Source: Polyangium aurulentum (GTDB taxonomy: Bacteria; Myxococcota_A; Polyangia; Polyangiales; Polyangiaceae). From it: a DNA stretch of 64,000 bases. The notes under the pieces were generated by a model. The model saw nothing but the letters and a program-made list of their open reading frames with translations, was not told the DNA's origin and did not search any database. Position 1 is the first letter of the stretch. The number at the start of each line of letters is the position of its first letter. This document shows positions 1 to 64,000 of this stretch, in pieces. The stretch is taken from assembly GCA_945875545.1 (NCBI GenBank), contig CAMCKZ010000002.1, positions 20,526 to 84,525 of the forward strand, given 5' to 3'. The position numbers were made by a program, and so were the translations under genes.

Positions 1-304
1 ACCGAAGGGCAGCGTCGCCGCCCTCGCCGAGGATGACCCTGGCGAAGGACGCCACCTTGTGGCCCGGCGGCAAAGGCACAATATCGCCTAAGAAAACGAT
101 CTGTTTGGTGCCGTCGTTTTGCACCGCGCGCATGCGCCCCTCGAAGGTTTGCGAGCCCCGGCCGAGGGCGTCTTCGATGAGGGCTGCGTCGCCGAGAGAG
201 CTTGAAATCAGCCCGTGAACGCCGGGACCGAAGACCCCGCTAATGGGCCCAATGCTCCGCTTGCCGTGCCGAATAACGATGCGGTCGAGGACGAGTTGAT
301 TCAT
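1..304 (-). CDS. ABC-transporter ATPase-like protein, degenerate Walker A (partial)
   Basis: The first 101 codons of a gene that runs off the left edge. The layout follows the N-terminus of an ABC ATPase: an LVLDRIVIRHGK first strand, then GPISGVFGPGVHGLI where the strand before Walker A should be, and later a KQIVFLGDIVPLPPGHKV stretch resembling the Q-loop region (YVPQ-like). Walker A (GxxGxGKS/T) is missing: the segment after HGLI reads SSSLGDAALIEDALG, with no lysine. It may be a pseudo-ATPase. The ATG shares four bases (ATGA) with the stop of the membrane-protein gene upstream, so the two are probably translated together and could form a transporter-like pair. Family assignment is inference from pattern; the Walker B and signature regions lie outside the window. 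Confidence 0.6.
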   Translation of the reverse strand, partial: MNQLVLDRIVIRHGKRSIGPISGVFGPGVHGLISSSLGDAALIEDALGRGSQTFEGRMRAVQNDGTKQIVFLGDIVPLPPGHKVASFARVILGEGGDAALR

Positions 305-978
305 GGCAAATCGAAGGTGCGTTCCGCCAGACGAAGAAACCGGCGCTCACTGACCATGCCGTAAAGCATGAGAATTGCCAGGGCTGTGTGCACCGTGAGC
401 GCTAGAAAAAAAGCGGGTCGCGCATCGAACGCGATGAACTGAAGGAGCAGCGAACGCAGCGGCGAGAGCCACGTGGATGCGACCTCACCGACCGGGGCAA
501 CTTGAGCCAGCGCCTCCGCGAACAGGGTGACGCCGACGAGAATTGCCGGGGCCAAAAGCGGATGCGACGTGAAGCGCACCGCGCTCGCAATGGCCGTCGC
601 GAAGGTGCCGAGAGCTGCCGCGACGGACAAACCGACGAGGGCGACGGCGAGAGGGCGCGCTGCATATACCGGGGAAATGGCCACGTGAATCGCAACGAAC
701 GCGGCGACAATGGTGCCCATCGAAGCCCACGCCACGGCCCGTGCCGCGCGGCGCCGCGGAGTCCGGTCAAACAGGGCGGCGGCGGCAAGATTGGCGTTGG
801 CCTCGGGCACCAGCGCCAAGGCGACGGCGACCAAACTGGGCAGCATCGAAATCGCAAGAATGGCCCGGGGGGCGCGCAGATTCTCGGCAGAAATAAAGAT
901 GTGCAAGAGGGCGAGCGTTTGGCGCACGCCCCAAGCCGTGAGCAGCAAAAAAAAGAGTCGGGGCAGCAGCACGCGCAT
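301..978 (-). CDS. Six-helix integral membrane protein, possible ABC permease partner
   Basis: A 225-residue hydrophobic protein starting MRVLLPRLF. About six hydrophobic segments are visible: residues ~5-30, 42-62, 85-105, 110-140, 145-170 and 195-217, joined by short Arg/Ala-rich loops. No catalytic motif is recognised. Its stop overlaps the ATG of the degenerate ABC-ATPase-like gene, which suggests a two-gene membrane system, but the family is unknown. The start is uncertain: the frame stays open well upstream into the sigma-54 activator gene, and an ATG 75 bases earlier is possible. I chose the ATG right before the first helix because the longer form adds a hydrophilic leader. No strong Shine-Dalgarno is seen for either. 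Confidence 0.6.
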   Translation of the reverse strand: MRVLLPRLFFLLLTAWGVRQTLALLHIFISAENLRAPRAILAISMLPSLVAVALALVPEANANLAAAALFDRTPRRRAARAVAWASMGTIVAAFVAIHVAISPVYAARPLAVALVGLSVAAALGTFATAIASAVRFTSHPLLAPAILVGVTLFAEALAQVAPVGEVASTWLSPLRSLLLQFIAFDARPAFFLALTVHTALAILMLYGMVSERRFLRLAERTFDLP

Positions 979-1082
979 TCGAAAGACTGTCGCATGGACC
1001 GGCCTGTGGCGAAAGTTTGGAAGAGTTCCTCCCCAGGAAACAAACCTGGGCATCGCCAAAACGGGCTTGCGTGCCCCGGGGC

Positions 1083-1095
1083 TTTTCGGCGAGGG
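1083..1095 (-). repeat. 3' element CCCTCGCCGAAAA, copy A
   Basis: The 13-mer CCCTCGCCGAAAA, read in the direction of the sigma-54 activator gene, begins 5 bases after its stop codon. The same 13-mer occurs at 13096-13108 and 29473-29485, with a one-base variant at 29695-29707. All copies are outside genes and have the same orientation relative to the gene upstream. Function unknown. Confidence 0.6.
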
Positions 1096-1100
1096 TCTAC

Positions 1101-2468
1101 CTACTCGGCCGCGAGAAATTGCCCGATGTAGCTGGGTATTTCGCAGGAATCCGCGGCGTGTGCGAATGTTCTTGACTTTTCTTCCTGCGGTGCGCCGGCG
1201 CGCCGTCGCCGATCCGCGGCCGGGCGAACGCTCGCAACGCGGCGCCGAAATGTCGTTCGTGCCATGCCCGCGACCTCGGCCGCGCGCGTTGCATTGCCGC
1301 CCGCCTCGACGAGAATCTCGACGGCTCGCGCCCCGGAAACGAACGTGTGACGATGGGGTACCCCGCCCAATCGCGCCTCCGCCGCGCGAATGTCGTCGGA
1401 GGAAATCTCGTAGCTTGTGCCCAAGGCCACCGCGCGCAAAAGCACGTTGCGCAGCTCGCGCACGTTGCCCTCCCAAGGCATGTCCATAAGGCGGGCCATC
1501 GCGCTCGGAGCCAAGGCGACGCGGCGCAATTTTGAAGCGTCTTGGGCCACAATAGCCAACGATATCGCGACGATATCTGTGGGCCTGGCCGCGAGCGGAG
1601 GCGTCGAAACGACGAGCACCTCAAGGCGATGGAGCAGATCGTTTCGAAACTGTTTGGCGCGCACCGCGACGCGTAAATCGACGTGGCTCGCGGTGATGAT
1701 GCGAACGTTTGGCTGAAGGGCGGCGCGTCCACCGACCGCGCGAAACCCGTAACCGTCGAGAGCGCGCAGCAACTTGGGCTGCACGTCCAAAGGCAGTTCG
1801 CCGATTTCATCCAAAAACAGCGTGCCGCCGTGAGCCTGCATCAAGAGCCCCGGGTGGTCGCGATCGGCGCCCGTGAAGCTCCCCTTCGCGTGGCCAAAAA
1901 GCTCGCTCTCGCACAGCTCACGGGGAAGCGATGCGACGTTGGCGACGACGAACGGACGCGCGCTTTTGGCCGATTCGTGGCCCCCGTGGAGCGCCGCGGC
2001 CACCGCGTCTTTGCCCGTTCCACTCGGGCCGTGAATGAGCACGGGCACCTGCATCGGTGCAAAAAGACTGACCGTGCGCGCAAGGGCGCGAAGGAGCGCG
2101 CTCCGTCCGCGAAGCCCAGGCACCGCCGCGTGTTCCAGAGATTCACCAGGCTCCAACAGGTGCACGACAAGATACTCCTCGCCGAAACAGAGAACCGCGC
2201 CGGGCTCAATCGCCTGGCAGCGCACCGCCAGCGCCCCAACATACACGGTAGCACCGGGCCTACACGTTAACACCATGGCCCCGTTGAGGCCCACGGACAA
2301 GTCCGCGTGGTGACGCCGCGCGCCCACGCCCCGAATCACAATATCGGAAGCGGGATCGGTGCCCATGGAATGGAGCCCCGGCGCGAGGGCCACAAGAGGA
2401 TTTTCGGCGTGCGACGCAAACTCAATGGCCACACGAGGAGACAACGGACGGGAAGACAGAGCGCTCAT
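1101..2468 (-). CDS. FHA-domain sigma-54-dependent transcriptional activator
   Basis: A 455-residue enhancer-binding protein. Residues ~10-105 look like an FHA domain (phosphothreonine-binding), a sensor common in myxobacterial activators. The AAA+ domain (~120-345) has Walker A GPSGTGKD, Walker B TLFLDEIGE and a sigma-54 contact loop reading GSFTGA instead of the usual GAFTGA, an Ala-to-Ser change in the second position. The C-terminus (~375-415) has a Fis-like helix-turn-helix (GGNATRAAEVAGMARTTFRR). No receiver domain is present, so activation is expected through the FHA domain and a Ser/Thr kinase. Targets are unknown; the next genes on the strand are the membrane/ABC-like pair, 122 bases downstream. 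Confidence 0.9.
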   Translation of the reverse strand: MSALSSRPLSPRVAIEFASHAENPLVALAPGLHSMGTDPASDIVIRGVGARRHHADLSVGLNGAMVLTCRPGATVYVGALAVRCQAIEPGAVLCFGEEYLVVHLLEPGESLEHAAVPGLRGRSALLRALARTVSLFAPMQVPVLIHGPSGTGKDAVAAALHGGHESAKSARPFVVANVASLPRELCESELFGHAKGSFTGADRDHPGLLMQAHGGTLFLDEIGELPLDVQPKLLRALDGYGFRAVGGRAALQPNVRIITASHVDLRVAVRAKQFRNDLLHRLEVLVVSTPPLAARPTDIVAISLAIVAQDASKLRRVALAPSAMARLMDMPWEGNVRELRNVLLRAVALGTSYEISSDDIRAAEARLGGVPHRHTFVSGARAVEILVEAGGNATRAAEVAGMARTTFRRRVASVRPAADRRRRAGAPQEEKSRTFAHAADSCEIPSYIGQFLAAE

Positions 2469-2586
2469 GAAACACCTATCGCTGGCGGCCCATAAAGCTT
2501 GCGTGCAGTCTGCATGCGTTTCCTAAAAACGAACGCTATGCGACTGTTTTTATAACGAATATTTCATGTGCGCTTTTCGCGAAGTT

Positions 2587-2626
2587 GTCCGCCGGTGGCC
2601 AGTGGTGACGACGGCCACCGGGGGAC
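2587..2626 (-). terminator. Stem-loop after the giant TPR gene
   Basis: A 14-bp inverted repeat with one mismatch (GTCCGCCGGTGGCC / GGCCACCGGGGGAC) around a 12-base loop, starting 8 bases past the stop of the giant TPR gene. No T-run follows on the minus strand, so it may be a processing or pausing hairpin and not a classical intrinsic terminator. Confidence 0.5.
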
Positions 2627-2633
2627 GGAACTC

Positions 2634-5600
2634 TCAAACCAACGCGATGCCGAGGGTCTTGCGGAGGCCGAAGTAAGCGTCGCTGACCGAAAACAGCATC
2701 ACCTCCCGGAGCTTGTCTTGTGGCGAAGGATCGCCCGCGACGGTTGGTTCCGCGAGCACCATTCGGCGGGCTACGTCGAGGTCGCCGCAAAGCAAAAAGC
2801 CCGCGCGGCAACTCGTGAATTCGACCGCTTGCACCCATCGCTTCAAGTCAGCCACCTGCCCGCCCTCAAGAAAGCGCTGAACAACGACGCGCAGGTTTTC
2901 CTTTTCCCGGGTCTCGATCAAGCGCTCGAGATCCGCCGCCGTGGCCTTCACCGCGGCCTCAATCGAAGGGTCCACTTCCACGTCTTGGCGCACGATGCAG
3001 AGCGCGGCGAAAAACAGAACCTTGATTTCGAGGTAGGTCGGAAACAGCGTACGAATGACGTGTTCGCCGCGGTGCATGGCCATGTGCCGACCCGCCAGAA
3101 ACGCCATTTCGAGGGGAGAAGCGCCGGAGAGAACGCGCTGCCCCACGTAAGAAACGGGCGGGGCAATGCCCGCGCAAACGAAGGCATTCGGCTCGTCTTC
3201 GCGCAGGTAAACGTCCGGGGCGCGAACGCCAAGGACGTCTGCGGCCCAGCGCAACGTGGTGACCGCCGTCACGGTGCTGGTGGCGTCTTGGCGAGCCTTC
3301 GAATCCAGCGCCGGCACCTGCCGCGCACCAACGAGCTGGTTCATGCGGGCCTTCGCGGCGGCCGGCGCAATCATCTCGAAAACCTTGCCCACGAAGAGGT
3401 TGTCATCTTTGTGGAAGACGTTCCGAACCCAGTGCTCGTTGTCGAGGCGCGCTCGAATCTTGGGCAAGCCCTCGCCGCGATTCGCCTCAAAAAAGCGACG
3501 CTCGTCGTCGTCGGCTTTCTTGAGAAAAACCAGCGCAGAGCTCATGCACCACGTGCGGTCTGCATCGCCTTGACGGGCGTAAAGTTTGTACAAACTCCGA
3601 TACGGATCGACCCGCAGCGGGTCTTTCGCGAGCACCAAACAATGCTCGCCGACCGCCGAATCAATCTGCCCCGTGGCCTCATAAAGTTCCGCCAAGATTT
3701 GGCGTTCGACCGCTTCGTCGGGCTTGTACTGGGTCGCCATTTTAAAGGCTTCGATGGCCGCATTCGGCTCCACGAGGCGGTCGCGGTAAATAAGACCGAG
3801 GTTATGCCACAGCTTAAAATGCAGGTCCGCATCGGATATTGATGCAGTCTGCAGGCGCTTAACCATGCGCCGAAAAGCACGTTCAAGACTCTTCCAGTCT
3901 TTGCGCTGGGTGAGAATTTTGTTCACGCGCTCGAAGGCCTCGAGCAGCCGTGGGTTCGCGTCGAGAGCCTCTTCAAAGAGCTGCAGCGCGCGGTCTGCGT
4001 CTTGCTCTTTGTCGCGATAGAGTTGAGCGACGGTGTACACGTAACGGCTACGACGAATGGGGTCCGGCTCGGCGGCGATGATGCGTTCGACCGTTTCAAT
4101 CACGCGGCGCCAGTCTTCGAGCTGTTGGTACAGGGCCATGAGGCGGTGCAGGAGCGGGAGCTCCAACGGCCGCAACTCGCGGGCTTCGTCGAGGGCGTCG
4201 ATCGCCTTTGGGACGTTCTTTTCCTTGTCGACGAGCACGTCGGCGATGTCCAACAGGAGCCCGTAACGGGCGTCGCCGTCGAGGGTTGCATCGAGCTCCT
4301 CGCGTTTGAATGCCACAACCTGACGCCAGTCTTCGGCCTCGGTGTAGAGCTCGATGACCCCTCGAAGCGAGTCGCGATGCGATGGCTCGAGGGCGAGAGC
4401 CTTCTCGAATGCCGATATGGCCAGGCGCGCGTGGGCCTGCGAGCGGTAGATGGCGCCCATCTTCGCGTGAGCCTCGACGAGCAGTTCGACCTCGCTCGTG
4501 GGCAGCAGCGTCGTCAGTTTTTGAAGGTGCGCGAGCCCCGCATTGGGGTCGTTGAGTTTCACCGCGACGCCCGCCATTACGAGCAAAATCGCGTGGTCTT
4601 GGGCGTCGAGTTGATGCGCCGATGTGTAGGCACGCAAGGCTTTTTCGTCGGCACCGAGCTCCGCGCAGGTGCGTCCGAGTTTGACGAAAAGGCCGTGCTG
4701 TTCTTCGCGGGGACGATGACCCGCTTTGCGCGTGAGGAGGTTCAGGCACGACTGGGCCTTCGCCCAAGCCTGCGCCTGGATGAAGCCGTCCACGAGGCGC
4801 TCGGCCGCGGCCTCGGAATCGGGGTCGAGTTCGAGAGCGGTTTCGAGGGCGAACTCCGCGCCCTGCGAATCATCGAGGTACTTCGAGCGTACGTCGGCGA
4901 GGCGCACGAGACACGCGGATCGTTCGATCGGTTCCACGAGCAAGCTCTGTTCGCGATCAAAAAATCGAGCAGCCGCTGCGAAGTCTCCGTCGTCGACGGC
5001 GATGCGCGCCAGCCAGCGAAGACACTGGAGATCGTCTGGGTTTGAGTCGATCGCGCGCAGGTAAAGCTGGCGTGCTCCCGTGCGATCGCCCATGCGTTCA
5101 TCAAGAATTTGCGCGGCCTTCACGAAGGCCTCCGCGCGGCGTTTTGGTTCGACGAGGCGGTCGCCAAGACGCTGCAGCGTGTCGAGGGCTTGCACGACGT
5201 CTCCGGTCTTCTCGTAGAGCCGCGCGAGCACCTCAAGAACCTGAAGGTTGCGGTCGTCGAGTTCGGATTGGTTGCGGTATGCATCTATCGCCCGCTCGAA
5301 CTCACCCGCCTCGAAAAGTGCCTCGCCCAGTTGGCCGTAGATCGAGGCCTTGTCGCTCAGACTCGTGGCCGCACCGAGGTGCCGCTCGTAGGTGCCGACG
5401 AGCGCGTCGAAGCGCCTCATGTGCCGATAAGCGCGCGACAAGATCGCGTAGGCCCGCTGCTCACTCGGATCGAGTTCGAGCGCGGCTTCAAGCATGGTGA
5501 CAGCCCCTTCGCTGTCGAGGAACTGCTCCAACCGCAGGTCGGCACCGCGGACCAAGAGCTCGACCCTCTCCCGCGGCGAGACCGCGGCCTTGATGCGCGC

Positions 5601-8600
5601 ATCGATGACGACCGCGATCTCATCCCATCGACCAAATGTACTTGCAGTCCGCAAGTATCCGTCGAGGGCGCCGCGGTGCTCCACGAACGCCTCGAAGGCC
5701 TCGCGGTAAAGCTCGCAGGCGGTCGAAATTTCGCTCAGATCGTTCTCGAAAATTTCCGCGGCTCGGGCCAATGCGTGCGCCCCATCTGGACGGGCGCCGA
5801 GGGCTCGCCCCTTGGCCGTGAGAACCGTCGCCAACTGCCGGCGGTCGCCACGATCCGCGTGAATTCGCACGAGGGCATCGACGAGCGGGGCCATGGTGGG
5901 ATCAAGCTCGAAGGCGCGCCCGTAGTGAATGACGGCCTCGTTCGCGTCGTTTCGGACCCTCTCGAAATGGCCGCCAAGTTCGAAGAGCAACTCCGCGCGC
6001 TCCTGCGCCGAACGGACCGTTTCAAGGGCACGACGGAGCAAGGATTCGACCTCTGCGTCGTTCCCGCGCCGACGCTCGAGGGCCGCCATTTGGCGAAGCG
6101 CGCGCGCACTCGAAGGCTCTAGTTTGAGGACCTCTTCGTAGAACGGACGCGCCTGCTCGGGGCGGTCGAGAACCTCGCCCCACCACCGCGCCATGTGGAG
6201 GCAAAGCGCCAAGCGCGCCTTCGTTTCGAGGGGGCCCGCGAGCCAGTCGGCCACCGCACCAACCACATCGGGCCAGCGACCGGAATTACTGGCAATTCGC
6301 TCGACACACGCTGCTGCGGGGGCCGAGGTAGGCTCGTCGCTGAGGGCATTCAAAAATGCCTCGAAGGCTTGCTCGGGGTCGGCCAGCGGACCTTCAAAAA
6401 CATCGCCGATCTCGAGCAGGAATACCGATCGCTCCGCACCCTCGGAGGCGGTGTCGAGCTGCGACAAACGGAGTTCCACGAGGGCATCCCAGCGCTTGGC
6501 CGCGCGAAGGCATTTGGCCAATTCGGATTGGGTCTCGGGAGTGGAACTCGCCCCGTCGAGGGCGACGGCCAAGTCGGCTTCGAGGTCTGCGTCGTGAAGG
6601 TGCGTACGGGCGTGTTCCATCGCGCGGCGCAAATGCACGCCCCGGTTTTCACCCTCACACGAGGTCGCGAGCTCTCGTTCGAGGGCGACCACATCGCCAT
6701 GGCGACCCGCGCGCAGAAGCAACTCAAGGCGCGCCTCGGCGAGAGGACCCTCGGCAGATGAAAGAGCCTCTGCTCCGAGGATTTGCAGTGCTTCGTCGTC
6801 GGCCTCGAGGGAGCCCACGAGAATATGCACCGCGCGAAGTACCCACGCGGAACGCTCCTCGGCGTCGATGAGGGATTTGCTGTGCTCCACCAAACGCAAG
6901 ACCGAGTCGACCAAGTCTCGCGGATGCCCGCCCTGCTCGTCGATGGCGACGACCGCCCGCAGTGCCGAAAGATTGGCGGGGTCCATGTGCAATACACGGA
7001 ACCAAATCTCGCGCGCTTGGCTTGGCGCTTGAAGTTTCTCGGCGGCGAGGCGCGCACGCTGCGAGAGCACGTTGATGCGGGCTTCACCGTCGACGACGTC
7101 TGCGAGGCGGTCAAGAGTTCCGTCGACGGCAGGCCAATCGCCTTCGAGTTGGTAAAGGCGTGCGAGCTTGCCAAGAGCCTCGGGATCTTCGCCTTTGAGG
7201 TCGAGAACGTAGCGCCAAGTGTCGATGGCCCGACGACGATCGCCCAGGCGATCTGCAGCAATATCGGCGATGCGAGCCCGAATGCGGGCCTCTTGCGTTT
7301 CGGACGTTGCGAATTCCAATCGCGAGACGAGAACGCCGTCGAGGGCCTCCCACTGACCGCGCTGTTCGTAGATTCGTTCGAGGCCGTCGAGGGCTTCGGT
7401 GTTCTGGCGGTCGTAGGTTTGAACGAGCTCCAAGTACGCCGCCAACGCGCCGTCGGCGTTGTCCACATGCTCTTCGCGAAGCTTCGCCAAGCGAAGGAGC
7501 AGTTCCACACGGCTCGCGTCGTTGTCGGCTTGCGCGACCCGCAGTGCCACGACCTTTTCGAGCTCGTCCCAGCTCTCGAGGGAGTCGTAGATGCGATCAA
7601 GTTCTTGCAAGGGCCTCGCGGCATTTGGCTGCGCGTCGTGGGCCCGGCGGTACACGGCCTCGGCCCGCGAAATGTCGCCGAGTTCGCTCTCAATCACGTC
7701 CGCGAGGGCGAGCTCCAAACCCAAACGTTCGTCGCCATGGGAGACGCGGGCGATGCCCTCTTCGAAGGCCTGCGCCACCGATTCCCAGCCGTCTTCTACG
7801 CGTTCCGCCAGTCGCTTGGCGAGCTCAAGGGACCGCTCGTCGGCGGCGTCAAGGCGCAGAAGATACAGCGAAACGCCCAGCGCCCGAACATCGTCGCTTA
7901 GAGTGACCTCGTAGACTTTCGCGAGCCGCACGCCTTCGTCGACCCGCTCGCCGGCGTCGGTGCAGTGCCGCAACAAGCGAGCCAGGGCCGTCGCCAATCG
8001 CTCACCATCGCCCGCGTTCTCAAGCCACGGCACGAGGTATTCGCGCGCCTCGACGATGCCAACTCCGGCACCAATCGCCCGTTCGAGAAGCTCGTAAGCT
8101 TCGATGCGCGAAGGCTCAAAAGCCAGCACATCGACGGCCGCGCGGACGGCGACCGCTGCACGCCCGGGCAGCCCCAATGCCAGCGCCGCAAACCGAAGGC
8201 GAAGAGTCGTGGCCTCGTTGCCATCGTGGGCAACCTCGACGTGCCGCTCCAGCGTCGCCGCCAGTTCATCGCGCTGCCCCGTTCGCTCGTAAATTCGTTC
8301 CAAATGCGAAAGAGCTGCCGCAAGCCTTTCGTCGATCGACAGGGCCGCGCGCAGTAGGCCAATCGCCCGCCCGTCATCGCGAAGCGCTGAATCGGCGCTG
8401 GAGGCCCCTTCAAGGAGCCATGTCGCCCGCTGCTCATCGGAGCTGCCCGGCGATGCCGCGAGGCTCTCTAGGGCCTCCACAAGCTCACCATGGCCCCCTA
8501 CGAGGCCCGCCAGTCGCTGCGCCTGCTTCAAGGCCGCATCGGCGTCGTCCGCCACGACGAGAAGCTTAAGTGCCGCCGCAAAAGCTGCGGGTGCGTCGCC

Positions 8601-11600
8601 GAGGCTCTCTTCGTGAAGGCGCACGAGACGCGCAAGAATCGCCGCCTGCTCGTGGGCTTCCGAGGTTGTGCGGAGTTCGACTTCAAGCGAGCGAGCGACG
8701 CTTTCGAGACGGCCCGCTTGTTCGTCGATGCGCGCCAAGACCCTGGCTGCAGCTTGCGCGGCTGCGGGCACTTCGAGGAGCTGTTCGAGGGCAGTCAGAG
8801 CATCGCTGTAATCCGCGTCTTCGTTCAACACTTCTTCGTAAAGTGCGACGGCCCGATCTGCCTGGTTCAACCGTTCGAAGACGACGCGCGCGAGGCGGCA
8901 ATGCAGCCGCGGCCGGTAGTCTCCACGCACCGTGAGCCGCTGCTGTTCGAGAAGTTCGGCAAGATCGCTCCAGCGGTTTTCGAGCTCAAACAGGGCAGAG
9001 AGACGCCCCTGCGCGACGGCGTCGTCGCTGCGAATCGCCAGCACATCGCGGTAGGCGTCGATGGCGGCGCCCACGTCTGCCATGTGCGTTTCAAGGGTGG
9101 CCGCTACCTCAAGACCGAGGGTAATTCGTTCATCATCGGCCACGGTGAGGGAGCGTGCGCGGCAGGCGTCGAGAAGAGCCCGGTAGTCTCCAATGCGGCG
9201 AAACGAAGCTTGGGCAGCTTCAAAAAGTGGGCGGTCTGCTCCGCCCGGTGCCAACGCTTTTTCATAGGCCTGCGCCGCGCGGCGATCGTCCTTCAGATGG
9301 TCGGTTGCAAGGCGTGCCACGCGGGTCCACAGGAGGCTCGCCTCACCGGGATCGTGACCCTCAACGCCGCGTGCGCGGGTCGTCAAAAAGTCGGCCAGCT
9401 CGGCGTGACGGGCAAGGCGCGACAAGAGTGTTTCCAGCTCCCGCGCCACATCTTCGTTCGACCCATCGAGCTCAAACGACGAACGAAAACGGTCAAGCGC
9501 GCCCTCGCCATCGCCAAGTTCTTCGAGGGCAAATGCGCCGAGCCGTGCGAGCAGCAACGCACCGACACGCGCGGGCTCCCGACGGGCAAGCGCGCCCGCC
9601 GCCGCCAGATACGCGACGCCCTCGGAGGTGCGTCGCGCCAGGCGTTCTGCGTCGTCGATGGCACCCTCGGAATAGCCATAACCGAGGCGCTCAAGGGCCG
9701 TGTCGAAAGCCAGTTTCGACTGGCCGTCGGCGTCGTGAAGACGACTCAATTCCGCGAGGCGCTCGTCTTGCTCAAGGCCCGTAGTGGCGTTCGCAATCGT
9801 GCGAAGCGTGCGAAGAAGGCGACGGGCGTCTCCGGTCTCGCGAAACAACACTTCGAGGCGAGCCGAAAACCGCGCCGCCTCGGAACCCGTGCAGAATACA
9901 TCAAGAGCCACGCGAGCTTCATCGAGCCCTCCGCGTGCCGCCGCCTCGTAGGCATCGACCGCAGCGTTCGCGTCAGCAAGAGGCCCCGCCAGCAATTCGC
10001 CCAGACGAAACGAAAGGTCGGCCCGCTCCGATTCTACGGACGAACGCTCGCACCGGCGCTCCAAGATCGCGCGCAAGGCAACCCACGACTGCTCTTGCCG
10101 ATGAAGGCGCTCGATCGCATCGAAGGCATCGAAGGCATCGGCGGCGTCACTCTCTGCGTCCAACACCGCGTGCCACGTGGCCACTGCGGCATCGGTGCGC
10201 GACGCGCGACCCTCTTGAAGCCGTGCGAGGCGGCGCAAAATGGCCAGGCGCGCGCCGGGTTCAACACCGAGGTTCAGCCGAAGAGCCAAAAGGCCCTCGA
10301 GCCCATCGTCGTCGTTTTGATGAGCAAAAATGCTCTCAAGACGTTCAACGGCCTTGGGCTCGTGGGTGTCTTTGACCTCCGCGAGGAGCACCGCCACGGC
10401 GGCAGCCAGGCGGCCCGCACGTTCTTCAAATTCTGCGAGGGCGAGGCGGTACGTCGTGACGATGGCACTCCCCGCGGCGAGCGACGCCAAGATGGAACCA
10501 AAGGCCTGCGCCGAGCGCTCAATGGCCGTTGCCCCAACGAACCCCGCGACAACCGCCAGCAGCTCGTCGTCGGCGGGATCAATGCAGAGTGCATGAATAC
10601 GTGCCGCATGCTCTTCGTCTGCCGAAGTCCCTTGCGTTCGGGCGAGGTCGGCGACGCTTAGCCAATGCGCCTTGCGGTCCCCGGCGGGGCGATCATCGGC
10701 CGCGAGTGACCGATGAAGGAGAGACAGCGCTGCGAGGTCGCCGGCCGCTGTGAGAAGTTTGATGAGCAAGCTTGCCGCCGCGTCTCGCACCTCGGCGCGC
10801 AGGACAAGGGCCTCAAGAAGGGCCCGCGCGTCGACGTGGGTCGCGTGCGAATCCAGGACGATTTCCAAGCCTGCGATGGCACCGGGCGCATCATTTGCGG
10901 CACCGGCCAAGAGTCGCGCGAGCGAAACACGTGAAGCAACGCGCGTTTCGGTCGTCTGAGCTTCGTGGACCTGCCGTTCGAGGAGCTGGCGCAGTTTTTG
11001 CGTTTCGCCGGCGCGGGCCAGGAGATCCGCGAGGGGTTCGGCCAACGCACCGTGCAGCCCATGCTCTTCGATGGCGGCCTCGAGAACCCGGGCGGCGCCC
11101 GCGGCATCTTGGAAACCTGTATCATGCACGCGAGCCAAACGGAGCTGCAGCTCGCGACGCTGCCCGCCATCGGTGGCGCGATCGAGGGCCGTTTCGAGAA
11201 CGGTCTTCAGTCGCTCAAATTGCCCCGCCGATTCGTAAATGCCGGAAAGCAGGACCACCGCGCGCGCGAACAGCGGGCTCTCGGGGCCGTACGCCTCGAG
11301 CACCGGTGCCACGCGGGCCGGATCTTGATGAGCCCTCCAGGATGTGGCTGCCCACGCGAGACCAAATTCTCCGGGCACTTCTTCAAGCGCGCGCCGGGCC
11401 TCAAGTACCGCGAGCAAACGCTCCGCCGCACCTTGAGAGAAAGCAGCCTCCAACACGAGTTCGAGGGGCGCGTCTCCGACGGGGACACACGCAAGCGCGT
11501 CGAGGCGGGCCTCAAGAGCGGCGGGCCCGTTGCCTTCGCGCTCCTGCAAATTTCCTATGCGTAGCGCGAGATGGCCACGAGCCTCACCCCGCGCGGCCTC

Positions 11601-12680
11601 GCGAAGGATGCTAAGTACACGCAGTTGCGCCGGGGGCTCATTCGACGCCTCGACGATGGGCCAAAGCGCCGTGGCGGCATCGACGTGAGATCCGTCAAGG
11701 TCGAGCGCACGCTCAAGAGATTTTCGAGCGCGGTCGGTCTTCTCTTTTCGAACCGTCCACACCCGGGCCGTCGCCAGGAGAATGGCAACCTTCGCGGCTA
11801 TCGATTCTTCGCGGGCCTCTTGCCCCTCGAGCAAACGAATAAGCTCGTCCCACTTTTGCGACTCCTCGAAGAGCCCTTCGAGTTCGCCGAAACGTGCAAG
11901 CTGCAAGTATTTCTTTTTTAGCGCTTCAACTGCGCGGCGGTCAGCGGGGTCTTCGTTGAGAACGCGCCGCCATGCAGAAGCCGACAGCGTTTCGTCTGCG
12001 AGCCGCTCGCTTGCCACGAGGGCGAGCTTCGCAAGTACCGCAATTCGCTGGCTTTTATCGACGGTCGCGCGCACCTGCGCCTCAAGGGTATCGGCGAGAG
12101 CCCCGAACTCTTTCGCGCGCTCATGAAACTGGGCGAGGGCAACGAGCGCTTCCAGGTTCTGCGGATTGTCCGCCGCGACGGCCTGCCACAACGGAACGCA
12201 CACCTCGGGTTTTTTAACCCGCTCCATCGCGAGCTTCGCGAGCTCAAACCGCCTGGCGCGCCGCTCCGCCTCATTGGTGCTGGCCTCAATCAGCCTGCGC
12301 TCCAGAAGCACGAGCTTCTCCCAATCGCGGCGCTTCTCGTACATGGGCCGGAGCTGCGCGACCGCTGGATCGTACCCGTCGCGAAGGACCAGCACCCTCT
12401 CCAGCAGCTTGATCGCCTCGGCCTGATTGGCAAAGCGCACGACGAACATGTCCGCGGCCTTCATCAGCAACTCGATGGCTTCGCCCACATCGCTCACGGT
12501 TTCGGCGAGTTGTACGAGGACCTTCGCATACTCGGTATACCGCTTAGCAGCCTCAAACTTCTCGAGGCTCGCGCGCAGTTCGACTACTTTCGCGTCGCGT
12601 GCCGCCTCATCGAGATGCGGGTTGCTGGGGGAGGAGGTCGAAGCGTCCGACGTGGTCGGGAGGTCGTTGCCGTTCGTCAT
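2634..12680 (-). CDS. Giant TPR protein (3348 aa), GltI/AgmK-like, with degenerate M48-peptidase-like tail
   Basis: Almost the whole protein is built of ~34-residue TPR-like helical repeats, with recurrent Y..A/A..YE..L and LDP.. signatures from residue ~30 to ~3080. There is no signal peptide or membrane segment, so it is probably cytoplasmic. The last ~260 residues differ: a VYLREDEPNAF stretch followed by VGQRVLSGASPLEMAFLAGRHMAMHRGEH resembles the M48 metallopeptidase core (VY..NAF, then HExxH), but residues 3199-3203 read HMAMH, keeping both histidines and losing the catalytic glutamate. Very large TPR proteins of this kind are known in M. xanthus gliding (GltI/AgmK). It lies downstream of Glt/Nfs-like genes on the same strand but after a 619-base gap, so it may have its own promoter. 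The start at MTNGND is the only ATG that removes the low-complexity leader; no good Shine-Dalgarno supports it. Confidence 0.85.
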   Translation of the reverse strand: MTNGNDLPTTSDASTSSPSNPHLDEAARDAKVVELRASLEKFEAAKRYTEYAKVLVQLAETVSDVGEAIELLMKAADMFVVRFANQAEAIKLLERVLVLRDGYDPAVAQLRPMYEKRRDWEKLVLLERRLIEASTNEAERRARRFELAKLAMERVKKPEVCVPLWQAVAADNPQNLEALVALAQFHERAKEFGALADTLEAQVRATVDKSQRIAVLAKLALVASERLADETLSASAWRRVLNEDPADRRAVEALKKKYLQLARFGELEGLFEESQKWDELIRLLEGQEAREESIAAKVAILLATARVWTVRKEKTDRARKSLERALDLDGSHVDAATALWPIVEASNEPPAQLRVLSILREAARGEARGHLALRIGNLQEREGNGPAALEARLDALACVPVGDAPLELVLEAAFSQGAAERLLAVLEARRALEEVPGEFGLAWAATSWRAHQDPARVAPVLEAYGPESPLFARAVVLLSGIYESAGQFERLKTVLETALDRATDGGQRRELQLRLARVHDTGFQDAAGAARVLEAAIEEHGLHGALAEPLADLLARAGETQKLRQLLERQVHEAQTTETRVASRVSLARLLAGAANDAPGAIAGLEIVLDSHATHVDARALLEALVLRAEVRDAAASLLIKLLTAAGDLAALSLLHRSLAADDRPAGDRKAHWLSVADLARTQGTSADEEHAARIHALCIDPADDELLAVVAGFVGATAIERSAQAFGSILASLAAGSAIVTTYRLALAEFEERAGRLAAAVAVLLAEVKDTHEPKAVERLESIFAHQNDDDGLEGLLALRLNLGVEPGARLAILRRLARLQEGRASRTDAAVATWHAVLDAESDAADAFDAFDAIERLHRQEQSWVALRAILERRCERSSVESERADLSFRLGELLAGPLADANAAVDAYEAAARGGLDEARVALDVFCTGSEAARFSARLEVLFRETGDARRLLRTLRTIANATTGLEQDERLAELSRLHDADGQSKLAFDTALERLGYGYSEGAIDDAERLARRTSEGVAYLAAAGALARREPARVGALLLARLGAFALEELGDGEGALDRFRSSFELDGSNEDVARELETLLSRLARHAELADFLTTRARGVEGHDPGEASLLWTRVARLATDHLKDDRRAAQAYEKALAPGGADRPLFEAAQASFRRIGDYRALLDACRARSLTVADDERITLGLEVAATLETHMADVGAAIDAYRDVLAIRSDDAVAQGRLSALFELENRWSDLAELLEQQRLTVRGDYRPRLHCRLARVVFERLNQADRAVALYEEVLNEDADYSDALTALEQLLEVPAAAQAAARVLARIDEQAGRLESVARSLEVELRTTSEAHEQAAILARLVRLHEESLGDAPAAFAAALKLLVVADDADAALKQAQRLAGLVGGHGELVEALESLAASPGSSDEQRATWLLEGASSADSALRDDGRAIGLLRAALSIDERLAAALSHLERIYERTGQRDELAATLERHVEVAHDGNEATTLRLRFAALALGLPGRAAVAVRAAVDVLAFEPSRIEAYELLERAIGAGVGIVEAREYLVPWLENAGDGERLATALARLLRHCTDAGERVDEGVRLAKVYEVTLSDDVRALGVSLYLLRLDAADERSLELAKRLAERVEDGWESVAQAFEEGIARVSHGDERLGLELALADVIESELGDISRAEAVYRRAHDAQPNAARPLQELDRIYDSLESWDELEKVVALRVAQADNDASRVELLLRLAKLREEHVDNADGALAAYLELVQTYDRQNTEALDGLERIYEQRGQWEALDGVLVSRLEFATSETQEARIRARIADIAADRLGDRRRAIDTWRYVLDLKGEDPEALGKLARLYQLEGDWPAVDGTLDRLADVVDGEARINVLSQRARLAAEKLQAPSQAREIWFRVLHMDPANLSALRAVVAIDEQGGHPRDLVDSVLRLVEHSKSLIDAEERSAWVLRAVHILVGSLEADDEALQILGAEALSSAEGPLAEARLELLLRAGRHGDVVALERELATSCEGENRGVHLRRAMEHARTHLHDADLEADLAVALDGASSTPETQSELAKCLRAAKRWDALVELRLSQLDTASEGAERSVFLLEIGDVFEGPLADPEQAFEAFLNALSDEPTSAPAAACVERIASNSGRWPDVVGAVADWLAGPLETKARLALCLHMARWWGEVLDRPEQARPFYEEVLKLEPSSARALRQMAALERRRGNDAEVESLLRRALETVRSAQERAELLFELGGHFERVRNDANEAVIHYGRAFELDPTMAPLVDALVRIHADRGDRRQLATVLTAKGRALGARPDGAHALARAAEIFENDLSEISTACELYREAFEAFVEHRGALDGYLRTASTFGRWDEIAVVIDARIKAAVSPRERVELLVRGADLRLEQFLDSEGAVTMLEAALELDPSEQRAYAILSRAYRHMRRFDALVGTYERHLGAATSLSDKASIYGQLGEALFEAGEFERAIDAYRNQSELDDRNLQVLEVLARLYEKTGDVVQALDTLQRLGDRLVEPKRRAEAFVKAAQILDERMGDRTGARQLYLRAIDSNPDDLQCLRWLARIAVDDGDFAAAARFFDREQSLLVEPIERSACLVRLADVRSKYLDDSQGAEFALETALELDPDSEAAAERLVDGFIQAQAWAKAQSCLNLLTRKAGHRPREEQHGLFVKLGRTCAELGADEKALRAYTSAHQLDAQDHAILLVMAGVAVKLNDPNAGLAHLQKLTTLLPTSEVELLVEAHAKMGAIYRSQAHARLAISAFEKALALEPSHRDSLRGVIELYTEAEDWRQVVAFKREELDATLDGDARYGLLLDIADVLVDKEKNVPKAIDALDEARELRPLELPLLHRLMALYQQLEDWRRVIETVERIIAAEPDPIRRSRYVYTVAQLYRDKEQDADRALQLFEEALDANPRLLEAFERVNKILTQRKDWKSLERAFRRMVKRLQTASISDADLHFKLWHNLGLIYRDRLVEPNAAIEAFKMATQYKPDEAVERQILAELYEATGQIDSAVGEHCLVLAKDPLRVDPYRSLYKLYARQGDADRTWCMSSALVFLKKADDDERRFFEANRGEGLPKIRARLDNEHWVRNVFHKDDNLFVGKVFEMIAPAAAKARMNQLVGARQVPALDSKARQDATSTVTAVTTLRWAADVLGVRAPDVYLREDEPNAFVCAGIAPPVSYVGQRVLSGASPLEMAFLAGRHMAMHRGEHVIRTLFPTYLEIKVLFFAALCIVRQDVEVDPSIEAAVKATAADLERLIETREKENLRVVVQRFLEGGQVADLKRWVQAVEFTSCRAGFLLCGDLDVARRMVLAEPTVAGDPSPQDKLREVMLFSVSDAYFGLRKTLGIALV
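9890..9900 (+). repeat. Dispersed motif TGCAGAATACA
   Basis: Exact copy of an 11-mer that occurs five times in the window. Here it lies inside the giant TPR gene and is read on the opposite strand as part of a V-F-C-T stretch. Confidence 0.7.
10119..10141 (+). repeat. Short tandem 9-bp repeat inside the giant TPR gene
   Basis: A CATCGAAGG unit repeated in tandem, encoding DAFDAFDAI on the minus strand. It is in frame, so it adds three-residue units without breaking the gene. Confidence 0.6.
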
Positions 12681-13299
12681 GGTAGTTATGAAACCAGCTA
12701 AAAAAAGAGGGGCGTGCGCGCCAAAAATCGTACCATTTGACGAGGCCTCGGCGAAGGCCAACGCGACCAGCGCCGCGAATAATCTCGCCGGTTTCGCTCC
12801 GTGACAGCCCGAACCACCGCGCGCGAAAAGGCACCGGCGCAATGGCCTGTCGCCGCGCCGCCGCCGAGTCCGACCATCGCGTGTGTGGAGGGCCGCGATG
12901 ACCTCTCGCGCGCGCCCCAAGCGCCCATGCCGTTCTAGCCGCGAGGGTCCACGCGAGCCCTGCGCGCAGACACCGGAACGCCTCCGGCCCTTAAACGTCT
13001 CCGGCCCTTAGGCGGACGCTGGGAAACGGCGGGCCACCCCCAAATCGTCGTTTCGGCTCGTCAAAATACAGAGCCCTGTTTTCCCTCGCGGTTGGTTTTC
13101 GGCGAGGGTCTTGCTTGATGGCGTCCGCGTTTCCAAGCACAGTTCGAAAAACGCTTAGCTCGCCGAGGCTGCCTCCCTCGGGCTGTCTTGATCGACGACG
13201 CGCCGATTTGAGGCGCCGCGCGGCTCCCAACATCCGCGCGAACAGGCCCCGTTTCGCTCGAATGTGCCGACGGCGGGGGCCCTGTCAATGAAAATCGGT
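12681..13299. other. 619-base intergenic region upstream of the giant TPR gene
   Basis: No convincing gene is seen on either strand; open frames here are shadows or lack start and codon support. It holds a direct repeat of CTCCGGCCCTTA (about 12974-13010), the 3' element at 13096-13108, and presumably the promoter of the giant TPR gene, for which no clear -35/-10 pair could be picked. Confidence 0.6.
13083..13108 (-). repeat. 3' element copy B inside a 7-bp stem-loop
   Basis: The 13-mer CCCTCGCCGAAAA (13096-13108, minus) lies 191 bases after the stop of the TPR lipoprotein gene. Here it also forms the first arm of a perfect 7-bp inverted repeat (CCCTCGC / GCGAGGG) with a 12-base loop. Confidence 0.55.
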
Positions 13300-14253
13300 C
13301 TAATCGACCGAGCCGCCCGCCTGTGTGGCGAGAGAGCGAACCGCTTCGCACTGGTTGCGGTACCGCGGCGCCATCGCCGACTTGCAGACAAGCTTGTTGA
13401 ACTTCTTGAGATTGCCGATGGCGGCGGTTGCCTCTCCGGCAGTCGCTGCCTGGATGCGCCCCAAATTGAAGTAGGCAATGTGTTCGCCCTTCATCGGGTC
13501 GTTGCACTCGCCGCACGCATCTTTCGCGAGCTTAAACTCCGCGAGTGCCGCCGCCGAATCGGCCTTTTTGTCCATGAGATCGCCCAAGAGCGAGTGGAGC
13601 GTAAACGCCGTTTTGTCGCCGGCCTTCACGAACTTTATGCCCGCACGCACGACACTCTCGGCGAAATCGCGGTACCCGAGAGAGCTGTAAGTCTCCGCGA
13701 GCGGCCCATAAAAAAGCGTGTTCTCCGGCGTTGTCTCGATGGCCTTGCTGTACGCCTTCAAGGCCCCGGTTTCGTCGTCGAGATTGAGCAAAACTTCTGC
13801 CAAATCGAATTGCGCGTCGGCCAAGTTGGGGTCTTTCGCGAAGGCTTGCTCGAGGGGCTCTTTGGCTTCGTTCCACGCGGTCGGCCCGGAAGCCGTTGCC
13901 GCGAGTTTCATGAGCGCCAAACCATGCATGTAGAATGCAGATGCCCGCGTAGGATCGGCCTTCTCGACCCGACTCGCCGCCTGCGCAAGTTTTGCCCAGT
14001 CTTCTTTCTTCTTGAGCGAATTCAGCAGTTTGTCGTGGGCAAACAGGTTCGCCGGGTCGAGGTTCGACGCCTGATCGTACTTCGAAATGGCCTCCTCGAG
14101 ATTGGCACCACGGGCCTTGTCTCCCTCGTTCACAAGCTCGGCAGCTTCTTTTGCCGTCAGGCTGCAACCTTGGATCGAGAACGATGCAAGCGCCGCGAGC
14201 GAGGCAAAAACCGGGAAAGCGGAGGTGAACGGGGAAACAAAAATCTGGCGCAT
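13300..14253 (-). CDS. TPR lipoprotein of the Glt/Nfs-like cluster
   Basis: A 317-residue protein starting MRQIFVSPF with a hydrophobic signal and a lipobox-like SFSIQGC (cysteine near residue 29), so it is likely a lipoprotein. The mature part has TPR-type helix pairs (NLDPANLFAHDKLLNSL; NPNLADAQFDLAEVLLNLDD; ENTLFYGPLAETYSSLG). Two further cysteine pairs near the C-terminus could form disulfides. It follows the FHA/TonB-like gene after 86 bases on the same strand. In M. xanthus the Glt operon has a beta-barrel gene (gltH) near this place; this protein is not a barrel. I started at the ATG just before the hydrophobic segment; the frame is open further into the upstream gene. Confidence 0.8.
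   Translation of the reverse strand: MRQIFVSPFTSAFPVFASLAALASFSIQGCSLTAKEAAELVNEGDKARGANLEEAISKYDQASNLDPANLFAHDKLLNSLKKKEDWAKLAQAASRVEKADPTRASAFYMHGLALMKLAATASGPTAWNEAKEPLEQAFAKDPNLADAQFDLAEVLLNLDDETGALKAYSKAIETTPENTLFYGPLAETYSSLGYRDFAESVVRAGIKFVKAGDKTAFTLHSLLGDLMDKKADSAAALAEFKLAKDACGECNDPMKGEHIAYFNLGRIQAATAGEATAAIGNLKKFNKLVCKSAMAPRYRNQCEAVRSLATQAGGSVD
13929..13939 (+). repeat. Dispersed motif, variant TGTAGAATGCA
   Basis: A variant of the TGYAGAATRCA motif inside the TPR lipoprotein gene, where it encodes F-Y-M-H on the other strand. Confidence 0.5.
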
Positions 14254-14339
14254 GGTATGGATGGAAGGCTGGAAGGCTTTTTGAAAAGGCTGTTTGCTGC
14301 AAAAAAAACCGTCAGGTGCGGGCGTCGAGGAACGAGCGA

Positions 14340-16538
14340 TCAATCGCCGGGCGTGAAGATGATCGGGTAGACCACCTGCACAACGCCGCCCTCGGGCTTC
14401 GGGAACGAGAGGTTGCTGAAGCCGCGAACCACGCACTGAACGACGCCCGCGTCCGGAAGCTCACTGCCGCCATCGGCCGCCTGCCCCACGGCCCCCTCGC
14501 GATCGATGATGAATTTCACCGAAACACGACCTGCAAGGTTTGGGTTTTTAGTCAATCCGTTTTCGAAACAAAGGCGGAATCGACCGAAGTTCTGACGAAC
14601 AATTCGCTGAATAACCTCGGGTGGAAGTCGACCGTTGATGGTCGCCGCCGCCGCGCGAATGCCAGGCGATTTCGTGCGATGCCCGCTCCCGAGGCCGCCG
14701 TGGCCCCCACCAAATCCCTGCCCGGAACCTGTTCCGGCACCGTGGCCGATGGTCCCGATGCTGCCGAGACCAATGCCCTCGCCTTTGCCGCCGCCGCCCT
14801 CGCCAACGCCCGAAAGCCCAAGGCCGCCGGAGCCGAACGAGTCGCCGATGTTGTCGCCCCACATGTTGCCGCGCGCGCTGAGCGGGTCGCTCCCGAGAGA
14901 GGTTTCCTGGCCCCAAGGTGCCGTTGGCGCGTTCGGATCGCCGCCGCCACCGACGTTCAAGAGCCCGATCATGCCGAATTCTGCGGCCTCACGAAGCGCG
15001 TGCTCGCGCGCAATGTGTGGGTCTGGGTTGTCTTTTGGCCCCTGAACACCGAAGCGTTGGCCCGTGGACTTCGTGGTTGGGTTGCCCATCGAGCCCTCTT
15101 CGCCCTTGGCCCGCGACCCCGTCCCGCCCTCTTTGTTGTCCGCGGTGTCGGCGGTTTCCGGCGTGGGCTGCTCTTCTTGCTCGCGTTCCGCCGCGGCGTT
15201 CAACATCTGCTGCATGTAAAGCAGCTGATCGCGGTCGATGCCCTCGGCGTCGTCGGCGTTCATGTTGGGCATAAAGAATGCCAGGGACGCGATAAGCCCC
15301 GCATGCAGAAGGAACGACAGGCCCCCATACAAATACGCCGTTGTATCCAGGTTGCGGAAAAACCCGATCGGCACGGCTTTGCCGCCTGTTTCACTCGAAA
15401 TTTCGAAGGAAAACAGTGTGCCTTCGAGAGAAATCTTGGCGCGATGCCCCGGCGCGAGATCGACCTCGTACCCATCGGTGGCGAGCGCTGTGCGGCGACC
15501 GCGCCCGGCTGCGATGAGGTCGGAGATGGTCTGCCGGCCTCCGGGCCCCTCGACGATGCCTTTCATGCGCGCGTGAATCACCAGCGAAACCTGCCCCGCG
15601 GGGCCGGCCGTCACAATCGCCATGCTCTGCGCGCCGACGATGGTCAGAGGCATCACAAATTGTACGGGCTTCTCCGGATCGCTGGACTCGCCGACGACAA
15701 ATGTGCGCACCGGTGCCAGCTGTGCGGCAAAGAGCCGCGTCGTTCCCCAATGGACCGAAACCTGCGCCGAATGCACGCCCTCGTCCTCAATATCCGCGGG
15801 GGATACGGGAGGCCCCGAACGGAGCATCTCAAACGTTTCGTCGGTAACGGGGCCCGAGAGTGCGTCGCCCGACCGCGGTGCGGACGGCGCCGGGGCTCCG
15901 AAACTCGGAAGATGCGGGAGCACCGGTGCGGGCAGCCCGGGGGCTGAAGCGGGTGTGGCGCCGGACCCAGGCGCAGGCGGAGCCACTGGCGCAACCACTG
16001 GCGAGACCGGATTCAATGGGGCAACCTGACCAAATGCCATCGTGCCGGCAAACGGGACGCTCTTCGCGGGCGTCGGAATGCCTGGGATTTCGCCCACTTC
16101 GTGGCCGTAGGCCCGACCACCGGGGAGTCCGCCTGGGCCCGATGCGTTGCCGTCGCTGGCGCCCGATCCACTGCCGACTTCGCTGGAAACGGCGGCCGGT
16201 GGCACAGGGGAAAGCGCCGCCGCGACAACCTCTTCGAGGACGATTACCGTGGAACCGACCTGAATTTGGTCGCCCACGCGAAGCCTGCACTTGTTGACAC
16301 GTTGGCCGTTGACCAATGTGCCAGGCTCGTTCCCCAAATCGATCAACACGACGTCGTCGACACCGCTCGCCTCAACGACCGCGTGCATACGCGCCGCGAG
16401 TTCGTCGTCGATCCGCACGTGCGATTTAGGATCTTTTCCAATCTTGACGATATCTTGCGTAATCGTCTCGCGGCGAACGGGAACGCCATCTTCGAGCCAG
16501 GCGAACGTGAGCGCCACCAATTGCTTAGCCGTGTCCAT
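14340..16538 (-). CDS. FHA-domain protein with transmembrane helix and AgmX/PglI (TonB-like) tail, GltG-like
   Basis: 732 residues in a clear order. Residues ~20-100 are an FHA domain (KIGKDPKSHV, then RMHA, then TLVNGQRV). A Pro/Gly/Ala-rich cytoplasmic linker follows, then a domain at ~230-395, one membrane helix at ~399-425 (GGLSFLLHAGLIASLAFF), a Gly-rich periplasmic linker (~545-620), and a C-terminal domain from ~625 with the marks of the AgmX/PglI tail: LPPEVIQRIVRQNFGRFRLCFENGL, GRVSVKFII, then LSFPKPEGG and VVYPI. In M. xanthus, GltG and GltJ have this design and link the inner-membrane motor to periplasmic partners; NfsG has it in the spore-coat machine. The gene lies between the small exported protein and a TPR lipoprotein. 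Assignment to GltG/NfsG type rests on domain order and neighbours. Confidence 0.88.
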   Translation of the reverse strand: MDTAKQLVALTFAWLEDGVPVRRETITQDIVKIGKDPKSHVRIDDELAARMHAVVEASGVDDVVLIDLGNEPGTLVNGQRVNKCRLRVGDQIQVGSTVIVLEEVVAAALSPVPPAAVSSEVGSGSGASDGNASGPGGLPGGRAYGHEVGEIPGIPTPAKSVPFAGTMAFGQVAPLNPVSPVVAPVAPPAPGSGATPASAPGLPAPVLPHLPSFGAPAPSAPRSGDALSGPVTDETFEMLRSGPPVSPADIEDEGVHSAQVSVHWGTTRLFAAQLAPVRTFVVGESSDPEKPVQFVMPLTIVGAQSMAIVTAGPAGQVSLVIHARMKGIVEGPGGRQTISDLIAAGRGRRTALATDGYEVDLAPGHRAKISLEGTLFSFEISSETGGKAVPIGFFRNLDTTAYLYGGLSFLLHAGLIASLAFFMPNMNADDAEGIDRDQLLYMQQMLNAAAEREQEEQPTPETADTADNKEGGTGSRAKGEEGSMGNPTTKSTGQRFGVQGPKDNPDPHIAREHALREAAEFGMIGLLNVGGGGDPNAPTAPWGQETSLGSDPLSARGNMWGDNIGDSFGSGGLGLSGVGEGGGGKGEGIGLGSIGTIGHGAGTGSGQGFGGGHGGLGSGHRTKSPGIRAAAATINGRLPPEVIQRIVRQNFGRFRLCFENGLTKNPNLAGRVSVKFIIDREGAVGQAADGGSELPDAGVVQCVVRGFSNLSFPKPEGGVVQVVYPIIFTPGD

Positions 16539-16576
16539 GGACCATGAGCCTTTCGGTCAGTTTCTTTGCGGGCAAA

Positions 16577-16834
16577 TCAGAGATTTTCGACGGACTTGAG
16601 CATCTCGGGCACGAACGACGTGCGCGGACGAATAAGCATGGTCCGTACGGGCCCGGGACGAACGCGAATCGTTGCGTCGTTGGGGCCGAATCCGCCCGCA
16701 GAAAGTGGATCGTCGTTGAATTCGTAACCATAGCCATCGTTCGTATCGGAACGCTTGGTCTGCGCAGACGCGATCGACGCCCACGAAAGCGCGGCAAACG
16801 CAAGAACAAAAAACATCGGGCGCCGATTACGCAT
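16577..16834 (-). CDS. Small exported protein of the Glt/Nfs-like cluster (GltF position)
   Basis: 85 residues, starting MRNRRPMFF with a signal peptide that should be cut after ASA (residue ~24). The mature 60-residue part is hydrophilic with YGYEFNDDPL, then a Gly/Pro turn, and ends in LIRPRTSFVPEMLKSVENL. GGAG lies 6 bases before the ATG, which decides the start over a TTG 12 bases earlier. It sits 38 bases before the FHA/TonB-like gene, the place of the small periplasmic gltF in M. xanthus. I do not recognise a fold; the name by position is inference. Confidence 0.72.
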   Translation of the reverse strand: MRNRRPMFFVLAFAALSWASIASAQTKRSDTNDGYGYEFNDDPLSAGGFGPNDATIRVRPGPVRTMLIRPRTSFVPEMLKSVENL

Positions 16835-16915
16835 AGAAGACTCCAAATTTCGGTGGCTTGATTACAGTAGGAACGTATTGGGATGTGGGGCCGTCGTCAA
16901 CGACCACCTCGGCGA

Positions 16916-18421
16916 TTACTTAGCGCTTCCCGATACAGCGGGAGTGTCCGTCGGTGCCGGATTTTCCGCCGGCGCGGGCGCTGGCGTGGGAGCCGGCGCG
17001 GGAGTGGGCGCTGGCGTCGCAGCAGGCCCTGGCGAGGGCGGAGGCGGAGGAACATCCATTTCGAAGAATGCGACAATTCCGTCGATGTCTTCGCATCGGT
17101 CTTTTGCACGCCTCACCGCGTCAGCGAATTCGGCCCTGCCCTCGGCCTTGGCGCGGAAGCTCACGAGGATCGCCTGGGCCTTCCGCAACGCGCCAACGCT
17201 GTCTTTGCCGCCGCTCTTGGCCTTGTACTCCTGCCAGAGAATTCCCTCGTTGTAGTAGGCATCGGGCCGTTGCGCGTCGATGCGCTTGCATTCGTCGAGT
17301 TCCGCCTGCACCGCCGCAACATTGGCGTCGAAGTTCACGTCGTCGATGAGGCCACGAATGGCCAACGCCAGCCCCAAGCGGGCCTCGTAGCTGTCCGGCT
17401 GCAACGCGACGGCTTTGCGGTAGGCTGTCTCGGCGCGCTTGAAGCCTCGGAACGAAAGGTTCACCGCCCCGAGGTTCATGTGGGCCTCAAAGAACTTCGG
17501 GTCGAGGCTCGAGGCCGCGTCGAAGGATTGAACAGCACCGTTGATCTGGCCGAGCTCCACTTGAATGAGGCCCGTGGTGTTGAGCACCGGCGCGTAGTGC
17601 GCGTTCTTGGCGAGGGCCTGTTGGCACACGAGAGCGGCCAACTCGAGGGTCTGAGCGTTGGCCTTCGTCACCGCCACAGTCGCGGGTGCCGAGCCCTTGG
17701 CAGGGGCCTTGCCGGAAGCGCCTTTCTTAGCGTTTCCCTTGGTTTTAGCATCGCTGTAGTAATAGAGCGCGAGCTGGTTCAGCGCCGGCATGTAACCGTC
17801 GTCGACGGCGAGAGCCCGCTGAAGATTCTTCTTGGCGCACTCGCGATCGCTCTTGCATTCGCCCACAACATTTTCACCGCCGCGCTGCGCCTGAAACGTT
17901 GCGAGCTGCGTGACCGCCGCCACATTCTGAAACTGCGCGTCGCGCACCGCGGTTTCGAGCTCGGTGATCGCGGTGTCGAGCTTGCCCGTCTTTTTGTAGT
18001 CGTCGAGGGCAACCTGAACGCGCGCGTAATGCGCCTTCGGGTTCATCGCGAGGCTTTGACGAAAATGCGCAACGGCCTCGACCTCTTCGCCGCATCGCTG
18101 GTGAGCCAAACCGGCGTTGAAGATCGCCTCGGAAAGCTTGCCGCCCTGCTCGGCGTTTGCCCCCTCGAAAGCGCTCGCGACGCTGTGGCAGTGGCCCTTG
18201 GACCAGTCGTTTTCGAGGTCGTATTTGTAGAGATTCTCCAGGGCATCCGCGTAGAGACTGCTCGTCTTGCGGGTGACCGCTTCGCCGGAAGCAGACACGG
18301 GGGTCGGAGCTGCATTCGCCGCCGTGCGCGCCTCGTTTGAAGCGCCTCCGCACGCGGTAAGTGTTGCTCCGAGGAGCGCGAGGAAAATGGGGTTCGTTGT
18401 CTTGCGCATGGCCGGCCTCAT
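16916..18421 (-). CDS. TPR lipoprotein, GltE/NfsE-like
   Basis: 501 residues. The signal ends in a lipobox LTAC (cysteine at residue ~24), so the protein is probably anchored by lipid in the outer membrane. The body carries TPR-like repeats (EAVAHFRQSLAMNPKAHYARV; GAVQSFDAASSLDPKFFEAHMNLG; RAETAYRKAVALQPDSYEARLGL), with a Lys/Ala-rich insert at ~225-250. The last ~45 residues are a Pro/Ala tail with alternating PAPTPAP, likely an extended periplasmic spacer. The ATG overlaps the stop of the upstream 1283-residue TPR gene (ATGA), so the two are coupled. A second ATG four codons later is also possible. In M. xanthus the TPR lipoprotein gltE directly follows gltD, as here. Confidence 0.83.
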   Translation of the reverse strand: MRPAMRKTTNPIFLALLGATLTACGGASNEARTAANAAPTPVSASGEAVTRKTSSLYADALENLYKYDLENDWSKGHCHSVASAFEGANAEQGGKLSEAIFNAGLAHQRCGEEVEAVAHFRQSLAMNPKAHYARVQVALDDYKKTGKLDTAITELETAVRDAQFQNVAAVTQLATFQAQRGGENVVGECKSDRECAKKNLQRALAVDDGYMPALNQLALYYYSDAKTKGNAKKGASGKAPAKGSAPATVAVTKANAQTLELAALVCQQALAKNAHYAPVLNTTGLIQVELGQINGAVQSFDAASSLDPKFFEAHMNLGAVNLSFRGFKRAETAYRKAVALQPDSYEARLGLALAIRGLIDDVNFDANVAAVQAELDECKRIDAQRPDAYYNEGILWQEYKAKSGGKDSVGALRKAQAILVSFRAKAEGRAEFADAVRRAKDRCEDIDGIVAFFEMDVPPPPPSPGPAATPAPTPAPAPTPAPAPAENPAPTDTPAVSGSAK

Positions 18422-21400
18422 TCGTCCTGAGCCGATTCGGGCTCGTTCTTGTTTGCCTTGCTGGCGTTGGTGCTCGAACCGGCGAGGCTCAGCGTTCCGC
18501 CCACGAGAACGGGAGGCATCTTCTCGTCAAGCCCGCGGCCGACGCGGTTTGGCGTTCCGCGAAGTTCGTCGATCACGTGGTATTCGCTCTTGTACTTGTC
18601 CGACAGCCACACTTCGCAGGCGCGGGAGTAGTCGTCGAAGTACTGGAATTTCACTGAGTAATCGAGGCACGTCTTGAGTGCAGGCTTCGCGTTGTTCGCC
18701 TTGAACGGCTCGGAAGCTCCGTCGAGGCTATCGAAGTAACGGGCGCGAACTTCGTCCCAGCTTACTTCCTCGACGGTACCGCATGCCGCCGCGCAGCCCT
18801 TTTGGTCCCACTCTTTTGGATACGGCGCACGACGGAAGTCGTCGACAAAATCGCCCCACATCAAACCAACGCGGGAGCCCGCCGCGATAACCCAGCGTGG
18901 TGGCGGCTCGGGCTGAAGATCAATAATCTTCTTGTATTCTGCAGCCACTTTTCCGATCGCTTCGGCCTTCTTTTTGTGCCACTCGACGACCTTCGTGTTG
19001 ATGTGCTTGAGGACGTCGTCCTTCTTGCCGGGTCCCTTGTATTCCGGGAACTTAAGGCCATCAACCAACGCCTGTTTCTCCTCTTCGGCGGCGTAAAAAT
19101 ACGCCTCTCCGACGGACGTAAGGGCCTTCGCCAAGCGCTTGCGACGCGACCCCTCCGGCTCGTCTTTGTACGAGTCGTCGATCTTCGCCATGCCCTCGGA
19201 CCCGTGGCCCCAAAGCTCGCGCACGAGCGCATATTCTTTACGGGCACTCGCGTCGACGACCTCGACGGGGACCATCTCGACGGACCGCTTCTCTTTGCGG
19301 CCAACAATCTTGATGATCGTGCGCTCGACCATTTTGGGTTTGGTCAGTTTGCGAAACACGCGAGCAAGGGTGGCATGCGCCTGCACGCGCACATCGATGG
19401 GGCCCTTGTCGATCTGGGTCATGCTGCCGCTAAGCGTGCTTTTCGCCCGGTCCCACTCTTCGCGGTCCGCGTAACGTGCGCCGAGGGCAAACGCGATGGC
19501 GGCGGCTTGAGCCGGCTTTGTGCTGCCAAACCGAGACTGAAATTCCTTCGCGTCGGCCACAGCTTTTTCGTCGTCGCCGAGACCGAGACGAAGAAGAACC
19601 GCGTCGCTCAAAGCCTTCTCGGACTCTTTGCCCTTCTGCGATGCGTACTTCTCGTAAAAGTCTGCAGCCGCATCGTAGACCGCAATGGCCTGGTAATTTC
19701 CGCCCAGTTTACGAATCGACTCCTTCGCGATTTCGGTGCCCGCAAGCCCGTAGCGCGCGTCCATCAGAATCTTGCGGACCTGAATCGAGTTCGCGACGAG
19801 CTTCGCCGCTTGGAACGATTCAGCTGCATTGTACACGATCTCTTCGATCTTTTCGCACTGCGAAACCTTGCCCTGCGAGAGCGCGGGTTCGCCGTAGGTC
19901 TTCCAAAGATCGAGGTAGGTGCGCGCGGAATCTTCGAACATTCGCAGGCGTTCTGGCGAACCATCGGGCTTGGTGGCCGCGAGTTTCGAGAGCTGCTCCG
20001 CCTTCAAGCGACGGATGTCGCATTGGATGCGCGTGAGGATGTCGCACTGCTCTTGGTTCTTCGTGTACTTGTCTGCGCCGCAGTAAAGCTCGATGAACTT
20101 CGGCACGTCAGTGGCCATTTCGTCGAAGCAGCTCGGGCGCACCGGATTTGAGTGCTCGCCAACCACGTTGACCGACTCAAGGTACAGCTGCGCGGCGAAA
20201 ATACCCGCATCGCTCTCTGGGTAATTCATCGCCACATCGCGGAAGGCCAGCGCGGCCTCTTCCCAGTGCTGCGTCTCAAAATAAGTGCGTGCGCGAGCGA
20301 ACTTAACCTCAACAACCTGGCTGATGGCGGCCGTATTTTCCTTCTTCGGCTGCACGTAGCAAACGTAGCGATCGAAGGCCTTGACCATCGACTGCTGGCC
20401 CTCGTTGAAGCCCTTGGAAGCGTACTTGGTGCTCGGATCAACCTCGGTCTTGGCCTTCTTGCCTTTTTCTTCTTTGACCTTCGCTTGGCCCGGAAGATTG
20501 CCCGATCCCTTGCGGTCCGACCCCTTCTCGTGGGTCAGCGCGTAGGTTTTTTGGTAGCAAAGTACCGCTGCAAACGCGGCCTCGGCGGCCTCGGGGGTTT
20601 TGGGATCTTCGTCGACGACGCGGTCAAACGCGGGCCCGCACTCTTGCCAATTTTGCTGAAAGTACAGCAGGTCTGCGACGTTGTACTTGAGCTTGTAGAT
20701 CGTCGGCCAGTCTTCGCGAACGAGCTTCGGGAACTCGAATTTGGCGAAGTCTTCGGGCTTAAAGGCTGCGATGGAGCGGGCGTAAAGTTGCGCTGCAAGC
20801 CCCATCGTTTTCGTGTCGCCGGTGCCACGCTGACCGTCGGAGCCGACGGCCTCAAGGTGCCACGCCATCGCCGACTCGGTCACGAGTTCAGCGGTGTGGT
20901 TGGCACATTCAAGCTTCGCTTTCGCGTCGTGTGTACCCGCCGCGAAGGCCTCTTGTGCCTTGAGCTGAACGTCGAGTTCGCTCACGATGAGAGGCTTATT
21001 TGCAGGATTTGCCGCCATCACCGCCTCGGTGATGTGGGTCTGGTATGCGCATACCAAGTTGCTCGCGCCGTCAAGCTTGAGGAGTTCTTTGTAGAGAACC
21101 TGGGCCTCCTTGTAGTGGCCCGTGTCGATGTAGTTTTGGCCGAGGTCGCCGAGCATACGAAGGGAGCGATCGTTCTTGCCGGCCTCGTCGCCGGAGACCC
21201 CGCGAAAGAATGCGAACGCTGCCTCGGGCTTTCCGGAGACCGCATACAGGGGAACGATGTCGCGCCGGGCAGACTCGGCGAGTTTGCTTGCGTTGGGCAT
21301 CTGCGCAAACGCCACGCCGTAGTCGATCGTCTTTTTGAACGCGTTCAGCGCCTTGGGGTAGTCGAGGTTGTTCCAGTGGACGTACGCGAGCTTGTACCAA

Positions 21401-22269
21401 GCATAGCCGAAAACCTTATTGCCCTGCTCCGGCTTGTACTCGATGACCTTCTTGTAAGCCTGCTCGGCCAAGCTCCATTTCGATGGGTCTCCAACGGCTT
21501 CGTTGAAGAAGAGTTCACCGAATGCCAAGTAAGCGTTGGGCGCGTATTTGCTGCCTGGGCGCGACTTGACGAGTTCCAAATAGATCTGCCGCGCGAGGTC
21601 GTTTTCGTTCCCCTGCTCGTGCTCGTACGCAAGGTAATAAAGCACCTCGTCGAGCTGCGGATAGTTCGCGTATTCCGTTTTAAGAGTCCCGTAATACTGT
21701 ATGGCTTTTTTGCGCGCGATCTCGAGTACGCGCTTCGTGCCATCGACCTCGGCCTGCTTTTTTGACGCCTTCGCGCCGTCGCCGGCCTTCTTTGCGTCAT
21801 CGCGGTCAACTTCGGCCTGGGTCTTTTCGCGAAAAGCGGCGGACTCAAGTTCAACGTACGATTCTGCAAGACGGCGCATGATCTGCGGACGGTCAGCGGC
21901 GTTCGATGGGGTTCGGCTGTACAGGCTTTCGATGCCAGCGATTTCGGTGGTCAGCATCGCGCGCGCGCGGGCCTTCAGTCGCGACGTTCTCTCGTCGCGT
22001 TGACCGGCGGTCATCTGCTCAGAGGGCGTGCCCACAGGCGGCCCCGAGTCGATGCGCTTCTTGCTCTCGACCGGCGGTGGGGCCGAGTGAAAGGCCATTT
22101 TTGGCTGCTTACCAGCGGCCGCCTGCGTGAAGCTCGAGGCATCTCCGCTCGGGCAAGAGGTGAGCTTTTCGCGGGCCGCGGGCATGATGCAAATATCGGC
22201 GGCTTGGGCAGCGCCGCCAACCGTGAGAGCGAAAGCGAGTCTTGAAAAAGTGCTCGAACGAAGGGTCAT
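18418..22269 (-). CDS. Large periplasmic TPR protein (1283 aa), GltD/AgmU/NfsD-like
   Basis: A signal peptide (MTLRSSTF, hydrophobic core, cut at AQA|AD near residue 23) sends this protein to the periplasm. The rest is a long helical TPR-like solenoid with Y-rich repeats (EVLYYLAYEHEQGNENDLARQIY; SLAEQAYKKVIEYKPEQGNKVFGYAWYKLAYVHWN; LYFQQNWQECGPAFDRVVDEDPKTPEAAEAA) and a Lys-rich stretch around residue 600. The size and place match GltD/AgmU of M. xanthus. It begins 2 bases after the stop of the GltC-like gene, and its stop overlaps the GltE-like start. An in-frame ATG five codons earlier would overlap the previous gene; the chosen start puts the signal peptide at the very N-terminus. Confidence 0.85.
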   Translation of the reverse strand: MTLRSSTFSRLAFALTVGGAAQAADICIMPAAREKLTSCPSGDASSFTQAAAGKQPKMAFHSAPPPVESKKRIDSGPPVGTPSEQMTAGQRDERTSRLKARARAMLTTEIAGIESLYSRTPSNAADRPQIMRRLAESYVELESAAFREKTQAEVDRDDAKKAGDGAKASKKQAEVDGTKRVLEIARKKAIQYYGTLKTEYANYPQLDEVLYYLAYEHEQGNENDLARQIYLELVKSRPGSKYAPNAYLAFGELFFNEAVGDPSKWSLAEQAYKKVIEYKPEQGNKVFGYAWYKLAYVHWNNLDYPKALNAFKKTIDYGVAFAQMPNASKLAESARRDIVPLYAVSGKPEAAFAFFRGVSGDEAGKNDRSLRMLGDLGQNYIDTGHYKEAQVLYKELLKLDGASNLVCAYQTHITEAVMAANPANKPLIVSELDVQLKAQEAFAAGTHDAKAKLECANHTAELVTESAMAWHLEAVGSDGQRGTGDTKTMGLAAQLYARSIAAFKPEDFAKFEFPKLVREDWPTIYKLKYNVADLLYFQQNWQECGPAFDRVVDEDPKTPEAAEAAFAAVLCYQKTYALTHEKGSDRKGSGNLPGQAKVKEEKGKKAKTEVDPSTKYASKGFNEGQQSMVKAFDRYVCYVQPKKENTAAISQVVEVKFARARTYFETQHWEEAALAFRDVAMNYPESDAGIFAAQLYLESVNVVGEHSNPVRPSCFDEMATDVPKFIELYCGADKYTKNQEQCDILTRIQCDIRRLKAEQLSKLAATKPDGSPERLRMFEDSARTYLDLWKTYGEPALSQGKVSQCEKIEEIVYNAAESFQAAKLVANSIQVRKILMDARYGLAGTEIAKESIRKLGGNYQAIAVYDAAADFYEKYASQKGKESEKALSDAVLLRLGLGDDEKAVADAKEFQSRFGSTKPAQAAAIAFALGARYADREEWDRAKSTLSGSMTQIDKGPIDVRVQAHATLARVFRKLTKPKMVERTIIKIVGRKEKRSVEMVPVEVVDASARKEYALVRELWGHGSEGMAKIDDSYKDEPEGSRRKRLAKALTSVGEAYFYAAEEEKQALVDGLKFPEYKGPGKKDDVLKHINTKVVEWHKKKAEAIGKVAAEYKKIIDLQPEPPPRWVIAAGSRVGLMWGDFVDDFRRAPYPKEWDQKGCAAACGTVEEVSWDEVRARYFDSLDGASEPFKANNAKPALKTCLDYSVKFQYFDDYSRACEVWLSDKYKSEYHVIDELRGTPNRVGRGLDEKMPPVLVGGTLSLAGSSTNASKANKNEPESAQDE
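18933..18943 (-). repeat. Dispersed motif TGCAGAATACA
   Basis: Exact copy on the minus strand, inside the GltD-like gene, read there as A-A-E-Y-K. Confidence 0.7.
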
Positions 22270-22271
22270 GA

Positions 22272-24008
22272 TCAGCGTCCGCATTTGGAGGTAATGGTCT
22301 GGCGGTAGAAGCCCAATTCGTCTCGCCAGAACTCGCCCTGGAATGGCCACACGACGTGTTCCGCATCGGCAACAACGATGTTTCTCTGGGACTCGGTCTC
22401 GCTCACCTGTGCGTCGACCAAGGCCTGCTCAAGCTGGTTTCGCTGCGCGGCCAAGACGTCGATAACGATTTTGTCGGTGTTGCGAAGTTGCTCGCCGATT
22501 TCGTCGAGGTTGCGGCGAAAGCGCTCACGCGCAAGCTTGCCAACGCCTTGCACCGCAAGGGTGCGGGCGAGTTCCACGTTGTCTTTGATGTCGCTCCCGA
22601 GTCCGCTCTTTCGCAGTTCGGCGGGCATTTCCGCGAGGCGAGCGGTCTCGTCGTCGAGCATCTTGACGTAGTCGAGGAAGCGCAAAATCTGACGGTCGCC
22701 GAGGGCCAGCTCCACGACGGGCCGCACATGCGGGGCCAGGGCCGTCGAGCCCGCGCGCACTTGCACAAGAAACTTCTCGAGCGGTTCGTCGGTGCCGTCT
22801 GGGTACGTGGCGACGAGCGTGGTGAGCTCGTCGGAGATGGGTTTGTACTTCGCTTGAATCTTCGCGGCGACGGTCTGCGCGTCTTCGAATTGGCAGTTCG
22901 AGAAGTAGATAACGGCCTTGAGAACCTGACCCTCGGGGAAGTACGATTTCGGGAAGTACGGTGCCTCAATGGTGTGCACATTACCAAGCGCATGCGAATA
23001 ATCGCCCGCCATGTAATACGCCCACGACTCTTCAAAAAGAGCCTCAAGCCAGTACTCGCTGTCGTCGTCGACGAGGTTCCAATATTTTACCGCGGCCGAT
23101 AGCTTTGAGGAGTCAACGGTGGGCGCGTTGGTCACGTCGTCGACGCGAACCGATGCGGAATAATACGTGCGCGCCATCGACAAATACGCGAGGTCTTTGA
23201 GGCGCGATCCATCGTCGCCGCCCTGGCCTTCTTCAACCGCACCGACGATGCGTTGAAACGCTTGGACCGCGGGCACGCTCTTGCGCTGCTGTACGAAGGA
23301 AACGCCGCTAAAAAACTGCGCTTGAACGTAATATTTCGAGCGACGATCGACCTTTCCAAAAAGGAGCAGCGCTTCGTCCCACAGGCGATTGCGGTATTTG
23401 TACCGCCCCATCAGGTAGCTCAGCTCCCAGTACAGGTCTTGTTGCTCGGGGTTGTTAAACCGCTCAATGGCGGCGTCGTCGTACTTGCCAACGCGCTCCA
23501 CAATATCGGCCGGCTCGGGCAAATCGGTGGCCAGTTTGGCAAGCCAAAGAAGTGTTTCTTGGTACTTCGGGTGCGACCTATTTTCAGCAATTTCGCTGAA
23601 GATTGCGTACGAGTGCTGATAGAGCTTGACGTAGTAAAGTGCCTTCGCGAGGTTGAAGCGCGCCTCGTCTCGGTTCTCTTGCGTGTCGCCGGCTTCGCCC
23701 TTGGAAACGCGGTCAAGAAGAACCGCCGCATCGGCGTACTTTCCGTCGTTGAAGAGGCGTTTTCCCTGGGCACCAAGCTCCGTCAGTTGCCCCGCCTCGA
23801 CGGCTACAACCGCCTCTTGGCGCTTCTTTCTCTTCTTCTTGCCAGTGGCCTCGGGTGCCGCGTCGGCAGCCGGCGCGCTTGCCACGGGCTCTTTTGAAGC
23901 GGACGAATCGCCCCCGCCGCGGCGTGACTTTCGCTGCGCAAAGGCATCGGATTGGACGGCCAAGAGAGAAGCCGCGACAAGAAATAGGCGGGCTATAGGC
24001 GTTCGCAT
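22272..24008 (-). CDS. Periplasmic TPR protein, GltC/NfsC-like
   Basis: 578 residues beginning MRTPIARLFLVAAS with a signal peptide cut near AFAQ (residue ~25), then an Arg/Lys/Ala-rich linker and a basic KKKRKKRQ patch. TPR-like helices follow (AQGKRLFNDGKYADAAVLLDRV; QDLYWELSYLMGRYKYRNRLWDEALLLFGKV; YWLEALFEESWAYYMAGDYSHALG). The C-terminus has a coiled-coil stretch (~470-540) and ends WPFQGEFWRDELGFYRQ and a terminal cysteine region, which I associate with GltC/NfsC proteins. AGGAA lies 5-8 bases before the ATG; a TTG six codons earlier is less likely. First gene of the minus-strand cluster, with a 274-base divergent region ahead of it. Confidence 0.83.
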   Translation of the reverse strand: MRTPIARLFLVAASLLAVQSDAFAQRKSRRGGGDSSASKEPVASAPAADAAPEATGKKKRKKRQEAVVAVEAGQLTELGAQGKRLFNDGKYADAAVLLDRVSKGEAGDTQENRDEARFNLAKALYYVKLYQHSYAIFSEIAENRSHPKYQETLLWLAKLATDLPEPADIVERVGKYDDAAIERFNNPEQQDLYWELSYLMGRYKYRNRLWDEALLLFGKVDRRSKYYVQAQFFSGVSFVQQRKSVPAVQAFQRIVGAVEEGQGGDDGSRLKDLAYLSMARTYYSASVRVDDVTNAPTVDSSKLSAAVKYWNLVDDDSEYWLEALFEESWAYYMAGDYSHALGNVHTIEAPYFPKSYFPEGQVLKAVIYFSNCQFEDAQTVAAKIQAKYKPISDELTTLVATYPDGTDEPLEKFLVQVRAGSTALAPHVRPVVELALGDRQILRFLDYVKMLDDETARLAEMPAELRKSGLGSDIKDNVELARTLAVQGVGKLARERFRRNLDEIGEQLRNTDKIVIDVLAAQRNQLEQALVDAQVSETESQRNIVVADAEHVVWPFQGEFWRDELGFYRQTITSKCGR

Positions 24009-24282
24009 GAGGTTCCTAGGCGACAACAGTCAAGACGGAAGCGCGGCGGTCGAACGGGACGGCCGCTGCCAACGTCGGTCGTGGGAATGCTAGGAATCTT
24101 GGCGCGAAACTGTCAAGCGTCGCTGTGAGTCTCGAAAGATGTTCGAGTGAGGGCGGATACTTGCCGTGTGATGCGACCATTGCCCGTCGGGCCGCGAAAC
24201 GCTTGACGAGGCCTGAATCACCTCACTACGGTGCCCGGTGCGGGTGGCTCTTTTGGGCCCTTCCGAACCCGCGTTCTGCACG
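24009..24282. promoter_or_regulatory. Divergent intergenic region between the GltC-like gene and the lipoprotein gene
   Basis: 274 bases with no gene. It must carry the promoter(s) for the minus-strand cluster and for the plus-strand lipoprotein/YraN/FtsY/barrel genes. No confident -35/-10 or -24/-12 (GG-N10-GC) pair was found by eye. Confidence 0.4.
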
Positions 24283-24855
24283 ATGATTCGCAAGTTCGTC
24301 GCTCTATCCGGCACGGCCGTCCTCCTTGGTTCCCTTTCTGCCCTTGGCTGCACAGCCTCGGGGGTAGGAGATCCCTGTACCCCTGAGTCCGAGTATAAGC
24401 CCGATTTTCCAGGGTTTAGTCAAAAGGAGGTCAACGTCGAGTCTGGGAGTTTCCAGTGCCAGACGCGCGTTTGCCTCGTGAACCACTTTCAAGGGCGCAC
24501 CACGTGTCCTTATGGTAATACCGACAAGGCTTGCAAAATTCCTGGCACCGCCGAGGGTTCGGCGCCTGTGAGTGTTCCCGTTGCGCCGTCGTGCGTCAAC
24601 CGCAACGCCGCGAAGTCCGTCTACTGTTCGTGCCGCTGCGCCGATGTGGCGGGCCGCACCGACGACGGCGCGAATTACTGCAAGTGCGGCGACGGCTTCA
24701 CCTGCACGCAGCTCGTGACGGCGATCGAAACCGCGGAGCGCGGCCTCACGGGGGCGTACTGCATCAAAGCAGGCACCACGTACTCCGACACCGACGATAG
24801 CTGCCTGAAGTGCGATTCCACCAAGAACGACTGCGGTTCGGTAACCGGCAGGTGA
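24283..24855 (+). CDS. Cysteine-rich lipoprotein
   Basis: 190 residues starting MIRKFVALSG with a lipobox LSALGC (cysteine at residue ~23). The mature part has about 18 cysteines, many in pairs (CSCRCADV, CKCGDGFTC, CLKCDSTKNDC), suggesting a disulfide-rich surface protein. I recognise no family beyond the general type of Cys-rich myxobacterial lipoproteins. In M. xanthus an outer-membrane lipoprotein (GltK) is encoded next to gltB and gltA; this gene is separated from the barrels here by yraN and ftsY, so that match is only a suggestion. The start at the ATG just before the signal is favoured over an upstream GTG frame. Confidence 0.75.
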   Translation: MIRKFVALSGTAVLLGSLSALGCTASGVGDPCTPESEYKPDFPGFSQKEVNVESGSFQCQTRVCLVNHFQGRTTCPYGNTDKACKIPGTAEGSAPVSVPVAPSCVNRNAAKSVYCSCRCADVAGRTDDGANYCKCGDGFTCTQLVTAIETAERGLTGAYCIKAGTTYSDTDDSCLKCDSTKNDCGSVTGR

Positions 24856-25046
24856 CGGTCTGTGCCGTCGCCGCACGCTCTGACAGCGGCTTGAGCGGTG
24901 CCCTCAGCAACAGCGGGCGCCCCGAAATCCTCAGGGACGCATCGACCAGGACGCGCACCACGCTGGCGCGCGATGGAGTGGGGTCTCGGCGGGCTGCAGA
25001 CCGTATTCGTTGCTCCGCGTGCCCAAACCCTGGGGGAGGCGGCGTT

Positions 25047-25505
25047 TTGCAGCGCATTTCCAGCCCGAAGCCCGCCGCCCGCGGGTCACTCGGCAGTCTG
25101 TCGGCGACCGTGGGCCGCATCGGCGAAATTGTGGCCCGCGATTTTCTCTGGGCGAACGATCACCGCGTTGTCGCGACGAATGCGCGTGTCGGTCACGACG
25201 AGCTCGACATCATTTCGCTGGATCCACGTGGCACCCTGGTTTTTACCGAGGTTCGCAGTTACCGCAAACGCTCTCCCAATCACGCCACGGGCCTCGCCAC
25301 CCTGCGCGGTGCCAAGCTTGAACGGTGGGGCCGCGCTGCCCGAGCCTGGCATCGTATGCATGCAGAATACACGGGTCACGCGTGCCGCTTCGACGCCATC
25401 GCGGTCGACCTCGCGGGGCCTGCCCGGGTCAGTCATGTCCGCGGCGTTTTTCTAGCGTTTCGTGGAATGCAAGACCTTTCGAACCTTTTGGACGCTTACC
25501 GATGA
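25047..25505 (+). CDS. YraN/UPF0102-family nuclease-like protein, TTG start
   Basis: About 152 residues. The conserved block is GRIGEIVARDFL, then HDELDIISLDPRGTLVFTEVRS, matching the UPF0102 pattern GEiDli...fvEVK (an endonuclease-like fold). The family's catalytic E-L-D and E-V core is present, with R in place of the usual K. The start is a TTG preceded by GGGGGAGG at a 7-base spacing; the frame is open further upstream but runs into the lipoprotein gene and gives a long unrelated leader. Its stop overlaps the ftsY start (ATGA). Confidence 0.75.
   Translation: MQRISSPKPAARGSLGSLSATVGRIGEIVARDFLWANDHRVVATNARVGHDELDIISLDPRGTLVFTEVRSYRKRSPNHATGLATLRGAKLERWGRAARAWHRMHAEYTGHACRFDAIAVDLAGPARVSHVRGVFLAFRGMQDLSNLLDAYR
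25361..25371 (+). repeat. Dispersed motif TGCAGAATACA
   Basis: Exact copy inside the YraN-like gene, read as H-A-E-Y-T. Confidence 0.7.
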
Positions 25506-26896
25506 CGCCCGCAGTTATCGCCGTCGTTTTGGCGCTCGTCCTCATCATTGGCGGATTCATTATCGCCAACCAGCGCGGCCAGCTCGCCGCTGGGCCACGC
25601 TCCCGCGGGGACGGTCCCAAGCCGCCACCCCCGGTTCAAGCCCCTGCGACTTTGCTCGCCTCCGACGGCGCTGGCGTGCCTGGCGTGCCTGGCCTACCTG
25701 GCCTACCCGGCACGGCTGGCACGCCTGGGCGAGGGTCCGAGGGCACGCCGCCCGCCTTGGACCTCCTCAATCCCGTCATTCCAGCCGCAGGCCGACTCCC
25801 GGCCGACGCCCACGCCGCCCACCCGCCAGTGCCAACGGCAAGGGCCGCCGGTACGCCCGCCGCGCCCGTTGGAGACGACCTGGGGTCGCTCCCATCGATT
25901 GCCATTCAGATGGCCGCATCCACGGCGCGCCTCAGTATTCCCGCTGGTTCGGCCAGAGAGGTTGAGGGCTTGCGCCGCCGACTGGCTGCCCCCCGCGGCG
26001 GGTTCATGGCCCGACTTGCAGCCCTGTTTCGAGGCAAGGCCGACATCGATCCGAGCGTGTGGGAACGCATGGAAGACGTCCTGTTGTCAAGCGATGTTGG
26101 CATCGCGACTACGAATCGCCTGATCCAGTCGACGCGGCTCGCCGTCGAAGCGGAGCGCGTAACAGACGCCGCATCGGTTTGGCGTATTCTCAAGACCGAG
26201 GCCCATGCCATTTTGGCCATCGAGCCGAAACGGGCGCTCGTCGAAGACGGGAAAACCAATTGTTTCCTGCTCGTCGGCGTCAACGGTGCGGGAAAAACCA
26301 CCACAATCGGCAAACTTGCCACCCGGTGGAAAACCGACGGTCGCACGGTCATCCTCGGCGCGGCGGACACGTTTCGCGCCGCCGCCGTGGCTCAGCTTGA
26401 AGCCTGGGGACGCCGCATCGGGGTCACGGTTGTCAAGGGAAAAGACGGCGCCGATCCCGCCAGCGTTGCCTTTGAGGCAACAAAAAAAGGGGTTGACGAC
26501 GGGGCGCAGGTTGTGCTGGTCGACACCGCGGGCAGACTCCAGACGAAGCAGCCGCTGATGGACGAGCTTCGCAAAATTCACAAGTCCATGGGCAAGGCCC
26601 TTGAGGGCGCGCCGCACGAAACGCTGCTGGTCCTCGATGCCACCACGGGGCAAAACGCTTTGCAGCAGGCGCTACTTTTTCGTGAGGCGGCGCCTCTTAC
26701 GGGCATCGTTCTTACGAAGCTCGACGGCACCGCCAAAGGCGGCATTATTCTGGCGATCTGCGCGGAGCTCCAGCTTCCTGTGCGGTTTGTGGGCCTCGGC
26801 GAGCGCGCCGACGACCTTCGCACGTTTCACGCAAACGACTTCGTCGAGGCGCTCTTTGGCGACGATCCTTCATCGGCACCGGAGATCTCCGCATGA
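25502..26896 (+). CDS. ftsY: FtsY, signal recognition particle receptor GTPase
   Basis: 464 residues. The first ~20 residues are a membrane helix (PAVIAVVLALVLIIGGFII). A Pro/Gly/Ala-rich linker follows with a collagen-like run at ~59-76 (GVPGVPGLPGLPGTAGTPG). The NG GTPase domain starts near residue 160: helical N domain, G1 GVNGAGKTTT, then DTFRAAA, G3 DTAGR, G4 TKLDG and a closing GLGERADDL. Role: docking of SRP-ribosome complexes at the SecYEG channel. A transmembrane anchor instead of the E. coli acidic A domain is common outside gammaproteobacteria. Overlaps yraN at its start and the first ATG of the beta-barrel frame at its end. Confidence 0.95.
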   Translation: MTPAVIAVVLALVLIIGGFIIANQRGQLAAGPRSRGDGPKPPPPVQAPATLLASDGAGVPGVPGLPGLPGTAGTPGRGSEGTPPALDLLNPVIPAAGRLPADAHAAHPPVPTARAAGTPAAPVGDDLGSLPSIAIQMAASTARLSIPAGSAREVEGLRRRLAAPRGGFMARLAALFRGKADIDPSVWERMEDVLLSSDVGIATTNRLIQSTRLAVEAERVTDAASVWRILKTEAHAILAIEPKRALVEDGKTNCFLLVGVNGAGKTTTIGKLATRWKTDGRTVILGAADTFRAAAVAQLEAWGRRIGVTVVKGKDGADPASVAFEATKKGVDDGAQVVLVDTAGRLQTKQPLMDELRKIHKSMGKALEGAPHETLLVLDATTGQNALQQALLFREAAPLTGIVLTKLDGTAKGGIILAICAELQLPVRFVGLGERADDLRTFHANDFVEALFGDDPSSAPEISA

Positions 26897-26997
26897 CGAC
26901 CGAGTCAAGCATTCATGGGGCCCACCAGACGCCCGGGCCAATTGGCGCGGAAACGGAACAATTTCACCGTGCGCGAACGACAGAGGAGTGCTCGACG

Positions 26998-28149
26998 ATG
27001 GTTGAGAATTTCGAGCAACCCATGGTAGGTCGGTCTGTGTTTGGAGAGACGAGCCCGCTGGCCCGCTTCTTCCGCGCCCTCGACGACCGCCGTCCGATGA
27101 AGCTCCCCGCACTCCGCCGCACCGCGTGCCTAGCCGCCGCATCCATGCTCTCTGTGTTGCCTTCTACTGCGGGCATGGTGGGTACATTTGCCGCCGTGGC
27201 TACGTTGGGCGCGTCGAACGCGTTTGCGCAAAAGGCTCCGAAAGGTGCTAAGGGGGGTAAGCCTGCGAAGGCCCCGGTCGCGGCACCCGCTGCCGCTCGC
27301 GCTGCCGCGCCGGCCCCAAGCCCACAACCGAGCGCGGGCATCGACGAACTCGACGAACCACGCGCCGCGGCGAAGCCCGATCCTGCGGCCAGTGGCATGG
27401 GCTCGGGCATGGGCGGCATTTGCGAAATAGACCCGGCTGCCTGCCCCAAGGCCGAAGACCTCGAGACCGCGGCTGCGCGCAAGGTCCGCGAAGAGCTTTT
27501 CGCGATGCAACAGGTGTTCGTCGTTCGTTCCGGTCGTTTCGAGCTCAATCCGTTTTGGGCGTTCACCCTGAACGACCAGTATGTGAGCCACCCGTCCGCG
27601 GGTTTGGCCATGAACTACTACCTCACACAGGATCTCGCCATCGGCGTGCGCGGGCAGTCCTATTGGGGCCTGAACATCGACTCGGCTTTTAACTTCGAGA
27701 ACCGCCGCGCCACACGCGTCGCCGTCCCGTTGAACGAGGCCCTTTGGGGGGCATCGCTGAATGCCACCTACGTGCCGATTTACGGTAAATTCGCTGGCTT
27801 TCAGAAGTTCATCTTCTCCTACGACGTGTACGCCACGGCGGGGGCCAGCGTCATTTCCACGCGGCCCATACCGGTCGTCGACCCGAACAACCGAAACTTC
27901 GATTACGGCGTCCGAATTGGCGCGAACGTCGGCGTGGGTTTGCGAATTTTCTTCAGCCGCTGGTTCGCCGCGACGCTTGAAATCCGCGATACCATCTACC
28001 CTGAGCTACTTGAGAACTTGAAGGTCGACGCCAATCCGATCGACAAGGCCACGTGGAACGGCGAGACGCGCATCACCAACAACGTGGAGGCCGGCCTTGG
28101 TTTCACGATGTTCTTCCCCACCACCTTCGAATACCGGCTTCCAAAGTGA
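26998..28149 (+). CDS. Outer-membrane beta-barrel protein, GltB/GltA-type (OMP_myx family)
   Basis: 383 residues from an ATG with GAGGAG 9 bases upstream. A signal peptide begins at an internal MKLPALRRT (residue 34) and should be cut after AFAQ (residue ~79), so either the leader is unusually long or translation starts at 27097. The frame also opens at 26893 with ATGA overlap to ftsY. A Lys/Ala/Pro linker and a Met/Gly stretch follow, then an RFELNPFWAFTLNDQYVSH stretch and alternating beta strands ending in phenylalanine-rich strands (GLGFTMFFPTTFEYRLPK). This matches the myxobacterial outer-membrane beta-barrel type to which GltA/GltB and NfsA/NfsB belong. The next gene is a second barrel 140 bases on. 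Confidence 0.8.
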   Translation: MVENFEQPMVGRSVFGETSPLARFFRALDDRRPMKLPALRRTACLAAASMLSVLPSTAGMVGTFAAVATLGASNAFAQKAPKGAKGGKPAKAPVAAPAAARAAAPAPSPQPSAGIDELDEPRAAAKPDPAASGMGSGMGGICEIDPAACPKAEDLETAAARKVREELFAMQQVFVVRSGRFELNPFWAFTLNDQYVSHPSAGLAMNYYLTQDLAIGVRGQSYWGLNIDSAFNFENRRATRVAVPLNEALWGASLNATYVPIYGKFAGFQKFIFSYDVYATAGASVISTRPIPVVDPNNRNFDYGVRIGANVGVGLRIFFSRWFAATLEIRDTIYPELLENLKVDANPIDKATWNGETRITNNVEAGLGFTMFFPTTFEYRLPK

Positions 28150-28211
28150 AGCCCACACGTAACGCCGCGCTTGAAGGCATGACCCCCGTTTTCGCGATGG
28201 CGCTCGCCGTC

Positions 28212-28254
28212 CCTGTCGCTCCTGTCGCTCCTGTCGCTCCCGACGCTCCTGTCG
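28212..28254 (+). repeat. 9-bp tandem repeat between the two barrel genes
   Basis: CCTGTCGCT repeated three times, then one diverged unit (CCCGACGCT) and a partial copy. It lies in the spacer just before the second barrel gene. Confidence 0.8.
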
Positions 28255-28289
28255 CGAAGGGCATCGGCCCGATGTCCGAGAGAAACCCC

Positions 28290-29147
28290 ATGCGTAAGCG
28301 TCTTTCCTCGCTAACTCTGCTGGCAACTGCCGCGGCAATGAGCATCTTCACGCTCGCCTCCACCGCCCAGGCCGAGGAGCTCAACATCACCGGCCCGCTG
28401 AAAGACGCGCCGTCGGTGCGCCGGTTGAAGCAATACCGCAATCAGCGCTTTGAGGTCGCGTTGCAGCCCACGTTCACGCTGCTCAACGAGTACCGTCACA
28501 CGTTTTTCGCGGGCTTGCGCACGCAATACCACGTGAACGACTGGTTCGGCTTCGGGCTCTTCGGTGCGTTTTCACCGATGTCCGTCACAACCGACCTCAC
28601 CGACCAGCTCGATACCTCGCTCGCGAAGGCCGATCGCCACTCCACGAAGAACGCGCCCAGCGTGGGCTACGTGGAGGGGGCGACTGCCTACCCTAAGTTT
28701 AGCGCACAGACGTCCACGCTGAGCTGGATTGCAGCGCCTCAAATGCAGTTCGTCCCGTTCCGCGGCAAGCTGTCGCTATTCGACGCCTTCTTCGTCGATG
28801 CGGACGCCTTCGTTCACGCTGGCGTCGCCTTTGTGGGCGTCAACGAACGCAAAGATTGCCAAACCTGCACCGATACCGCCTCCCTGAAGCTCGATTCGCG
28901 GGTAGCCGTGGCACCAACCTTCGGTTTGGGCATGAACTTCTACCTCGACGACAACGTTTCTGTGGGTTTTGAGTACCGTGCGCTTCCCTTTGCGTGGAAT
29001 CGCGCTGGTTTCGACTCCCGCGGCAGCGGGCCCGACGGCAACTTTCCCGACGAACGCATTAACGCAAACGACCGCACGTTTAAGTTCAACCAGATGGTCG
29101 CCCTAAGCGTCGGTTACAGCTTCGGAGACCCGATCATCACCGACTGA
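28290..29147 (+). CDS. Outer-membrane beta-barrel protein, second of pair (GltA/GltB-type)
   Basis: 285 residues starting MRKRLSSLTL with a signal peptide cut at AQA|EE (residue ~29). After EELNITGPLKDAP come strands of the same myxobacterial barrel family (RFEVALQPTFTLLNEYRHTFFAGLRTQYHVNDWFGFGLFG; GLGMNFYLDDNVSVGFEYRALPF), ending in KFNQMVALSVGYSFGDPIITD. Two cysteines (CQTC) lie in a loop. GAGAG sits 6 bases before the ATG; an ATG 18 bases upstream is also in frame. The two consecutive barrels repeat the pairing gltA-gltB / nfsA-nfsB, here on the opposite strand to the rest of the cluster. Confidence 0.82.
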   Translation: MRKRLSSLTLLATAAAMSIFTLASTAQAEELNITGPLKDAPSVRRLKQYRNQRFEVALQPTFTLLNEYRHTFFAGLRTQYHVNDWFGFGLFGAFSPMSVTTDLTDQLDTSLAKADRHSTKNAPSVGYVEGATAYPKFSAQTSTLSWIAAPQMQFVPFRGKLSLFDAFFVDADAFVHAGVAFVGVNERKDCQTCTDTASLKLDSRVAVAPTFGLGMNFYLDDNVSVGFEYRALPFAWNRAGFDSRGSGPDGNFPDERINANDRTFKFNQMVALSVGYSFGDPIITD

Positions 29148-29173
29148 CATCGTGCGATGAGCGTCCGGGTGCT

Positions 29174-29209
29174 AAAACGCTCGCCTTTTGAAGGGTGGGC
29201 GTTTTTTTT
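29174..29209 (+). terminator. Intrinsic terminator of the plus-strand barrel genes
   Basis: AAAACGCTCGCC pairs with GGGTGGGCGTTTT around a short loop and is followed by a run of eight T. It begins 26 bases after the stop of the second barrel gene. Confidence 0.8.
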
Positions 29210-29472
29210 GCGTCCGGGTCACGTTTCGCCGGCAGTGGGCGATTTCCGCCGAAAAGTGCTTGCGAAACTGGAATTTTGTGTCACCGGGTGCCCGTTTCTT
29301 GGCGTCCAGGGAAACATAGGCCGTGTAGCAGCCGTTCACCGGCCGACCCCTCGGCGGGTCTGCGCCCGGGGGGGCCCGTAGCGCGCGCGCGGAGGGGCGG
29401 ATCGACGCCGGGAAAACACGTTTCCGTGCGTTTCGGAAGCCGGGCACATACGTCACCAGTACGCCGGCTAAG

Positions 29473-29485
29473 CCCTCGCCGAAAA
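29473..29485 (+). repeat. 3' element CCCTCGCCGAAAA, copy C
   Basis: Exact 13-mer in the orientation of the barrel genes, 325 bases after the stop of the second one and past its terminator. Confidence 0.55.
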
Positions 29486-29530
29486 GGGTCTAACCTCTCC
29501 GGCTCTTGCAAATTTCCAACGCGAGCGAAA

Positions 29531-29651
29531 CCCCATCCTATCCCAGTTCCGCCCGAGCCTGGGGGGGACCCAATCCTCTGGATGCGAAGCAGACAGGAAG
29601 GTTGGGGGGACCGATCCCCCAGAACGCTTAGCGGGCTGGGGTAGGATGGGG
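29531..29651. repeat. 16-bp inverted repeat with inner palindromic segment
   Basis: Arms CCCCATCCTATCCCAG (29531-29546) and CTGGGGTAGGATGGGG (29636-29651) differ at one position that still allows G-U pairing. The 89-base interior holds further pairing segments (CTGGGGGGGACC near 29560 and GATCCCCCAG near 29613). It could be a structured RNA or the end of a small non-autonomous element. Confidence 0.6.
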
Positions 29652-29694
29652 GGGGCCCCGGGTCCCCGACGGGATTTGGCGCGCAGCAGGAAGG

Positions 29695-29707
29695 TTGTCG
29701 GCGAGGG
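29695..29707 (-). repeat. 3' element, variant copy D
   Basis: CCCTCGCCGACAA, one base different from the other copies, 54 bases after the stop of the HEAT-like gene and in its orientation. Confidence 0.45.
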
Positions 29708-29761
29708 TCCGGCTAGGCAGTGGCCGCCCGCACGCGCGGCAGCTTGTCGCCGAGCGTTGCG

Positions 29762-30529
29762 TTAAAGCCAGGGCAACTCGAGGCTCGCCCGCTTCGCCAT
29801 GATTCCCTCGCCATCGATGACGAAGCCTGACGGAAGGCCCTTGCGCACGCGCCCTCGCTCGTCTTCGGGGATGGGCCATCGCTTCGCGACAAGCTCCTCG
29901 GCGATGCGAGAGCGGATGCGCACAGACTCGTCGCGGGCCAAGACCCTGAGCAGCGGCAACGGCGGGCTATCTGTATTCTGCATGAACAATGCGGCAACCG
30001 TGTTGAAGCGTGCCTCCTCGTTTACGTCGTCGAGAAAACGCTCGATTGCCGAGGGAATCGCCTGGTTTGTCACGTCTGCCAAGGCCGCGAGAACCTGGAG
30101 CTTGGGATCAATAAATTTCGAATATTCCGTGTCCCAGGGCTCCAGCCAGGCAAGTATTTCTTGCACGTAGACGTCTTCATCGAGCACCGCGCGTGCGATT
30201 CGCAACGGCCACCCGAGGGTGTCGGCCTTGCGCACCACCAGGCGCAGGGCGGGCAGAATGGCGGGCCCAACGTCGACGACTGCCGCGAAGACCGTGTCTT
30301 TTTCCTCGAGGTCGGTGATGGACGGCTCGCAGGAAAATGTGAGCCGACGCAATAAAGCGCTGGCCGCCTCCACGCTTTTCATGCCCACAAGCGCGTAAAT
30401 AGCCTCTTGCCGATCGTAGGGCTGGGCCCGTTTGTCGCTCGCCCGATCCGACAGCCGCTGAATTTGAGCAGTTATTTTTTCGGGAGAATCTGCGCCGTTG
30501 GCTCGGAAGAAATCAAAGATGCCCATCAT
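29762..30529 (-). CDS. HEAT-repeat-like protein
   Basis: 255 residues starting MMGIFDFFRANG. The body reads as paired helices of HEAT type (EAIYALVGMKSVEAASALLRRLTF; GPAILPALRLVVRKADTLGWPLRIARAVL; PSAIERFLDDVNEEARFNTVAALFM; LPLLRVLARDESVRIRSRIAEELVAK). No enzyme motif. Such proteins usually act as binding scaffolds. GAGG sits directly before the double ATG and fits the second ATG slightly better. After the stop codon, the +1 frame continues with 17 GC3-rich codons (FNATLGDKLPRVRAATA), so the original C-terminus may have been altered by a frameshift. Alone in its transcription unit as far as can be seen. Confidence 0.75.
   Translation of the reverse strand: MMGIFDFFRANGADSPEKITAQIQRLSDRASDKRAQPYDRQEAIYALVGMKSVEAASALLRRLTFSCEPSITDLEEKDTVFAAVVDVGPAILPALRLVVRKADTLGWPLRIARAVLDEDVYVQEILAWLEPWDTEYSKFIDPKLQVLAALADVTNQAIPSAIERFLDDVNEEARFNTVAALFMQNTDSPPLPLLRVLARDESVRIRSRIAEELVAKRWPIPEDERGRVRKGLPSGFVIDGEGIMAKRASLELPWL
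29972..29982 (-). repeat. Dispersed motif TGCAGAATACA
   Basis: Exact copy on the minus strand in the HEAT-like gene, read as M-Q-N-T. Confidence 0.7.
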
Positions 30530-30696
30530 GCCTCGTAAGGACTGAGAACTTGCGCACGCCGGCTGCCGGTGCAAGGGCCAGCACGAACAAATCGACTTAC
30601 CCGCGCGACATTCGCATCAGTAGCGCGCTTCCAGGGAAAATGTCGAGCGGTCCGACGACACGCGGGTGAGCTCGAGCCCCCGCCACTGGCCCGACT

Positions 30697-30707
30697 TGTA
30701 GAATGCA
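30697..30707 (+). repeat. Dispersed motif, variant TGTAGAATGCA
   Basis: A variant of TGYAGAATRCA in the region between the HEAT-like and receptor-like genes. Confidence 0.5.
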
Positions 30708-30834
30708 TGGGTGGCATGGGCGTCTGCCACGGCCACAGGCTGCGCTCTGTATACGCAACGGCTAGGTCTTCTGGCGGCGTGGACGGCAGGATCCGGGGCG
30801 ACCGACGGGCTCTCCGTATGACGCGGAAACACGA

Positions 30835-30863
30835 AGGCCCGAGACGTGTATTGTCTCGGGCCT
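30835..30863 (-). terminator. Perfect 11-bp stem-loop after the receptor-like gene
   Basis: AGGCCCGAGAC and GTCTCGGGCCT are perfect complements around a 7-base loop (GTGTATT), 79 bases past the stop of the receptor-like gene. The minus-strand sequence beyond it (TCGTGTTTCC) is only weakly T-rich, so termination is likely but not certain. Confidence 0.6.
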
Positions 30864-30942
30864 CAGCTTCTTCGCGGCACCGCTGGCGGGCCTCCTGGTC
30901 TCACCAAACCGTGGAAAACTTCGAGTAGAACGCGCGCGCGGG

Positions 30943-32043
30943 TCAGCCCTGAAGGGGCCGGCCTTGGTCGTCGGTGTTGTCTTCTTCGACGTTCATTAGC
31001 TTGTTGAGGAGCGTGTTCAGGTTGTTGGCGACGCCGCCCAAGTCCGGGTGGTCGATGTCGAAACGCATCTCGGTGTTGCCGTTGGCGATCTCAAGGAGCC
31101 CGTGCTCGATGACCTCGATGGGCGTGTTGAGAAACATGCCGAGCCACAGACCGCCCGAGATGACGAGGAGAATTCCGAGCCCCATGACGAGCATGATTGG
31201 GCTCGCAGCTTCGCGGGCGGAGGGCAAGAGCGAGGCCGGAGCCACGACCGCCACAACAACCCCTTTTCCGTCACCGAGCTCCGCAAGGGGCGCTGCTGCG
31301 ACAATCCACGCGCCTTCGTCGGACGTTTGCGCGGCACCTTCTTGGGCCGCTCTCGCCAGCAGTTCCGCTTTACCATTGACAAGCGCGTCGTCTCCGGGGT
31401 TGACGCCCACTTGCCCAACTGCGTGCCAGGCTGCAGCGCCGCGGGCCGACAGCACAACGCGTGCCCCCACGGAGGCGCGCGACAGGACGTCGGTCATGGG
31501 TACACCGCCTACAATGGCGCCCACGATCTTGCCGGCCTCGTCTCGAAGCGGGGCAAACGAGGCCATGAGTTCCGTGGCGTCGTCGGACCAGACGTCGCTC
31601 CCGGAAGTGCCGTCTCGTAGCGTGACGCGCAGGGATGGAAGCTTTTGAAGGAGGTCAAGATTGCGCTCCAGCGACGATGAATCGCGGGCGATAACCTTAC
31701 CGTCGGCACCGACGAGCGCCACCTTCGCAAAGGTCACGCCCCAGCCTTTTGCCTGGTTTTTTAGATCGGTGCACTTCTTCTGCGCCAGGTCTGCGGCACC
31801 GCTGGCCGCCTCGATGGCCTGACGGAATTCGCCGTCGTCGACCTTGGTCTCCAGCATTCGCTCGACGCGAAAGGCAGCAACTTCAAGGCGGGCCGCGACG
31901 GCCTCCGCCTGTTGCCTGCCGGCGCGCCGAACTTCGTCGCTGCGACCTGTCATCTTCTCGAGCGATTGGCGCACGAGAGCGAAAGACAAGAAACCGATGA
32001 TGAGAACAATGAGAACGTTGACGCCGATGATTCGCGAACGCAT
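30943..32043 (-). CDS. Membrane receptor-like protein with periplasmic sensor and HAMP-like segment, no output domain
   Basis: 366 residues. An N-terminal helix (RIIGVNVLIVLIIGFLSFALV) is followed by a ~240-residue periplasmic part with a helical start and a Cache/PAS-like core (VTFAKVALVGADGKVIARD; LMASFAPLRDEAGKIVGAIVGGVPM). A second membrane helix (IMLVMGLGILLVISGGLWLGMFL, ~285-308) leads into a HAMP-like segment (NTPIEVIEHGLLEIANGNTEMRFDIDHPDLGGVANNLNTLLNKL). The protein then stops: there is no kinase, methyl-accepting or cyclase domain. It may signal through a separate partner. The next gene on this strand is unrelated. Confidence 0.75.
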   Translation of the reverse strand: MRSRIIGVNVLIVLIIGFLSFALVRQSLEKMTGRSDEVRRAGRQQAEAVAARLEVAAFRVERMLETKVDDGEFRQAIEAASGAADLAQKKCTDLKNQAKGWGVTFAKVALVGADGKVIARDSSSLERNLDLLQKLPSLRVTLRDGTSGSDVWSDDATELMASFAPLRDEAGKIVGAIVGGVPMTDVLSRASVGARVVLSARGAAAWHAVGQVGVNPGDDALVNGKAELLARAAQEGAAQTSDEGAWIVAAAPLAELGDGKGVVVAVVAPASLLPSAREAASPIMLVMGLGILLVISGGLWLGMFLNTPIEVIEHGLLEIANGNTEMRFDIDHPDLGGVANNLNTLLNKLMNVEEDNTDDQGRPLQG

Positions 32044-32214
32044 GAGGCCTCTCAGCCGCGCGGCACGGAAAGGGGCAGCCTCTCACCTCCGCTCGAACAA
32101 CGAGGACGCTACCATCGAGTCGGTGTTGATCGCAATGATCCGGCGCAGATCGATCAATTATGATCGCACGATTCACCCACGCCCGCACGGGCTCCTGCTA
32201 ACGCATCGCGACAC

Positions 32215-33267
32215 GTGACCACGAGTTTTCCGAACGCTGCCCCTGAGCGCTGCCACGGCTTGCTCCTCGACGACCAGCGTTTCGAGGCACATCGTTCGCT
32301 TGGCCATCATCCAGAGCGCCCCGAACGCCTTGTGGCGGCGCGGTCTGCGATCGCGCGGTCCGGGTTTGCGTGGAGTTCGGTGGCTCCCTCGTTCGCTTGC
32401 CGCGATGACCTTGTGCGCACCCATTCTGAGGAACACCTTGTTCGCCTTGACGCCTGGCGCGGTCGTCAAGGCAATCTCGATGCGGATACCTTCGTGGCGA
32501 CCGGGTCCGTCGACGCCGCACGCCTCGCGGCCGGCGGATGCATCGCGATGGTCGACAGCCTATTTGCAGGTGAAACGAACTTCGGCGTGGCGCTTGTTCG
32601 CCCGCCCGGTCATCACGCGACGCGCGATCGCGCCATGGGTTTTTGCCTCCTCAACAACGCCGCTGTCGCCGCACATCACGCGCGGCAACGGGGCGCGAGC
32701 CGTGTCGCGATCGTCGATTGGGATGTGCACCACGGGAACGGTACCCAAGACATTTTTTGGGATGATCCGAACGTTCTTTACGCTTCGATGCACCAGTCTC
32801 CACTCTTTCCGGGCACCGGTCGCATGACCGAAGTTGGGGGCGATCATGCCCTCGGCACGACGGTGAATATTCCCCTCGAAGCCGGGTCCGACGACGGCGT
32901 CTACCGTTTGGCCTTCGAGCGAATCATCCTCCCAATTATCAGCGAATTTGCACCTGATTTTCTCATTGTCAGCGCCGGTTTCGATGCCTCGTACCGCGAT
33001 CCCCTTGCGCAGATGGCCGTTACCCCCGCGGGCTTTGGGTGGCTCGCGCGCGCCCTAGACGACGCATGTACCTTGGCTGGCTGTCGTAATACCATGTATG
33101 TTCTCGAGGGTGGATACGATCTCGTCGGCCTCGAAGACTCTTTGCTCGCCAGTATTCTCGGCGCGCGCGGCGCATCGTTCTCCGGAGCACCCGCGAACGA
33201 CCCCGGATTGATGATCGGATCGGCCTCGCGAAGCCTTCGAAGCCATTGGTCATGCCTCGATCGGTAA
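32215..33267 (+). CDS. Histone deacetylase/AcuC/AphA-family amidohydrolase
   Basis: 350 residues with the hallmarks of the zinc deacetylase superfamily: HPERPERL near the start, RPPGHHA, GFCLLNNAAVAA, DWDVHHGNGTQ (zinc-binding Asp and His), SAGFDA with the second zinc Asp, and a closing LEGGYDL. Bacterial members remove acetyl groups from small molecules (polyamines, acetoin-related) or proteins; the substrate cannot be told from sequence. The start is a GTG; no ATG lies before the conserved N-terminus and no strong Shine-Dalgarno is seen. tRNA-His follows 48 bases downstream on the same strand. Confidence 0.92.
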   Translation: MTTSFPNAAPERCHGLLLDDQRFEAHRSLGHHPERPERLVAARSAIARSGFAWSSVAPSFACRDDLVRTHSEEHLVRLDAWRGRQGNLDADTFVATGSVDAARLAAGGCIAMVDSLFAGETNFGVALVRPPGHHATRDRAMGFCLLNNAAVAAHHARQRGASRVAIVDWDVHHGNGTQDIFWDDPNVLYASMHQSPLFPGTGRMTEVGGDHALGTTVNIPLEAGSDDGVYRLAFERIILPIISEFAPDFLIVSAGFDASYRDPLAQMAVTPAGFGWLARALDDACTLAGCRNTMYVLEGGYDLVGLEDSLLASILGARGASFSGAPANDPGLMIGSASRSLRSHWSCLDR

Positions 33268-33314
33268 ACGTCGTTGCTTCACGCGGCGAGTTGCGGTAGG
33301 TTCATGGTCGTTAC

Positions 33315-33388
33315 GGTGGCCGTAGCTCAGTCGGTAGAGCTCTGGATTGTGGATCCAGCTGTCGCGGGTTCAAGCCCCGTCGGTCACC
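33315..33388 (+). tRNA. tRNA-His (anticodon GTG)
   Basis: Full cloverleaf. Acceptor arms GTGGCCG (33316-33322) and CGGTCAC (33381-33387) pair with one G-T; D stem GCTC/GAGC; anticodon stem CTGGA/TCCAG around TTGTGGA with anticodon GTG; T arm around GGGTTCAAGCCCC. An extra G at 33315 opposite C at 33388 is the G-1:C73 pair that marks tRNA-His. The full CCA end is not encoded. Confidence 0.96.
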
Positions 33389-33429
33389 CAAGTAGAGTCA
33401 GTAAACGGTGAAAAACGTCTCGTAAAACT

Positions 33430-33463
33430 GGCCTTGGGGTTTCCGCCCCGGGGCCTTTTTTTT
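33430..33463 (+). terminator. Intrinsic terminator after tRNA-His
   Basis: GGCCTTGGGG pairs with CCCCGGGGCC (two G-U pairs) around TTTCCG and is followed by eight T. It lies 42 bases after the tRNA. Confidence 0.88.
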
Positions 33464-33585
33464 ACCCCCTCGGACCTCCGCGCCCTCGCGGTGTGCTCCA
33501 TAGCGCGGCCAAATTCCCCCGCGGCGATGCACGCCCGCACGACTTCGGGGTTGCTCGAAACGCGTCGTGGTGAAACGCTGCACGC

Positions 33586-34125
33586 GTGAACGCATCCCTT
33601 GTCATGACCGTCCTCGGCCCCGATCGACCGGGCCACATCGAAGCCATCGCGTCTCTCGTCGCGGCCCACGGAGGCAACTGGCTTGAGAGCCGCATGGCGC
33701 GCCTCGCGTCCCAATTTGCGGGTATTGTACACGTAGAAATTCCGACGGCCGCCGTTGCCCCGTTGTCGGCCGATCTCGCCAAGCTTCGCGAGCGCGGGCT
33801 CACGGTCATCATTCAAAACGAGCAATCCGCAAGCAATCCGCCGCGGCGGCACCTTCGCTTGGCCCTCGAGGGCCAAGACCGACCGGGCATTGTGCGCGAG
33901 ATATCCGCCGTCCTCGCGCGCCTTGGTTGCAGCGTCGACCAGCTTGAAACGCAACGCCGAAGCGCCCCGATGAGTGGCGAGTGTTTGTTCGTCGCCGTCG
34001 CAGACATTCACTTGCCCGACGGTCTCGAGGCGTCCGCAGTGCGCAAAGCCATCGAAGACCTCGCCGCCGACTTGATGGTCGATGTGGCACTCACCGAGCG
34101 CGGCACCGAGCGCGCGCAGCAGTAA
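33586..34125 (+). CDS. Tandem ACT-domain protein (GcvR-like)
   Basis: 179 residues with two ACT domains: residues ~4-85 (MTVLGPDRPGHIEAIASLVAAHGGNWLESRMARLASQFAGIVHV) and ~90-170 (LRLALEGQDRPGIVREISAVLARLGCSVDQLETQ). The DRPG(H/I) turn at the start of each domain is the ligand-binding loop of amino-acid-sensing ACT modules. The layout is that of GcvR-type regulators of glycine cleavage, but no gcv genes are near. The start is a GTG; an ATG six codons later is possible. Confidence 0.82.
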   Translation: MNASLVMTVLGPDRPGHIEAIASLVAAHGGNWLESRMARLASQFAGIVHVEIPTAAVAPLSADLAKLRERGLTVIIQNEQSASNPPRRHLRLALEGQDRPGIVREISAVLARLGCSVDQLETQRRSAPMSGECLFVAVADIHLPDGLEASAVRKAIEDLAADLMVDVALTERGTERAQQ

Positions 34126-34191
34126 TCCCTCGGCCCCATCGTCGGTGCCTCGACTTGCGTAGAACAGTGGCCCGTGCTGAAGGCCTCTGGA

Positions 34192-35145
34192 ATGAGTGAC
34201 GCGCCAACGCCCGATCTTCCGCCCCTGACCCTCGCCTGGACCGACGAGGCCATCGAGTCGCTGCGTCGCGCGCCGGGAATGGTTCGGCGATCAATCGTAA
34301 GAACCGTCGAGGCCTACGCGATGCTTCAAGGCATCAATGAGGTGACGCCAACCGTCATGGTCGACGCGAAGGATGCGAGGGAAAAAGCTGGTACCGAGCC
34401 CGTTCACGGCTCGGGGCAAGGAGGCCAATTTCCCAATCCTGAAAACGACGCCGGGGGCCAAACACGGCAGTTTGTTTCCTTCTTCTTTTTCAAAATCGAT
34501 CCCGCATGGCGTCGCCTGCCGGAAGCGATTCGAGCCGAGCACAAGGCGGCCTTCAGCGAGGTTTTCAAACGGCACGCGGGCGGAGGGCAAATCATTTGCC
34601 GCAGCTATTCCACGGTGGGCGTGCGCAGCGATGTGGACCTCATGCTGTGGCGCGTGAGCTACTCGCTCGACGCCATTCAAGACATGACAGCCGAGCTCTT
34701 GAAAACACCAATCGGCGGCTATTTGCAGCCCGCCGCCCACGAACTGGGGATGACGAAGCGGAGTCTCTACGAAGACAAGCTGAATCCGAACCACGAAGAA
34801 GCCCGGCTTAAGATCGTGCCAGGCCGAGCGCGGTACATCTTTGTTTACCCGTTTGTGAAAACCCGCGACTGGTACCTAACGACCATCGAGGAACGGCAAG
34901 CCATGATGGACGAACACATCACCGTGGGCTCGAAGTACAGCCGAGTGAAGCTCAATACTACGTATAGTTTCGGTATTGATGATCAAGATTTCGTCGTGGC
35001 TTTCGAATCGAATTACCCAAGTGATTTCCTGGACTTGGTGCAAGAACTTCGCGAGACCAAAGCCAGCAAACACACGGTGCGCGACACGCCAACGTACACC
35101 TGCATCGCGCGTCCCATCGATGAAGCCCTGAACCTTCTCGGATGA
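34192..35145 (+). CDS. hemQ: HemQ coproheme decarboxylase with N-terminal PCP-reductase-like domain
   Basis: 317 residues, two parts. Residues ~10-60 (LAWTDEAIESLRRAPGMVRRSIVRTVEAYAMLQGINEVTPTVM) match the pattern of the small PCP-reductase-type domain (W..eA...L...P..vR......E..A...G...vT). Residues ~85-317 are a chlorite-dismutase-family HemQ domain: FVSFFFFKIDPAWRRLP, YSTVGVRSDVDLMLWR, a YPFVK motif with the tyrosine at 219 that HemQ enzymes use for decarboxylation, and the proximal-histidine region DEHITVGSKY (His 242). Role: final step of the coproporphyrin-dependent heme pathway. ATG preceded by AAGG; a GTG six codons earlier is less likely. Its stop overlaps the HAD gene start (ATGA). 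Confidence 0.87.
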   Translation: MSDAPTPDLPPLTLAWTDEAIESLRRAPGMVRRSIVRTVEAYAMLQGINEVTPTVMVDAKDAREKAGTEPVHGSGQGGQFPNPENDAGGQTRQFVSFFFFKIDPAWRRLPEAIRAEHKAAFSEVFKRHAGGGQIICRSYSTVGVRSDVDLMLWRVSYSLDAIQDMTAELLKTPIGGYLQPAAHELGMTKRSLYEDKLNPNHEEARLKIVPGRARYIFVYPFVKTRDWYLTTIEERQAMMDEHITVGSKYSRVKLNTTYSFGIDDQDFVVAFESNYPSDFLDLVQELRETKASKHTVRDTPTYTCIARPIDEALNLLG

Positions 35146-35831
35146 ACACGCCGCTCTCTGCGCTCGCCGGCACGCGGGCGGTTCTCTTTGATCTCGATGG
35201 CACGCTCTTCGACACGCGCCGCGACATTGCCGCGGCGGCGAATGCGACGTTGGCGCATTTCGGGGAACGCGAACGGCCCATCAGCGAGATCGCAACCTTC
35301 GTTGGCGACGGTGGTCGGCAGCTCGTGGCACGAACTTTTTCCATCGACGTAAACGACCCGCGGGTTGCGGAGCTGATGCCCGTTTTTATTGAACATTACC
35401 TGGCGAATGCGTTTCACCATGCCACGTGGATTCCCGGCGCCCGTGAGGTTCTGAAGGCCCTCGGTGGCGTGACAATTGGCCTTGTGACCAATAAAGCGCG
35501 GCCCGTCACCGAGGCCCTTTTGTCGCTCGTGGACCTTCCGCGGTCCTTCGATCTCGTGATCGCCGGCGGCGACGGCCCTCTCAAACCGGACCCGTGGTCG
35601 TTGCATCATGCAAGCATCTCACTGGGCCTTCCGTGCGCCGAGCTCGTGCTCGTCGGAGACGGTCCGCAAGACGTCGGTGCAGCGCGCGCGGCGGCGGTCA
35701 AGAGCGTCGCGTTTACAGGCGGGTTTCATCCCCCGGAGCGCGTGCGAGTCCTCGGTGCGGACGTCGTCATTGAGCACATGGGCCAGCTAATTCCCTGGGC
35801 GCAAGGCCTCGCCGCCCTCAGGGTTGCGTAG
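35142..35831 (+). CDS. HAD-family phosphatase, phosphoglycolate phosphatase-like
   Basis: 229 residues. HAD motifs: I FDLDGTLFD (nucleophile and acid Asp), II VTNK, III K.DP (LKPDPWSL), IV GDGPQD. A small helical cap lies between motifs I and II. Family members release phosphate from 2-phosphoglycolate and related compounds; the substrate is not fixed by sequence. It overlaps hemQ by four bases, so it is probably translated with it, and its 3' end overlaps the convergent sulfatase-like gene by 14 bases. Confidence 0.88.
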   Translation: MNTPLSALAGTRAVLFDLDGTLFDTRRDIAAAANATLAHFGERERPISEIATFVGDGGRQLVARTFSIDVNDPRVAELMPVFIEHYLANAFHHATWIPGAREVLKALGGVTIGLVTNKARPVTEALLSLVDLPRSFDLVIAGGDGPLKPDPWSLHHASISLGLPCAELVLVGDGPQDVGAARAAAVKSVAFTGGFHPPERVRVLGADVVIEHMGQLIPWAQGLAALRVA

Positions 35832-38121
35832 GATCACTCGTAGGCGAAACCTCGTGAAGCGTTGCCTCAAAAGCCTCGAGCCGATCCCTCGCCATCGAAA
35901 AAAGGGAGAGGTCGTCGGACAGGTCGCGAGCCTCTTCTGGGTCGCGAGCCAGGTCGAACAATTGAAAGTGTCCGCCCGCAGATGCAATCAGCTTCATGCC
36001 GGGAGTTTCGCCAAAAATGAGCGCCCGTCGTTTCTGGGTATAGGGCCCGGTGGGCATGTCGACGAGGACGTCGCGCTCCCCCGCATACGTGCCCTGGACA
36101 AGCTCTGAAACCAGGCTTTTTCCAGGACCATCGAAGGAACCCAGCGCACCAACGAGATCAAGAACGGTGGGAACAAGATCGATGTGACCTCGCTTTTGCG
36201 CGACCACATGAGGAGTCATGCCCGGCGCCGCCACGATAAATGGAACGCGGACGAGAGACTCCCAAACCTCCATGCCATGCCATCCCATGCCGTGATCGTT
36301 GAACGCTTCGCCGTGATCGGACGTCACGATAACGACCCATGGTCGCTTCGAGGGAAACTGAGAAACCGCCGCGAGAAGGCGACCCACAGCCCGGTCTGTC
36401 GCCCACACTTCGCCGTCGTAACGAGACCGCGCGAGGGCGCTCCCGCCCCGCCTATTTCCAAGGAAATCCGGTGCACCCTCGTGCTCTACGTACTGCGCAT
36501 GGGGGTCCGAATAGTGGAGCCACATGAAGTTCTTTCGGTGCGGGTCCGCTTGCTTTCGAAGCATGCGCAAAGCCGTCGTCGTGAGGGCGTCACTCGTCAC
36601 CGACGTGTCTTGATCCGAACCAACGGAGTCGTCGTGCTTGAGGCGCGCGGACAAGTCCCAAACATCAAAGCCCCGCGCGATGCCCGTACGCAGGCTGAAG
36701 TAGTTCATCGCCGCGGCACCCATCGTGCGAAACCCCAGCGTTTTCAGCCTCTCGGCGAGCATCACGTTGCCCCGGCCGTAGTGGTTAAAGTGCCCGCCGT
36801 CCCTATCGGTTTCGCTCGGGTAGCGGCCGATCATCATCGGGCCGATGCTCTTGCCCGTGTACGACGCAAGGGAATAGCATCGGGCAAATCGCGTGCCGCG
36901 GTTTGCGAGAGCATCCAGATTCGGCATCGCTGAGGGGCCAGCGGGCGGCGTGGACTCGTCGAACCGCAAGGTGTCGATCGTGATGAGAAGGACGTTAACG
37001 TCGGTCCCCCACGGGCGCTCCTCGACTGGACTTTTCCTCACGGTATCGTTTCCATCCGCCACGCGAGCGCCCGGCGGGGGAGCCGGTGCGGTGTCCTTTC
37101 CGGAGCAGTCTTCGTCGATGCCGTTGCCCGGAAGGTCGATGGCGTCGGGGCCGATGGAGCGGTCGTGGTCGTTGCAGTCACCGCCGCCAAACCGCGACGA
37201 AGCTCCGTCGCGGTCGTCGTCCGACAGGCGGCGAACGAGCCGGAGCTGGAACCGAAACGGGGCCGACTGCGTAGCGAGCGCGGCGACGACGGACGCATGC
37301 CGCGCGAAGGAACGCTCCCCGCGAAAGGCGACGACCATCGCACCTGCCAGCGCGATGAGCGTCGCACCGCGAGCAGCAAATCCATTGACTTTTCTTCCGG
37401 CAAACACGTTCGCCCCGTACGCGGCGACGCCCATCGAACCCGTGTAGAATACAGGCGAAAGATCCAGTTCGTCGCGCGTCAAAACGCCGAGCACCCCGAG
37501 GGGCCCGAATCCGTCGCCCCCCGGTCCGCCAAACGCGGCCCCCGCAGCCGCCGCCAACGCCACGAGCAGGCACCCCACGAGCGACGTGGAGAGAGGATTG
37601 ACGAGCCACCCACGTGGAGCCGCGCGCGACGCCAGCCACGCGCGCAGAGGGCCCGTCAAGGCGAGCACGACGAGCGCCAGAAAAAGCGCGAGAACCGCCG
37701 CGGCCCAGGCCACGCGCCGACCCGCCAACACGCCGGGTTCTAGGGAAAGCCCGTATTTTGCAACGTTCGCCGCCGCGACGAACCAAACGAAGCCGAACAC
37801 AATGGTCAGCGGTCCGAGCGCCGCCAACCGCGTGCGCACGAGCATGGGCTCGGCCTGAAGGGAGCGCAGGCGGTCCATCGGCGTCGACGGAATCGATGAC
37901 TCAATGCCCACCGACACGAGGCCAATCGCAAGACCCGCGCAGAGCGCCAGTGGCACTTCGGGCGTGAGCAGCAACGTGAAGCGCTCGCGAAAAAAGCTAC
38001 CGCCGCCGCCCCCGCCACCGGCGGGCGACAGGGCCACGAACAGCGCGTGAACCACGGCCCAAGCGACGGCGCCGAGGGCCGCGGCCAAGACGCGATCAAC
38101 GTTTCTAGCGAGCCATTTCAC
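35818..38121 (-). CDS. Membrane sulfatase/phosphotransferase-like protein with MopE-type metal-binding insert
   Basis: 767 residues. The N-terminal ~285 residues hold about seven membrane segments with Gly-rich loops. Residues ~305-350 form a short Asp/Gly/Cys motif (DDDRDGASS, GGGDCNDHD, NGIDEDC) like the MopE-type metal-binding repeats of delta-group proteins. From ~380 on is an alkaline-phosphatase/sulfatase domain: LLITIDTLR metal site, ASYTGKSIGPMMIGRYPSE at the nucleophile position, and TSDHGEAFNDHG. There is no C/S-x-P-S-R formylglycine motif, so it is not a classical sulfatase; a threonine nucleophile as in LTA-synthase-type enzymes is likely. GTG start overlaps the xerC-like stop (GTGA). 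Confidence 0.85.
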   Translation of the reverse strand: MKWLARNVDRVLAAALGAVAWAVVHALFVALSPAGGGGGGGSFFRERFTLLLTPEVPLALCAGLAIGLVSVGIESSIPSTPMDRLRSLQAEPMLVRTRLAALGPLTIVFGFVWFVAAANVAKYGLSLEPGVLAGRRVAWAAAVLALFLALVVLALTGPLRAWLASRAAPRGWLVNPLSTSLVGCLLVALAAAAGAAFGGPGGDGFGPLGVLGVLTRDELDLSPVFYTGSMGVAAYGANVFAGRKVNGFAARGATLIALAGAMVVAFRGERSFARHASVVAALATQSAPFRFQLRLVRRLSDDDRDGASSRFGGGDCNDHDRSIGPDAIDLPGNGIDEDCSGKDTAPAPPPGARVADGNDTVRKSPVEERPWGTDVNVLLITIDTLRFDESTPPAGPSAMPNLDALANRGTRFARCYSLASYTGKSIGPMMIGRYPSETDRDGGHFNHYGRGNVMLAERLKTLGFRTMGAAAMNYFSLRTGIARGFDVWDLSARLKHDDSVGSDQDTSVTSDALTTTALRMLRKQADPHRKNFMWLHYSDPHAQYVEHEGAPDFLGNRRGGSALARSRYDGEVWATDRAVGRLLAAVSQFPSKRPWVVIVTSDHGEAFNDHGMGWHGMEVWESLVRVPFIVAAPGMTPHVVAQKRGHIDLVPTVLDLVGALGSFDGPGKSLVSELVQGTYAGERDVLVDMPTGPYTQKRRALIFGETPGMKLIASAGGHFQLFDLARDPEEARDLSDDLSLFSMARDRLEAFEATLHEVSPTSDPTQP
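37443..37453 (+). repeat. Dispersed motif, variant TGTAGAATACA
   Basis: A symmetric variant of TGYAGAATRCA inside the sulfatase-like gene, read on the other strand as V-F-Y-T. Confidence 0.5.
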
Positions 38122-39053
38122 GGTATTTCCCGATGCTTCGCGAGCGGATGCGCACCATCGTAAGCCTTCAAAAGTTGGGTCATTGAGACGTGCGTGTAAC
38201 GCTGCGTAGTCGAGAGAGAAGCGTGCCCCAAGAGCTCCTGTATCGCGCGCAAGTCGGCACCGCCCTCGAGCATATGCGTGGCGCAGGTGTGCCGGAGAGC
38301 ATGCGGATGCAGATCGGCCCGATCGGCCATGAGCGCCCCTGTGCGCTGCACGACCCGTTGCACCGTTCGGTGCGAAATCCGCCGCCCGCCTTTGCCCAAG
38401 AAAACGGCCCGTGGATCGAGAAAACCGGCGGGGCCCGCCATGAGCTCCCGCGAGGCTAAATACAAGCGAATCGCCTCGCGAGCAGGTGGGCCAACGGGAA
38501 CAATCCGAGTCTTATGGCCCTTGCCAAGAACCTCTGCGCGCCCGCGACCCAAATCCATCGCGGCGAGGTCGAGACCCGCAAGTTCCGATAGTCGAAGCCC
38601 CGACCCATAGAGCAGTTCAAGCATCGCCCGATCTCGCAGTGCCACGCCCGGCAAAGCGCGTTCATTTTCGTGGGTCGCTTCCACCACAAGTTTCACCGCA
38701 TCGACGCTCAAGACCGTCGGCAAGGGGTGCCTCACGCGCGGCGCCTTGATGGCATTAGTGGGATCCCGTTCGAGGAGACCGCGTCGGCGAAGCCAGCGAA
38801 AACAGCTGCGAATACACGCCACGCCCCGGGCGACGGAGGACGTCGCGTGGGTGCGCGCATGGGCCACAAGCCACTGCCTTAGGTGGGAAACATCAATGCA
38901 CTCTACACTGTTTGCGGCGTCTTCATCGTGGGCCCTAAGCCACGAATTCAGCGACCCAAGATCTCCGGAGTACGCCGACAGCGTGTGCGGACTGGCTCGG
39001 CGCTCCACGCGAAGCGCCTCCAGAAAAAGCGAAGTCGCCTCGTCAAAGGTCAA
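38118..39053 (-). CDS. xerC: XerC-like tyrosine recombinase
   Basis: 311 residues, the usual Xer length. N-terminal SAM-like core-binding domain (~1-95), then the catalytic domain with the Arg in GSGLRLSELAG, Lys in GKGHKTR, HALRHTCATHML, the second His in LLGHASLSTTQRY and the nucleophile Tyr of that segment. Role: resolution of chromosome dimers at dif together with XerD. Start is a TTG that overlaps the pepP stop (TTGA). No second xer gene or dif-like site was recognised in the window. Confidence 0.92.
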   Translation of the reverse strand: MTFDEATSLFLEALRVERRASPHTLSAYSGDLGSLNSWLRAHDEDAANSVECIDVSHLRQWLVAHARTHATSSVARGVACIRSCFRWLRRRGLLERDPTNAIKAPRVRHPLPTVLSVDAVKLVVEATHENERALPGVALRDRAMLELLYGSGLRLSELAGLDLAAMDLGRGRAEVLGKGHKTRIVPVGPPAREAIRLYLASRELMAGPAGFLDPRAVFLGKGGRRISHRTVQRVVQRTGALMADRADLHPHALRHTCATHMLEGGADLRAIQELLGHASLSTTQRYTHVSMTQLLKAYDGAHPLAKHREIP

Positions 39054-40408
39054 CGTGCCAAGCTCCTGGATTCGTGCAGGGACGCCGCACGGAGGGTTTC
39101 AATGGCCCTGCGGCCCTTGGGGATCGCCGCGGTGAGGTTCTCGTAGCCTGTGCCTGTTACCAGCAAATCATCCTCGATTCGCACGCCAATGCCGCGGTAC
39201 TTTTCATCGACCCGCGCGTCATCGGGCCGAAAATAGAGCCCCGGTTCCACCGTAAGAACGCAGCCCTCTTCGAGACGCACAGCCTCGCCCCGTCGGTAAT
39301 AAATACCTGCATCATGCACATCAAGCCCGAGCCAGTGGCTCGTGCGATGGACCGTAAAGGGCTTGTGAAGGTCTTGCTCCAGAACCGCCGCGAGCGTTCC
39401 GTGTAGAATACCCAGATTGAGCAAGCCCTGACCAAGCACGTTGAGACTCGCAAAGTGCACGTCGTCGAGGGTTGCACCGGGGCGAATGACCGCAAACGCT
39501 GCCTCTTGGGCCGCGAGCACCAGATCGTAGATAGCGGCCTGCGCCTCGGTAAAACGCTCGCTAACGGGAAATGTGCGGGTCACGTCCGAGGCGTAGAAAT
39601 CGAGCTCGCACCCCGCGTCGATCAGCACGAGGTCACCCGCCTCAAGGGTTCGGTCGTTCTCGCGGTAGTGAAGGATCGAGGCATTGGGACCGGAAGCCAC
39701 AATGGGCTCGTAAGCATCGCGACGCGACCCGCCCTCGCGAAACGCGTGCGCGAGCGCCGCCTCCAAATGAAACTCGCTCCGGCCCGAAACAGCCGCCGCC
39801 ATGGCAGCCTCGTGCCCCCGCGCGGTGATGGCCGCCGCACGACGCATCAAAGCAACCTCGCCCGGGTCCTTCTTCCAGCGCATTGCATGCAGAATACATG
39901 ATAGGTCAACGAAGCGCGTTGGTGCGTCTATTTTCAGGCGTTGCTTCAGCCGAACTTTGGCGAGGGCGGCGAGAACACGCGTATCAAACGACGCATCGCG
40001 GCCCATTGGCCACGCCACGACGTCGGTGTTCCCGAGCAGTTCAACGAGCCCCTCGTCGAGGTCATCGATCGATCGGGCGCGATGGGCACCGAAGCGCGCC
40101 TTGGCACCCTCGAGACCTGACCGCAGGCCATCCCACTGTTCTCGCTCCGCGTTTCGAGGCCGCACGAAGAGCTCAAACCTCGGACCGTCACCCGTCAAGG
40201 CGGCCACGGACTCGCATTCGTCGAGGCCCGTTAGCCAAGCGAAATCGCTGTTCGTTCGGTACGGGTGCTCCACGTCGCTGTTGCGTGGAAACACGCGCGC
40301 GTTGGGCAGGAGAGCGAGAAAGCGGGAGCCTTCGGCCCCCAGAGCCTCAACAACGCGCGCGCGGCGCCGTGCATGCATAAGGCCGTCGAAGGATGGAGTT
40401 AACGCCAT
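39050..40408 (-). CDS. pepP: Xaa-Pro aminopeptidase (M24B)
   Basis: 452 residues starting MALTPSFDGLMHARRR. The N-terminal domain contains NSDFAWLTGLDE. The C-terminal pita-bread domain has the five M24 metal ligands: Asp in LVLIDAGCEL, Asp in ASDVTRTF, His in SHWLGLDVHD, Glu in LTVEPGLYF and Glu in VRIEDD. It removes N-terminal residues before proline. The frame stays open 28 codons upstream without a good start. Its stop overlaps the recombinase TTG. Confidence 0.92.
   Translation of the reverse strand: MALTPSFDGLMHARRRARVVEALGAEGSRFLALLPNARVFPRNSDVEHPYRTNSDFAWLTGLDECESVAALTGDGPRFELFVRPRNAEREQWDGLRSGLEGAKARFGAHRARSIDDLDEGLVELLGNTDVVAWPMGRDASFDTRVLAALAKVRLKQRLKIDAPTRFVDLSCILHAMRWKKDPGEVALMRRAAAITARGHEAAMAAAVSGRSEFHLEAALAHAFREGGSRRDAYEPIVASGPNASILHYRENDRTLEAGDLVLIDAGCELDFYASDVTRTFPVSERFTEAQAAIYDLVLAAQEAAFAVIRPGATLDDVHFASLNVLGQGLLNLGILHGTLAAVLEQDLHKPFTVHRTSHWLGLDVHDAGIYYRRGEAVRLEEGCVLTVEPGLYFRPDDARVDEKYRGIGVRIEDDLLVTGTGYENLTAAIPKGRRAIETLRAASLHESRSLAR
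39402..39412 (+). repeat. Dispersed motif, near copy TGTAGAATACC
   Basis: Last base differs from the consensus. Inside pepP, 486 bases from an exact copy. Confidence 0.35.
39888..39898 (+). repeat. Dispersed motif TGCAGAATACA
   Basis: Exact copy inside pepP, read on the other strand as C-I-L-H. Confidence 0.7.
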
Positions 40409-40509
40409 GTTGCCGTGGTTAGCGTGAACCCACAGCTTCGCCCAGAAGCTCGCGACTCTTGCCAACCTGCGAAGGAACGAGGTTGGCGGCAATCGCCGTT
40501 TAGTGTGGC

Positions 40510-41802
40510 TTAACCCGCGTGAAACGCATCTACGAGGCGATCGCGGTACTCGGGCGCCATCACCACGCGCACGCGCCGAATTGCCGTGCCCGCCAAGCGT
40601 TCCATCAGAAACGAGACCTCGCGTAGCGGCCGGGCCGGACCCTTTGCAAAAACCACCATCATCGGCCCATCGCCGTCTTCTTGAAAAGGCGCGACCACGG
40701 CCTCATCGACGTGCACGTCGTAGGTGGCATCGCCGCCTGCCTCCCGCACGACGGACTGGGCCCGTTCGAGAAGCTCCTGCCTGCCCTCGGGTTTGGCTGC
40801 TTCCCCGAATATTTCCAGGGTTTTGAAGAGTGCGCGGCACCGCAGACGCCCGCACAGTTTGGCCAAGATCGGATCCGTGTCGCGCTCCCACGCATGCATC
40901 GCGGTCGTGAGCCACGCGTCATCGAGTTCCAGGTAGGCACCGAGGCGAGGCTGGGCCCCATTCGCTGCCTGCCTTAGGGCCTCGGGAAAATGATCCGGCG
41001 TGTGGCCAGCTGCATGAAGTTCGACGGCGCGCCGAATCACCGCGCGCACCATCCATTCGGCAGAACGCGTGGATTTATGCAGGTATACCTGCTGAAACAT
41101 GAAGAGCCGCGCGATGAGAAAGGCCTCAATCGCGGGCAAGCCCTTTGCGCCATCAATGGCGAGCGACGGTGCGAACGTAGATGCACTATGCACGCGAAGA
41201 CTTCGCAGGAGCCACGGCAAGTCGAAATCGCCGTAACGAACGCCGGTCGCGTGCGCGTCGCGAAGCAAGTAATCGCATCGATCAACGTCGAAGAGACCGG
41301 ACACGGAGTGGGCCAAATACGATAGCCTGTGCTCCCCGCGAATCAGTCCCGCGACGCGGCCCGCGGTGCCCTCTCCTTGCGCTTCCAAGATGCGGTGAAC
41401 CTCGGTGCCCGGGTCGAGAACGATAGCGTTTGTCCAGTGTTCGTGCTTCGGGAGGCCCGGCACAGACTCCTCAAACAGGTGCGACAAGGGCCCATGCCCC
41501 ACGTCGTGAAGAAGGGCCGCAGCGACGGCCTCACGGGCCTCCATGGGGGTCACGCGATGCTCACTCGGGAGCGACGATTCGAGGGAACGAAGTCTCTCGA
41601 GGAGGGCCGTCATGACGTGCGCGGTGCCGAGGGCGTGAGCAAACCGCGTGTGCTCCGCCCCAGGAAAAGCCAGGGATGTGAGCCCCAGTTGCCGAATTCT
41701 CCGAAGGCGCTGCACCTCCGGTGTGTCGAGGAGTGCGGGCACAAGAGAGGCATCCGCACCTTCAAAAGAAACGAGCCCGTGAACCGGATCGCGGAGGATC
41801 AT
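40510..41802 (-). CDS. HD-domain phosphohydrolase (dGTPase/SAMHD1-like)
   Basis: 430 residues starting MILRDPVHGLVSF, the common opening of this family. Metal site: His in TRFAHALGTAHVM, the HD pair in ALLHDVGHGPLSHLFE, and an Asp in LFDVDRCDYLLRDAHATG. Close relatives hydrolyse deoxynucleotide triphosphates; some act on other nucleotides. It starts 179 bases from the divergent liu operon start. Confidence 0.88.
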   Translation of the reverse strand: MILRDPVHGLVSFEGADASLVPALLDTPEVQRLRRIRQLGLTSLAFPGAEHTRFAHALGTAHVMTALLERLRSLESSLPSEHRVTPMEAREAVAAALLHDVGHGPLSHLFEESVPGLPKHEHWTNAIVLDPGTEVHRILEAQGEGTAGRVAGLIRGEHRLSYLAHSVSGLFDVDRCDYLLRDAHATGVRYGDFDLPWLLRSLRVHSASTFAPSLAIDGAKGLPAIEAFLIARLFMFQQVYLHKSTRSAEWMVRAVIRRAVELHAAGHTPDHFPEALRQAANGAQPRLGAYLELDDAWLTTAMHAWERDTDPILAKLCGRLRCRALFKTLEIFGEAAKPEGRQELLERAQSVVREAGGDATYDVHVDEAVVAPFQEDGDGPMMVVFAKGPARPLREVSFLMERLAGTAIRRVRVVMAPEYRDRLVDAFHAG

Positions 41803-41941
41803 AGCGGCAGCTTAGCGCGGTTCTTTCCGCCTTTAGGCGACACTTGGCCAAGCACGAAAGACTCGCCGGTTCCGTCGGCCCGGGACCTCGACCATCTTCA
41901 CCGGACGGACCACGGGCCCGCCGCGCGGCCGCGGGGTTGAC

Positions 41942-41959
41942 GTTGACGTTAACGTCAAC
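41942..41959. promoter_or_regulatory. Palindromic operator before the MerR regulator
   Basis: GTTGACGTTAACGTCAAC is a perfect 18-bp palindrome, 22 bases before the regulator ATG, preceded by another TTGACG half. MerR-family regulators of this type bind palindromes in the promoter spacer, so this is the probable binding site, controlling the liu operon and possibly the divergent HD gene. Confidence 0.8.
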
Positions 41960-41981
41960 TTTCAATAGTTTCAGACGGAAC

Positions 41982-42509
41982 ATGGCCACTCCGGCGCGCG
42001 CACAAACGTTTTCCATTTCCGAGCTTGCTCGTGAGTTCGAAATCACGACGCGAAGCATTCGGTATTATGGCGACAAGGGCCTCCTCGCTCCCGGGCGATC
42101 CGGCCAAACGCGCGTCTACACGGCGGCCGATCGAACGATTCTTAGGCTCATTCTACGAGGAAAACGACTGGGTTTTTCCCTCTTGGAGAGCCACGAAATG
42201 ATCGAGCTCTACGATCCAACCACGGGCAACGTCACGCAGCTCGAAACGCTCCTTCGCAAGATCGACGAAAAGCGAGCGGTGCTCCAGGAGCAGCTCACGG
42301 ACATCCGGGTCATGCAACGCGAACTCGAACGCGTGGAGAGACGTTGCCGAGAAGCGCTCTCGAAGCCCGCGCCGAAACGCGGCACCAAACTTTCGAAGGC
42401 GACCACGAAGCCGGGAGCCAAGGCGGGTACCAAGGCCAAGAGTAACGTCGCCTCGACGCCGAAGAGTCCCACGACGAGCAGCACAACCTCACCAAGGAAA
42501 ACGCTATGA
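41982..42509 (+). CDS. liuR: MerR-family regulator, LiuR-like
   Basis: 175 residues. Residues ~8-80 are a MerR winged helix ([53 protein letters not shown]), followed by a coiled-coil dimerisation helix (~90-135). The last ~45 residues are a Lys/Thr/Pro/Ser tail, longer and more basic than usual and perhaps disordered. Its stop overlaps the isovaleryl-CoA dehydrogenase ATG. The neighbours and the palindrome upstream fit LiuR, which represses leucine/isovalerate genes in other proteobacteria. Confidence 0.87.
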
Positions 42510-43675
42510 TCACGAGCTACCGAACGCTTCGCTTTGGCCACGACGAAACCATCGAGGCGCTCCGCGAGACGGTGCACCGCTTTGCGCAGAAAGAGATTGC
42601 ACCGCGCGCGGCCGCCATCGATCACGCCAACGAGTTCCCGCAAGATCTGTGGCCAAAGTTCGGCGCGCTGGGTCTTCTAGGCATGACGGTGAGCGAAGAA
42701 TACGGCGGCGCGGGCTTGGGGTACCTGGCCCACGTCATCACAGTGGAAGAAATATCGCGCGCCTCGGCGGCGGTCGGTCTGTCGTACGGGGCACACTCGA
42801 ACCTGTGCGTGAATCAGATTCACCGCAACGGAACTCCAGCACAAAAGCAGCATTACCTGCCCAAACTCGTGAGCGGCGAACACGTGGGTGCGCTGGCCAT
42901 GAGCGAGCCGGGCGCGGGTTCAGACGTCGTCAGCATGAAGCTTCGCGCCGATAAGAAGGGCGATCGCTACGTCCTCAACGGCAACAAAATGTGGATCACG
43001 AACGGGCCGGAGGCGAGCACCTTCGTCGTCTACGCGAAGACCGATCTCAACGCGGGTGCCCGGGGGATCACGGCCTTTATCGTCGAGCGAAGCTTCCGCG
43101 GATTCACCCAGGCACAGAAGCTCGACAAGCTCGGAATGCGCGGCTCGAACACCTGCGAACTTGTCTTCGAAGACTGCGAAATCCCTGAAGAAAACGTGCT
43201 TGGCAACGTTGGCGACGGCGTGCGCATTCTCATGAGCGGCCTCGACTACGAGCGGGTCATTCTCGGCGGCGGCCCCGTCGGCATCATGCAGGCGTGCCTC
43301 GACGTCGTGCTGCCCTATGTCCACGAGCGAAAGCAGTTTGACCAAGCCATCGGCGAGTTCCAATTGATGCAGGGCAAGCTCGCAGACATGTATGTTGCAA
43401 CCAATGCGAGCCGCTCGTACCTCTACGCCGTGGCGAGCGCCTGCGACCGGGGCGAAGTTGACCGAAAAGATGCCGCGGGATGCCTGCTTTATTGCGCAGA
43501 AAACGCTACACAAATGGCCCTTGAGGCCATTCAGTGCCTCGGCGGAAACGGGTACGTCAACGAGTACCCGACCGGGCGCTTTTTGCGCGACGCGAAGCTT
43601 TACGAAATCGGAGCCGGCACGTCCGAAATCAGGCGCATGTTGATCGGTCGGGAACTGTTCAAAGAATCATCCTGA
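42506..43675 (+). CDS. liuA: Isovaleryl-CoA dehydrogenase
   Basis: 389 residues. Acyl-CoA dehydrogenase signatures: [16 protein letters not shown] (FAD/acyl site), WITNGPEAS, and the C-terminal [13 protein letters not shown] with [17 protein letters not shown]. The likely catalytic base is Glu 249 in [14 protein letters not shown], the position used by isovaleryl-CoA dehydrogenases and not by short-chain enzymes (Glu near the C-terminus). Reaction: isovaleryl-CoA to 3-methylcrotonyl-CoA, feeding the carboxylase encoded next. Overlaps the regulator by four bases. Confidence 0.92.
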
Positions 43676-43737
43676 CGCGCGAGCGCCGATCGGCCGCACT
43701 TCGTCCTCACTCCTTTTGAACCGAGCCCCTCGCCGTC

Positions 43738-45345
43738 ATGCCCGTTCTCACTTCCGCCATCCACCCGACATCGCCGGAATTCCGAGAGAATTCGCAGCAC
43801 ATGAGCGCACTTATGGAGGAGCTGCGGGCGCTCCATGCACGTGTTCGCGAGGGCGGCGGCCCCGTGGCCAATGCGCGGCACAGGGGGCGTGGAAAGCTCC
43901 TCGCCCGCGAGAGAGTCGCCCTGCTGATCGACCCAGGGTCGCCCTTTTTGGAGGTGTCGCCGCTGGCGGCGCACAAGGTCTACGACGAAGACGTTCCCGC
44001 GGCCGGGGTGGTCGCCGGCATCGGACGCGTCAATGGTGTAGAGTGCATGATTGTCGCAAACGACGCGACGGTGAAGGGCGGAAGCTACTACCCGCTTACG
44101 GTCAAAAAACACCTCCGCGCCCAAGCGATTGCGGAACAAAACCGGCTTCCGTGCATCTACTTGGTCGACTCGGGCGGGGCGAACCTACCGCGCCAAGATG
44201 AGGTTTTTCCCGATCGAGAGCACTTCGGGCGCCTATTCTTTAACCAAGCCAATATGTCGGCGAAGGGCATCCCTCAAATAGCCGTCGTCATGGGGTCTTG
44301 CACGGCGGGTGGCGCGTACGTTCCAGCGATGGCCGATGAGAGCATCATCGTGCGGGAGCTCGGAACCATCTTCCTCGCGGGCCCGCCCCTCGTCAAGGCG
44401 GCCACCGGCGAAGACGTCACCGCCGAGGCCCTGGGCGGTGCCGATGTGCACACGCGCACCTCCGGGGTTGCCGATCACTACGCCCTCCACGACGAGCATG
44501 CCTTGCAGATTGCACGCAATTGCATCGCCCGTTTGAACTGGAAAAAAGTCGTCGACATTGATGTGCGTGAACCCGTGCCGCCGAAGTACGATTCCCAGGA
44601 GATTTACGGGATTATTCCCAAGCAGTTGCGCCTTCCCTACGACGTGCGCGAGGTCATTGCGCGGGTCGTCGACGGCAGCGACTTCGACGAGTTCAAGGCA
44701 CTTTTTGGAAGCACGCTCGTATGCGGTTTCGCGCGCATCCACGGCTACCCGGTGGGCATCGTTGGCAACAACGGGATTCTGTTTTCCGAGTCGGCCCAGA
44801 AAGGCGCGCACTTCGTTGAGCTGTGCGCCCAGCGGCGCATCCCGCTCGTCTTCCTCCAAAATATCACGGGCTTCATGGTGGGCAAAAAGCACGAGGCCGC
44901 GGGCATCGCAAAGCACGGCGCCAAGATGGTCATGGCCGTTTCTTGCGCCCAGGTTCCGAAGTTCACGGTGATCATCGGCGGGAGCTTTGGCGCGGGAAAT
45001 TACGGCATGTGCGGCCGCGCGTACGACCCTCGATTTCTCTTCATGTGGCCCAATGCCCGCATCTCCGTGATGGGCGGCGAGCAGGCCGCCGGGGTGCTGA
45101 TGGACGTGAAACGGACGGCGGCGAAGAAGGCCGGGCTCCCGATTGACGCCGATACGGAGGCCGCTGGCCGCGATCGGATCATTGCAGACTACAACGAGAT
45201 GGGTCATCCATTTTACTCGACGGCACGCCTCTGGGACGACGGCATCATCGACCCCGCCGACACGCGACGCGTGCTCGGTCTCGCCATTTCCGCCTCGCTG
45301 AATGCACCCGTTCCCGAGACGAAATTCGGCGTCTTCCGCATGTAA
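43738..45345 (+). CDS. liuB: Methylcrotonyl-CoA carboxylase, carboxyltransferase (beta) subunit
   Basis: 535 residues, full length for MCC beta. Carboxyltransferase motifs: [70 protein letters not shown], and in the second half [11 protein letters not shown] with [20 protein letters not shown]. The SGGANLPRQ and FPDREHFG stretches are typical of methylcrotonyl-CoA carboxylases. It follows the dehydrogenase by 62 bases. Confidence 0.93.
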
Positions 45346-45354
45346 GGCTTCACC

Positions 45355-47358
45355 ATGTTTTCAAAGATCTTGATCGCAAATCGCGGGGAAATTGCCTGTC
45401 GAATCATGCGCACCGCGCGAGGCCTGGGCGTTAAAACGGTGGCCGTCTATTCCGACGCCGACGCAAACGCGATGCATCGCCTCGCCGCAGATGAGGCCGT
45501 TCACCTGCCGGGAAATCTTGCGCGCGAGACCTACCTGCTCATGGACAAGCTCATCGCCGCGGCCACCAAAACGGGGGCCGAGGCTGTGCACCCGGGGTAC
45601 GGTTTTCTGTCCGAGAATGCGGACTTCGCCCGGGCGTGCGCTGCCGCCAACCTTGCCTTCATCGGGCCTTCGCCCAGCGCGATTTCGGCCATGGGCTCGA
45701 AGTCTGCGGCGAAGTCTCGCATGGAAAAAGCCGGGGTTCCCCTCGTTCCTGGCTACCACGGCGACAGCCAAGACGACGAGACCCTGCGCGCTGCCGCACG
45801 GGCCATCGGGTTTCCTGTGCTGCTGAAAGCAACCGCGGGCGGCGGCGGAAAGGGCATGCGCGTTGTCGGTGACGATGCGTCATTCTTTGAGGCTTTGGCA
45901 TCGGCCCGCCGCGAGGCCACAAGCTCTTTCGGCGACGCCAGAATGCTCGTCGAAAGGTACCTCACGCGTCCACGGCATGTTGAGGTTCAGGTCTTTTGCG
46001 ATCGCCATGGCCACGGCGTGTACCTCTTCGAGCGCGACTGCTCGATCCAGCGCCGGCACCAGAAAATTGTCGAAGAAGCGCCCGCTCCGCACCTGCCAGA
46101 AACCCTGCGAAAGCGCATGGGCGAGAGCGCCGTCGAGGCCGCGAAAGCCATCGCGTACGAGGGCGCTGGCACCGTCGAGTTTCTCTTGGACGAAGACGGA
46201 TCTTACTACTTCATGGAGATGAACACGCGGCTTCAGGTGGAGCACCCGGTCACCGAAATGATCGTCGGACAAGACTTGGTAGAGTGGCAACTCCGCGTGG
46301 CTTGCGGTGAGGAGCTTCCTCGCACGCAGGAAGAATTGGTCATCGACGGGCACGCCATTGAGGTGCGCCTGTGCGCGGAAGACCCGGAAAATGGCTACCT
46401 TCCATCCACTGGAACCTTGCACGTGATGCGGCCTCCAGAACTCGGGGTCGGCGTGCGCCTCGACACGGGTGTGCGTGAAGGCGACGCGGTCACCCCGTTT
46501 TACGATCCGATGATCGCCAAACTCATCGCCCACGGCTCCACGCGCGACGAAGCCGCCTCGCGGCTTGCGAAGGCCCTCGAGCAGTTGCGCGTGGCGGGTG
46601 TGAAGACAAATGCGACGCTCCTGCACCGCATCGTGTCGAGTGCTCCCTTTCTTGCGGGGGACGTCGACACGGGGTTTCTTTCGCGCCACGAGGCGCACCT
46701 CAAGGGCGATGAAACACAGCGATTTCTCGCAGCGCATGTGGCGGCCATGTTTCTGGCGCGCTCCCATTGCACAGCGCACTCAGCGCCAGGCAACGACACT
46801 TTTTCGCCTTGGGGCCAAACAGATTCATGGGAGCCCGTAGGCCCTCGGCCCGTTCCGATCATGATTGAAGACAAGGGCGTGCCGCTGCGGTTCTCCCTTG
46901 TCGCCGTGGACGCAGAGTCATTTTCGCTCGCCCACCGCAGCAAAACCATCGCTTCGCGCCTCGCCCTCGAACACACATTTGATGCACTCTACACGTTTAC
47001 CGTTGAGCACGCGGAGGGGCGGGCGTACGTGCACCGCGTGGGAGAAGTTGTCCACGTTTTCCTCAAAGGCGAGCACTACGAATTTGCCCTTCCTACCCTC
47101 ACTTACGCTGGGAAAGAGGCCACCAACGGCGACTTCAAAGCACCGTTGCACGGGCGTGTTGTCGCCCATCTCGTGAAGCCCGGAACAAGCGTCGAGAGCG
47201 GTGCAACGCTCATGGTTCTTGAGGCGATGAAGATGGAGCACGCCATCGCGGCGCCTAGTGCGGGCACCGTCATTGCGTTTCACTGGGCCGAGGGCAGCTT
47301 CGTCGAAGAGGGGGCCGTCTTGCTGGCGTTTGAGGCTCTTGCCGCCGAAGCAACGTAG
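45355..47358 (+). CDS. liuD: Methylcrotonyl-CoA carboxylase, biotin-carrying (alpha) subunit
   Basis: 667 residues. Biotin carboxylase domain (~1-450): FSKILIANRGEIACRI, HPGYGFLSENADFA, the ATP-binding KATAGGGGKGMRVV and EMNTRLQVEHPVTE. A linker domain follows, then a biotinyl domain with EAMKMEH where Lys 626 carries biotin. It makes the ATP-dependent carboxybiotin used by the beta subunit. Starts 9 bases after the beta gene. No methylglutaconyl-CoA hydratase (liuC) or HMG-CoA lyase (liuE) follows. Confidence 0.94.
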   Translation: MFSKILIANRGEIACRIMRTARGLGVKTVAVYSDADANAMHRLAADEAVHLPGNLARETYLLMDKLIAAATKTGAEAVHPGYGFLSENADFARACAAANLAFIGPSPSAISAMGSKSAAKSRMEKAGVPLVPGYHGDSQDDETLRAAARAIGFPVLLKATAGGGGKGMRVVGDDASFFEALASARREATSSFGDARMLVERYLTRPRHVEVQVFCDRHGHGVYLFERDCSIQRRHQKIVEEAPAPHLPETLRKRMGESAVEAAKAIAYEGAGTVEFLLDEDGSYYFMEMNTRLQVEHPVTEMIVGQDLVEWQLRVACGEELPRTQEELVIDGHAIEVRLCAEDPENGYLPSTGTLHVMRPPELGVGVRLDTGVREGDAVTPFYDPMIAKLIAHGSTRDEAASRLAKALEQLRVAGVKTNATLLHRIVSSAPFLAGDVDTGFLSRHEAHLKGDETQRFLAAHVAAMFLARSHCTAHSAPGNDTFSPWGQTDSWEPVGPRPVPIMIEDKGVPLRFSLVAVDAESFSLAHRSKTIASRLALEHTFDALYTFTVEHAEGRAYVHRVGEVVHVFLKGEHYEFALPTLTYAGKEATNGDFKAPLHGRVVAHLVKPGTSVESGATLMVLEAMKMEHAIAAPSAGTVIAFHWAEGSFVEEGAVLLAFEALAAEAT

Positions 47359-47373
47359 GTCGTTCCCGCCGCC

Positions 47374-48246
47374 TCACATCGCGCGCTTGCCGATCTTGAA
47401 ATACGGTTTTCCTCGGCGCGTTCCAGCTTCGGTCACGGCGAGGACGGCCATGTTGAGCGCGCGAATGCGACCGTCGCGCTCAAAACGCACATGCAGTCTC
47501 TCGCCGTCATCCTTCAGCACGTCGCCTTCACCGAAGGCAAAGTGTTCCACGACGGCACCTTGCATCCCGGGCCGGTCGTTCTGCGGGGATTCCGAGCCAA
47601 TTTGCGGTGCCTTTGGCGCCTGAACGGCTCGGCCGATCGCCGCGCGAATGACACGAATGGGCTCGGGCACCATGGAGTTGCTGGCCTCGGCGAGGGCCGC
47701 CCACGCGCCCGCCACCGCCGGCATCGTGCTGCCGCCGCGGCCGAATGTCGCCGCAATCTCACTGGCCTCCCGGGGGCGCGGCAGGGCTGGATTTCCTGCT
47801 ATTTCGGCCTCCAACTGAAAGAGCCAAACGCCTGCGTCGGCGCGCATCGTGCGAACAATATCCGTGTTGGTAAAACCGCTGACGAGAATCTCGCCGCCAT
47901 CGATGCGTGCACTCTCCAAGCATCCAGCCGAGACGCGCTCCCCGAAAGAATCGCGCACCGCGAGCACGCAGCGCGAGGTGACGGCAAGGCTTCCGCGCGA
48001 GAGGCCGAAGGCACCATCGATCATGACGGCCTCCACGGGCCCGTCGATGCGGCGACCCACCTCGCGCTGACCGGCGACGCTGTCGAAGGAGCGCACCTCC
48101 ACGTCGCGCAATACGGCTGAACCTCGGAAAGTTCCACTCGAAAGCCCTGCCATCTCGATGCATTCCACGAGCGCGGTCGGCCAGACATCGCCCTTTTCCA
48201 AAAGCACGAGCGAATGGTCGATGCCTTCGATGCGTTTCGTCTTCAT
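47374..48246 (-). CDS. PPC/DUF296-domain protein with C-terminal Tudor-like segment
   Basis: 290 residues. Residues ~8-125 follow the PPC/DUF296 pattern (SLVLLEKGDVWPTALVECIEMAGLSSGTFRGSAVLRDVEVRSF, then EAVMIDGAFGLSRGSLAVTSRCVLAVRD, ending SAGCLESARIDGGEI), a fold found in small DNA-linked or metal-binding proteins. The last ~55 residues (VVEHFAFGEGDVLKDDGERLHVRFERDGRIRALNMAVL) resemble the small beta-barrel at the end of UvrD/PcrA or CarD-type proteins, which contacts nucleic acid machinery. The middle is loosely ordered. ATG overlaps the stop of the outer-membrane gene. Both assignments are by eye; the combination is unusual. Confidence 0.65.
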   Translation of the reverse strand: MKTKRIEGIDHSLVLLEKGDVWPTALVECIEMAGLSSGTFRGSAVLRDVEVRSFDSVAGQREVGRRIDGPVEAVMIDGAFGLSRGSLAVTSRCVLAVRDSFGERVSAGCLESARIDGGEILVSGFTNTDIVRTMRADAGVWLFQLEAEIAGNPALPRPREASEIAATFGRGGSTMPAVAGAWAALAEASNSMVPEPIRVIRAAIGRAVQAPKAPQIGSESPQNDRPGMQGAVVEHFAFGEGDVLKDDGERLHVRFERDGRIRALNMAVLAVTEAGTRRGKPYFKIGKRAM

Positions 48247-49484
48247 GGCGCGGACTTTTCTGGGAGCAGCGGAGCGGCAGGCGCTGGGCCAGGAATCGGC
48301 GTTTCGGCGGGAGTGGCACTCGGGGCCTGGGAGGGGGCCTCCGGCGATGGGAGCGGTGTTGGACGGCCCCTAGGTGGCTCGTTGTCACCGGGGCTCGCCA
48401 CCGGAACGCCAGGGGCCTTGGTGAGGTCCTCTACGGCGTGGTCCGGGCAGCCCGGAGTATTCGTGTCGCGAATCGGCCCGATTTCCGCCGGGCACGGGTC
48501 GTTCTTGTCGATCAGTCCGTCGCCGTCGCTGTCCACGTCCCGCGGCGCGTAACGCACGGCGAAGGTCATGCGAAAATCCGGGGCGCCCAAATCGGGGCCG
48601 GAGACAACAAAGCTGCGCCCCACCCCGGCCACAAGGGCAAGCTCCCCGGCCCACGCGGGGGCGCTGCTCAAAGTACCCAGGAAATCAACGGTTTGCCGCG
48701 CATCGACGAGGGACGGAAGCGCCCAAGTTTCAACACCTACAGCGAGCATCCGTCGTATAGGCAATATATCGTATGCGGCCGCAGCAGCAATGAGAAGCTG
48801 AGAGCCCCACTTGACATCAAAGACGCTGTGCCGCCGTCGAACTCGCGCGCCCAGGTCGATCGCGGCGCGAAACGGGCCGCTCACGTAATCGCCGGTGACC
48901 GTGGGCTGGCCCATCACCCCGTGCTCCGATGCAAAGGCGCCGGACATGCCGGTGGGCGCTGTGATCGCCGCGGTAAACGCCAGGCCGAAACCCTCGCCGA
49001 CGAGCCCCTGCGAGGGCACGCGGGGGCGCTCGAGGGCCGCCCACCGAACCTGCGACCGGACGTCGCCGATGCCCGTCTGCCGCAGCGCTTGCCCGGCGTT
49101 CGCCCCCGCCAAACCCGGCCCAGAGGCGCTCAAGACCGAGTCGAGGGCAACGCCAACCTCGAGCCCCGCGCCAAGGCCAAAGGCGAAGAGCCAGCTGCCG
49201 GTCAGCTGGCTGTCGACGAGACTCACCCGCTGGCCATCAGGACTCGCAGTCGGCACAATGACCGCGATCGCGTTGCGTATATGCGAGACTTGAAACCCAA
49301 AACCGGCGTCCAGCGGGGAGAGTACGTCCGACGAGCCCAGTGCCGCAAACGGCGAAGCCCCTGGATTTGCCAGCAAAGTGTCGAGCTTGGTGCAACTCGC
49401 GTCGCCCTCGCACCGGGCGAAAGCCCGGGGTGCCGCAAGAACAAGAACCGCTGCAAGGCCAACACGCGCGAATTTCATCCGCAT
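48243..49484 (-). CDS. Outer-membrane protein with C-terminal TSP3-like calcium motif and Pro-rich tail
   Basis: 413 residues starting MRMKFARV with a signal peptide (cut near AFARC). The region ~60-320 alternates amphipathic strands with Gly/Ala-rich turns like a beta-barrel (FAFGLGAGLEVGVAL; DFRMTFAVRYAPRD). It is followed by a single thrombospondin type 3-like Ca-binding loop (DVDSDGDGLIDKNDPCP) and a ~75-residue Pro/Ala/Ser tail. In OmpA-like proteins a peptidoglycan-binding domain would follow the TSP3 loop; here it is absent. Stop overlaps the PPC gene start. Confidence 0.72.
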   Translation of the reverse strand: MRMKFARVGLAAVLVLAAPRAFARCEGDASCTKLDTLLANPGASPFAALGSSDVLSPLDAGFGFQVSHIRNAIAVIVPTASPDGQRVSLVDSQLTGSWLFAFGLGAGLEVGVALDSVLSASGPGLAGANAGQALRQTGIGDVRSQVRWAALERPRVPSQGLVGEGFGLAFTAAITAPTGMSGAFASEHGVMGQPTVTGDYVSGPFRAAIDLGARVRRRHSVFDVKWGSQLLIAAAAAYDILPIRRMLAVGVETWALPSLVDARQTVDFLGTLSSAPAWAGELALVAGVGRSFVVSGPDLGAPDFRMTFAVRYAPRDVDSDGDGLIDKNDPCPAEIGPIRDTNTPGCPDHAVEDLTKAPGVPVASPGDNEPPRGRPTPLPSPEAPSQAPSATPAETPIPGPAPAAPLLPEKSAP

Positions 49485-49651
49485 AAGGTTACCCGATCGG
49501 CGCGGGGGTCGGCGAGAAAGGCGCAATGCCCACAAACTCGCCAGCACCCCAAAACACCCGCGGCCCCGCCGAATCTGGGCGCACCGCAAGCCCAGCCCCG
49601 GTCCGCCAAAGGACCGCGCCGTCCCGGACAAAACCAAGGCCTGGGCACCCA

Positions 49652-49690
49652 CAAAAAAAAAGCCCCCACCGAAGTGAGAGCCCCCTTTTT
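49652..49690 (-). terminator. Intrinsic terminator of the ribosomal operon
   Basis: Read on the minus strand: GCTCTCAC pairs with GTGGGGGC around a TTCG tetraloop, followed by nine T (plus-strand A-run 49652-49660). It lies 15 bases beyond the rplQ stop. Confidence 0.9.
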
Positions 49691-49705
49691 ACCACAAACC
49701 CCACC

Positions 49706-50170
49706 TCACGCGGAGGCGGTCTCCGCGGGCATGAATTCAATCATAGCCATTGGAGCGTTATCACCGCGCCGTGGCCCGAGTTTGACGATTCGCGTGTAAC
49801 CACCGGGCCGGCCCGCAAAACGCTTCGCGTACGTTAGAAGAATCTTCTCGACGAGGTCGACCTCAACGAGAATGCCGCCCGGCTCGGTCCGCGTGGCCTT
49901 GCGTGGAAGCTCAGACTCCAGGGCTCGGACCAGATTAAGCCGATCCCCGCGCTGGGCGGGGGTCAGGTCGACCTGGGGCGTGAACGCAATCGCTCCGACA
50001 CGGCGAGCCTTCGTGATGAGCTTCTCCGCGACGCGGCGAAGCTCCTTGGCTTTCGCATCGGTCGTGATGATGCGCTCGTTCATAATAAGGTTCGCTGCGA
50101 GGTTGCGAAACATCGCGCGGCGGTGAGAGGAATTGCGGCCGAACTTTCGGCCGTCGTTCAAGTGACGCAT
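49706..50170 (-). CDS. rplQ: 50S ribosomal protein L17
   Basis: 154 residues from MRHLNDGRKFGR. Family marks: SSHRRAMFRNLAANLI, RIITTDAKAKELR, AEKLITKAR. A C-terminal extension of about 20 residues beyond the E. coli length ends EFMPAETASA. Last gene of the operon, 40 bases after rpoA; the longer in-frame extension upstream would overlap rpoA. Confidence 0.96.
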   Translation of the reverse strand: MRHLNDGRKFGRNSSHRRAMFRNLAANLIMNERIITTDAKAKELRRVAEKLITKARRVGAIAFTPQVDLTPAQRGDRLNLVRALESELPRKATRTEPGGILVEVDLVEKILLTYAKRFAGRPGGYTRIVKLGPRRGDNAPMAMIEFMPAETASA

Positions 50171-50210
50171 GGGGGCTTCCGACGGGGCTTCGTAAAAAAA
50201 AGAACCGCTA

Positions 50211-51230
50211 CTAGTTCTGTTGCTGCTGGACTTTCCAGCGGTCAATCATCAGCGGCCAGTTGTCGATCTTCATGCCGAGATTGAGTCCCATGTTGACCAA
50301 GATTTCCTTGATCTCCTTGAGGCTCTTGCGGCCAAAGTTCTTGGTCTTGAGCATATCTTGCTCGCTCTTTTGCACGAGCTCGCCGATAAGCGTGATGTTC
50401 GCGTTCTGCAAACAGTTCTGCGATCGAACGCTAAGTTCGAGCTCGTCTACGGAGCGGAAAAGATTCTCGTTAATCGGCTCATCGGCCTTCGAAGGCGAGA
50501 TGTATGCCGTTTCTTCGGTTTCTTCGAAGTTGACGAAGATCGAGATCTGCTCCTTGAGAATCTTGGCCGCATACGCCACTGCGTCGCGAGGCGACACGCT
50601 GCCGTTCGTCCAAACTTCCAGAATCAGTTTGTCGTAGTCTGTGACCTGACCAACGCGCGCATTGGTCACCGCGTAATTGACCTTCGTCACGGGCGCATAC
50701 AGCGCGTCGATCGGAATCGTGCCAACGGACATCGTCGCGGTCTTGTTTCGCTCGGCTGGAACATATCCCCGACCGACATTCACGGTCAGGGCCATGCGCA
50801 GGAGAATGGGCTTGTCGATGGTGGCGATCAGGTGATCCGGATTAAGGACCTGCAAGCCATCAACGAGCAAAATGTCGCTCGCGTAGACGGGGCCAGGCCC
50901 CATCTTGTCGATGCGCACGGTGTATGTCTTGACCGTGGCGGCCTTAAAGACAACGCCCTTCAGGTTGAGAATTACGTCCGTCACGTCTTCGACGACGTCG
51001 TTGACGGACGTGAACTCGTGAAGAGCCCCATCGACCTGCACGGCGGTTGTTGCCGCACCCTGCAGCGACGACAGGAGAATGCGCCGAAGCGAATTTCCTA
51101 GCGTCGTGCCGTAGCCGCGCTCAAGCGGCTCGCAGGTAAACTTGCCGTAAAACTCCGAGAGGCTCTCGGACTCTACTTGGATGCCACGCGGACGAATCAA
51201 ATCTCGCCAGTTACGAGCGACGATATTCAT
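50211..51230 (-). CDS. rpoA: RNA polymerase alpha subunit
   Basis: 339 residues. N-terminal dimerisation domain with [19 protein letters not shown], and the C-terminal DNA-binding domain with [24 protein letters not shown] and [11 protein letters not shown] longer-than-usual C-terminus ends KVQQQQN. Placed between rpsD and rplQ as in the alpha operon. Confidence 0.98.
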
Positions 51231-51275
51231 TAAAAATTACTCCCTGCGGAACGACCGGGGCCTACGCAATTGTGA

Positions 51276-51905
51276 TTAGCGGCTGTAGTATTCGACAACA
51301 AGTTGCTCACGAATCGCCGGCTCATTGAGCTCGTCGCGTGTGAAGCTACCCTTGAAGACACCGGAAAGGGTGGCCTTATCGACCTCAAGCCACGACGGCG
51401 TCGGACGGCTGTCCGAGAACTGAAGGGCCTTTTGAATGAGCACCAATTGGCGGCTCTGCTCGCGAATCTCAATCTTGTCGCCCTTGCGGACGGCGTAACT
51501 TGGGATGTCAACGCGTTTGCCGTTGATGAGCACGTGCTGGTGCTTGACGACCTGACGGGCCTCGGAGCGCGTGAGCGCAAAGCCCATACGGTACACGACG
51601 TTGTCAAGGCGCATTTCGAGAAGCCCGAGCATCTCTTCGCCGGTACGACCCTGACGCCGCGTTGCCTCAACGTAATAACGTTGAAACTGACGCTCGACGA
51701 GCCCATACACGCGACGGACCTTCTGCTTCTCACGCAGCCGCACGGCGTACTCGGACAGCTTCTGCCGGGCCTGGCCGTGCTGACCTGGTGGATAGGGGCG
51801 CTTGGTGTATGCGCACTTATCGGAATAGCAACGCTCCCCCTTGAGGAAGAGCTTCATGTTCTCTCGCCGGCATAGCTTGCAGACCGGACCAACGTAACGA
51901 GCCAT
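51276..51905 (-). CDS. rpsD: 30S ribosomal protein S4
   Basis: 209 residues with the zinc-binding N-terminus (Cys 9, 12, 26 and 31; C-L-C and C-YSDK-C) and the S4 domain (MRLDNVVYRMGFALTRSEARQVVKHQHVLINGK). This is the C+ zinc form. In other bacteria S4 regulates the alpha operon. Confidence 0.97.
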   Translation of the reverse strand: MARYVGPVCKLCRRENMKLFLKGERCYSDKCAYTKRPYPPGQHGQARQKLSEYAVRLREKQKVRRVYGLVERQFQRYYVEATRRQGRTGEEMLGLLEMRLDNVVYRMGFALTRSEARQVVKHQHVLINGKRVDIPSYAVRKGDKIEIREQSRQLVLIQKALQFSDSRPTPSWLEVDKATLSGVFKGSFTRDELNEPAIREQLVVEYYSR

Positions 51906-52009
51906 CGAATGAACCTACGGCAGTGGCTGGCCACAGGGCCAGCACGAAGGGATGTGCGCCTAGCGCAAACATCCGCAACGGACAAGGGGTTTTTTGTTAC
52001 CCCGCGAAA

Positions 52010-52420
52010 TCAGACGCGGCGTCGCTTTGGGGGGCGGCAGCCGTTGTGCGGGACAGGTGTAACGTCGCGAATGAGCGTGACGCGGAAACCGGCGGATTGA
52101 ATGCCGCGGAGAGCGCTTTCGCGCCCGGCCCCGGGCCCCTTGACGAAGATGGCGACGGAACGCATTCCGTGCTCCATGGCCCGTCGACCGGCCTCTTCAG
52201 CAGCCAGCTGGGCCGCGAATGGGGTGCTCTTGCGAGACCCCTTGAAACCGCGGGAACCCGCCGACGACCAGGCAAGCGTGTTGCCATTGACGTCGGTGAT
52301 GGTGACCACGGTGTTGTTGAACGTGCTCTGAATGTGGGCAATGCCCGCAGCCACGTTCTTTCGGATTTTCTTCTTAGGCGCCTTGCCCTTCGCGGCGGCG
52401 CCAGTTTTTGCGGTTGCCAT
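52010..52420 (-). CDS. rpsK: 30S ribosomal protein S11
   Basis: 136 residues. [26 protein letters not shown]-like [19 protein letters not shown] and [11 protein letters not shown] at the end are S11 signatures. A short Ala/Lys N-terminal tail precedes the core. Gene order rpsM-rpsK-rpsD is standard. Confidence 0.97.
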
Positions 52421-52445
52421 CAGCTCAATTCCTCAATACGGGCTT

Positions 52446-52820
52446 TCATACCTTCTTGGCGCGGGCAAGAACGCCCTTGCGCGGACCTTTGCGCGTGCGC
52501 GCATTGGTGTGCGTGCGCTGCCCATTTACGGGCAGCCCGCGCCGGTGACGGAGACCGCGGTAGCAACCGAGGTCCATCAGACGCTTAATGTTCATTTGGA
52601 TCTCGCGACGGAGATCGCCCTCGACCTTGATCTCGGTTTCGAGAAGCTCTCGAATGCGCCGAATCTCGGACTCGTTTAGGTCAACGGTCTTCTTGGCCGG
52701 GTCGATGCCGGCACGCGTGCAAATCACGCGTGCGAGGGAGCGCCCGACACCAAAAAGATAGGGGAGAGAGTAGGCGACCTGCTTATTTTTCGGAAGGTCG
52801 ACACCAGCGATACGAGCCAT
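52446..52820 (-). CDS. rpsM: 30S ribosomal protein S13
   Basis: 124 residues: [15 protein letters not shown] at the start and the C-terminal basic block [30 protein letters not shown]. Normal length. Confidence 0.98.
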
Positions 52821-52854
52821 CGTTCGGATACCTTAAAATGGGGGGAAGTGCCGG

Positions 52855-52971
52855 TTACGCGCCCTGGCGCTGCTTATGCCGGGGGTTATCGCAAATGATC
52901 CGAACGACGCCACGGCGTCGAACAACCTTGCACTTGTCGCAAACTTTTTTAACTGATGGACGGACCTTCAT
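52855..52971 (-). CDS. rpmJ: 50S ribosomal protein L36
   Basis: 38 residues, too short for most gene calls. Zinc ligands Cys 11, Cys 14, Cys 27 and His 32 are all present (zinc form). It lies between infA and rpsM, the usual place, 34 bases before rpsM. Confidence 0.96.
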
Positions 52972-52988
52972 GACGTACTCGCGGCGTA

Positions 52989-53231
52989 TTACTTGTGACG
53001 AAAGGTGACTCGACCCCGAGATGGGTCGTAAGCGCTAACTTCAACGCTCACGCGGTCGCCGGGGAGGATTCGGATGTAGTTTTTGCGCATGCGCCCGCTG
53101 ACCGTTGCGAGCACCAGAAGCCCATTCTCGCACTTGACGCGAAACATCGCGTTCGGCAGCGCCTCTTCAACGCGACCCTCGAATTCGAGTTTGTCGCCTT
53201 TGGCTTCTTTTGGTGGTCGCGGTTCGGACAT
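52989..53231 (-). CDS. infA: Translation initiation factor IF-1
   Basis: 80 residues with an OB-fold: [57 protein letters not shown]. The N-terminus is ~8 residues longer than E. coli IF-1. ATG chosen over a GTG one codon earlier. Confidence 0.96.
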
Positions 53232-53261
53232 CACTGTGTATGCGATTCTTGGCAGAACGAG

Positions 53262-53876
53262 TCAGGCTTCCAGTGCCTGAGATATTCGGGTTGAAACTTC
53301 GTCGATGGACCCGGTTCCATCGACTTCGCGGACAAGCGAACCGTAATACTCACGGAGCGCTTCAAAGGTGTTCCCATACTCCTGGAGCCGACGCCTGATT
53401 TTTACCTCAGTATCATCGTCTCGTTGCCGGACCTCTCGACCCGGGGGGGCTGGACTATACATCAAGTGGAAAACTTCGCCAGTGGAAACGCACACGCGGC
53501 GATTCACGATACGCTCGACGATGAGCGAGTCGGGAACTTGCAGAAAAATCACGCGGTCAAGCGCCATCTTAAGGCCCTTGAGCATTCCCTCGAGCGCCGT
53601 GGCCTGGCCCCTTGTTCGAGGAAATCCGTCAAGAATAAAGCCCCTCGCGCAGTCTGGCTCGCCGATGCGATCGGCGATCAGTCTCACAACAGCCTCGTCC
53701 GGCAATAGCCCGCCGGCCGACATCGTTTCCGCAAGGTCTGCGGGCAGCGTTCCGGCGTCTTTTCGGGCACGCAACATGTCACCTGTTGCGACCTGGGGAA
53801 TAGCGAACCGCTCGGTCAATCGACGAGCCTGGGTGCCCTTGCCGGCACCCGGAGGGCCAATGAATACCAACATCAT
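53262..53876 (-). CDS. adk: Adenylate kinase
   Basis: 204 residues. Walker A GPPGAGKGTQ, GFILDGFPRTRGQA, and the RQRDDDTEVKIRRRL segment after a short lid (CVSTGEVFHLMYSPAPPG) without zinc cysteines. ATG overlaps the secY stop (ATGA). Between secY and infA as in many bacteria; map is absent from this place. Confidence 0.97.
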   Translation of the reverse strand: MMLVFIGPPGAGKGTQARRLTERFAIPQVATGDMLRARKDAGTLPADLAETMSAGGLLPDEAVVRLIADRIGEPDCARGFILDGFPRTRGQATALEGMLKGLKMALDRVIFLQVPDSLIVERIVNRRVCVSTGEVFHLMYSPAPPGREVRQRDDDTEVKIRRRLQEYGNTFEALREYYGSLVREVDGTGSIDEVSTRISQALEA

Positions 53877-55216
53877 GAGAGCACCTCCCTGGCGCGAAGA
53901 CGCGTTGCGCTACCGCCGCCGGCAATTCCCTCGTAGTCGCGCGCGAGCAGATAGGCCTCCAGCTGACTTGCGGTATCGAGAGCCACACCGACCACGATCA
54001 TGAGGGACGTCCCCCCCCAGCGGAAGGGAATGCGAAACGCCTCGGAAAAGACCGTAGGAACGATGCACACCGCTGCTACGTACAGCGAACCGCCCAGCGT
54101 GACGCGCGTCAGAACGTAGTCAATGTACTCGGCTGTTGCCTTTCCCTGACGAACATTCGGAATAAACGCCTGCTGTTTCTTCAGATTGTCAGCCACTTCG
54201 ACCGCTTGAAACGTCACGGCGGTGTAAAAGTAACAGAAAAAGATGATCAGAATTGCGTACATCGCATTGAAAAACCAGTCGCCGCGCTGAAGCATGCTCT
54301 GAATAGCCGCCATGCCGGGCAACCGGTAATTCGCGAGCGTCGCGGGAAACATCAGCAACGATGACGCGAAGATAGGAGGTATGGTTCCCGCGGTGTTAAC
54401 CTTCAGTGGAAGGTGCGCCGCTGGAGCCCCAAAAACCCGTCGCCCGACACTACGGCGCGCGTAGAAGATCGGGATTCGCCTCTGACCGCGCTCGAAGAAA
54501 ATAATGACGGACACCGTCACGAGAATAATCGTCGCGACGGCACCTAGCGCAAGGGGCTGAATATTCCCCTTGTTGGTCTGAAAATACGAAATCAATCCGC
54601 CGGGAATGTCTGTGACAATGCCCGCGAAGATGATGAGCGATGTGCCGTTGCCAATACCGCGCTCGGTAATTTGCTCCCCCATCCACATGATCAGCGCTGT
54701 GCCCGTCGTTAGCGTAAGGATCGTCGCGAGACGAAACCCCCAACCGGGATGCAGCACGACATCGCCCGCCCCGGCCGCACCGCCCAGGTCAGCCTCGTTG
54801 TAGCCCTCTAGCTGAAGCGCCGCGCCGAGGCTCTGGAACAGCGCGAGACCAAGCGCACCGTAGCGGGTCCACTGGTTGATCTTGCGCATCCCCGCCTCGC
54901 CCTCGCGGCGAAGCTCCTCGAGCGGCTTATGCACCATCCCGAGCAGTTGCATCACGATGCTCGCACTCACATAGGGCATAATTCCCAGCGAAAACACGCT
55001 AAGATTACCCAGAGCCCCGCCGCTAAACAGGTTGAAGAGCCCAAGGAGCCCCCCACCCTGCTTCGCGAGCAGCGCCTGCATAACCGTGCGATCGACCCCG
55101 GGAATGGTCACGTAGACGCCAACACGGAACGCAGCGAGCACGCCTAGGGTAAAAAATACCCGACGGCGCACATCGACGAGGTTCGGTGACGTAAAGAGGG
55201 CGAGAAAGCGCGACAT
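53873..55216 (-). CDS. secY: Protein translocase subunit SecY
   Basis: 447 residues with ten membrane segments and the family marks GVYVTIPGVD, GLFNLFSGGALGNLSVFSLGIMPYVSASI and NRLPGM-like NYRLPGM. Channel core of the Sec translocon, in which FtsY (also in this window) delivers SRP cargo. It overlaps adk at its end. Confidence 0.98.
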   Translation of the reverse strand: MSRFLALFTSPNLVDVRRRVFFTLGVLAAFRVGVYVTIPGVDRTVMQALLAKQGGGLLGLFNLFSGGALGNLSVFSLGIMPYVSASIVMQLLGMVHKPLEELRREGEAGMRKINQWTRYGALGLALFQSLGAALQLEGYNEADLGGAAGAGDVVLHPGWGFRLATILTLTTGTALIMWMGEQITERGIGNGTSLIIFAGIVTDIPGGLISYFQTNKGNIQPLALGAVATIILVTVSVIIFFERGQRRIPIFYARRSVGRRVFGAPAAHLPLKVNTAGTIPPIFASSLLMFPATLANYRLPGMAAIQSMLQRGDWFFNAMYAILIIFFCYFYTAVTFQAVEVADNLKKQQAFIPNVRQGKATAEYIDYVLTRVTLGGSLYVAAVCIVPTVFSEAFRIPFRWGGTSLMIVVGVALDTASQLEAYLLARDYEGIAGGGSATRLRAREVLS

Positions 55217-55237
55217 TTGAGTTGACTGGCTGCCGCG

Positions 55238-55675
55238 TTAGACCGCGACGGTTCCGCCGGCCGCTTCGAGCGCCCGCGCGGCACCCTTGGATGCGTTGCC
55301 ACAAAAGTGAATGGTCTTCTTGACCTCGCCGTTGCCAAGAAGCTTAAAGCTCTCGCAATTGCGCGAGATAAGCCCCTTCTCAACGAGCGCTGCCTGGTCG
55401 ACCTTGGAGCCACTCTCGAAGAACTTCTCAAGCATTTCGAGCGTCACGAGCTCAACCTCAATACTGACCGTATTGAAGCCGCGCTTGGGAAGCCGCCGGT
55501 GCATGGGCGTCTGACCGCCTTCAAAATGCGGCTTAAAACGACCCGTACGGGCGTACTGGCCCTTTTGGCCACGCCCGGAGGTCTTGCCGAGACCGGAACC
55601 GACACCGCGCCCGAGGCGCTTTTTGACGGTGTTTGAACCTTCGGGTGCCCGGAGATTCGATAGGATGCTAGCCAT
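55238..55675 (-). CDS. rplO: 50S ribosomal protein L15
   Basis: 145 residues from MASILSNLRAPEGS: GRGVGSGLGKTSGRGQKGQ and the C-terminal AAGGTVAV. The frame is open upstream but would overlap rpmD. Confidence 0.97.
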   Translation of the reverse strand: MASILSNLRAPEGSNTVKKRLGRGVGSGLGKTSGRGQKGQYARTGRFKPHFEGGQTPMHRRLPKRGFNTVSIEVELVTLEMLEKFFESGSKVDQAALVEKGLISRNCESFKLLGNGEVKKTIHFCGNASKGAARALEAAGGTVAV

Positions 55676-55853
55676 GATCTTCGACCTTGAGGAGATAAAG
55701 AACCTTCTTGACGGCACCGCGAAACGACGGCGTGTTTTTCACGACGACATTCGAGCCAACCCCGCGAAGGCCGAGCCCATTCAGCGTGGCTACGTCTTGA
55801 TGACGGACCCCGATGGTGCTCTTTACTTGGGTTATCTTGAGTTCAGCAGCCAT
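55668..55853 (-). CDS. rpmD: 50S ribosomal protein L30
   Basis: 61 residues: KITQVKSTIGVRHQDVATLNGLGL. Stop is followed after a few bases by, and overlaps, the rplO start region, so the two are coupled. Normal length. Confidence 0.96.
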   Translation of the reverse strand: MAAELKITQVKSTIGVRHQDVATLNGLGLRGVGSNVVVKNTPSFRGAVKKVLYLLKVEDHG

Positions 55854-55925
55854 TTGTAACTCTTCGTGGCGAAAAGAGCGCCCCACACGAACCGCGTGAG
55901 AACGCTCGCTCCGAACCGGTCAGAC

Positions 55926-56423
55926 TCAGTGAGCCCTTACGGCAACTTCTTTTCCACGGCGCGAAGCGACCTCTTCGGCGCTTTTCAGCGACTTGAGAGC
56001 CTCGACAGTGGCGCGAACAACGTTGTGTGGGTTGGTACTGCCCAAGCACTTCGTCAGAATGTCGTGGATACCTGCGCACTCGAGAACAGCGCGCAACGCG
56101 CCGCCCGCAATAACCCCTGTACCGGCAGACGCAGGCCGCAAAAGGACATCGCCGGCACCGAAATGCCCAATGATCTCGTGTGGGATCGTTGTGCCCTTCA
56201 ACGGAACCTTAAAAAGGTTCTTACGCGCCTGCTCATTCCCCTTGCGAATTGCCTCGGGAACTTCGTTGGCCTTTCCGAGGCCAACACCCACGTGACCCGC
56301 CTCATCGCCCACGACCACGAGGGCCGCAAACGAGAAGCGCCGGCCGCCCTTAACGACCTTGGCCACGCGGTTGAGATGAATCATCCGCTCTTTGAGCTTT
56401 TCTTCGTCGACTTGATGCATCAT
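55926..56423 (-). CDS. rpsE: 30S ribosomal protein S5
   Basis: 165 residues: [53 protein letters not shown]. Normal length. A 72-base gap follows before rpmD. Confidence 0.97.
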
Positions 56424-56432
56424 GGCGTTACC

Positions 56433-56786
56433 TTAGAACTGAAGTCCGCCCTGACGGGCACCGTCAGCGAGGGCTTTCACGCGACCGTGGTAACGGTAGC
56501 CGTTTCTGTCGAATACAACTGAGGATATCCCCTTTTCAAGGAGAACCTTCGCGAGCATGCCGCCGACACGGGTGGCCTGCTCGGCCTTCTTCAGCCCGCC
56601 CGCCTCAAAGCCGTCGGTCAGCGTCGACGCCGTCGCGACGGTGGACCCGGCGACGTCGTCAATCGCTTGTACGTAGATATGCCTGCCGCTGCGATACACG
56701 CTAAGGCGAGGTCGTTCGGCAGTACCGCTTATGCGGCCGCGAACACGCTTCTTCCGGCGTAGCCGGGCTTCGTCTATGCTGCCCAT
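56433..56786 (-). CDS. rplR: 50S ribosomal protein L18
   Basis: 117 residues: [20 protein letters not shown], and the closing [20 protein letters not shown]. Confidence 0.97.
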
Positions 56787-56801
56787 ATTAACCCTTAAAC
56801 C

Positions 56802-57386
56802 TCATTTGCCCTTACCGGACGACTTGCCAGCCTTAACGCGAACCTTCTCGCCCATATACCGAATGCCCTTGCCGCCGTACGGCTCGGGCTCTCGGTAAGC
56901 ACGAATTTTCGCGGCCGCCTGACCGATAATTTCTTTGTCGTGGCAGCTTAGATTGAGAGCTGTTCCCTTCGAGTCCGCCGGAATCTCGATTTTGAGACCC
57001 TTGGGAATATCGAAGTGAATTTGGTGAGAATAACCGACGTTGAGGACGAGCTTGGCGCCCTTGACCTCCGCACGGTAGCCTGTTCCGACCAGTTGAAGCC
57101 CGCGCGTGTAGCCATCGCTGACACCCTTCACCATGCAGGCGATGAGTGCGCGTGTGAGCCCTTGCATGCGCGAGCCGTCGCGGCCAGCGAGCACAGGCGA
57201 GACCGTGAGCTTGGTGCCGTCGAGGACGACGTCTGCGCCGCCCGGAAGAGCGCGCTGCGACTCGCCGCGGGGACCCTTGACGGAAACCGTGGTTGATGTG
57301 AGCGTCACGGAGACGCCCTTCGGAATGTCGATCACGCGCTTGCCCGTACGGGACTGGCGCAGTGGAGTGGTAGCCGGTGCGTTCAT
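56802..57386 (-). CDS. rplF: 50S ribosomal protein L6
   Basis: 194 residues: SVTLTSTTVSVKGPRGES, GYTRGLQLVGTGYRAEVKG and EPEPYGGKGIRYMGE near the end. A ~10-residue N-terminal extension precedes the core. Confidence 0.97.
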   Translation of the reverse strand: MNAPATTPLRQSRTGKRVIDIPKGVSVTLTSTTVSVKGPRGESQRALPGGADVVLDGTKLTVSPVLAGRDGSRMQGLTRALIACMVKGVSDGYTRGLQLVGTGYRAEVKGAKLVLNVGYSHQIHFDIPKGLKIEIPADSKGTALNLSCHDKEIIGQAAAKIRAYREPEPYGGKGIRYMGEKVRVKAGKSSGKGK

Positions 57387-57390
57387 GAAA

Positions 57391-57786
57391 TCACCACACC
57401 TCGCAAATGATCTCGCCGCCCACCTTGAGGCGACGCGCCTCGGAGTCGGTCATGACGCCGCGACTCGTGCTGAGGACGGACAGGCCGAGGCCCGAGCGTA
57501 CCCGCGCAATGCGGTCGTGACGAACGTACACGCGGCGGCCCGGCATCGAGACGCGACGAATCTTCTCGATAACCGGACGGCGCTGGTCGTCGTACTTGAG
57601 AACGACCACAAGCTTCTTGTGGCCTCCCTCTTCGGTGGTGCTGTAGCCACCCAAACAACCCTCAGAGGTAAGCACCGCTACGATGCGCTCCTTGAGCTTT
57701 GAGTGAGGCATTTTACAGTCCTCGTGCCTAGCAAGACCCGCGTTTCGAATGCGGGTGAGTAGGTCTGCAATTGGATCGGTCAGCAT
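57391..57786 (-). CDS. rpsH: 30S ribosomal protein S8
   Basis: 131 residues from MLTDPIADLLTRIRNA; ends with RGVMTDSEARRLKVGGEIICEVW. The ORF is open further upstream but that would overlap rpsN. rpsN stops right before this start. Confidence 0.97.
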   Translation of the reverse strand: MLTDPIADLLTRIRNAGLARHEDCKMPHSKLKERIVAVLTSEGCLGGYSTTEEGGHKKLVVVLKYDDQRRPVIEKIRRVSMPGRRVYVRHDRIARVRSGLGLSVLSTSRGVMTDSEARRLKVGGEIICEVW

Positions 57787-57787
57787 C

Positions 57788-57973
57788 TCACCAACTCGCC
57801 TTGATGACGCCCGGGAGATCTCCACGGAGCGCAAAGTTACGCACGCAAATGCGGCAAAGTTCAAACTTACGGTAATAGCCGCGGGCGCGGCCACAAACCT
57901 TGCAACGGTTGCGGTGACGGACTGCGAACTTCGGTTCAACCCGAAGCTTCGCGAACTGACAAGCTCGTGCCAT
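57788..57973 (-). CDS. rpsN: 30S ribosomal protein S14, type Z
   Basis: 61 residues, the short zinc form: Cys 24, 27, 40 and 43 form the zinc site (CKVC and CRIC). Non-zinc long forms have ~100 residues. Confidence 0.96.
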
Positions 57974-57986
57974 TTGGGTATTCCTT

Positions 57987-58625
57987 TCAGGCCGCCCGGA
58001 AGGGCATACCGAGGTGCGCAAGAAGGGCTCGGCCCTCTGCGTCGGTTTTCGCGGTCGTAATAAAGGAAATATTCATTCCCTTTACTGAATCGACGCGGTC
58101 ATAATCAATTTCGGGGAAGATGATCTGCTCTTTGACGCCCAGTGTGTAGTTTCCGCGGCCATCAAAGGCCTTGCGGGACACACCCCGGAAGTCGCGGGTT
58201 CGTGGAAGCGAAAGCCCCACGAGCCGATCAAGAAATTCCCACATGCGCTCGCGGCGCAACGTAACCATAACCCCGATAGGCAAGCCCGCGCGCAGCTTGA
58301 AAGCTGCGATCGCCTTCTTGGAGCGCGTGACAATCGGCTTCTGGCCGGTAATCGCCCGCATCTCCTCGACGCCGAACTCGACTATTTTTGGGTTCTGGAC
58401 TGCCTTGCCTAGTCCCATGTTAAGCACGATTTTCTCGAGCCTTGGAACCTCCATCACGTTCCCGTAATTGAACTCCTTTTGGAGTGCGGGCGTGACCTCC
58501 TCGACGTACTTCTTCCGAAGCCGCGGCGGCGGAGCAGGCTCCGATTTCGCTGCGGCTGCGGCAACCGAAGTGTCCGCCGGGAGGATGTTTTCCTTCTTTT
58601 TCCCCGGTGCTTTTCGCGTCGCCAT
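57987..58625 (-). CDS. rplE: 50S ribosomal protein L5
   Basis: 212 residues, about 30 longer than E. coli L5. The core begins near [18 protein letters not shown]. The extra ~35 N-terminal residues are Lys/Pro/Ala-rich ([17 protein letters not shown]) and probably disordered. No alternative start fits before the core. Confidence 0.95.
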
Positions 58626-58644
58626 AACTAACTTTTCCTACTGA

Positions 58645-58977
58645 TTACTGAGAGTCTCGAATGACCGGGATCTCCCTGCCAGACTTTACTGCCACGCGCA
58701 CCTTATTTCCGCTCTCGTCGGTTTTAAAGCGCACGCGCGTGCCCTTGCCCGTCTCCGGGTCGATTGGCATCACTTTGCACCAATGGAGCGGAAGCTCCTT
58801 GGACGTGAATCCGCCACCCTCGCCGTTCTGTGGACGAACGGCCTTCTTGACCATGTTGATGCCCTCGACGAGTACTTTCTCGTCTTCGGCAAACACTTGA
58901 AGAACCGTTCCGGTCTTGCCGGTATCTCGGCCCGTGCGGACAATGACCTTGTCGCCCTTGCGAATACGAGCAGACAT
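58645..58977 (-). CDS. rplX: 50S ribosomal protein L24
   Basis: 110 residues: RKGDKVIVRTGRDTGKTGTVLQV (KOW motif). Start shares one base with the rplN stop (TGATG). Confidence 0.96.
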   Translation of the reverse strand: MSARIRKGDKVIVRTGRDTGKTGTVLQVFAEDEKVLVEGINMVKKAVRPQNGEGGGFTSKELPLHWCKVMPIDPETGKGTRVRFKTDESGNKVRVAVKSGREIPVIRDSQ

Positions 58978-59345
58978 CAGAGTACCTCTGGGGCCAGAGA
59001 AATGATTTTCATAAACTTCTTGCCCCGAAGTTCACGAGCCACTGGCCCGAAGATACGGGTTCCAATGGGTTCGTGGTCCTTGTTGACAAGCACGGCACTG
59101 TTCTCATCGAACTTGATGAGGGTACCGTCTGTGCGCTGACATTCGCGGACAGTGCGAACGATAACAGCTCGCGCCGTATCGCCCTTCTTCACCTTGGCAC
59201 CAGCCATAGCCTCTTTCACCGCTACTACGATGACGTCGCCTACTTCGGCATACCGGCGGCGCGAGCCACCGAGTACCTTGATGCACTGAACCCGCTTAGC
59301 GCCGCTATTATCGGCAACCTCGAGGACGGATCGCATCTGTATCAT
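58977..59345 (-). CDS. rplN: 50S ribosomal protein L14
   Basis: 122 residues: [37 protein letters not shown]. Normal length. Confidence 0.98.
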
Positions 59346-59369
59346 GGGTCAATTCTCCTTCGTGAGAGC

Positions 59370-59666
59370 TTACTTTGTGTCCGGTGCGGCCTTCACAAGC
59401 CGTACGACCACGAAGCGCTTCTCGCGGGAAAGTGGGCGGTGCTCCTCGATCTCGACGAGATCACCGACCTTGAATTCGTTTTTTTCGTCGTGCGCCTTGA
59501 ACCTCTTGCGGGTGCGCACAAACTTGCCATAGAGAGCATCACGCTTGCGCGCGACGCACTCAACAACGACCGTCTTGTCCATCTTATCGGACGTGACGGT
59601 GCCGACGATCTTGCGGCGAAAGCCGCGCGTTTCTGGGGTGGCCGTAGCCGAAGTGGTTTCAGTCAT
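59370..59666 (-). CDS. rpsQ: 30S ribosomal protein S17
   Basis: 98 residues: GTVTSDKMDKTVVVECVARKRDALYGKFVRTRKRFKAHDE and RPLSREKRFVVV. A short N-terminal tail precedes the OB-fold. Confidence 0.97.
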   Translation of the reverse strand: MTETTSATATPETRGFRRKIVGTVTSDKMDKTVVVECVARKRDALYGKFVRTRKRFKAHDEKNEFKVGDLVEIEEHRPLSREKRFVVVRLVKAAPDTK

Positions 59667-59685
59667 GGTGTGGCGCCTCGCCTAG

Positions 59686-59889
59686 TCACTTCTTCGCGGC
59701 TTCAGCAGTACGCTGAACCATCACCGTTTGCACACGGGCGAGGTCCCGCTTTGCTTTACGGATGCTGCTTGTGTCGTCAAGCCTATTCGTATGATTCTTC
59801 ATGCGCGCTTCGAAAATCTCTCTCTCGATGCGGGTAGCAACGGAAGATAGCTCCTCGACGGGAAGCGCTCGTAGTTCAGAGGCCTTCAT
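59686..59889 (-). CDS. rpmC: 50S ribosomal protein L29
   Basis: 67 residues: [16 protein letters not shown], ending RAEAAKK-like basic tail. Start overlaps the rplP stop by four bases (ATGA). Confidence 0.95.
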
Positions 59890-60302
59890 TTTGCCAATCC
59901 TCGTGGGAGAAATCGTGTGCTCACGGGCAGTTTATGCCCGGCAAGCCGGAAGGCCTCGCGTGCAAGTGTCTCTTCGACGCCCTGAAGCTCAAAGAGTACG
60001 AATCCGGGCTTGATATCTGCCGCCCAGAACTCGACGCCACCCTTGCCGCCACCCATGCGGACTTCGAGGGGCTTCTTGGAGACAGGGCGGTGTGGGAACA
60101 CCCGAATCCACAGTTTACCGGCGCGCTTGACGCAACGGGTTATCGCCATTCGGCCGGCCTCGATCTGGCGGGCCGTGAGACGGCCGCACTCGATAGCCTG
60201 AAGCGCGAAATCGCCAAAGGACACGTCGGACCCGCGGCGGGCAATGCCCGCGTTGGAGCCCTTCTGCATTTTACGGAATTTAGTTCGCTTGGGGGATAGC
60301 AT
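59886..60302 (-). CDS. rplP: 50S ribosomal protein L16
   Basis: 138 residues: [22 protein letters not shown]-like [40 protein letters not shown]. Normal length. Confidence 0.98.
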
Positions 60303-60317
60303 GGATACCTCAGGGCG

Positions 60318-61022
60318 TCAGGCGGTAGCGCCGGCGCCCGTACGTCGGCTGCGGCGCTGGAGCACCTCGCCTTTGAAAACCCAAACCTTAACGCCGATGA
60401 TTCCGTACTTGGTACGGGCCTCAGCGAGCCCGAATTCGATGTCTGCGCGCAGCGTGTGCAAGGGAACACGGCCCTCGCGATACGTTTCAACGCGGGACAT
60501 CTCGCCGCCGCCAAGACGGCCGCAGCACTTCATACGAATGCCCTTGGCGCCGGCCTTCATGCTCGTTTGGAGCGCCTTTTTCATCGCGCGGCGGTAAGCC
60601 ACGCGACGCTCGAGCTGGGACGCAATGTTCTCCGCGACAAGCTGCGCGCTCGTCTCGGGCTTGCGAATCTCTTGCACATCAATGAAGACTTCGTTGTCGG
60701 TGAAGGCCTCGACGCCGCTGAAGACGGTTTCGCCCTTTAGCGCGGTACCGACATTGCCTACCTTGAGGATCTCAATCCCCCGGCCGCCTTTGCCGATGAC
60801 CATGCCGGGTCGCGCCGTAAAGACGACGACCTTGCACTTGTTCGCAGCGCGCTCTACTTCGACGGAAGCCACGCTTGCGTTGTTGAGAAACTCCTTGACG
60901 GCCCGCTTGATGCGGATGTCTTCGTGGAGCCACTTTTGATAATTTTTGGCGTCAAACCACTTCGAATTCCACGTCTTGATGACGCCGAGACGAAAGCCGA
61001 ACGGATGAGTTTTCTGACCCAT
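60318..61022 (-). CDS. rpsC: 30S ribosomal protein S3
   Basis: 234 residues: [20 protein letters not shown]-domain region [12 protein letters not shown], and [31 protein letters not shown]. Confidence 0.98.
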
Positions 61023-61038
61023 GGTATCTCCGCGGTGC

Positions 61039-61386
61039 TCAGCGCTCGCGCTGGCCCAAGACGATGGTAATGTGACTCACACCCTTTTGAATGCGCGTCG
61101 CGCGGCCCATCGCACGTGGGCGCCAACGGCGCATGTGCGAATCGGGGGCCTTGTCGACGAAGCACGACTCGACGAAGAGGGCGTCGAGATCGAGGCCGGG
61201 CTGCGCCTGGCGGGCGTTAGCGACGGCGCTCTCTAGGAGCTTCTTAACGAGCGGGGCGGCGGCCTTGGGCGTGAACTCGAGGAGCTGAAGCGCCTCGCCA
61301 GCCTGACGGCCGCGGATCATGTCGATGACCATGCGCGCTTTACGCACGGCAATCCGGGTGTTTCGGGCTATGGCTTTGCTGACCAT
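61039..61386 (-). CDS. rplV: 50S ribosomal protein L22
   Basis: 115 residues: [27 protein letters not shown], and the exit-tunnel loop region [16 protein letters not shown]. Normal length. Confidence 0.97.
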
Positions 61387-61425
61387 TTGGTGTCTCTCAA
61401 TTCAAAGCGTAGGCGCGGCCCACGC

Positions 61426-61713
61426 CTACTTCCTGCCCTTGACCTTCGCCTTTTTGTCGCCGGAGTGACCGGAGAAGGTTCGGGTAGGAGCGAACTCGCC
61501 GAGTTTGTGGCCAACCATGTTCTCTGTCACGAAGACAGGGACGAACTTTCGGCCATTATGTACGGCAAACGTGAGGCCGAGCGCCTCGGGCGTAATCGTG
61601 CTGCGACGCGACCACGTTTTGATAACCTTTTTTGACTGGGCGGCCGATGCGGCAGCGATCTTCTCAGCGAGATGACCGTCGACGAATGGGCCTTTCTTAA
61701 TGGAACGAGGCAT
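61426..61713 (-). CDS. rpsS: 30S ribosomal protein S19
   Basis: 95 residues: [51 protein letters not shown]. Confidence 0.98.
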
Positions 61714-61729
61714 CGAAGGACTCCTGGTA

Positions 61730-62554
61730 TCAGCTGCGGCGCTTGATGATCATGCCATCGGTGCGTTTGTTGTTGCGCGTATTGAGGCCCTTCGCGAGCT
61801 GCCCCCAAGGCGAACAAGGGTGGCGGCCACCGGAAGTACGACCCTCGCCACCGCCCATTGGGTGATCGACCGGATTCATGGTCACGCCGCGTTGATGCGG
61901 ACGGCGACCAAGCCAGCGCGAACGACCCGCCTTGCCCAGCGAGATGTGTGAGTGCTCGGCGTTCGACACTTGGCCAATCGTGGCGTGGCACTCGAGATGG
62001 ATGAGGCGCACCTCACCGGACGGAAGGCGGACCTGCGCATAATCGCCGTCTTTCGCGACGAGCGTTGCAGCGGTTCCGGCGGAGCGAGCAATCTGCCCAC
62101 CGCGCCCCTTCTTGAGCTCAATATTGTGAATGAGCGTTCCAAGGGGAATATGGCGAATGCGCATATTGTTCCCTGGCTTGATATCGGCGTTACGGCTCGA
62201 CAGCACCGTGTCGCCAACTTTCAGGCCGTCTGGAGCGAGTATGTACGCGCGCTCACCGTCTGCGTAGTGGAGGCGCGCGATGCGCCCCGTGCGGTTTGGA
62301 TCGTACTCGATCGCCGCCACCAGCGCCGGAACGCCGATCTTCTTTCGCTTGAAGTCGATGACGCGGTAACGCTGTTTGTGACCACCGCCGCGAAACCGCG
62401 AAGTGATACGCCCGTTCGAGTTGCGCCCGCCCGTGGCCGTTTGATGCTCGATCAAGGCCCGAAGGGGTGCGACGCCTTTGGTGATGTCCGCGAAGTCGCT
62501 CACCGTATAGAAACGGCGAGCAGGAGACGTTGGCTTAAAGCTACGAATTCCCAT
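61730..62554 (-). CDS. rplB: 50S ribosomal protein L2
   Basis: 274 residues: [21 protein letters not shown], and the C-terminal peptidyl-transferase-near block [21 protein letters not shown]. Normal length. Confidence 0.98.
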
Positions 62555-62563
62555 GGCTCTTTC

Positions 62564-62854
62564 TCAGGTCGTCTCGTTGAAGATGTCGATTGTCTGGCCT
62601 TCGGCGAGCGTCACAATCGCTTTCTTCCAGTTTTGGGTCTTGGCGTAACCACGACCCATGCGCCGCTCTTTGCCGCGCACGATCATGGTGTTGACCGCCT
62701 TGACCTTCACGCTGAAGGCTGTTTCGATCGCGTGGCGGATTTCCGCCTTGTTTGCCTCTCGGCCAACCTCGAACACGAACTGGTTGTTCGCGCGAAGCTT
62801 GGTTGCCTTCTCGGTGAAGGCGATAGGCCGACGGATAATTTCGTCAATTCGCAT
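62564..62854 (-). CDS. rplW: 50S ribosomal protein L23
   Basis: 96 residues: NNQFVFEVGREANKAEIRHAIETAFSVKVKAVNTM. Normal length. Confidence 0.97.
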   Translation of the reverse strand: MRIDEIIRRPIAFTEKATKLRANNQFVFEVGREANKAEIRHAIETAFSVKVKAVNTMIVRGKERRMGRGYAKTQNWKKAIVTLAEGQTIDIFNETT

Positions 62855-62857
62855 GTT

Positions 62858-63502
62858 TCACTCCGCGCAGCGGCCCTCAAGGGCCTTGACCGCCTCCGTC
62901 GTCACAATAAGCTTATCGTGACGCAGGAGGTCGTAGACGTTTACGCCTTCCGGCGGGAGAAAGTTGTGTGTCTCGCTGTTGCGGATGGAGCGGACGAGGT
63001 TCGCGTTCGTGGAAACATCCACGACGAGTCCCTTTTTTCCGCTCACGCCGCCAACGCCGTTGCACAAGGCTTCGACGATACTCAGCGTCTTCTTGGTCTT
63101 CGCTTCCGAAAGGACGAACGCGTCGACGACGATCACGTTCTTGTCGCGGAACAGCATCGACAGGGCGCTCCGAAGCGCACCAAGGCGAACCTTGCGGGGT
63201 GGACGAATGGTCCAGTCGCGCGGTCGCGGCGGATGCGCTCGGCCACCGCCGACGTAGCTAGGAGCACGGATGGTGCCATGCCTGGCCCCGCCGGTGCCCT
63301 TTTGCTTGTACACCTTTTTCGAACTGCCGCGAACGGCCGAGCGATTCTTGGCTGAGGCGGTTCCTTGCCGGCGGCTGGAAAGCTGCGCTTTCACCACGTC
63401 GTAAAGGAGAGCCTCGTTGACTTCGGATGCGAAAGCAACGTCTGAGAGCTCAAGCTCCCCGACTTTTTCCGCGTTCAGATTTAGGACATCGATCTTTGGC
63501 AT
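62858..63502 (-). CDS. rplD: 50S ribosomal protein L4
   Basis: 214 residues: [30 protein letters not shown] and the downstream [17 protein letters not shown]. Starts 9 bases after rpsJ, with GGAACG as ribosome-binding site; L3, normally encoded between the two, is missing. Confidence 0.97.
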
Positions 63503-63511
63503 AATCGTTCC

Positions 63512-63823
63512 TCAGGACTTGATCTCGACGTCGACGCCGGCGCTGAGGTCGAGCTTCATGAGAGCGTCGAGCGTTTGCTGGGTGGGATCGATGATGTCGA
63601 TCACACGCTTGTGTGTCCTGATCTCGAACTGCTCACGGGATTTTTTGTCCACGTGAGGCCCGCGAAGGACGGTGTAACGAGAAATGGTCGTGGGCAGGGG
63701 TATTGGCCCTGCCACGCGAGCCCCAGTGCGCCTCGCCGTCTCCACGATGTCGCCAGTCGACTTGTCGAGGAGTTGGTGGTCGAAGGCACGGAGCCGGATG
63801 CGGATCTTCGTGGCGGTCGCCAT
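63512..63823 (-). CDS. rpsJ: 30S ribosomal protein S10
   Basis: 103 residues: [40 protein letters not shown] and [32 protein letters not shown]. First gene of the S10 operon; the next gene is rplD, not rplC. Confidence 0.98.
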
Positions 63824-63849
63824 GTTTCTTTCCGATGGTGGTCGCCGAA

Positions 63850-64000
<151 letters not shown>

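What the first reader, a model, noticed from the sequence alone, without database searches (positions are those of the whole stretch)
2634..29147. Complete-looking Glt/Nfs-type trans-envelope gene cluster, with barrels on the opposite strand
On the minus strand, in order, lie a periplasmic TPR protein, a 1283-residue TPR protein, a TPR lipoprotein, a small exported protein, an FHA/TM/AgmX-tail protein, a second TPR lipoprotein and a 3348-residue TPR protein; two OMP_myx-type barrels follow on the plus strand. Established knowledge: M. xanthus Glt (gliding) and Nfs (spore coat) machines consist of GltA/B barrels, GltC, GltD, GltE, GltF, GltG and the giant GltI, driven by AglRQS. The gene order C-D-E-F-G here matches. 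No motor (AglR/Q/S), GltJ or GltH-like barrel is seen in the window. That this is a Glt-like machine, and whether it serves gliding, surface secretion or another role, is inference.
Basis: partly seen in the sequence, partly recalled or inferred. Interest (0 to 1): 0.7.

Follow-up and report, generated by a model that had tools for sequence, protein, structure and literature searches.

The report
Gliding-type machine without its polarity switch
A small-genome relative of the gliding myxobacteria carries, in one locus, genes matching most of the cell-envelope machine that moves Myxococcus, with a conserved TPR lipoprotein in the slot of one outer-membrane protein, while searches of its draft genome found no copy of the MglA/MglB switch that controls that machine in Myxococcus, so here it would likely have to run without it.

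Summary
NCBIfam's GltC and GltG models cover two proteins almost end to end (E 3e-74 and 2e-84), and the order C-D-E-F-G-TPR lipoprotein, divergent from ftsY, recurs in related genomes. A GltJ-like protein, two ExbB-ExbD-ExbD (AglRQS-like) sets and a second, FHA-less cluster beside a polysaccharide-export gene lie on other contigs. No GltH (CglE model) was found. Two findings go further. (1) The TPR lipoprotein follows gltG in 77 of 134 GltG-like rows (74 loci); GltH takes that slot in 15, all of one other class. (2) Of 40 genomes tested outside that class, 38 have MglB and a close MglA; the two lacking both are this genome and its one congener at hand. So a Glt-type machine with GltI and a GltJ-like protein persists without the switch that M. 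xanthus needs. Whether it glides is open: Bdellovibrio lost mglB, and its mglA mutant still glides. New variant of a known kind.

The parts
2634..12680 (-). GltI-like giant TPR protein (3348 aa), no signal peptide seen, with a C-terminal ~210-residue zincin-like domain that lacks HEXXH
   Evidence: assigned by position, size, TPR content and lack of a signal peptide (M. xanthus GltI 4132 aa, no signal peptide, PMC3169522 Table 1)
13300..14253 (-). LipT (my label): TPR lipoprotein (317 aa, lipobox IQGC) in the slot that GltH takes in M. xanthus
   Evidence: (TPR_11 5.1e-12)
14340..16538 (-). GltG: FHA, one transmembrane helix (~403-425), Gly-rich linker, AgmX/PglI tail
   Evidence: NF033760 E 2.4e-84, residues 11-730 of 732; NF033768 over its cut-off; FHA
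16577..16834 (-). GltF-like small exported protein (85 aa)
   Evidence: no Pfam match; position, size and signal peptide; found by tblastn in 16 of 17 family loci
16916..18421 (-). GltE-like TPR lipoprotein (501 aa, lipobox LTAC)
   Evidence: (NF033758 E 2.8e-10, well below its cut-off and outscored by other TPR models); mainly position
18418..22350 (-). GltD-like periplasmic TPR protein (1283 aa from the Met before its signal peptide)
   Evidence: (generic TPR-type families only); position and size
22272..24026 (-). GltC, periplasmic TPR protein
   Evidence: NF033756 E 3.4e-74, residues 43-582 of 584; cut-off not reached
24283..24855 (+). Cys-rich lipoprotein (190 aa), divergent from gltC; positional counterpart of cglC/gltK
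   Evidence: a profile of it hits a gene divergent from and within 4 kb of gltC in 15 of 15 family and 8 of 8 order loci that hold gltC; no Pfam or NCBIfam match
24810..25505 (+). UPF0102/YraN-family gene, a neighbour and probably not part of the machine
   Evidence: PF02021 7.6e-13
25325..26896 (+). ftsY, a conserved neighbour and probably not part of the machine
   Evidence: TIGR00064 7e-97; divergent from gltC in 12 of 12 family loci where it was found
27097..28149 (+). GltA/GltB-like outer-membrane barrel 1
   Evidence: TIGR04565 89.7 bits, over its cut-off
28290..29147 (+). GltA/GltB-like outer-membrane barrel 2
   Evidence: TIGR04565 50.6 bits, below cut-off 60; OMP_b-brl, below its cut-off

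Best explanation
The window encodes a Glt-type trans-envelope gene set (GltC-D-E-F-G, a TPR lipoprotein, a giant GltI, two OMP_myx-type barrels and a Cys-rich lipoprotein) that is predicted to couple a proton-driven AglRQS-like motor, encoded on another contig, to the outer membrane. It works like the Agl-Glt machine, but I do not file it as that machine, because GltH and MglA/MglB were tested and not found. Inferred mechanism: ExbB-ExbD-ExbD stators move GltG and the GltJ-like protein. GltI would be the cytosolic scaffold, with a catalytically dead zincin-like end domain. GltD, E, F and C would carry force through the periplasm to the GltA/B barrels and the Cys-rich lipoprotein. LipT, a TPR lipoprotein in the GltH slot, would be an adaptor in that chain. 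Shown: the genes and their order, the motor and GltJ-like genes elsewhere, no GltH match, and no MglB or close MglA found here or in the one same-genus genome, although the 38 other genomes tested outside the GltH class have both. Inferred: that the machine is assembled and works without MglA-controlled polarity, either as a surface conveyor or as gliding under another control.
For: GltC and GltG nearly full-length NCBIfam matches. C-D-E-F-G-LipT colinear in 12 of 17 family loci and 7 of 9 order loci; of the 5 family misses, 3 are cut by contig ends (L146, L153, L178) and 2 are not (L144, L152). Cys-rich lipoprotein divergent from gltC in 15 of 15 family and 8 of 8 order loci with gltC. Motor: 6 MotA_ExbB and 8 ExbD hits in the genome, with two divergent ExbB-ExbD-ExbD sets on C7. 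GltJ-like protein on C48 with zinc ribbon, GYF and AgmX tail. Gene after GltG: LipT in 77 of 134 rows (74 loci), GltH/CglE in 15; no row has both. The ten GltH rows in the GltG tree form one clade. GltH model: none in G000, over cut-off in 63 of 71 genomes of another class. GltI end domain in 23 of 40 genomes and in 0 of 13 of that class. MglB in 38 of 46 genomes: missing in G000, G139 and 6 of 6 tested genomes of that class. MglA: at least 241 bits in the 38 other genomes but 133 and 137 bits (41%) in G000 and G139; that match pairs with a second GTPase of G006 (50%) rather than with G006's MglA (42%). Bdellovibrio mglA deletion cells still glide (PMC3983030, passages).
Against: Equivalog cut-offs for GltC, GltG and GltJ are not met. 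GltD, E, F and I are placed by position and size, not by a specific model; GltE scores better against generic TPR lipoprotein models. LipT is only 20-27% identical to the 12 other rows of its alignment, its profile also hits GltI, and it is 619 bases from gltI. G001 has LipT after GltG and a GltH elsewhere, and 7 of the 30 genomes that are of this class have weak CglE matches (E 9e-4 to 2e-13, under the cut-off; one of them in this family, G046), so GltH is not cleanly absent from the lineage. Six of the 15 GltH rows come from loci fetched by the CglE search itself. 34 of 134 rows have neither gene called. The genome is a 97.5%-complete draft in 188 contigs, and only one congener is at hand. 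MglB was sought with one model, MglA with one query. CglB, AglZ, MreB, RomR and pili were not tested. Motor and machine are not linked. The 2026 review PMC13104615 (passages) calls the Bdellovibrio gliding machinery unidentified, so that precedent is not firmly a Glt one.
Confidence: 0.7

Rival explanations
1. An ordinary gliding machine like that of M. xanthus, with MglA and MglB merely missing from two incomplete drafts.
For: Core Glt genes, GltJ-like and motor genes are present; both genomes are drafts (188 and about 510 contigs).
Against: Both genomes are about 97.5-98% complete, and both lack MglB and close MglA, while the 38 other genomes tested outside the GltH class have both. The GTPase that both do hold is a different paralogue.
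Confidence: 0.2
2. An Nfs-like (spore or surface coat) machine rather than a gliding one: it moves a surface polymer around the cell.
For: Glt and Nfs are paralogous complexes sharing the Agl motor (PMC3858216, passages). Cargo transport over the surface may need no MglA polarity (inference).
Against: The published Nfs set has no GltI, GltJ or GltK homologues (PMC3169522 section 13); here GltI and a GltK-positioned lipoprotein sit in the locus and a GltJ-like gene lies elsewhere. The second cluster on C73, without FHA match and near a Wza/EpsY-type exporter, is the better Nfs-like candidate.
Confidence: 0.25
3. A relic: the switch was lost because the organism no longer moves, and the cluster is on its way out.
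For: MglAB missing in this genus only among the 40 genomes tested outside the GltH class; a small genome of 3.5 Mb.
Against: The frames are intact, including a 3348-codon GltI. The congener keeps GltC, D, E, F, ftsY and both barrels (L178) and a GltI end domain 84% identical in a 3361-residue frame.
Confidence: 0.12
4. A chance assembly of unrelated TPR, FHA and OMP genes.
For: GltD, E, F and I have no specific model match.
Against: Nearly full-length GltC and GltG matches and the same order in many genomes.
Confidence: 0.01

Closest known systems
M. xanthus Agl-Glt gliding machinery (G1 gltD-J, G2 gltK-B-A-C, M1 aglRQS; Luciano et al. 2011, PMC3169522)
   Same: D-E-F-G order; GltG architecture; giant TPR GltI near gltG; two OMP barrels; lipoprotein gene divergent from the unit that holds gltC (PMC4488436); ExbB-ExbD-ExbD motor unlinked; GltJ-like protein with zinc ribbon, GYF and AgmX tail.
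   Different: G1 and G2 genes in one locus; TPR lipoprotein instead of gltH between gltG and gltI; no GltH match; gltJ-like gene unlinked; no MglB or close MglA found.
M. xanthus Nfs spore-coat machinery (PMC3858216)
   Same: Paralogous core driven by the same motor.
   Different: Nfs has no GltI, J or K homologues (PMC3169522); the window has GltI and a GltK-positioned lipoprotein.
Anaeromyxobacter glt loci (as described in PMC3169522; not examined here)
   Same: G1 and G2 homologues grouped on the chromosome.
   Different: Not compared gene by gene.
Bdellovibrio core complexes (PMC3169522, PMC3983030)
   Same: Glt-like core without GltH and without mglB; the mglA mutant still glides.
   Different: Bdellovibrio is reported to lack GltI, J and K and keeps mglA; the window organism has GltI and a GltJ-like protein and lacks a close MglA.

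Membership tests
Agl-Glt gliding machinery | GltG: FHA, TM, AgmX/PglI tail, nearly full-length model match | tested here: met
   NF033760 residues 11-730, E 2.4e-84; but 284 bits against a curated equivalog cut-off of 650
Agl-Glt gliding machinery | GltC match | tested here: met
   NF033756 E 3.4e-74 over 540 residues; 251 bits against cut-off 450
Agl-Glt gliding machinery | GltC and GltG over NCBI's equivalog cut-offs | tested here: not met
   0 of 282 phylum genomes pass the GltG cut-off, so the model is probably tuned to close M. xanthus relatives
Agl-Glt gliding machinery | GltD, GltE, GltF present in order D-E-F-G | tested here: met
   identity by position, size and signal sequence, weak model support
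Agl-Glt gliding machinery | GltI giant cytosolic TPR protein | tested here: met
   shared C-terminal domain in 23 of 40 genomes; M. xanthus GltI itself not compared
Agl-Glt gliding machinery | GltJ (zinc ribbon, AgmX tail) in the genome | tested here: met
   C48; NF033761 over the N-terminal 251 residues, 91.7 bits against cut-off 450
Agl-Glt gliding machinery | AglR-Q-S: one ExbB and two ExbD genes in a row | tested here: met
   two such sets on C7; orthology to AglRQS not tested by tree
Agl-Glt gliding machinery | GltA and GltB barrels | tested here: met
   TIGR04565 89.7 bits (over) and 50.6 bits (under the cut-off of 60)
Agl-Glt gliding machinery | GltK/CglC lipoprotein divergent from the gltBAC unit | tested here: inconclusive
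   a conserved Cys-rich lipoprotein at that position; no M. xanthus CglC sequence to compare
Agl-Glt gliding machinery | GltH between gltG and gltI | tested here: not met
   the slot holds LipT; no NF033755 (CglE) match at E<=1e-3 in G000; that CglE is GltH is by position and recall, not checked
Agl-Glt gliding machinery | MglA/MglB polarity control | tested here: not met
   draft genome
Agl-Glt gliding machinery | Drives gliding | not testable with these tools
   needs live cells
Nfs spore-coat machinery | Core without GltI, GltJ or GltK homologues | tested here: not met
   GltI-like and a GltK-positioned gene are in the locus
Nfs spore-coat machinery | Groups with NfsG, NfsD or NfsE in a tree | not tested
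   no M. xanthus sequence seen in the listings

The most novel reading that the evidence does not exclude
LipT is an ancestral core part of Glt machines in most of Myxococcota, missed because M. xanthus has GltH in its slot; and in this genus the whole machine, GltI and GltJ included, has been freed from the MglA/MglB switch and runs as an unpolarised surface conveyor.
Probability: 0.35. Interest if true: 0.72.

Novelty: new variant of a known kind. Interest (0 to 1): 0.52.

Why it matters
Force transmission through the envelope and its control by a Ras-like switch are known mainly from M. xanthus. A conserved lipoprotein in the gltG-gltI slot would add a part to that model. A natural genus that keeps GltI, GltJ-like and AglRQS-like genes but not MglA/MglB makes it testable which functions of the machine need the switch.

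Tried and rejected
Naming the organism: neither the protein searches nor the genome-contig scan (the best 80 of 428 relatives were kept, and records near the window may be left out) gave this genome's own name. So family 'f1' is probably Polyangiaceae, not proven.

M. xanthus reference sequences: the phylum search (0 of 282 genomes over the GltG cut-off), the genome scan and the GltG protein search (120 of 467 hits listed) showed no Myxococcus record in their listings. Hence no Glt-versus-Nfs tree.

Cys-rich lipoprotein: the first, pattern-based scan printed 46 loci, some plainly false; the profile scan replaced it. By profile it is found in 15 of 15 family, 8 of 8 order, 1 of 2 class and 0 of 9 phylum-level loci that hold gltC, and in 26 of 38 named loci. 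By eye, seven loci have a Cys-rich lipoprotein on the same strand as gltC (L074, L092, L109, L169, L170, L171, L175). Its structure model has mean pLDDT 63.6 and was not used.

Tree of GltG: quick method, 120 rows, 29 of 117 inner branches open, several long rows; LipT labels need 16 changes (shuffled mean 38), so the label is clustered but not one clade. The C73 copy has an end branch of 4.03, so its place is unsure.

Counts dropped or limited: one search kept rows of at least 120 bits with distinct last 150 residues; 34 rows had no call, 6 lay at a contig edge, 2 had only a GltI-size hit; three loci (L062, L090, L170) are counted twice under LipT; 6 of the 15 GltH rows come from loci selected by the CglE search, leaving 9 of 128 otherwise; some rows are partial or paralogous frames, and one organism may appear under an unnamed and a named handle. 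The LipT alignment holds 13 rows; five others that I had listed for it were left out or gave stops. Fisher p 5.9e-5 for GltI with MglB (21 of 23 against 0 of 6) ignores shared ancestry.
Full report
What was checked. The window is G000:C2:20526-84525 of a 3.52-Mb draft (188 contigs, 97.5% complete). NCBIfam identifies GltC (E 3.4e-74) and GltG (E 2.4e-84) over nearly their whole length, below the curated equivalog cut-offs. GltD, E, F and I have no specific match and are named by order, size and signal sequence against Table 1 of Luciano et al. 2011 (PMC3169522; sections 6, 11, 12 and 13 read, and passages).

Between gltC and the barrels lie a Cys-rich lipoprotein gene (24283-24855, +), a UPF0102/yraN gene and ftsY. 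A profile of the lipoprotein finds a counterpart divergent from gltC and within 4 kb of it in 15 of 15 family loci, 8 of 8 order loci, 1 of 2 class loci and 26 of 38 named loci that hold gltC, and in 0 of 9 phylum-level loci. In M. xanthus, cglC (gltK) is divergent from gltBAC (PMC4488436, passages). So a GltK counterpart is likely here, untested by sequence.

The rest of the machine. A search of the genome found five AgmX-tail loci, the window's GltG among them. One, on C48, is GltJ-like: zinc ribbon, GYF and tail. Another, on C73, belongs to a second C-D-E-F-like set whose GltG-like protein has no FHA match; a barrel-like gene and a Wza/EpsY-type polysaccharide-export gene follow. C7 carries two divergent ExbB-ExbD-ExbD sets, the make-up of aglR-Q-S.

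Synteny. Among 17 same-family loci, C-D-E-F-G-LipT is colinear in 12, and ftsY is divergent from gltC in all 12 where it was found; among 9 order-level loci, 7 are colinear and ftsY is divergent in 5 of 5. Of the 5 family misses, 3 are cut by contig ends and 2 are not. The block and its divergent ftsY are therefore old in this order.

The gltG-gltI slot. Of 134 GltG-like rows, 77 (74 loci) have LipT next downstream, 15 have GltH (CglE model), 34 have neither call, 6 sit at an edge and 2 have only a GltI-size hit; none has both. All 15 GltH rows are of one class, and 6 of them come from loci picked by the CglE search. The CglE model passes its cut-off in 63 of 71 genomes of that class. Among 30 chosen genomes 10 have a match at E<=1e-3 and 2 pass the cut-off; G000 has none, but 7 genomes of its own class have weak ones, elsewhere in the genome where checked by coordinates. 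G001 has LipT after GltG and a GltH on another contig. The ten GltH rows kept in the GltG tree form one clade. LipT is divergent but keeps its TPR frame and a near-invariant start region. I saw no description of such a lipoprotein in the held papers (searches: listings; passages of PMC13104615 and PMC12288465); most subscription papers are not held, and PMC3318471, PMC11135422 and PMC9946355 could not be read.

The missing switch. Roadblock/MglB (PF03259) is found in 38 of 46 genomes: in the 38 tested outside the GltH class other than this genus, and in none of 6 of the GltH class. G000 and G139, the only congener met, lack it. An MglA query gives at least 241 bits in those 38 genomes, but 133 and 137 bits in G000 and G139. 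The GTPase that these two hold matches a second GTPase of G006 better (50%) than G006's MglA (42%). In M. xanthus MglA acts on the gliding machine through MreB, AglZ, AglR and GltJ (PMC12288465, passages). Bdellovibrio lost mglB, and its mglA mutant still glides (PMC3983030, abstract and passages), though its gliding machinery is called unidentified in PMC13104615 (passages). So loss of the switch does not prove loss of gliding.

Conclusion. The Glt-type identity is secure (about 0.9). LipT as a working part is likely (0.65), and absence of MglAB from this genus is likely (0.75). What the machine moves is open: a surface conveyor or MglA-independent gliding. It is a new variant of a known kind.

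Noticed in passing
L020 (G000:C73) 681-14090: A second C-D-E-F-G-like cluster in the same genome, its GltG-like protein without FHA match, followed by a barrel-like gene and a Wza/EpsY-type export gene: a candidate Nfs-like, polymer-linked machine.
   Followed up: partly
L019 (G000:C7) 5012-10053: Two divergent ExbB-ExbD-ExbD motor sets back to back, with a 312-aa protein of no known family after one of them.
   Followed up: partly
L172 (G001) 1719-4353: In another class, a Cys-rich lipoprotein gene and a VWA-type protein gene (weak MIDAS-adhesin and CglD matches) sit directly beside the Glt cluster, a possible CglB-type adhesin.
   Followed up: no
window 1101-2468 (-): Sigma-54 activator (PF00158) just downstream of gltI; its N-terminus looks FHA-like by eye, but Pfam did not list FHA. 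A possible regulator.
   Followed up: no
L241 (G000:C120) 1022-1984 and 6947-8068: An orphan Ras-like GTPase shared with the congener, on a small contig that also holds a CpaF/TadA-like ATPase gene (by eye).
   Followed up: partly
L169, L170, L171, L175: In Bradymonadales-like genomes (a guess from genome sizes) a small Cys-rich lipoprotein gene lies on the same strand before gltC; L170 also has a small lipoprotein with an AgmX-like end between gltG and LipT.
   Followed up: no
class of G193 (71 genomes): A class with GltH after GltG (63 of 71 genomes over the CglE cut-off) in which no GltI end domain (0 of 13 tested) and no MglB (0 of 6 tested) was found.
   Followed up: partly
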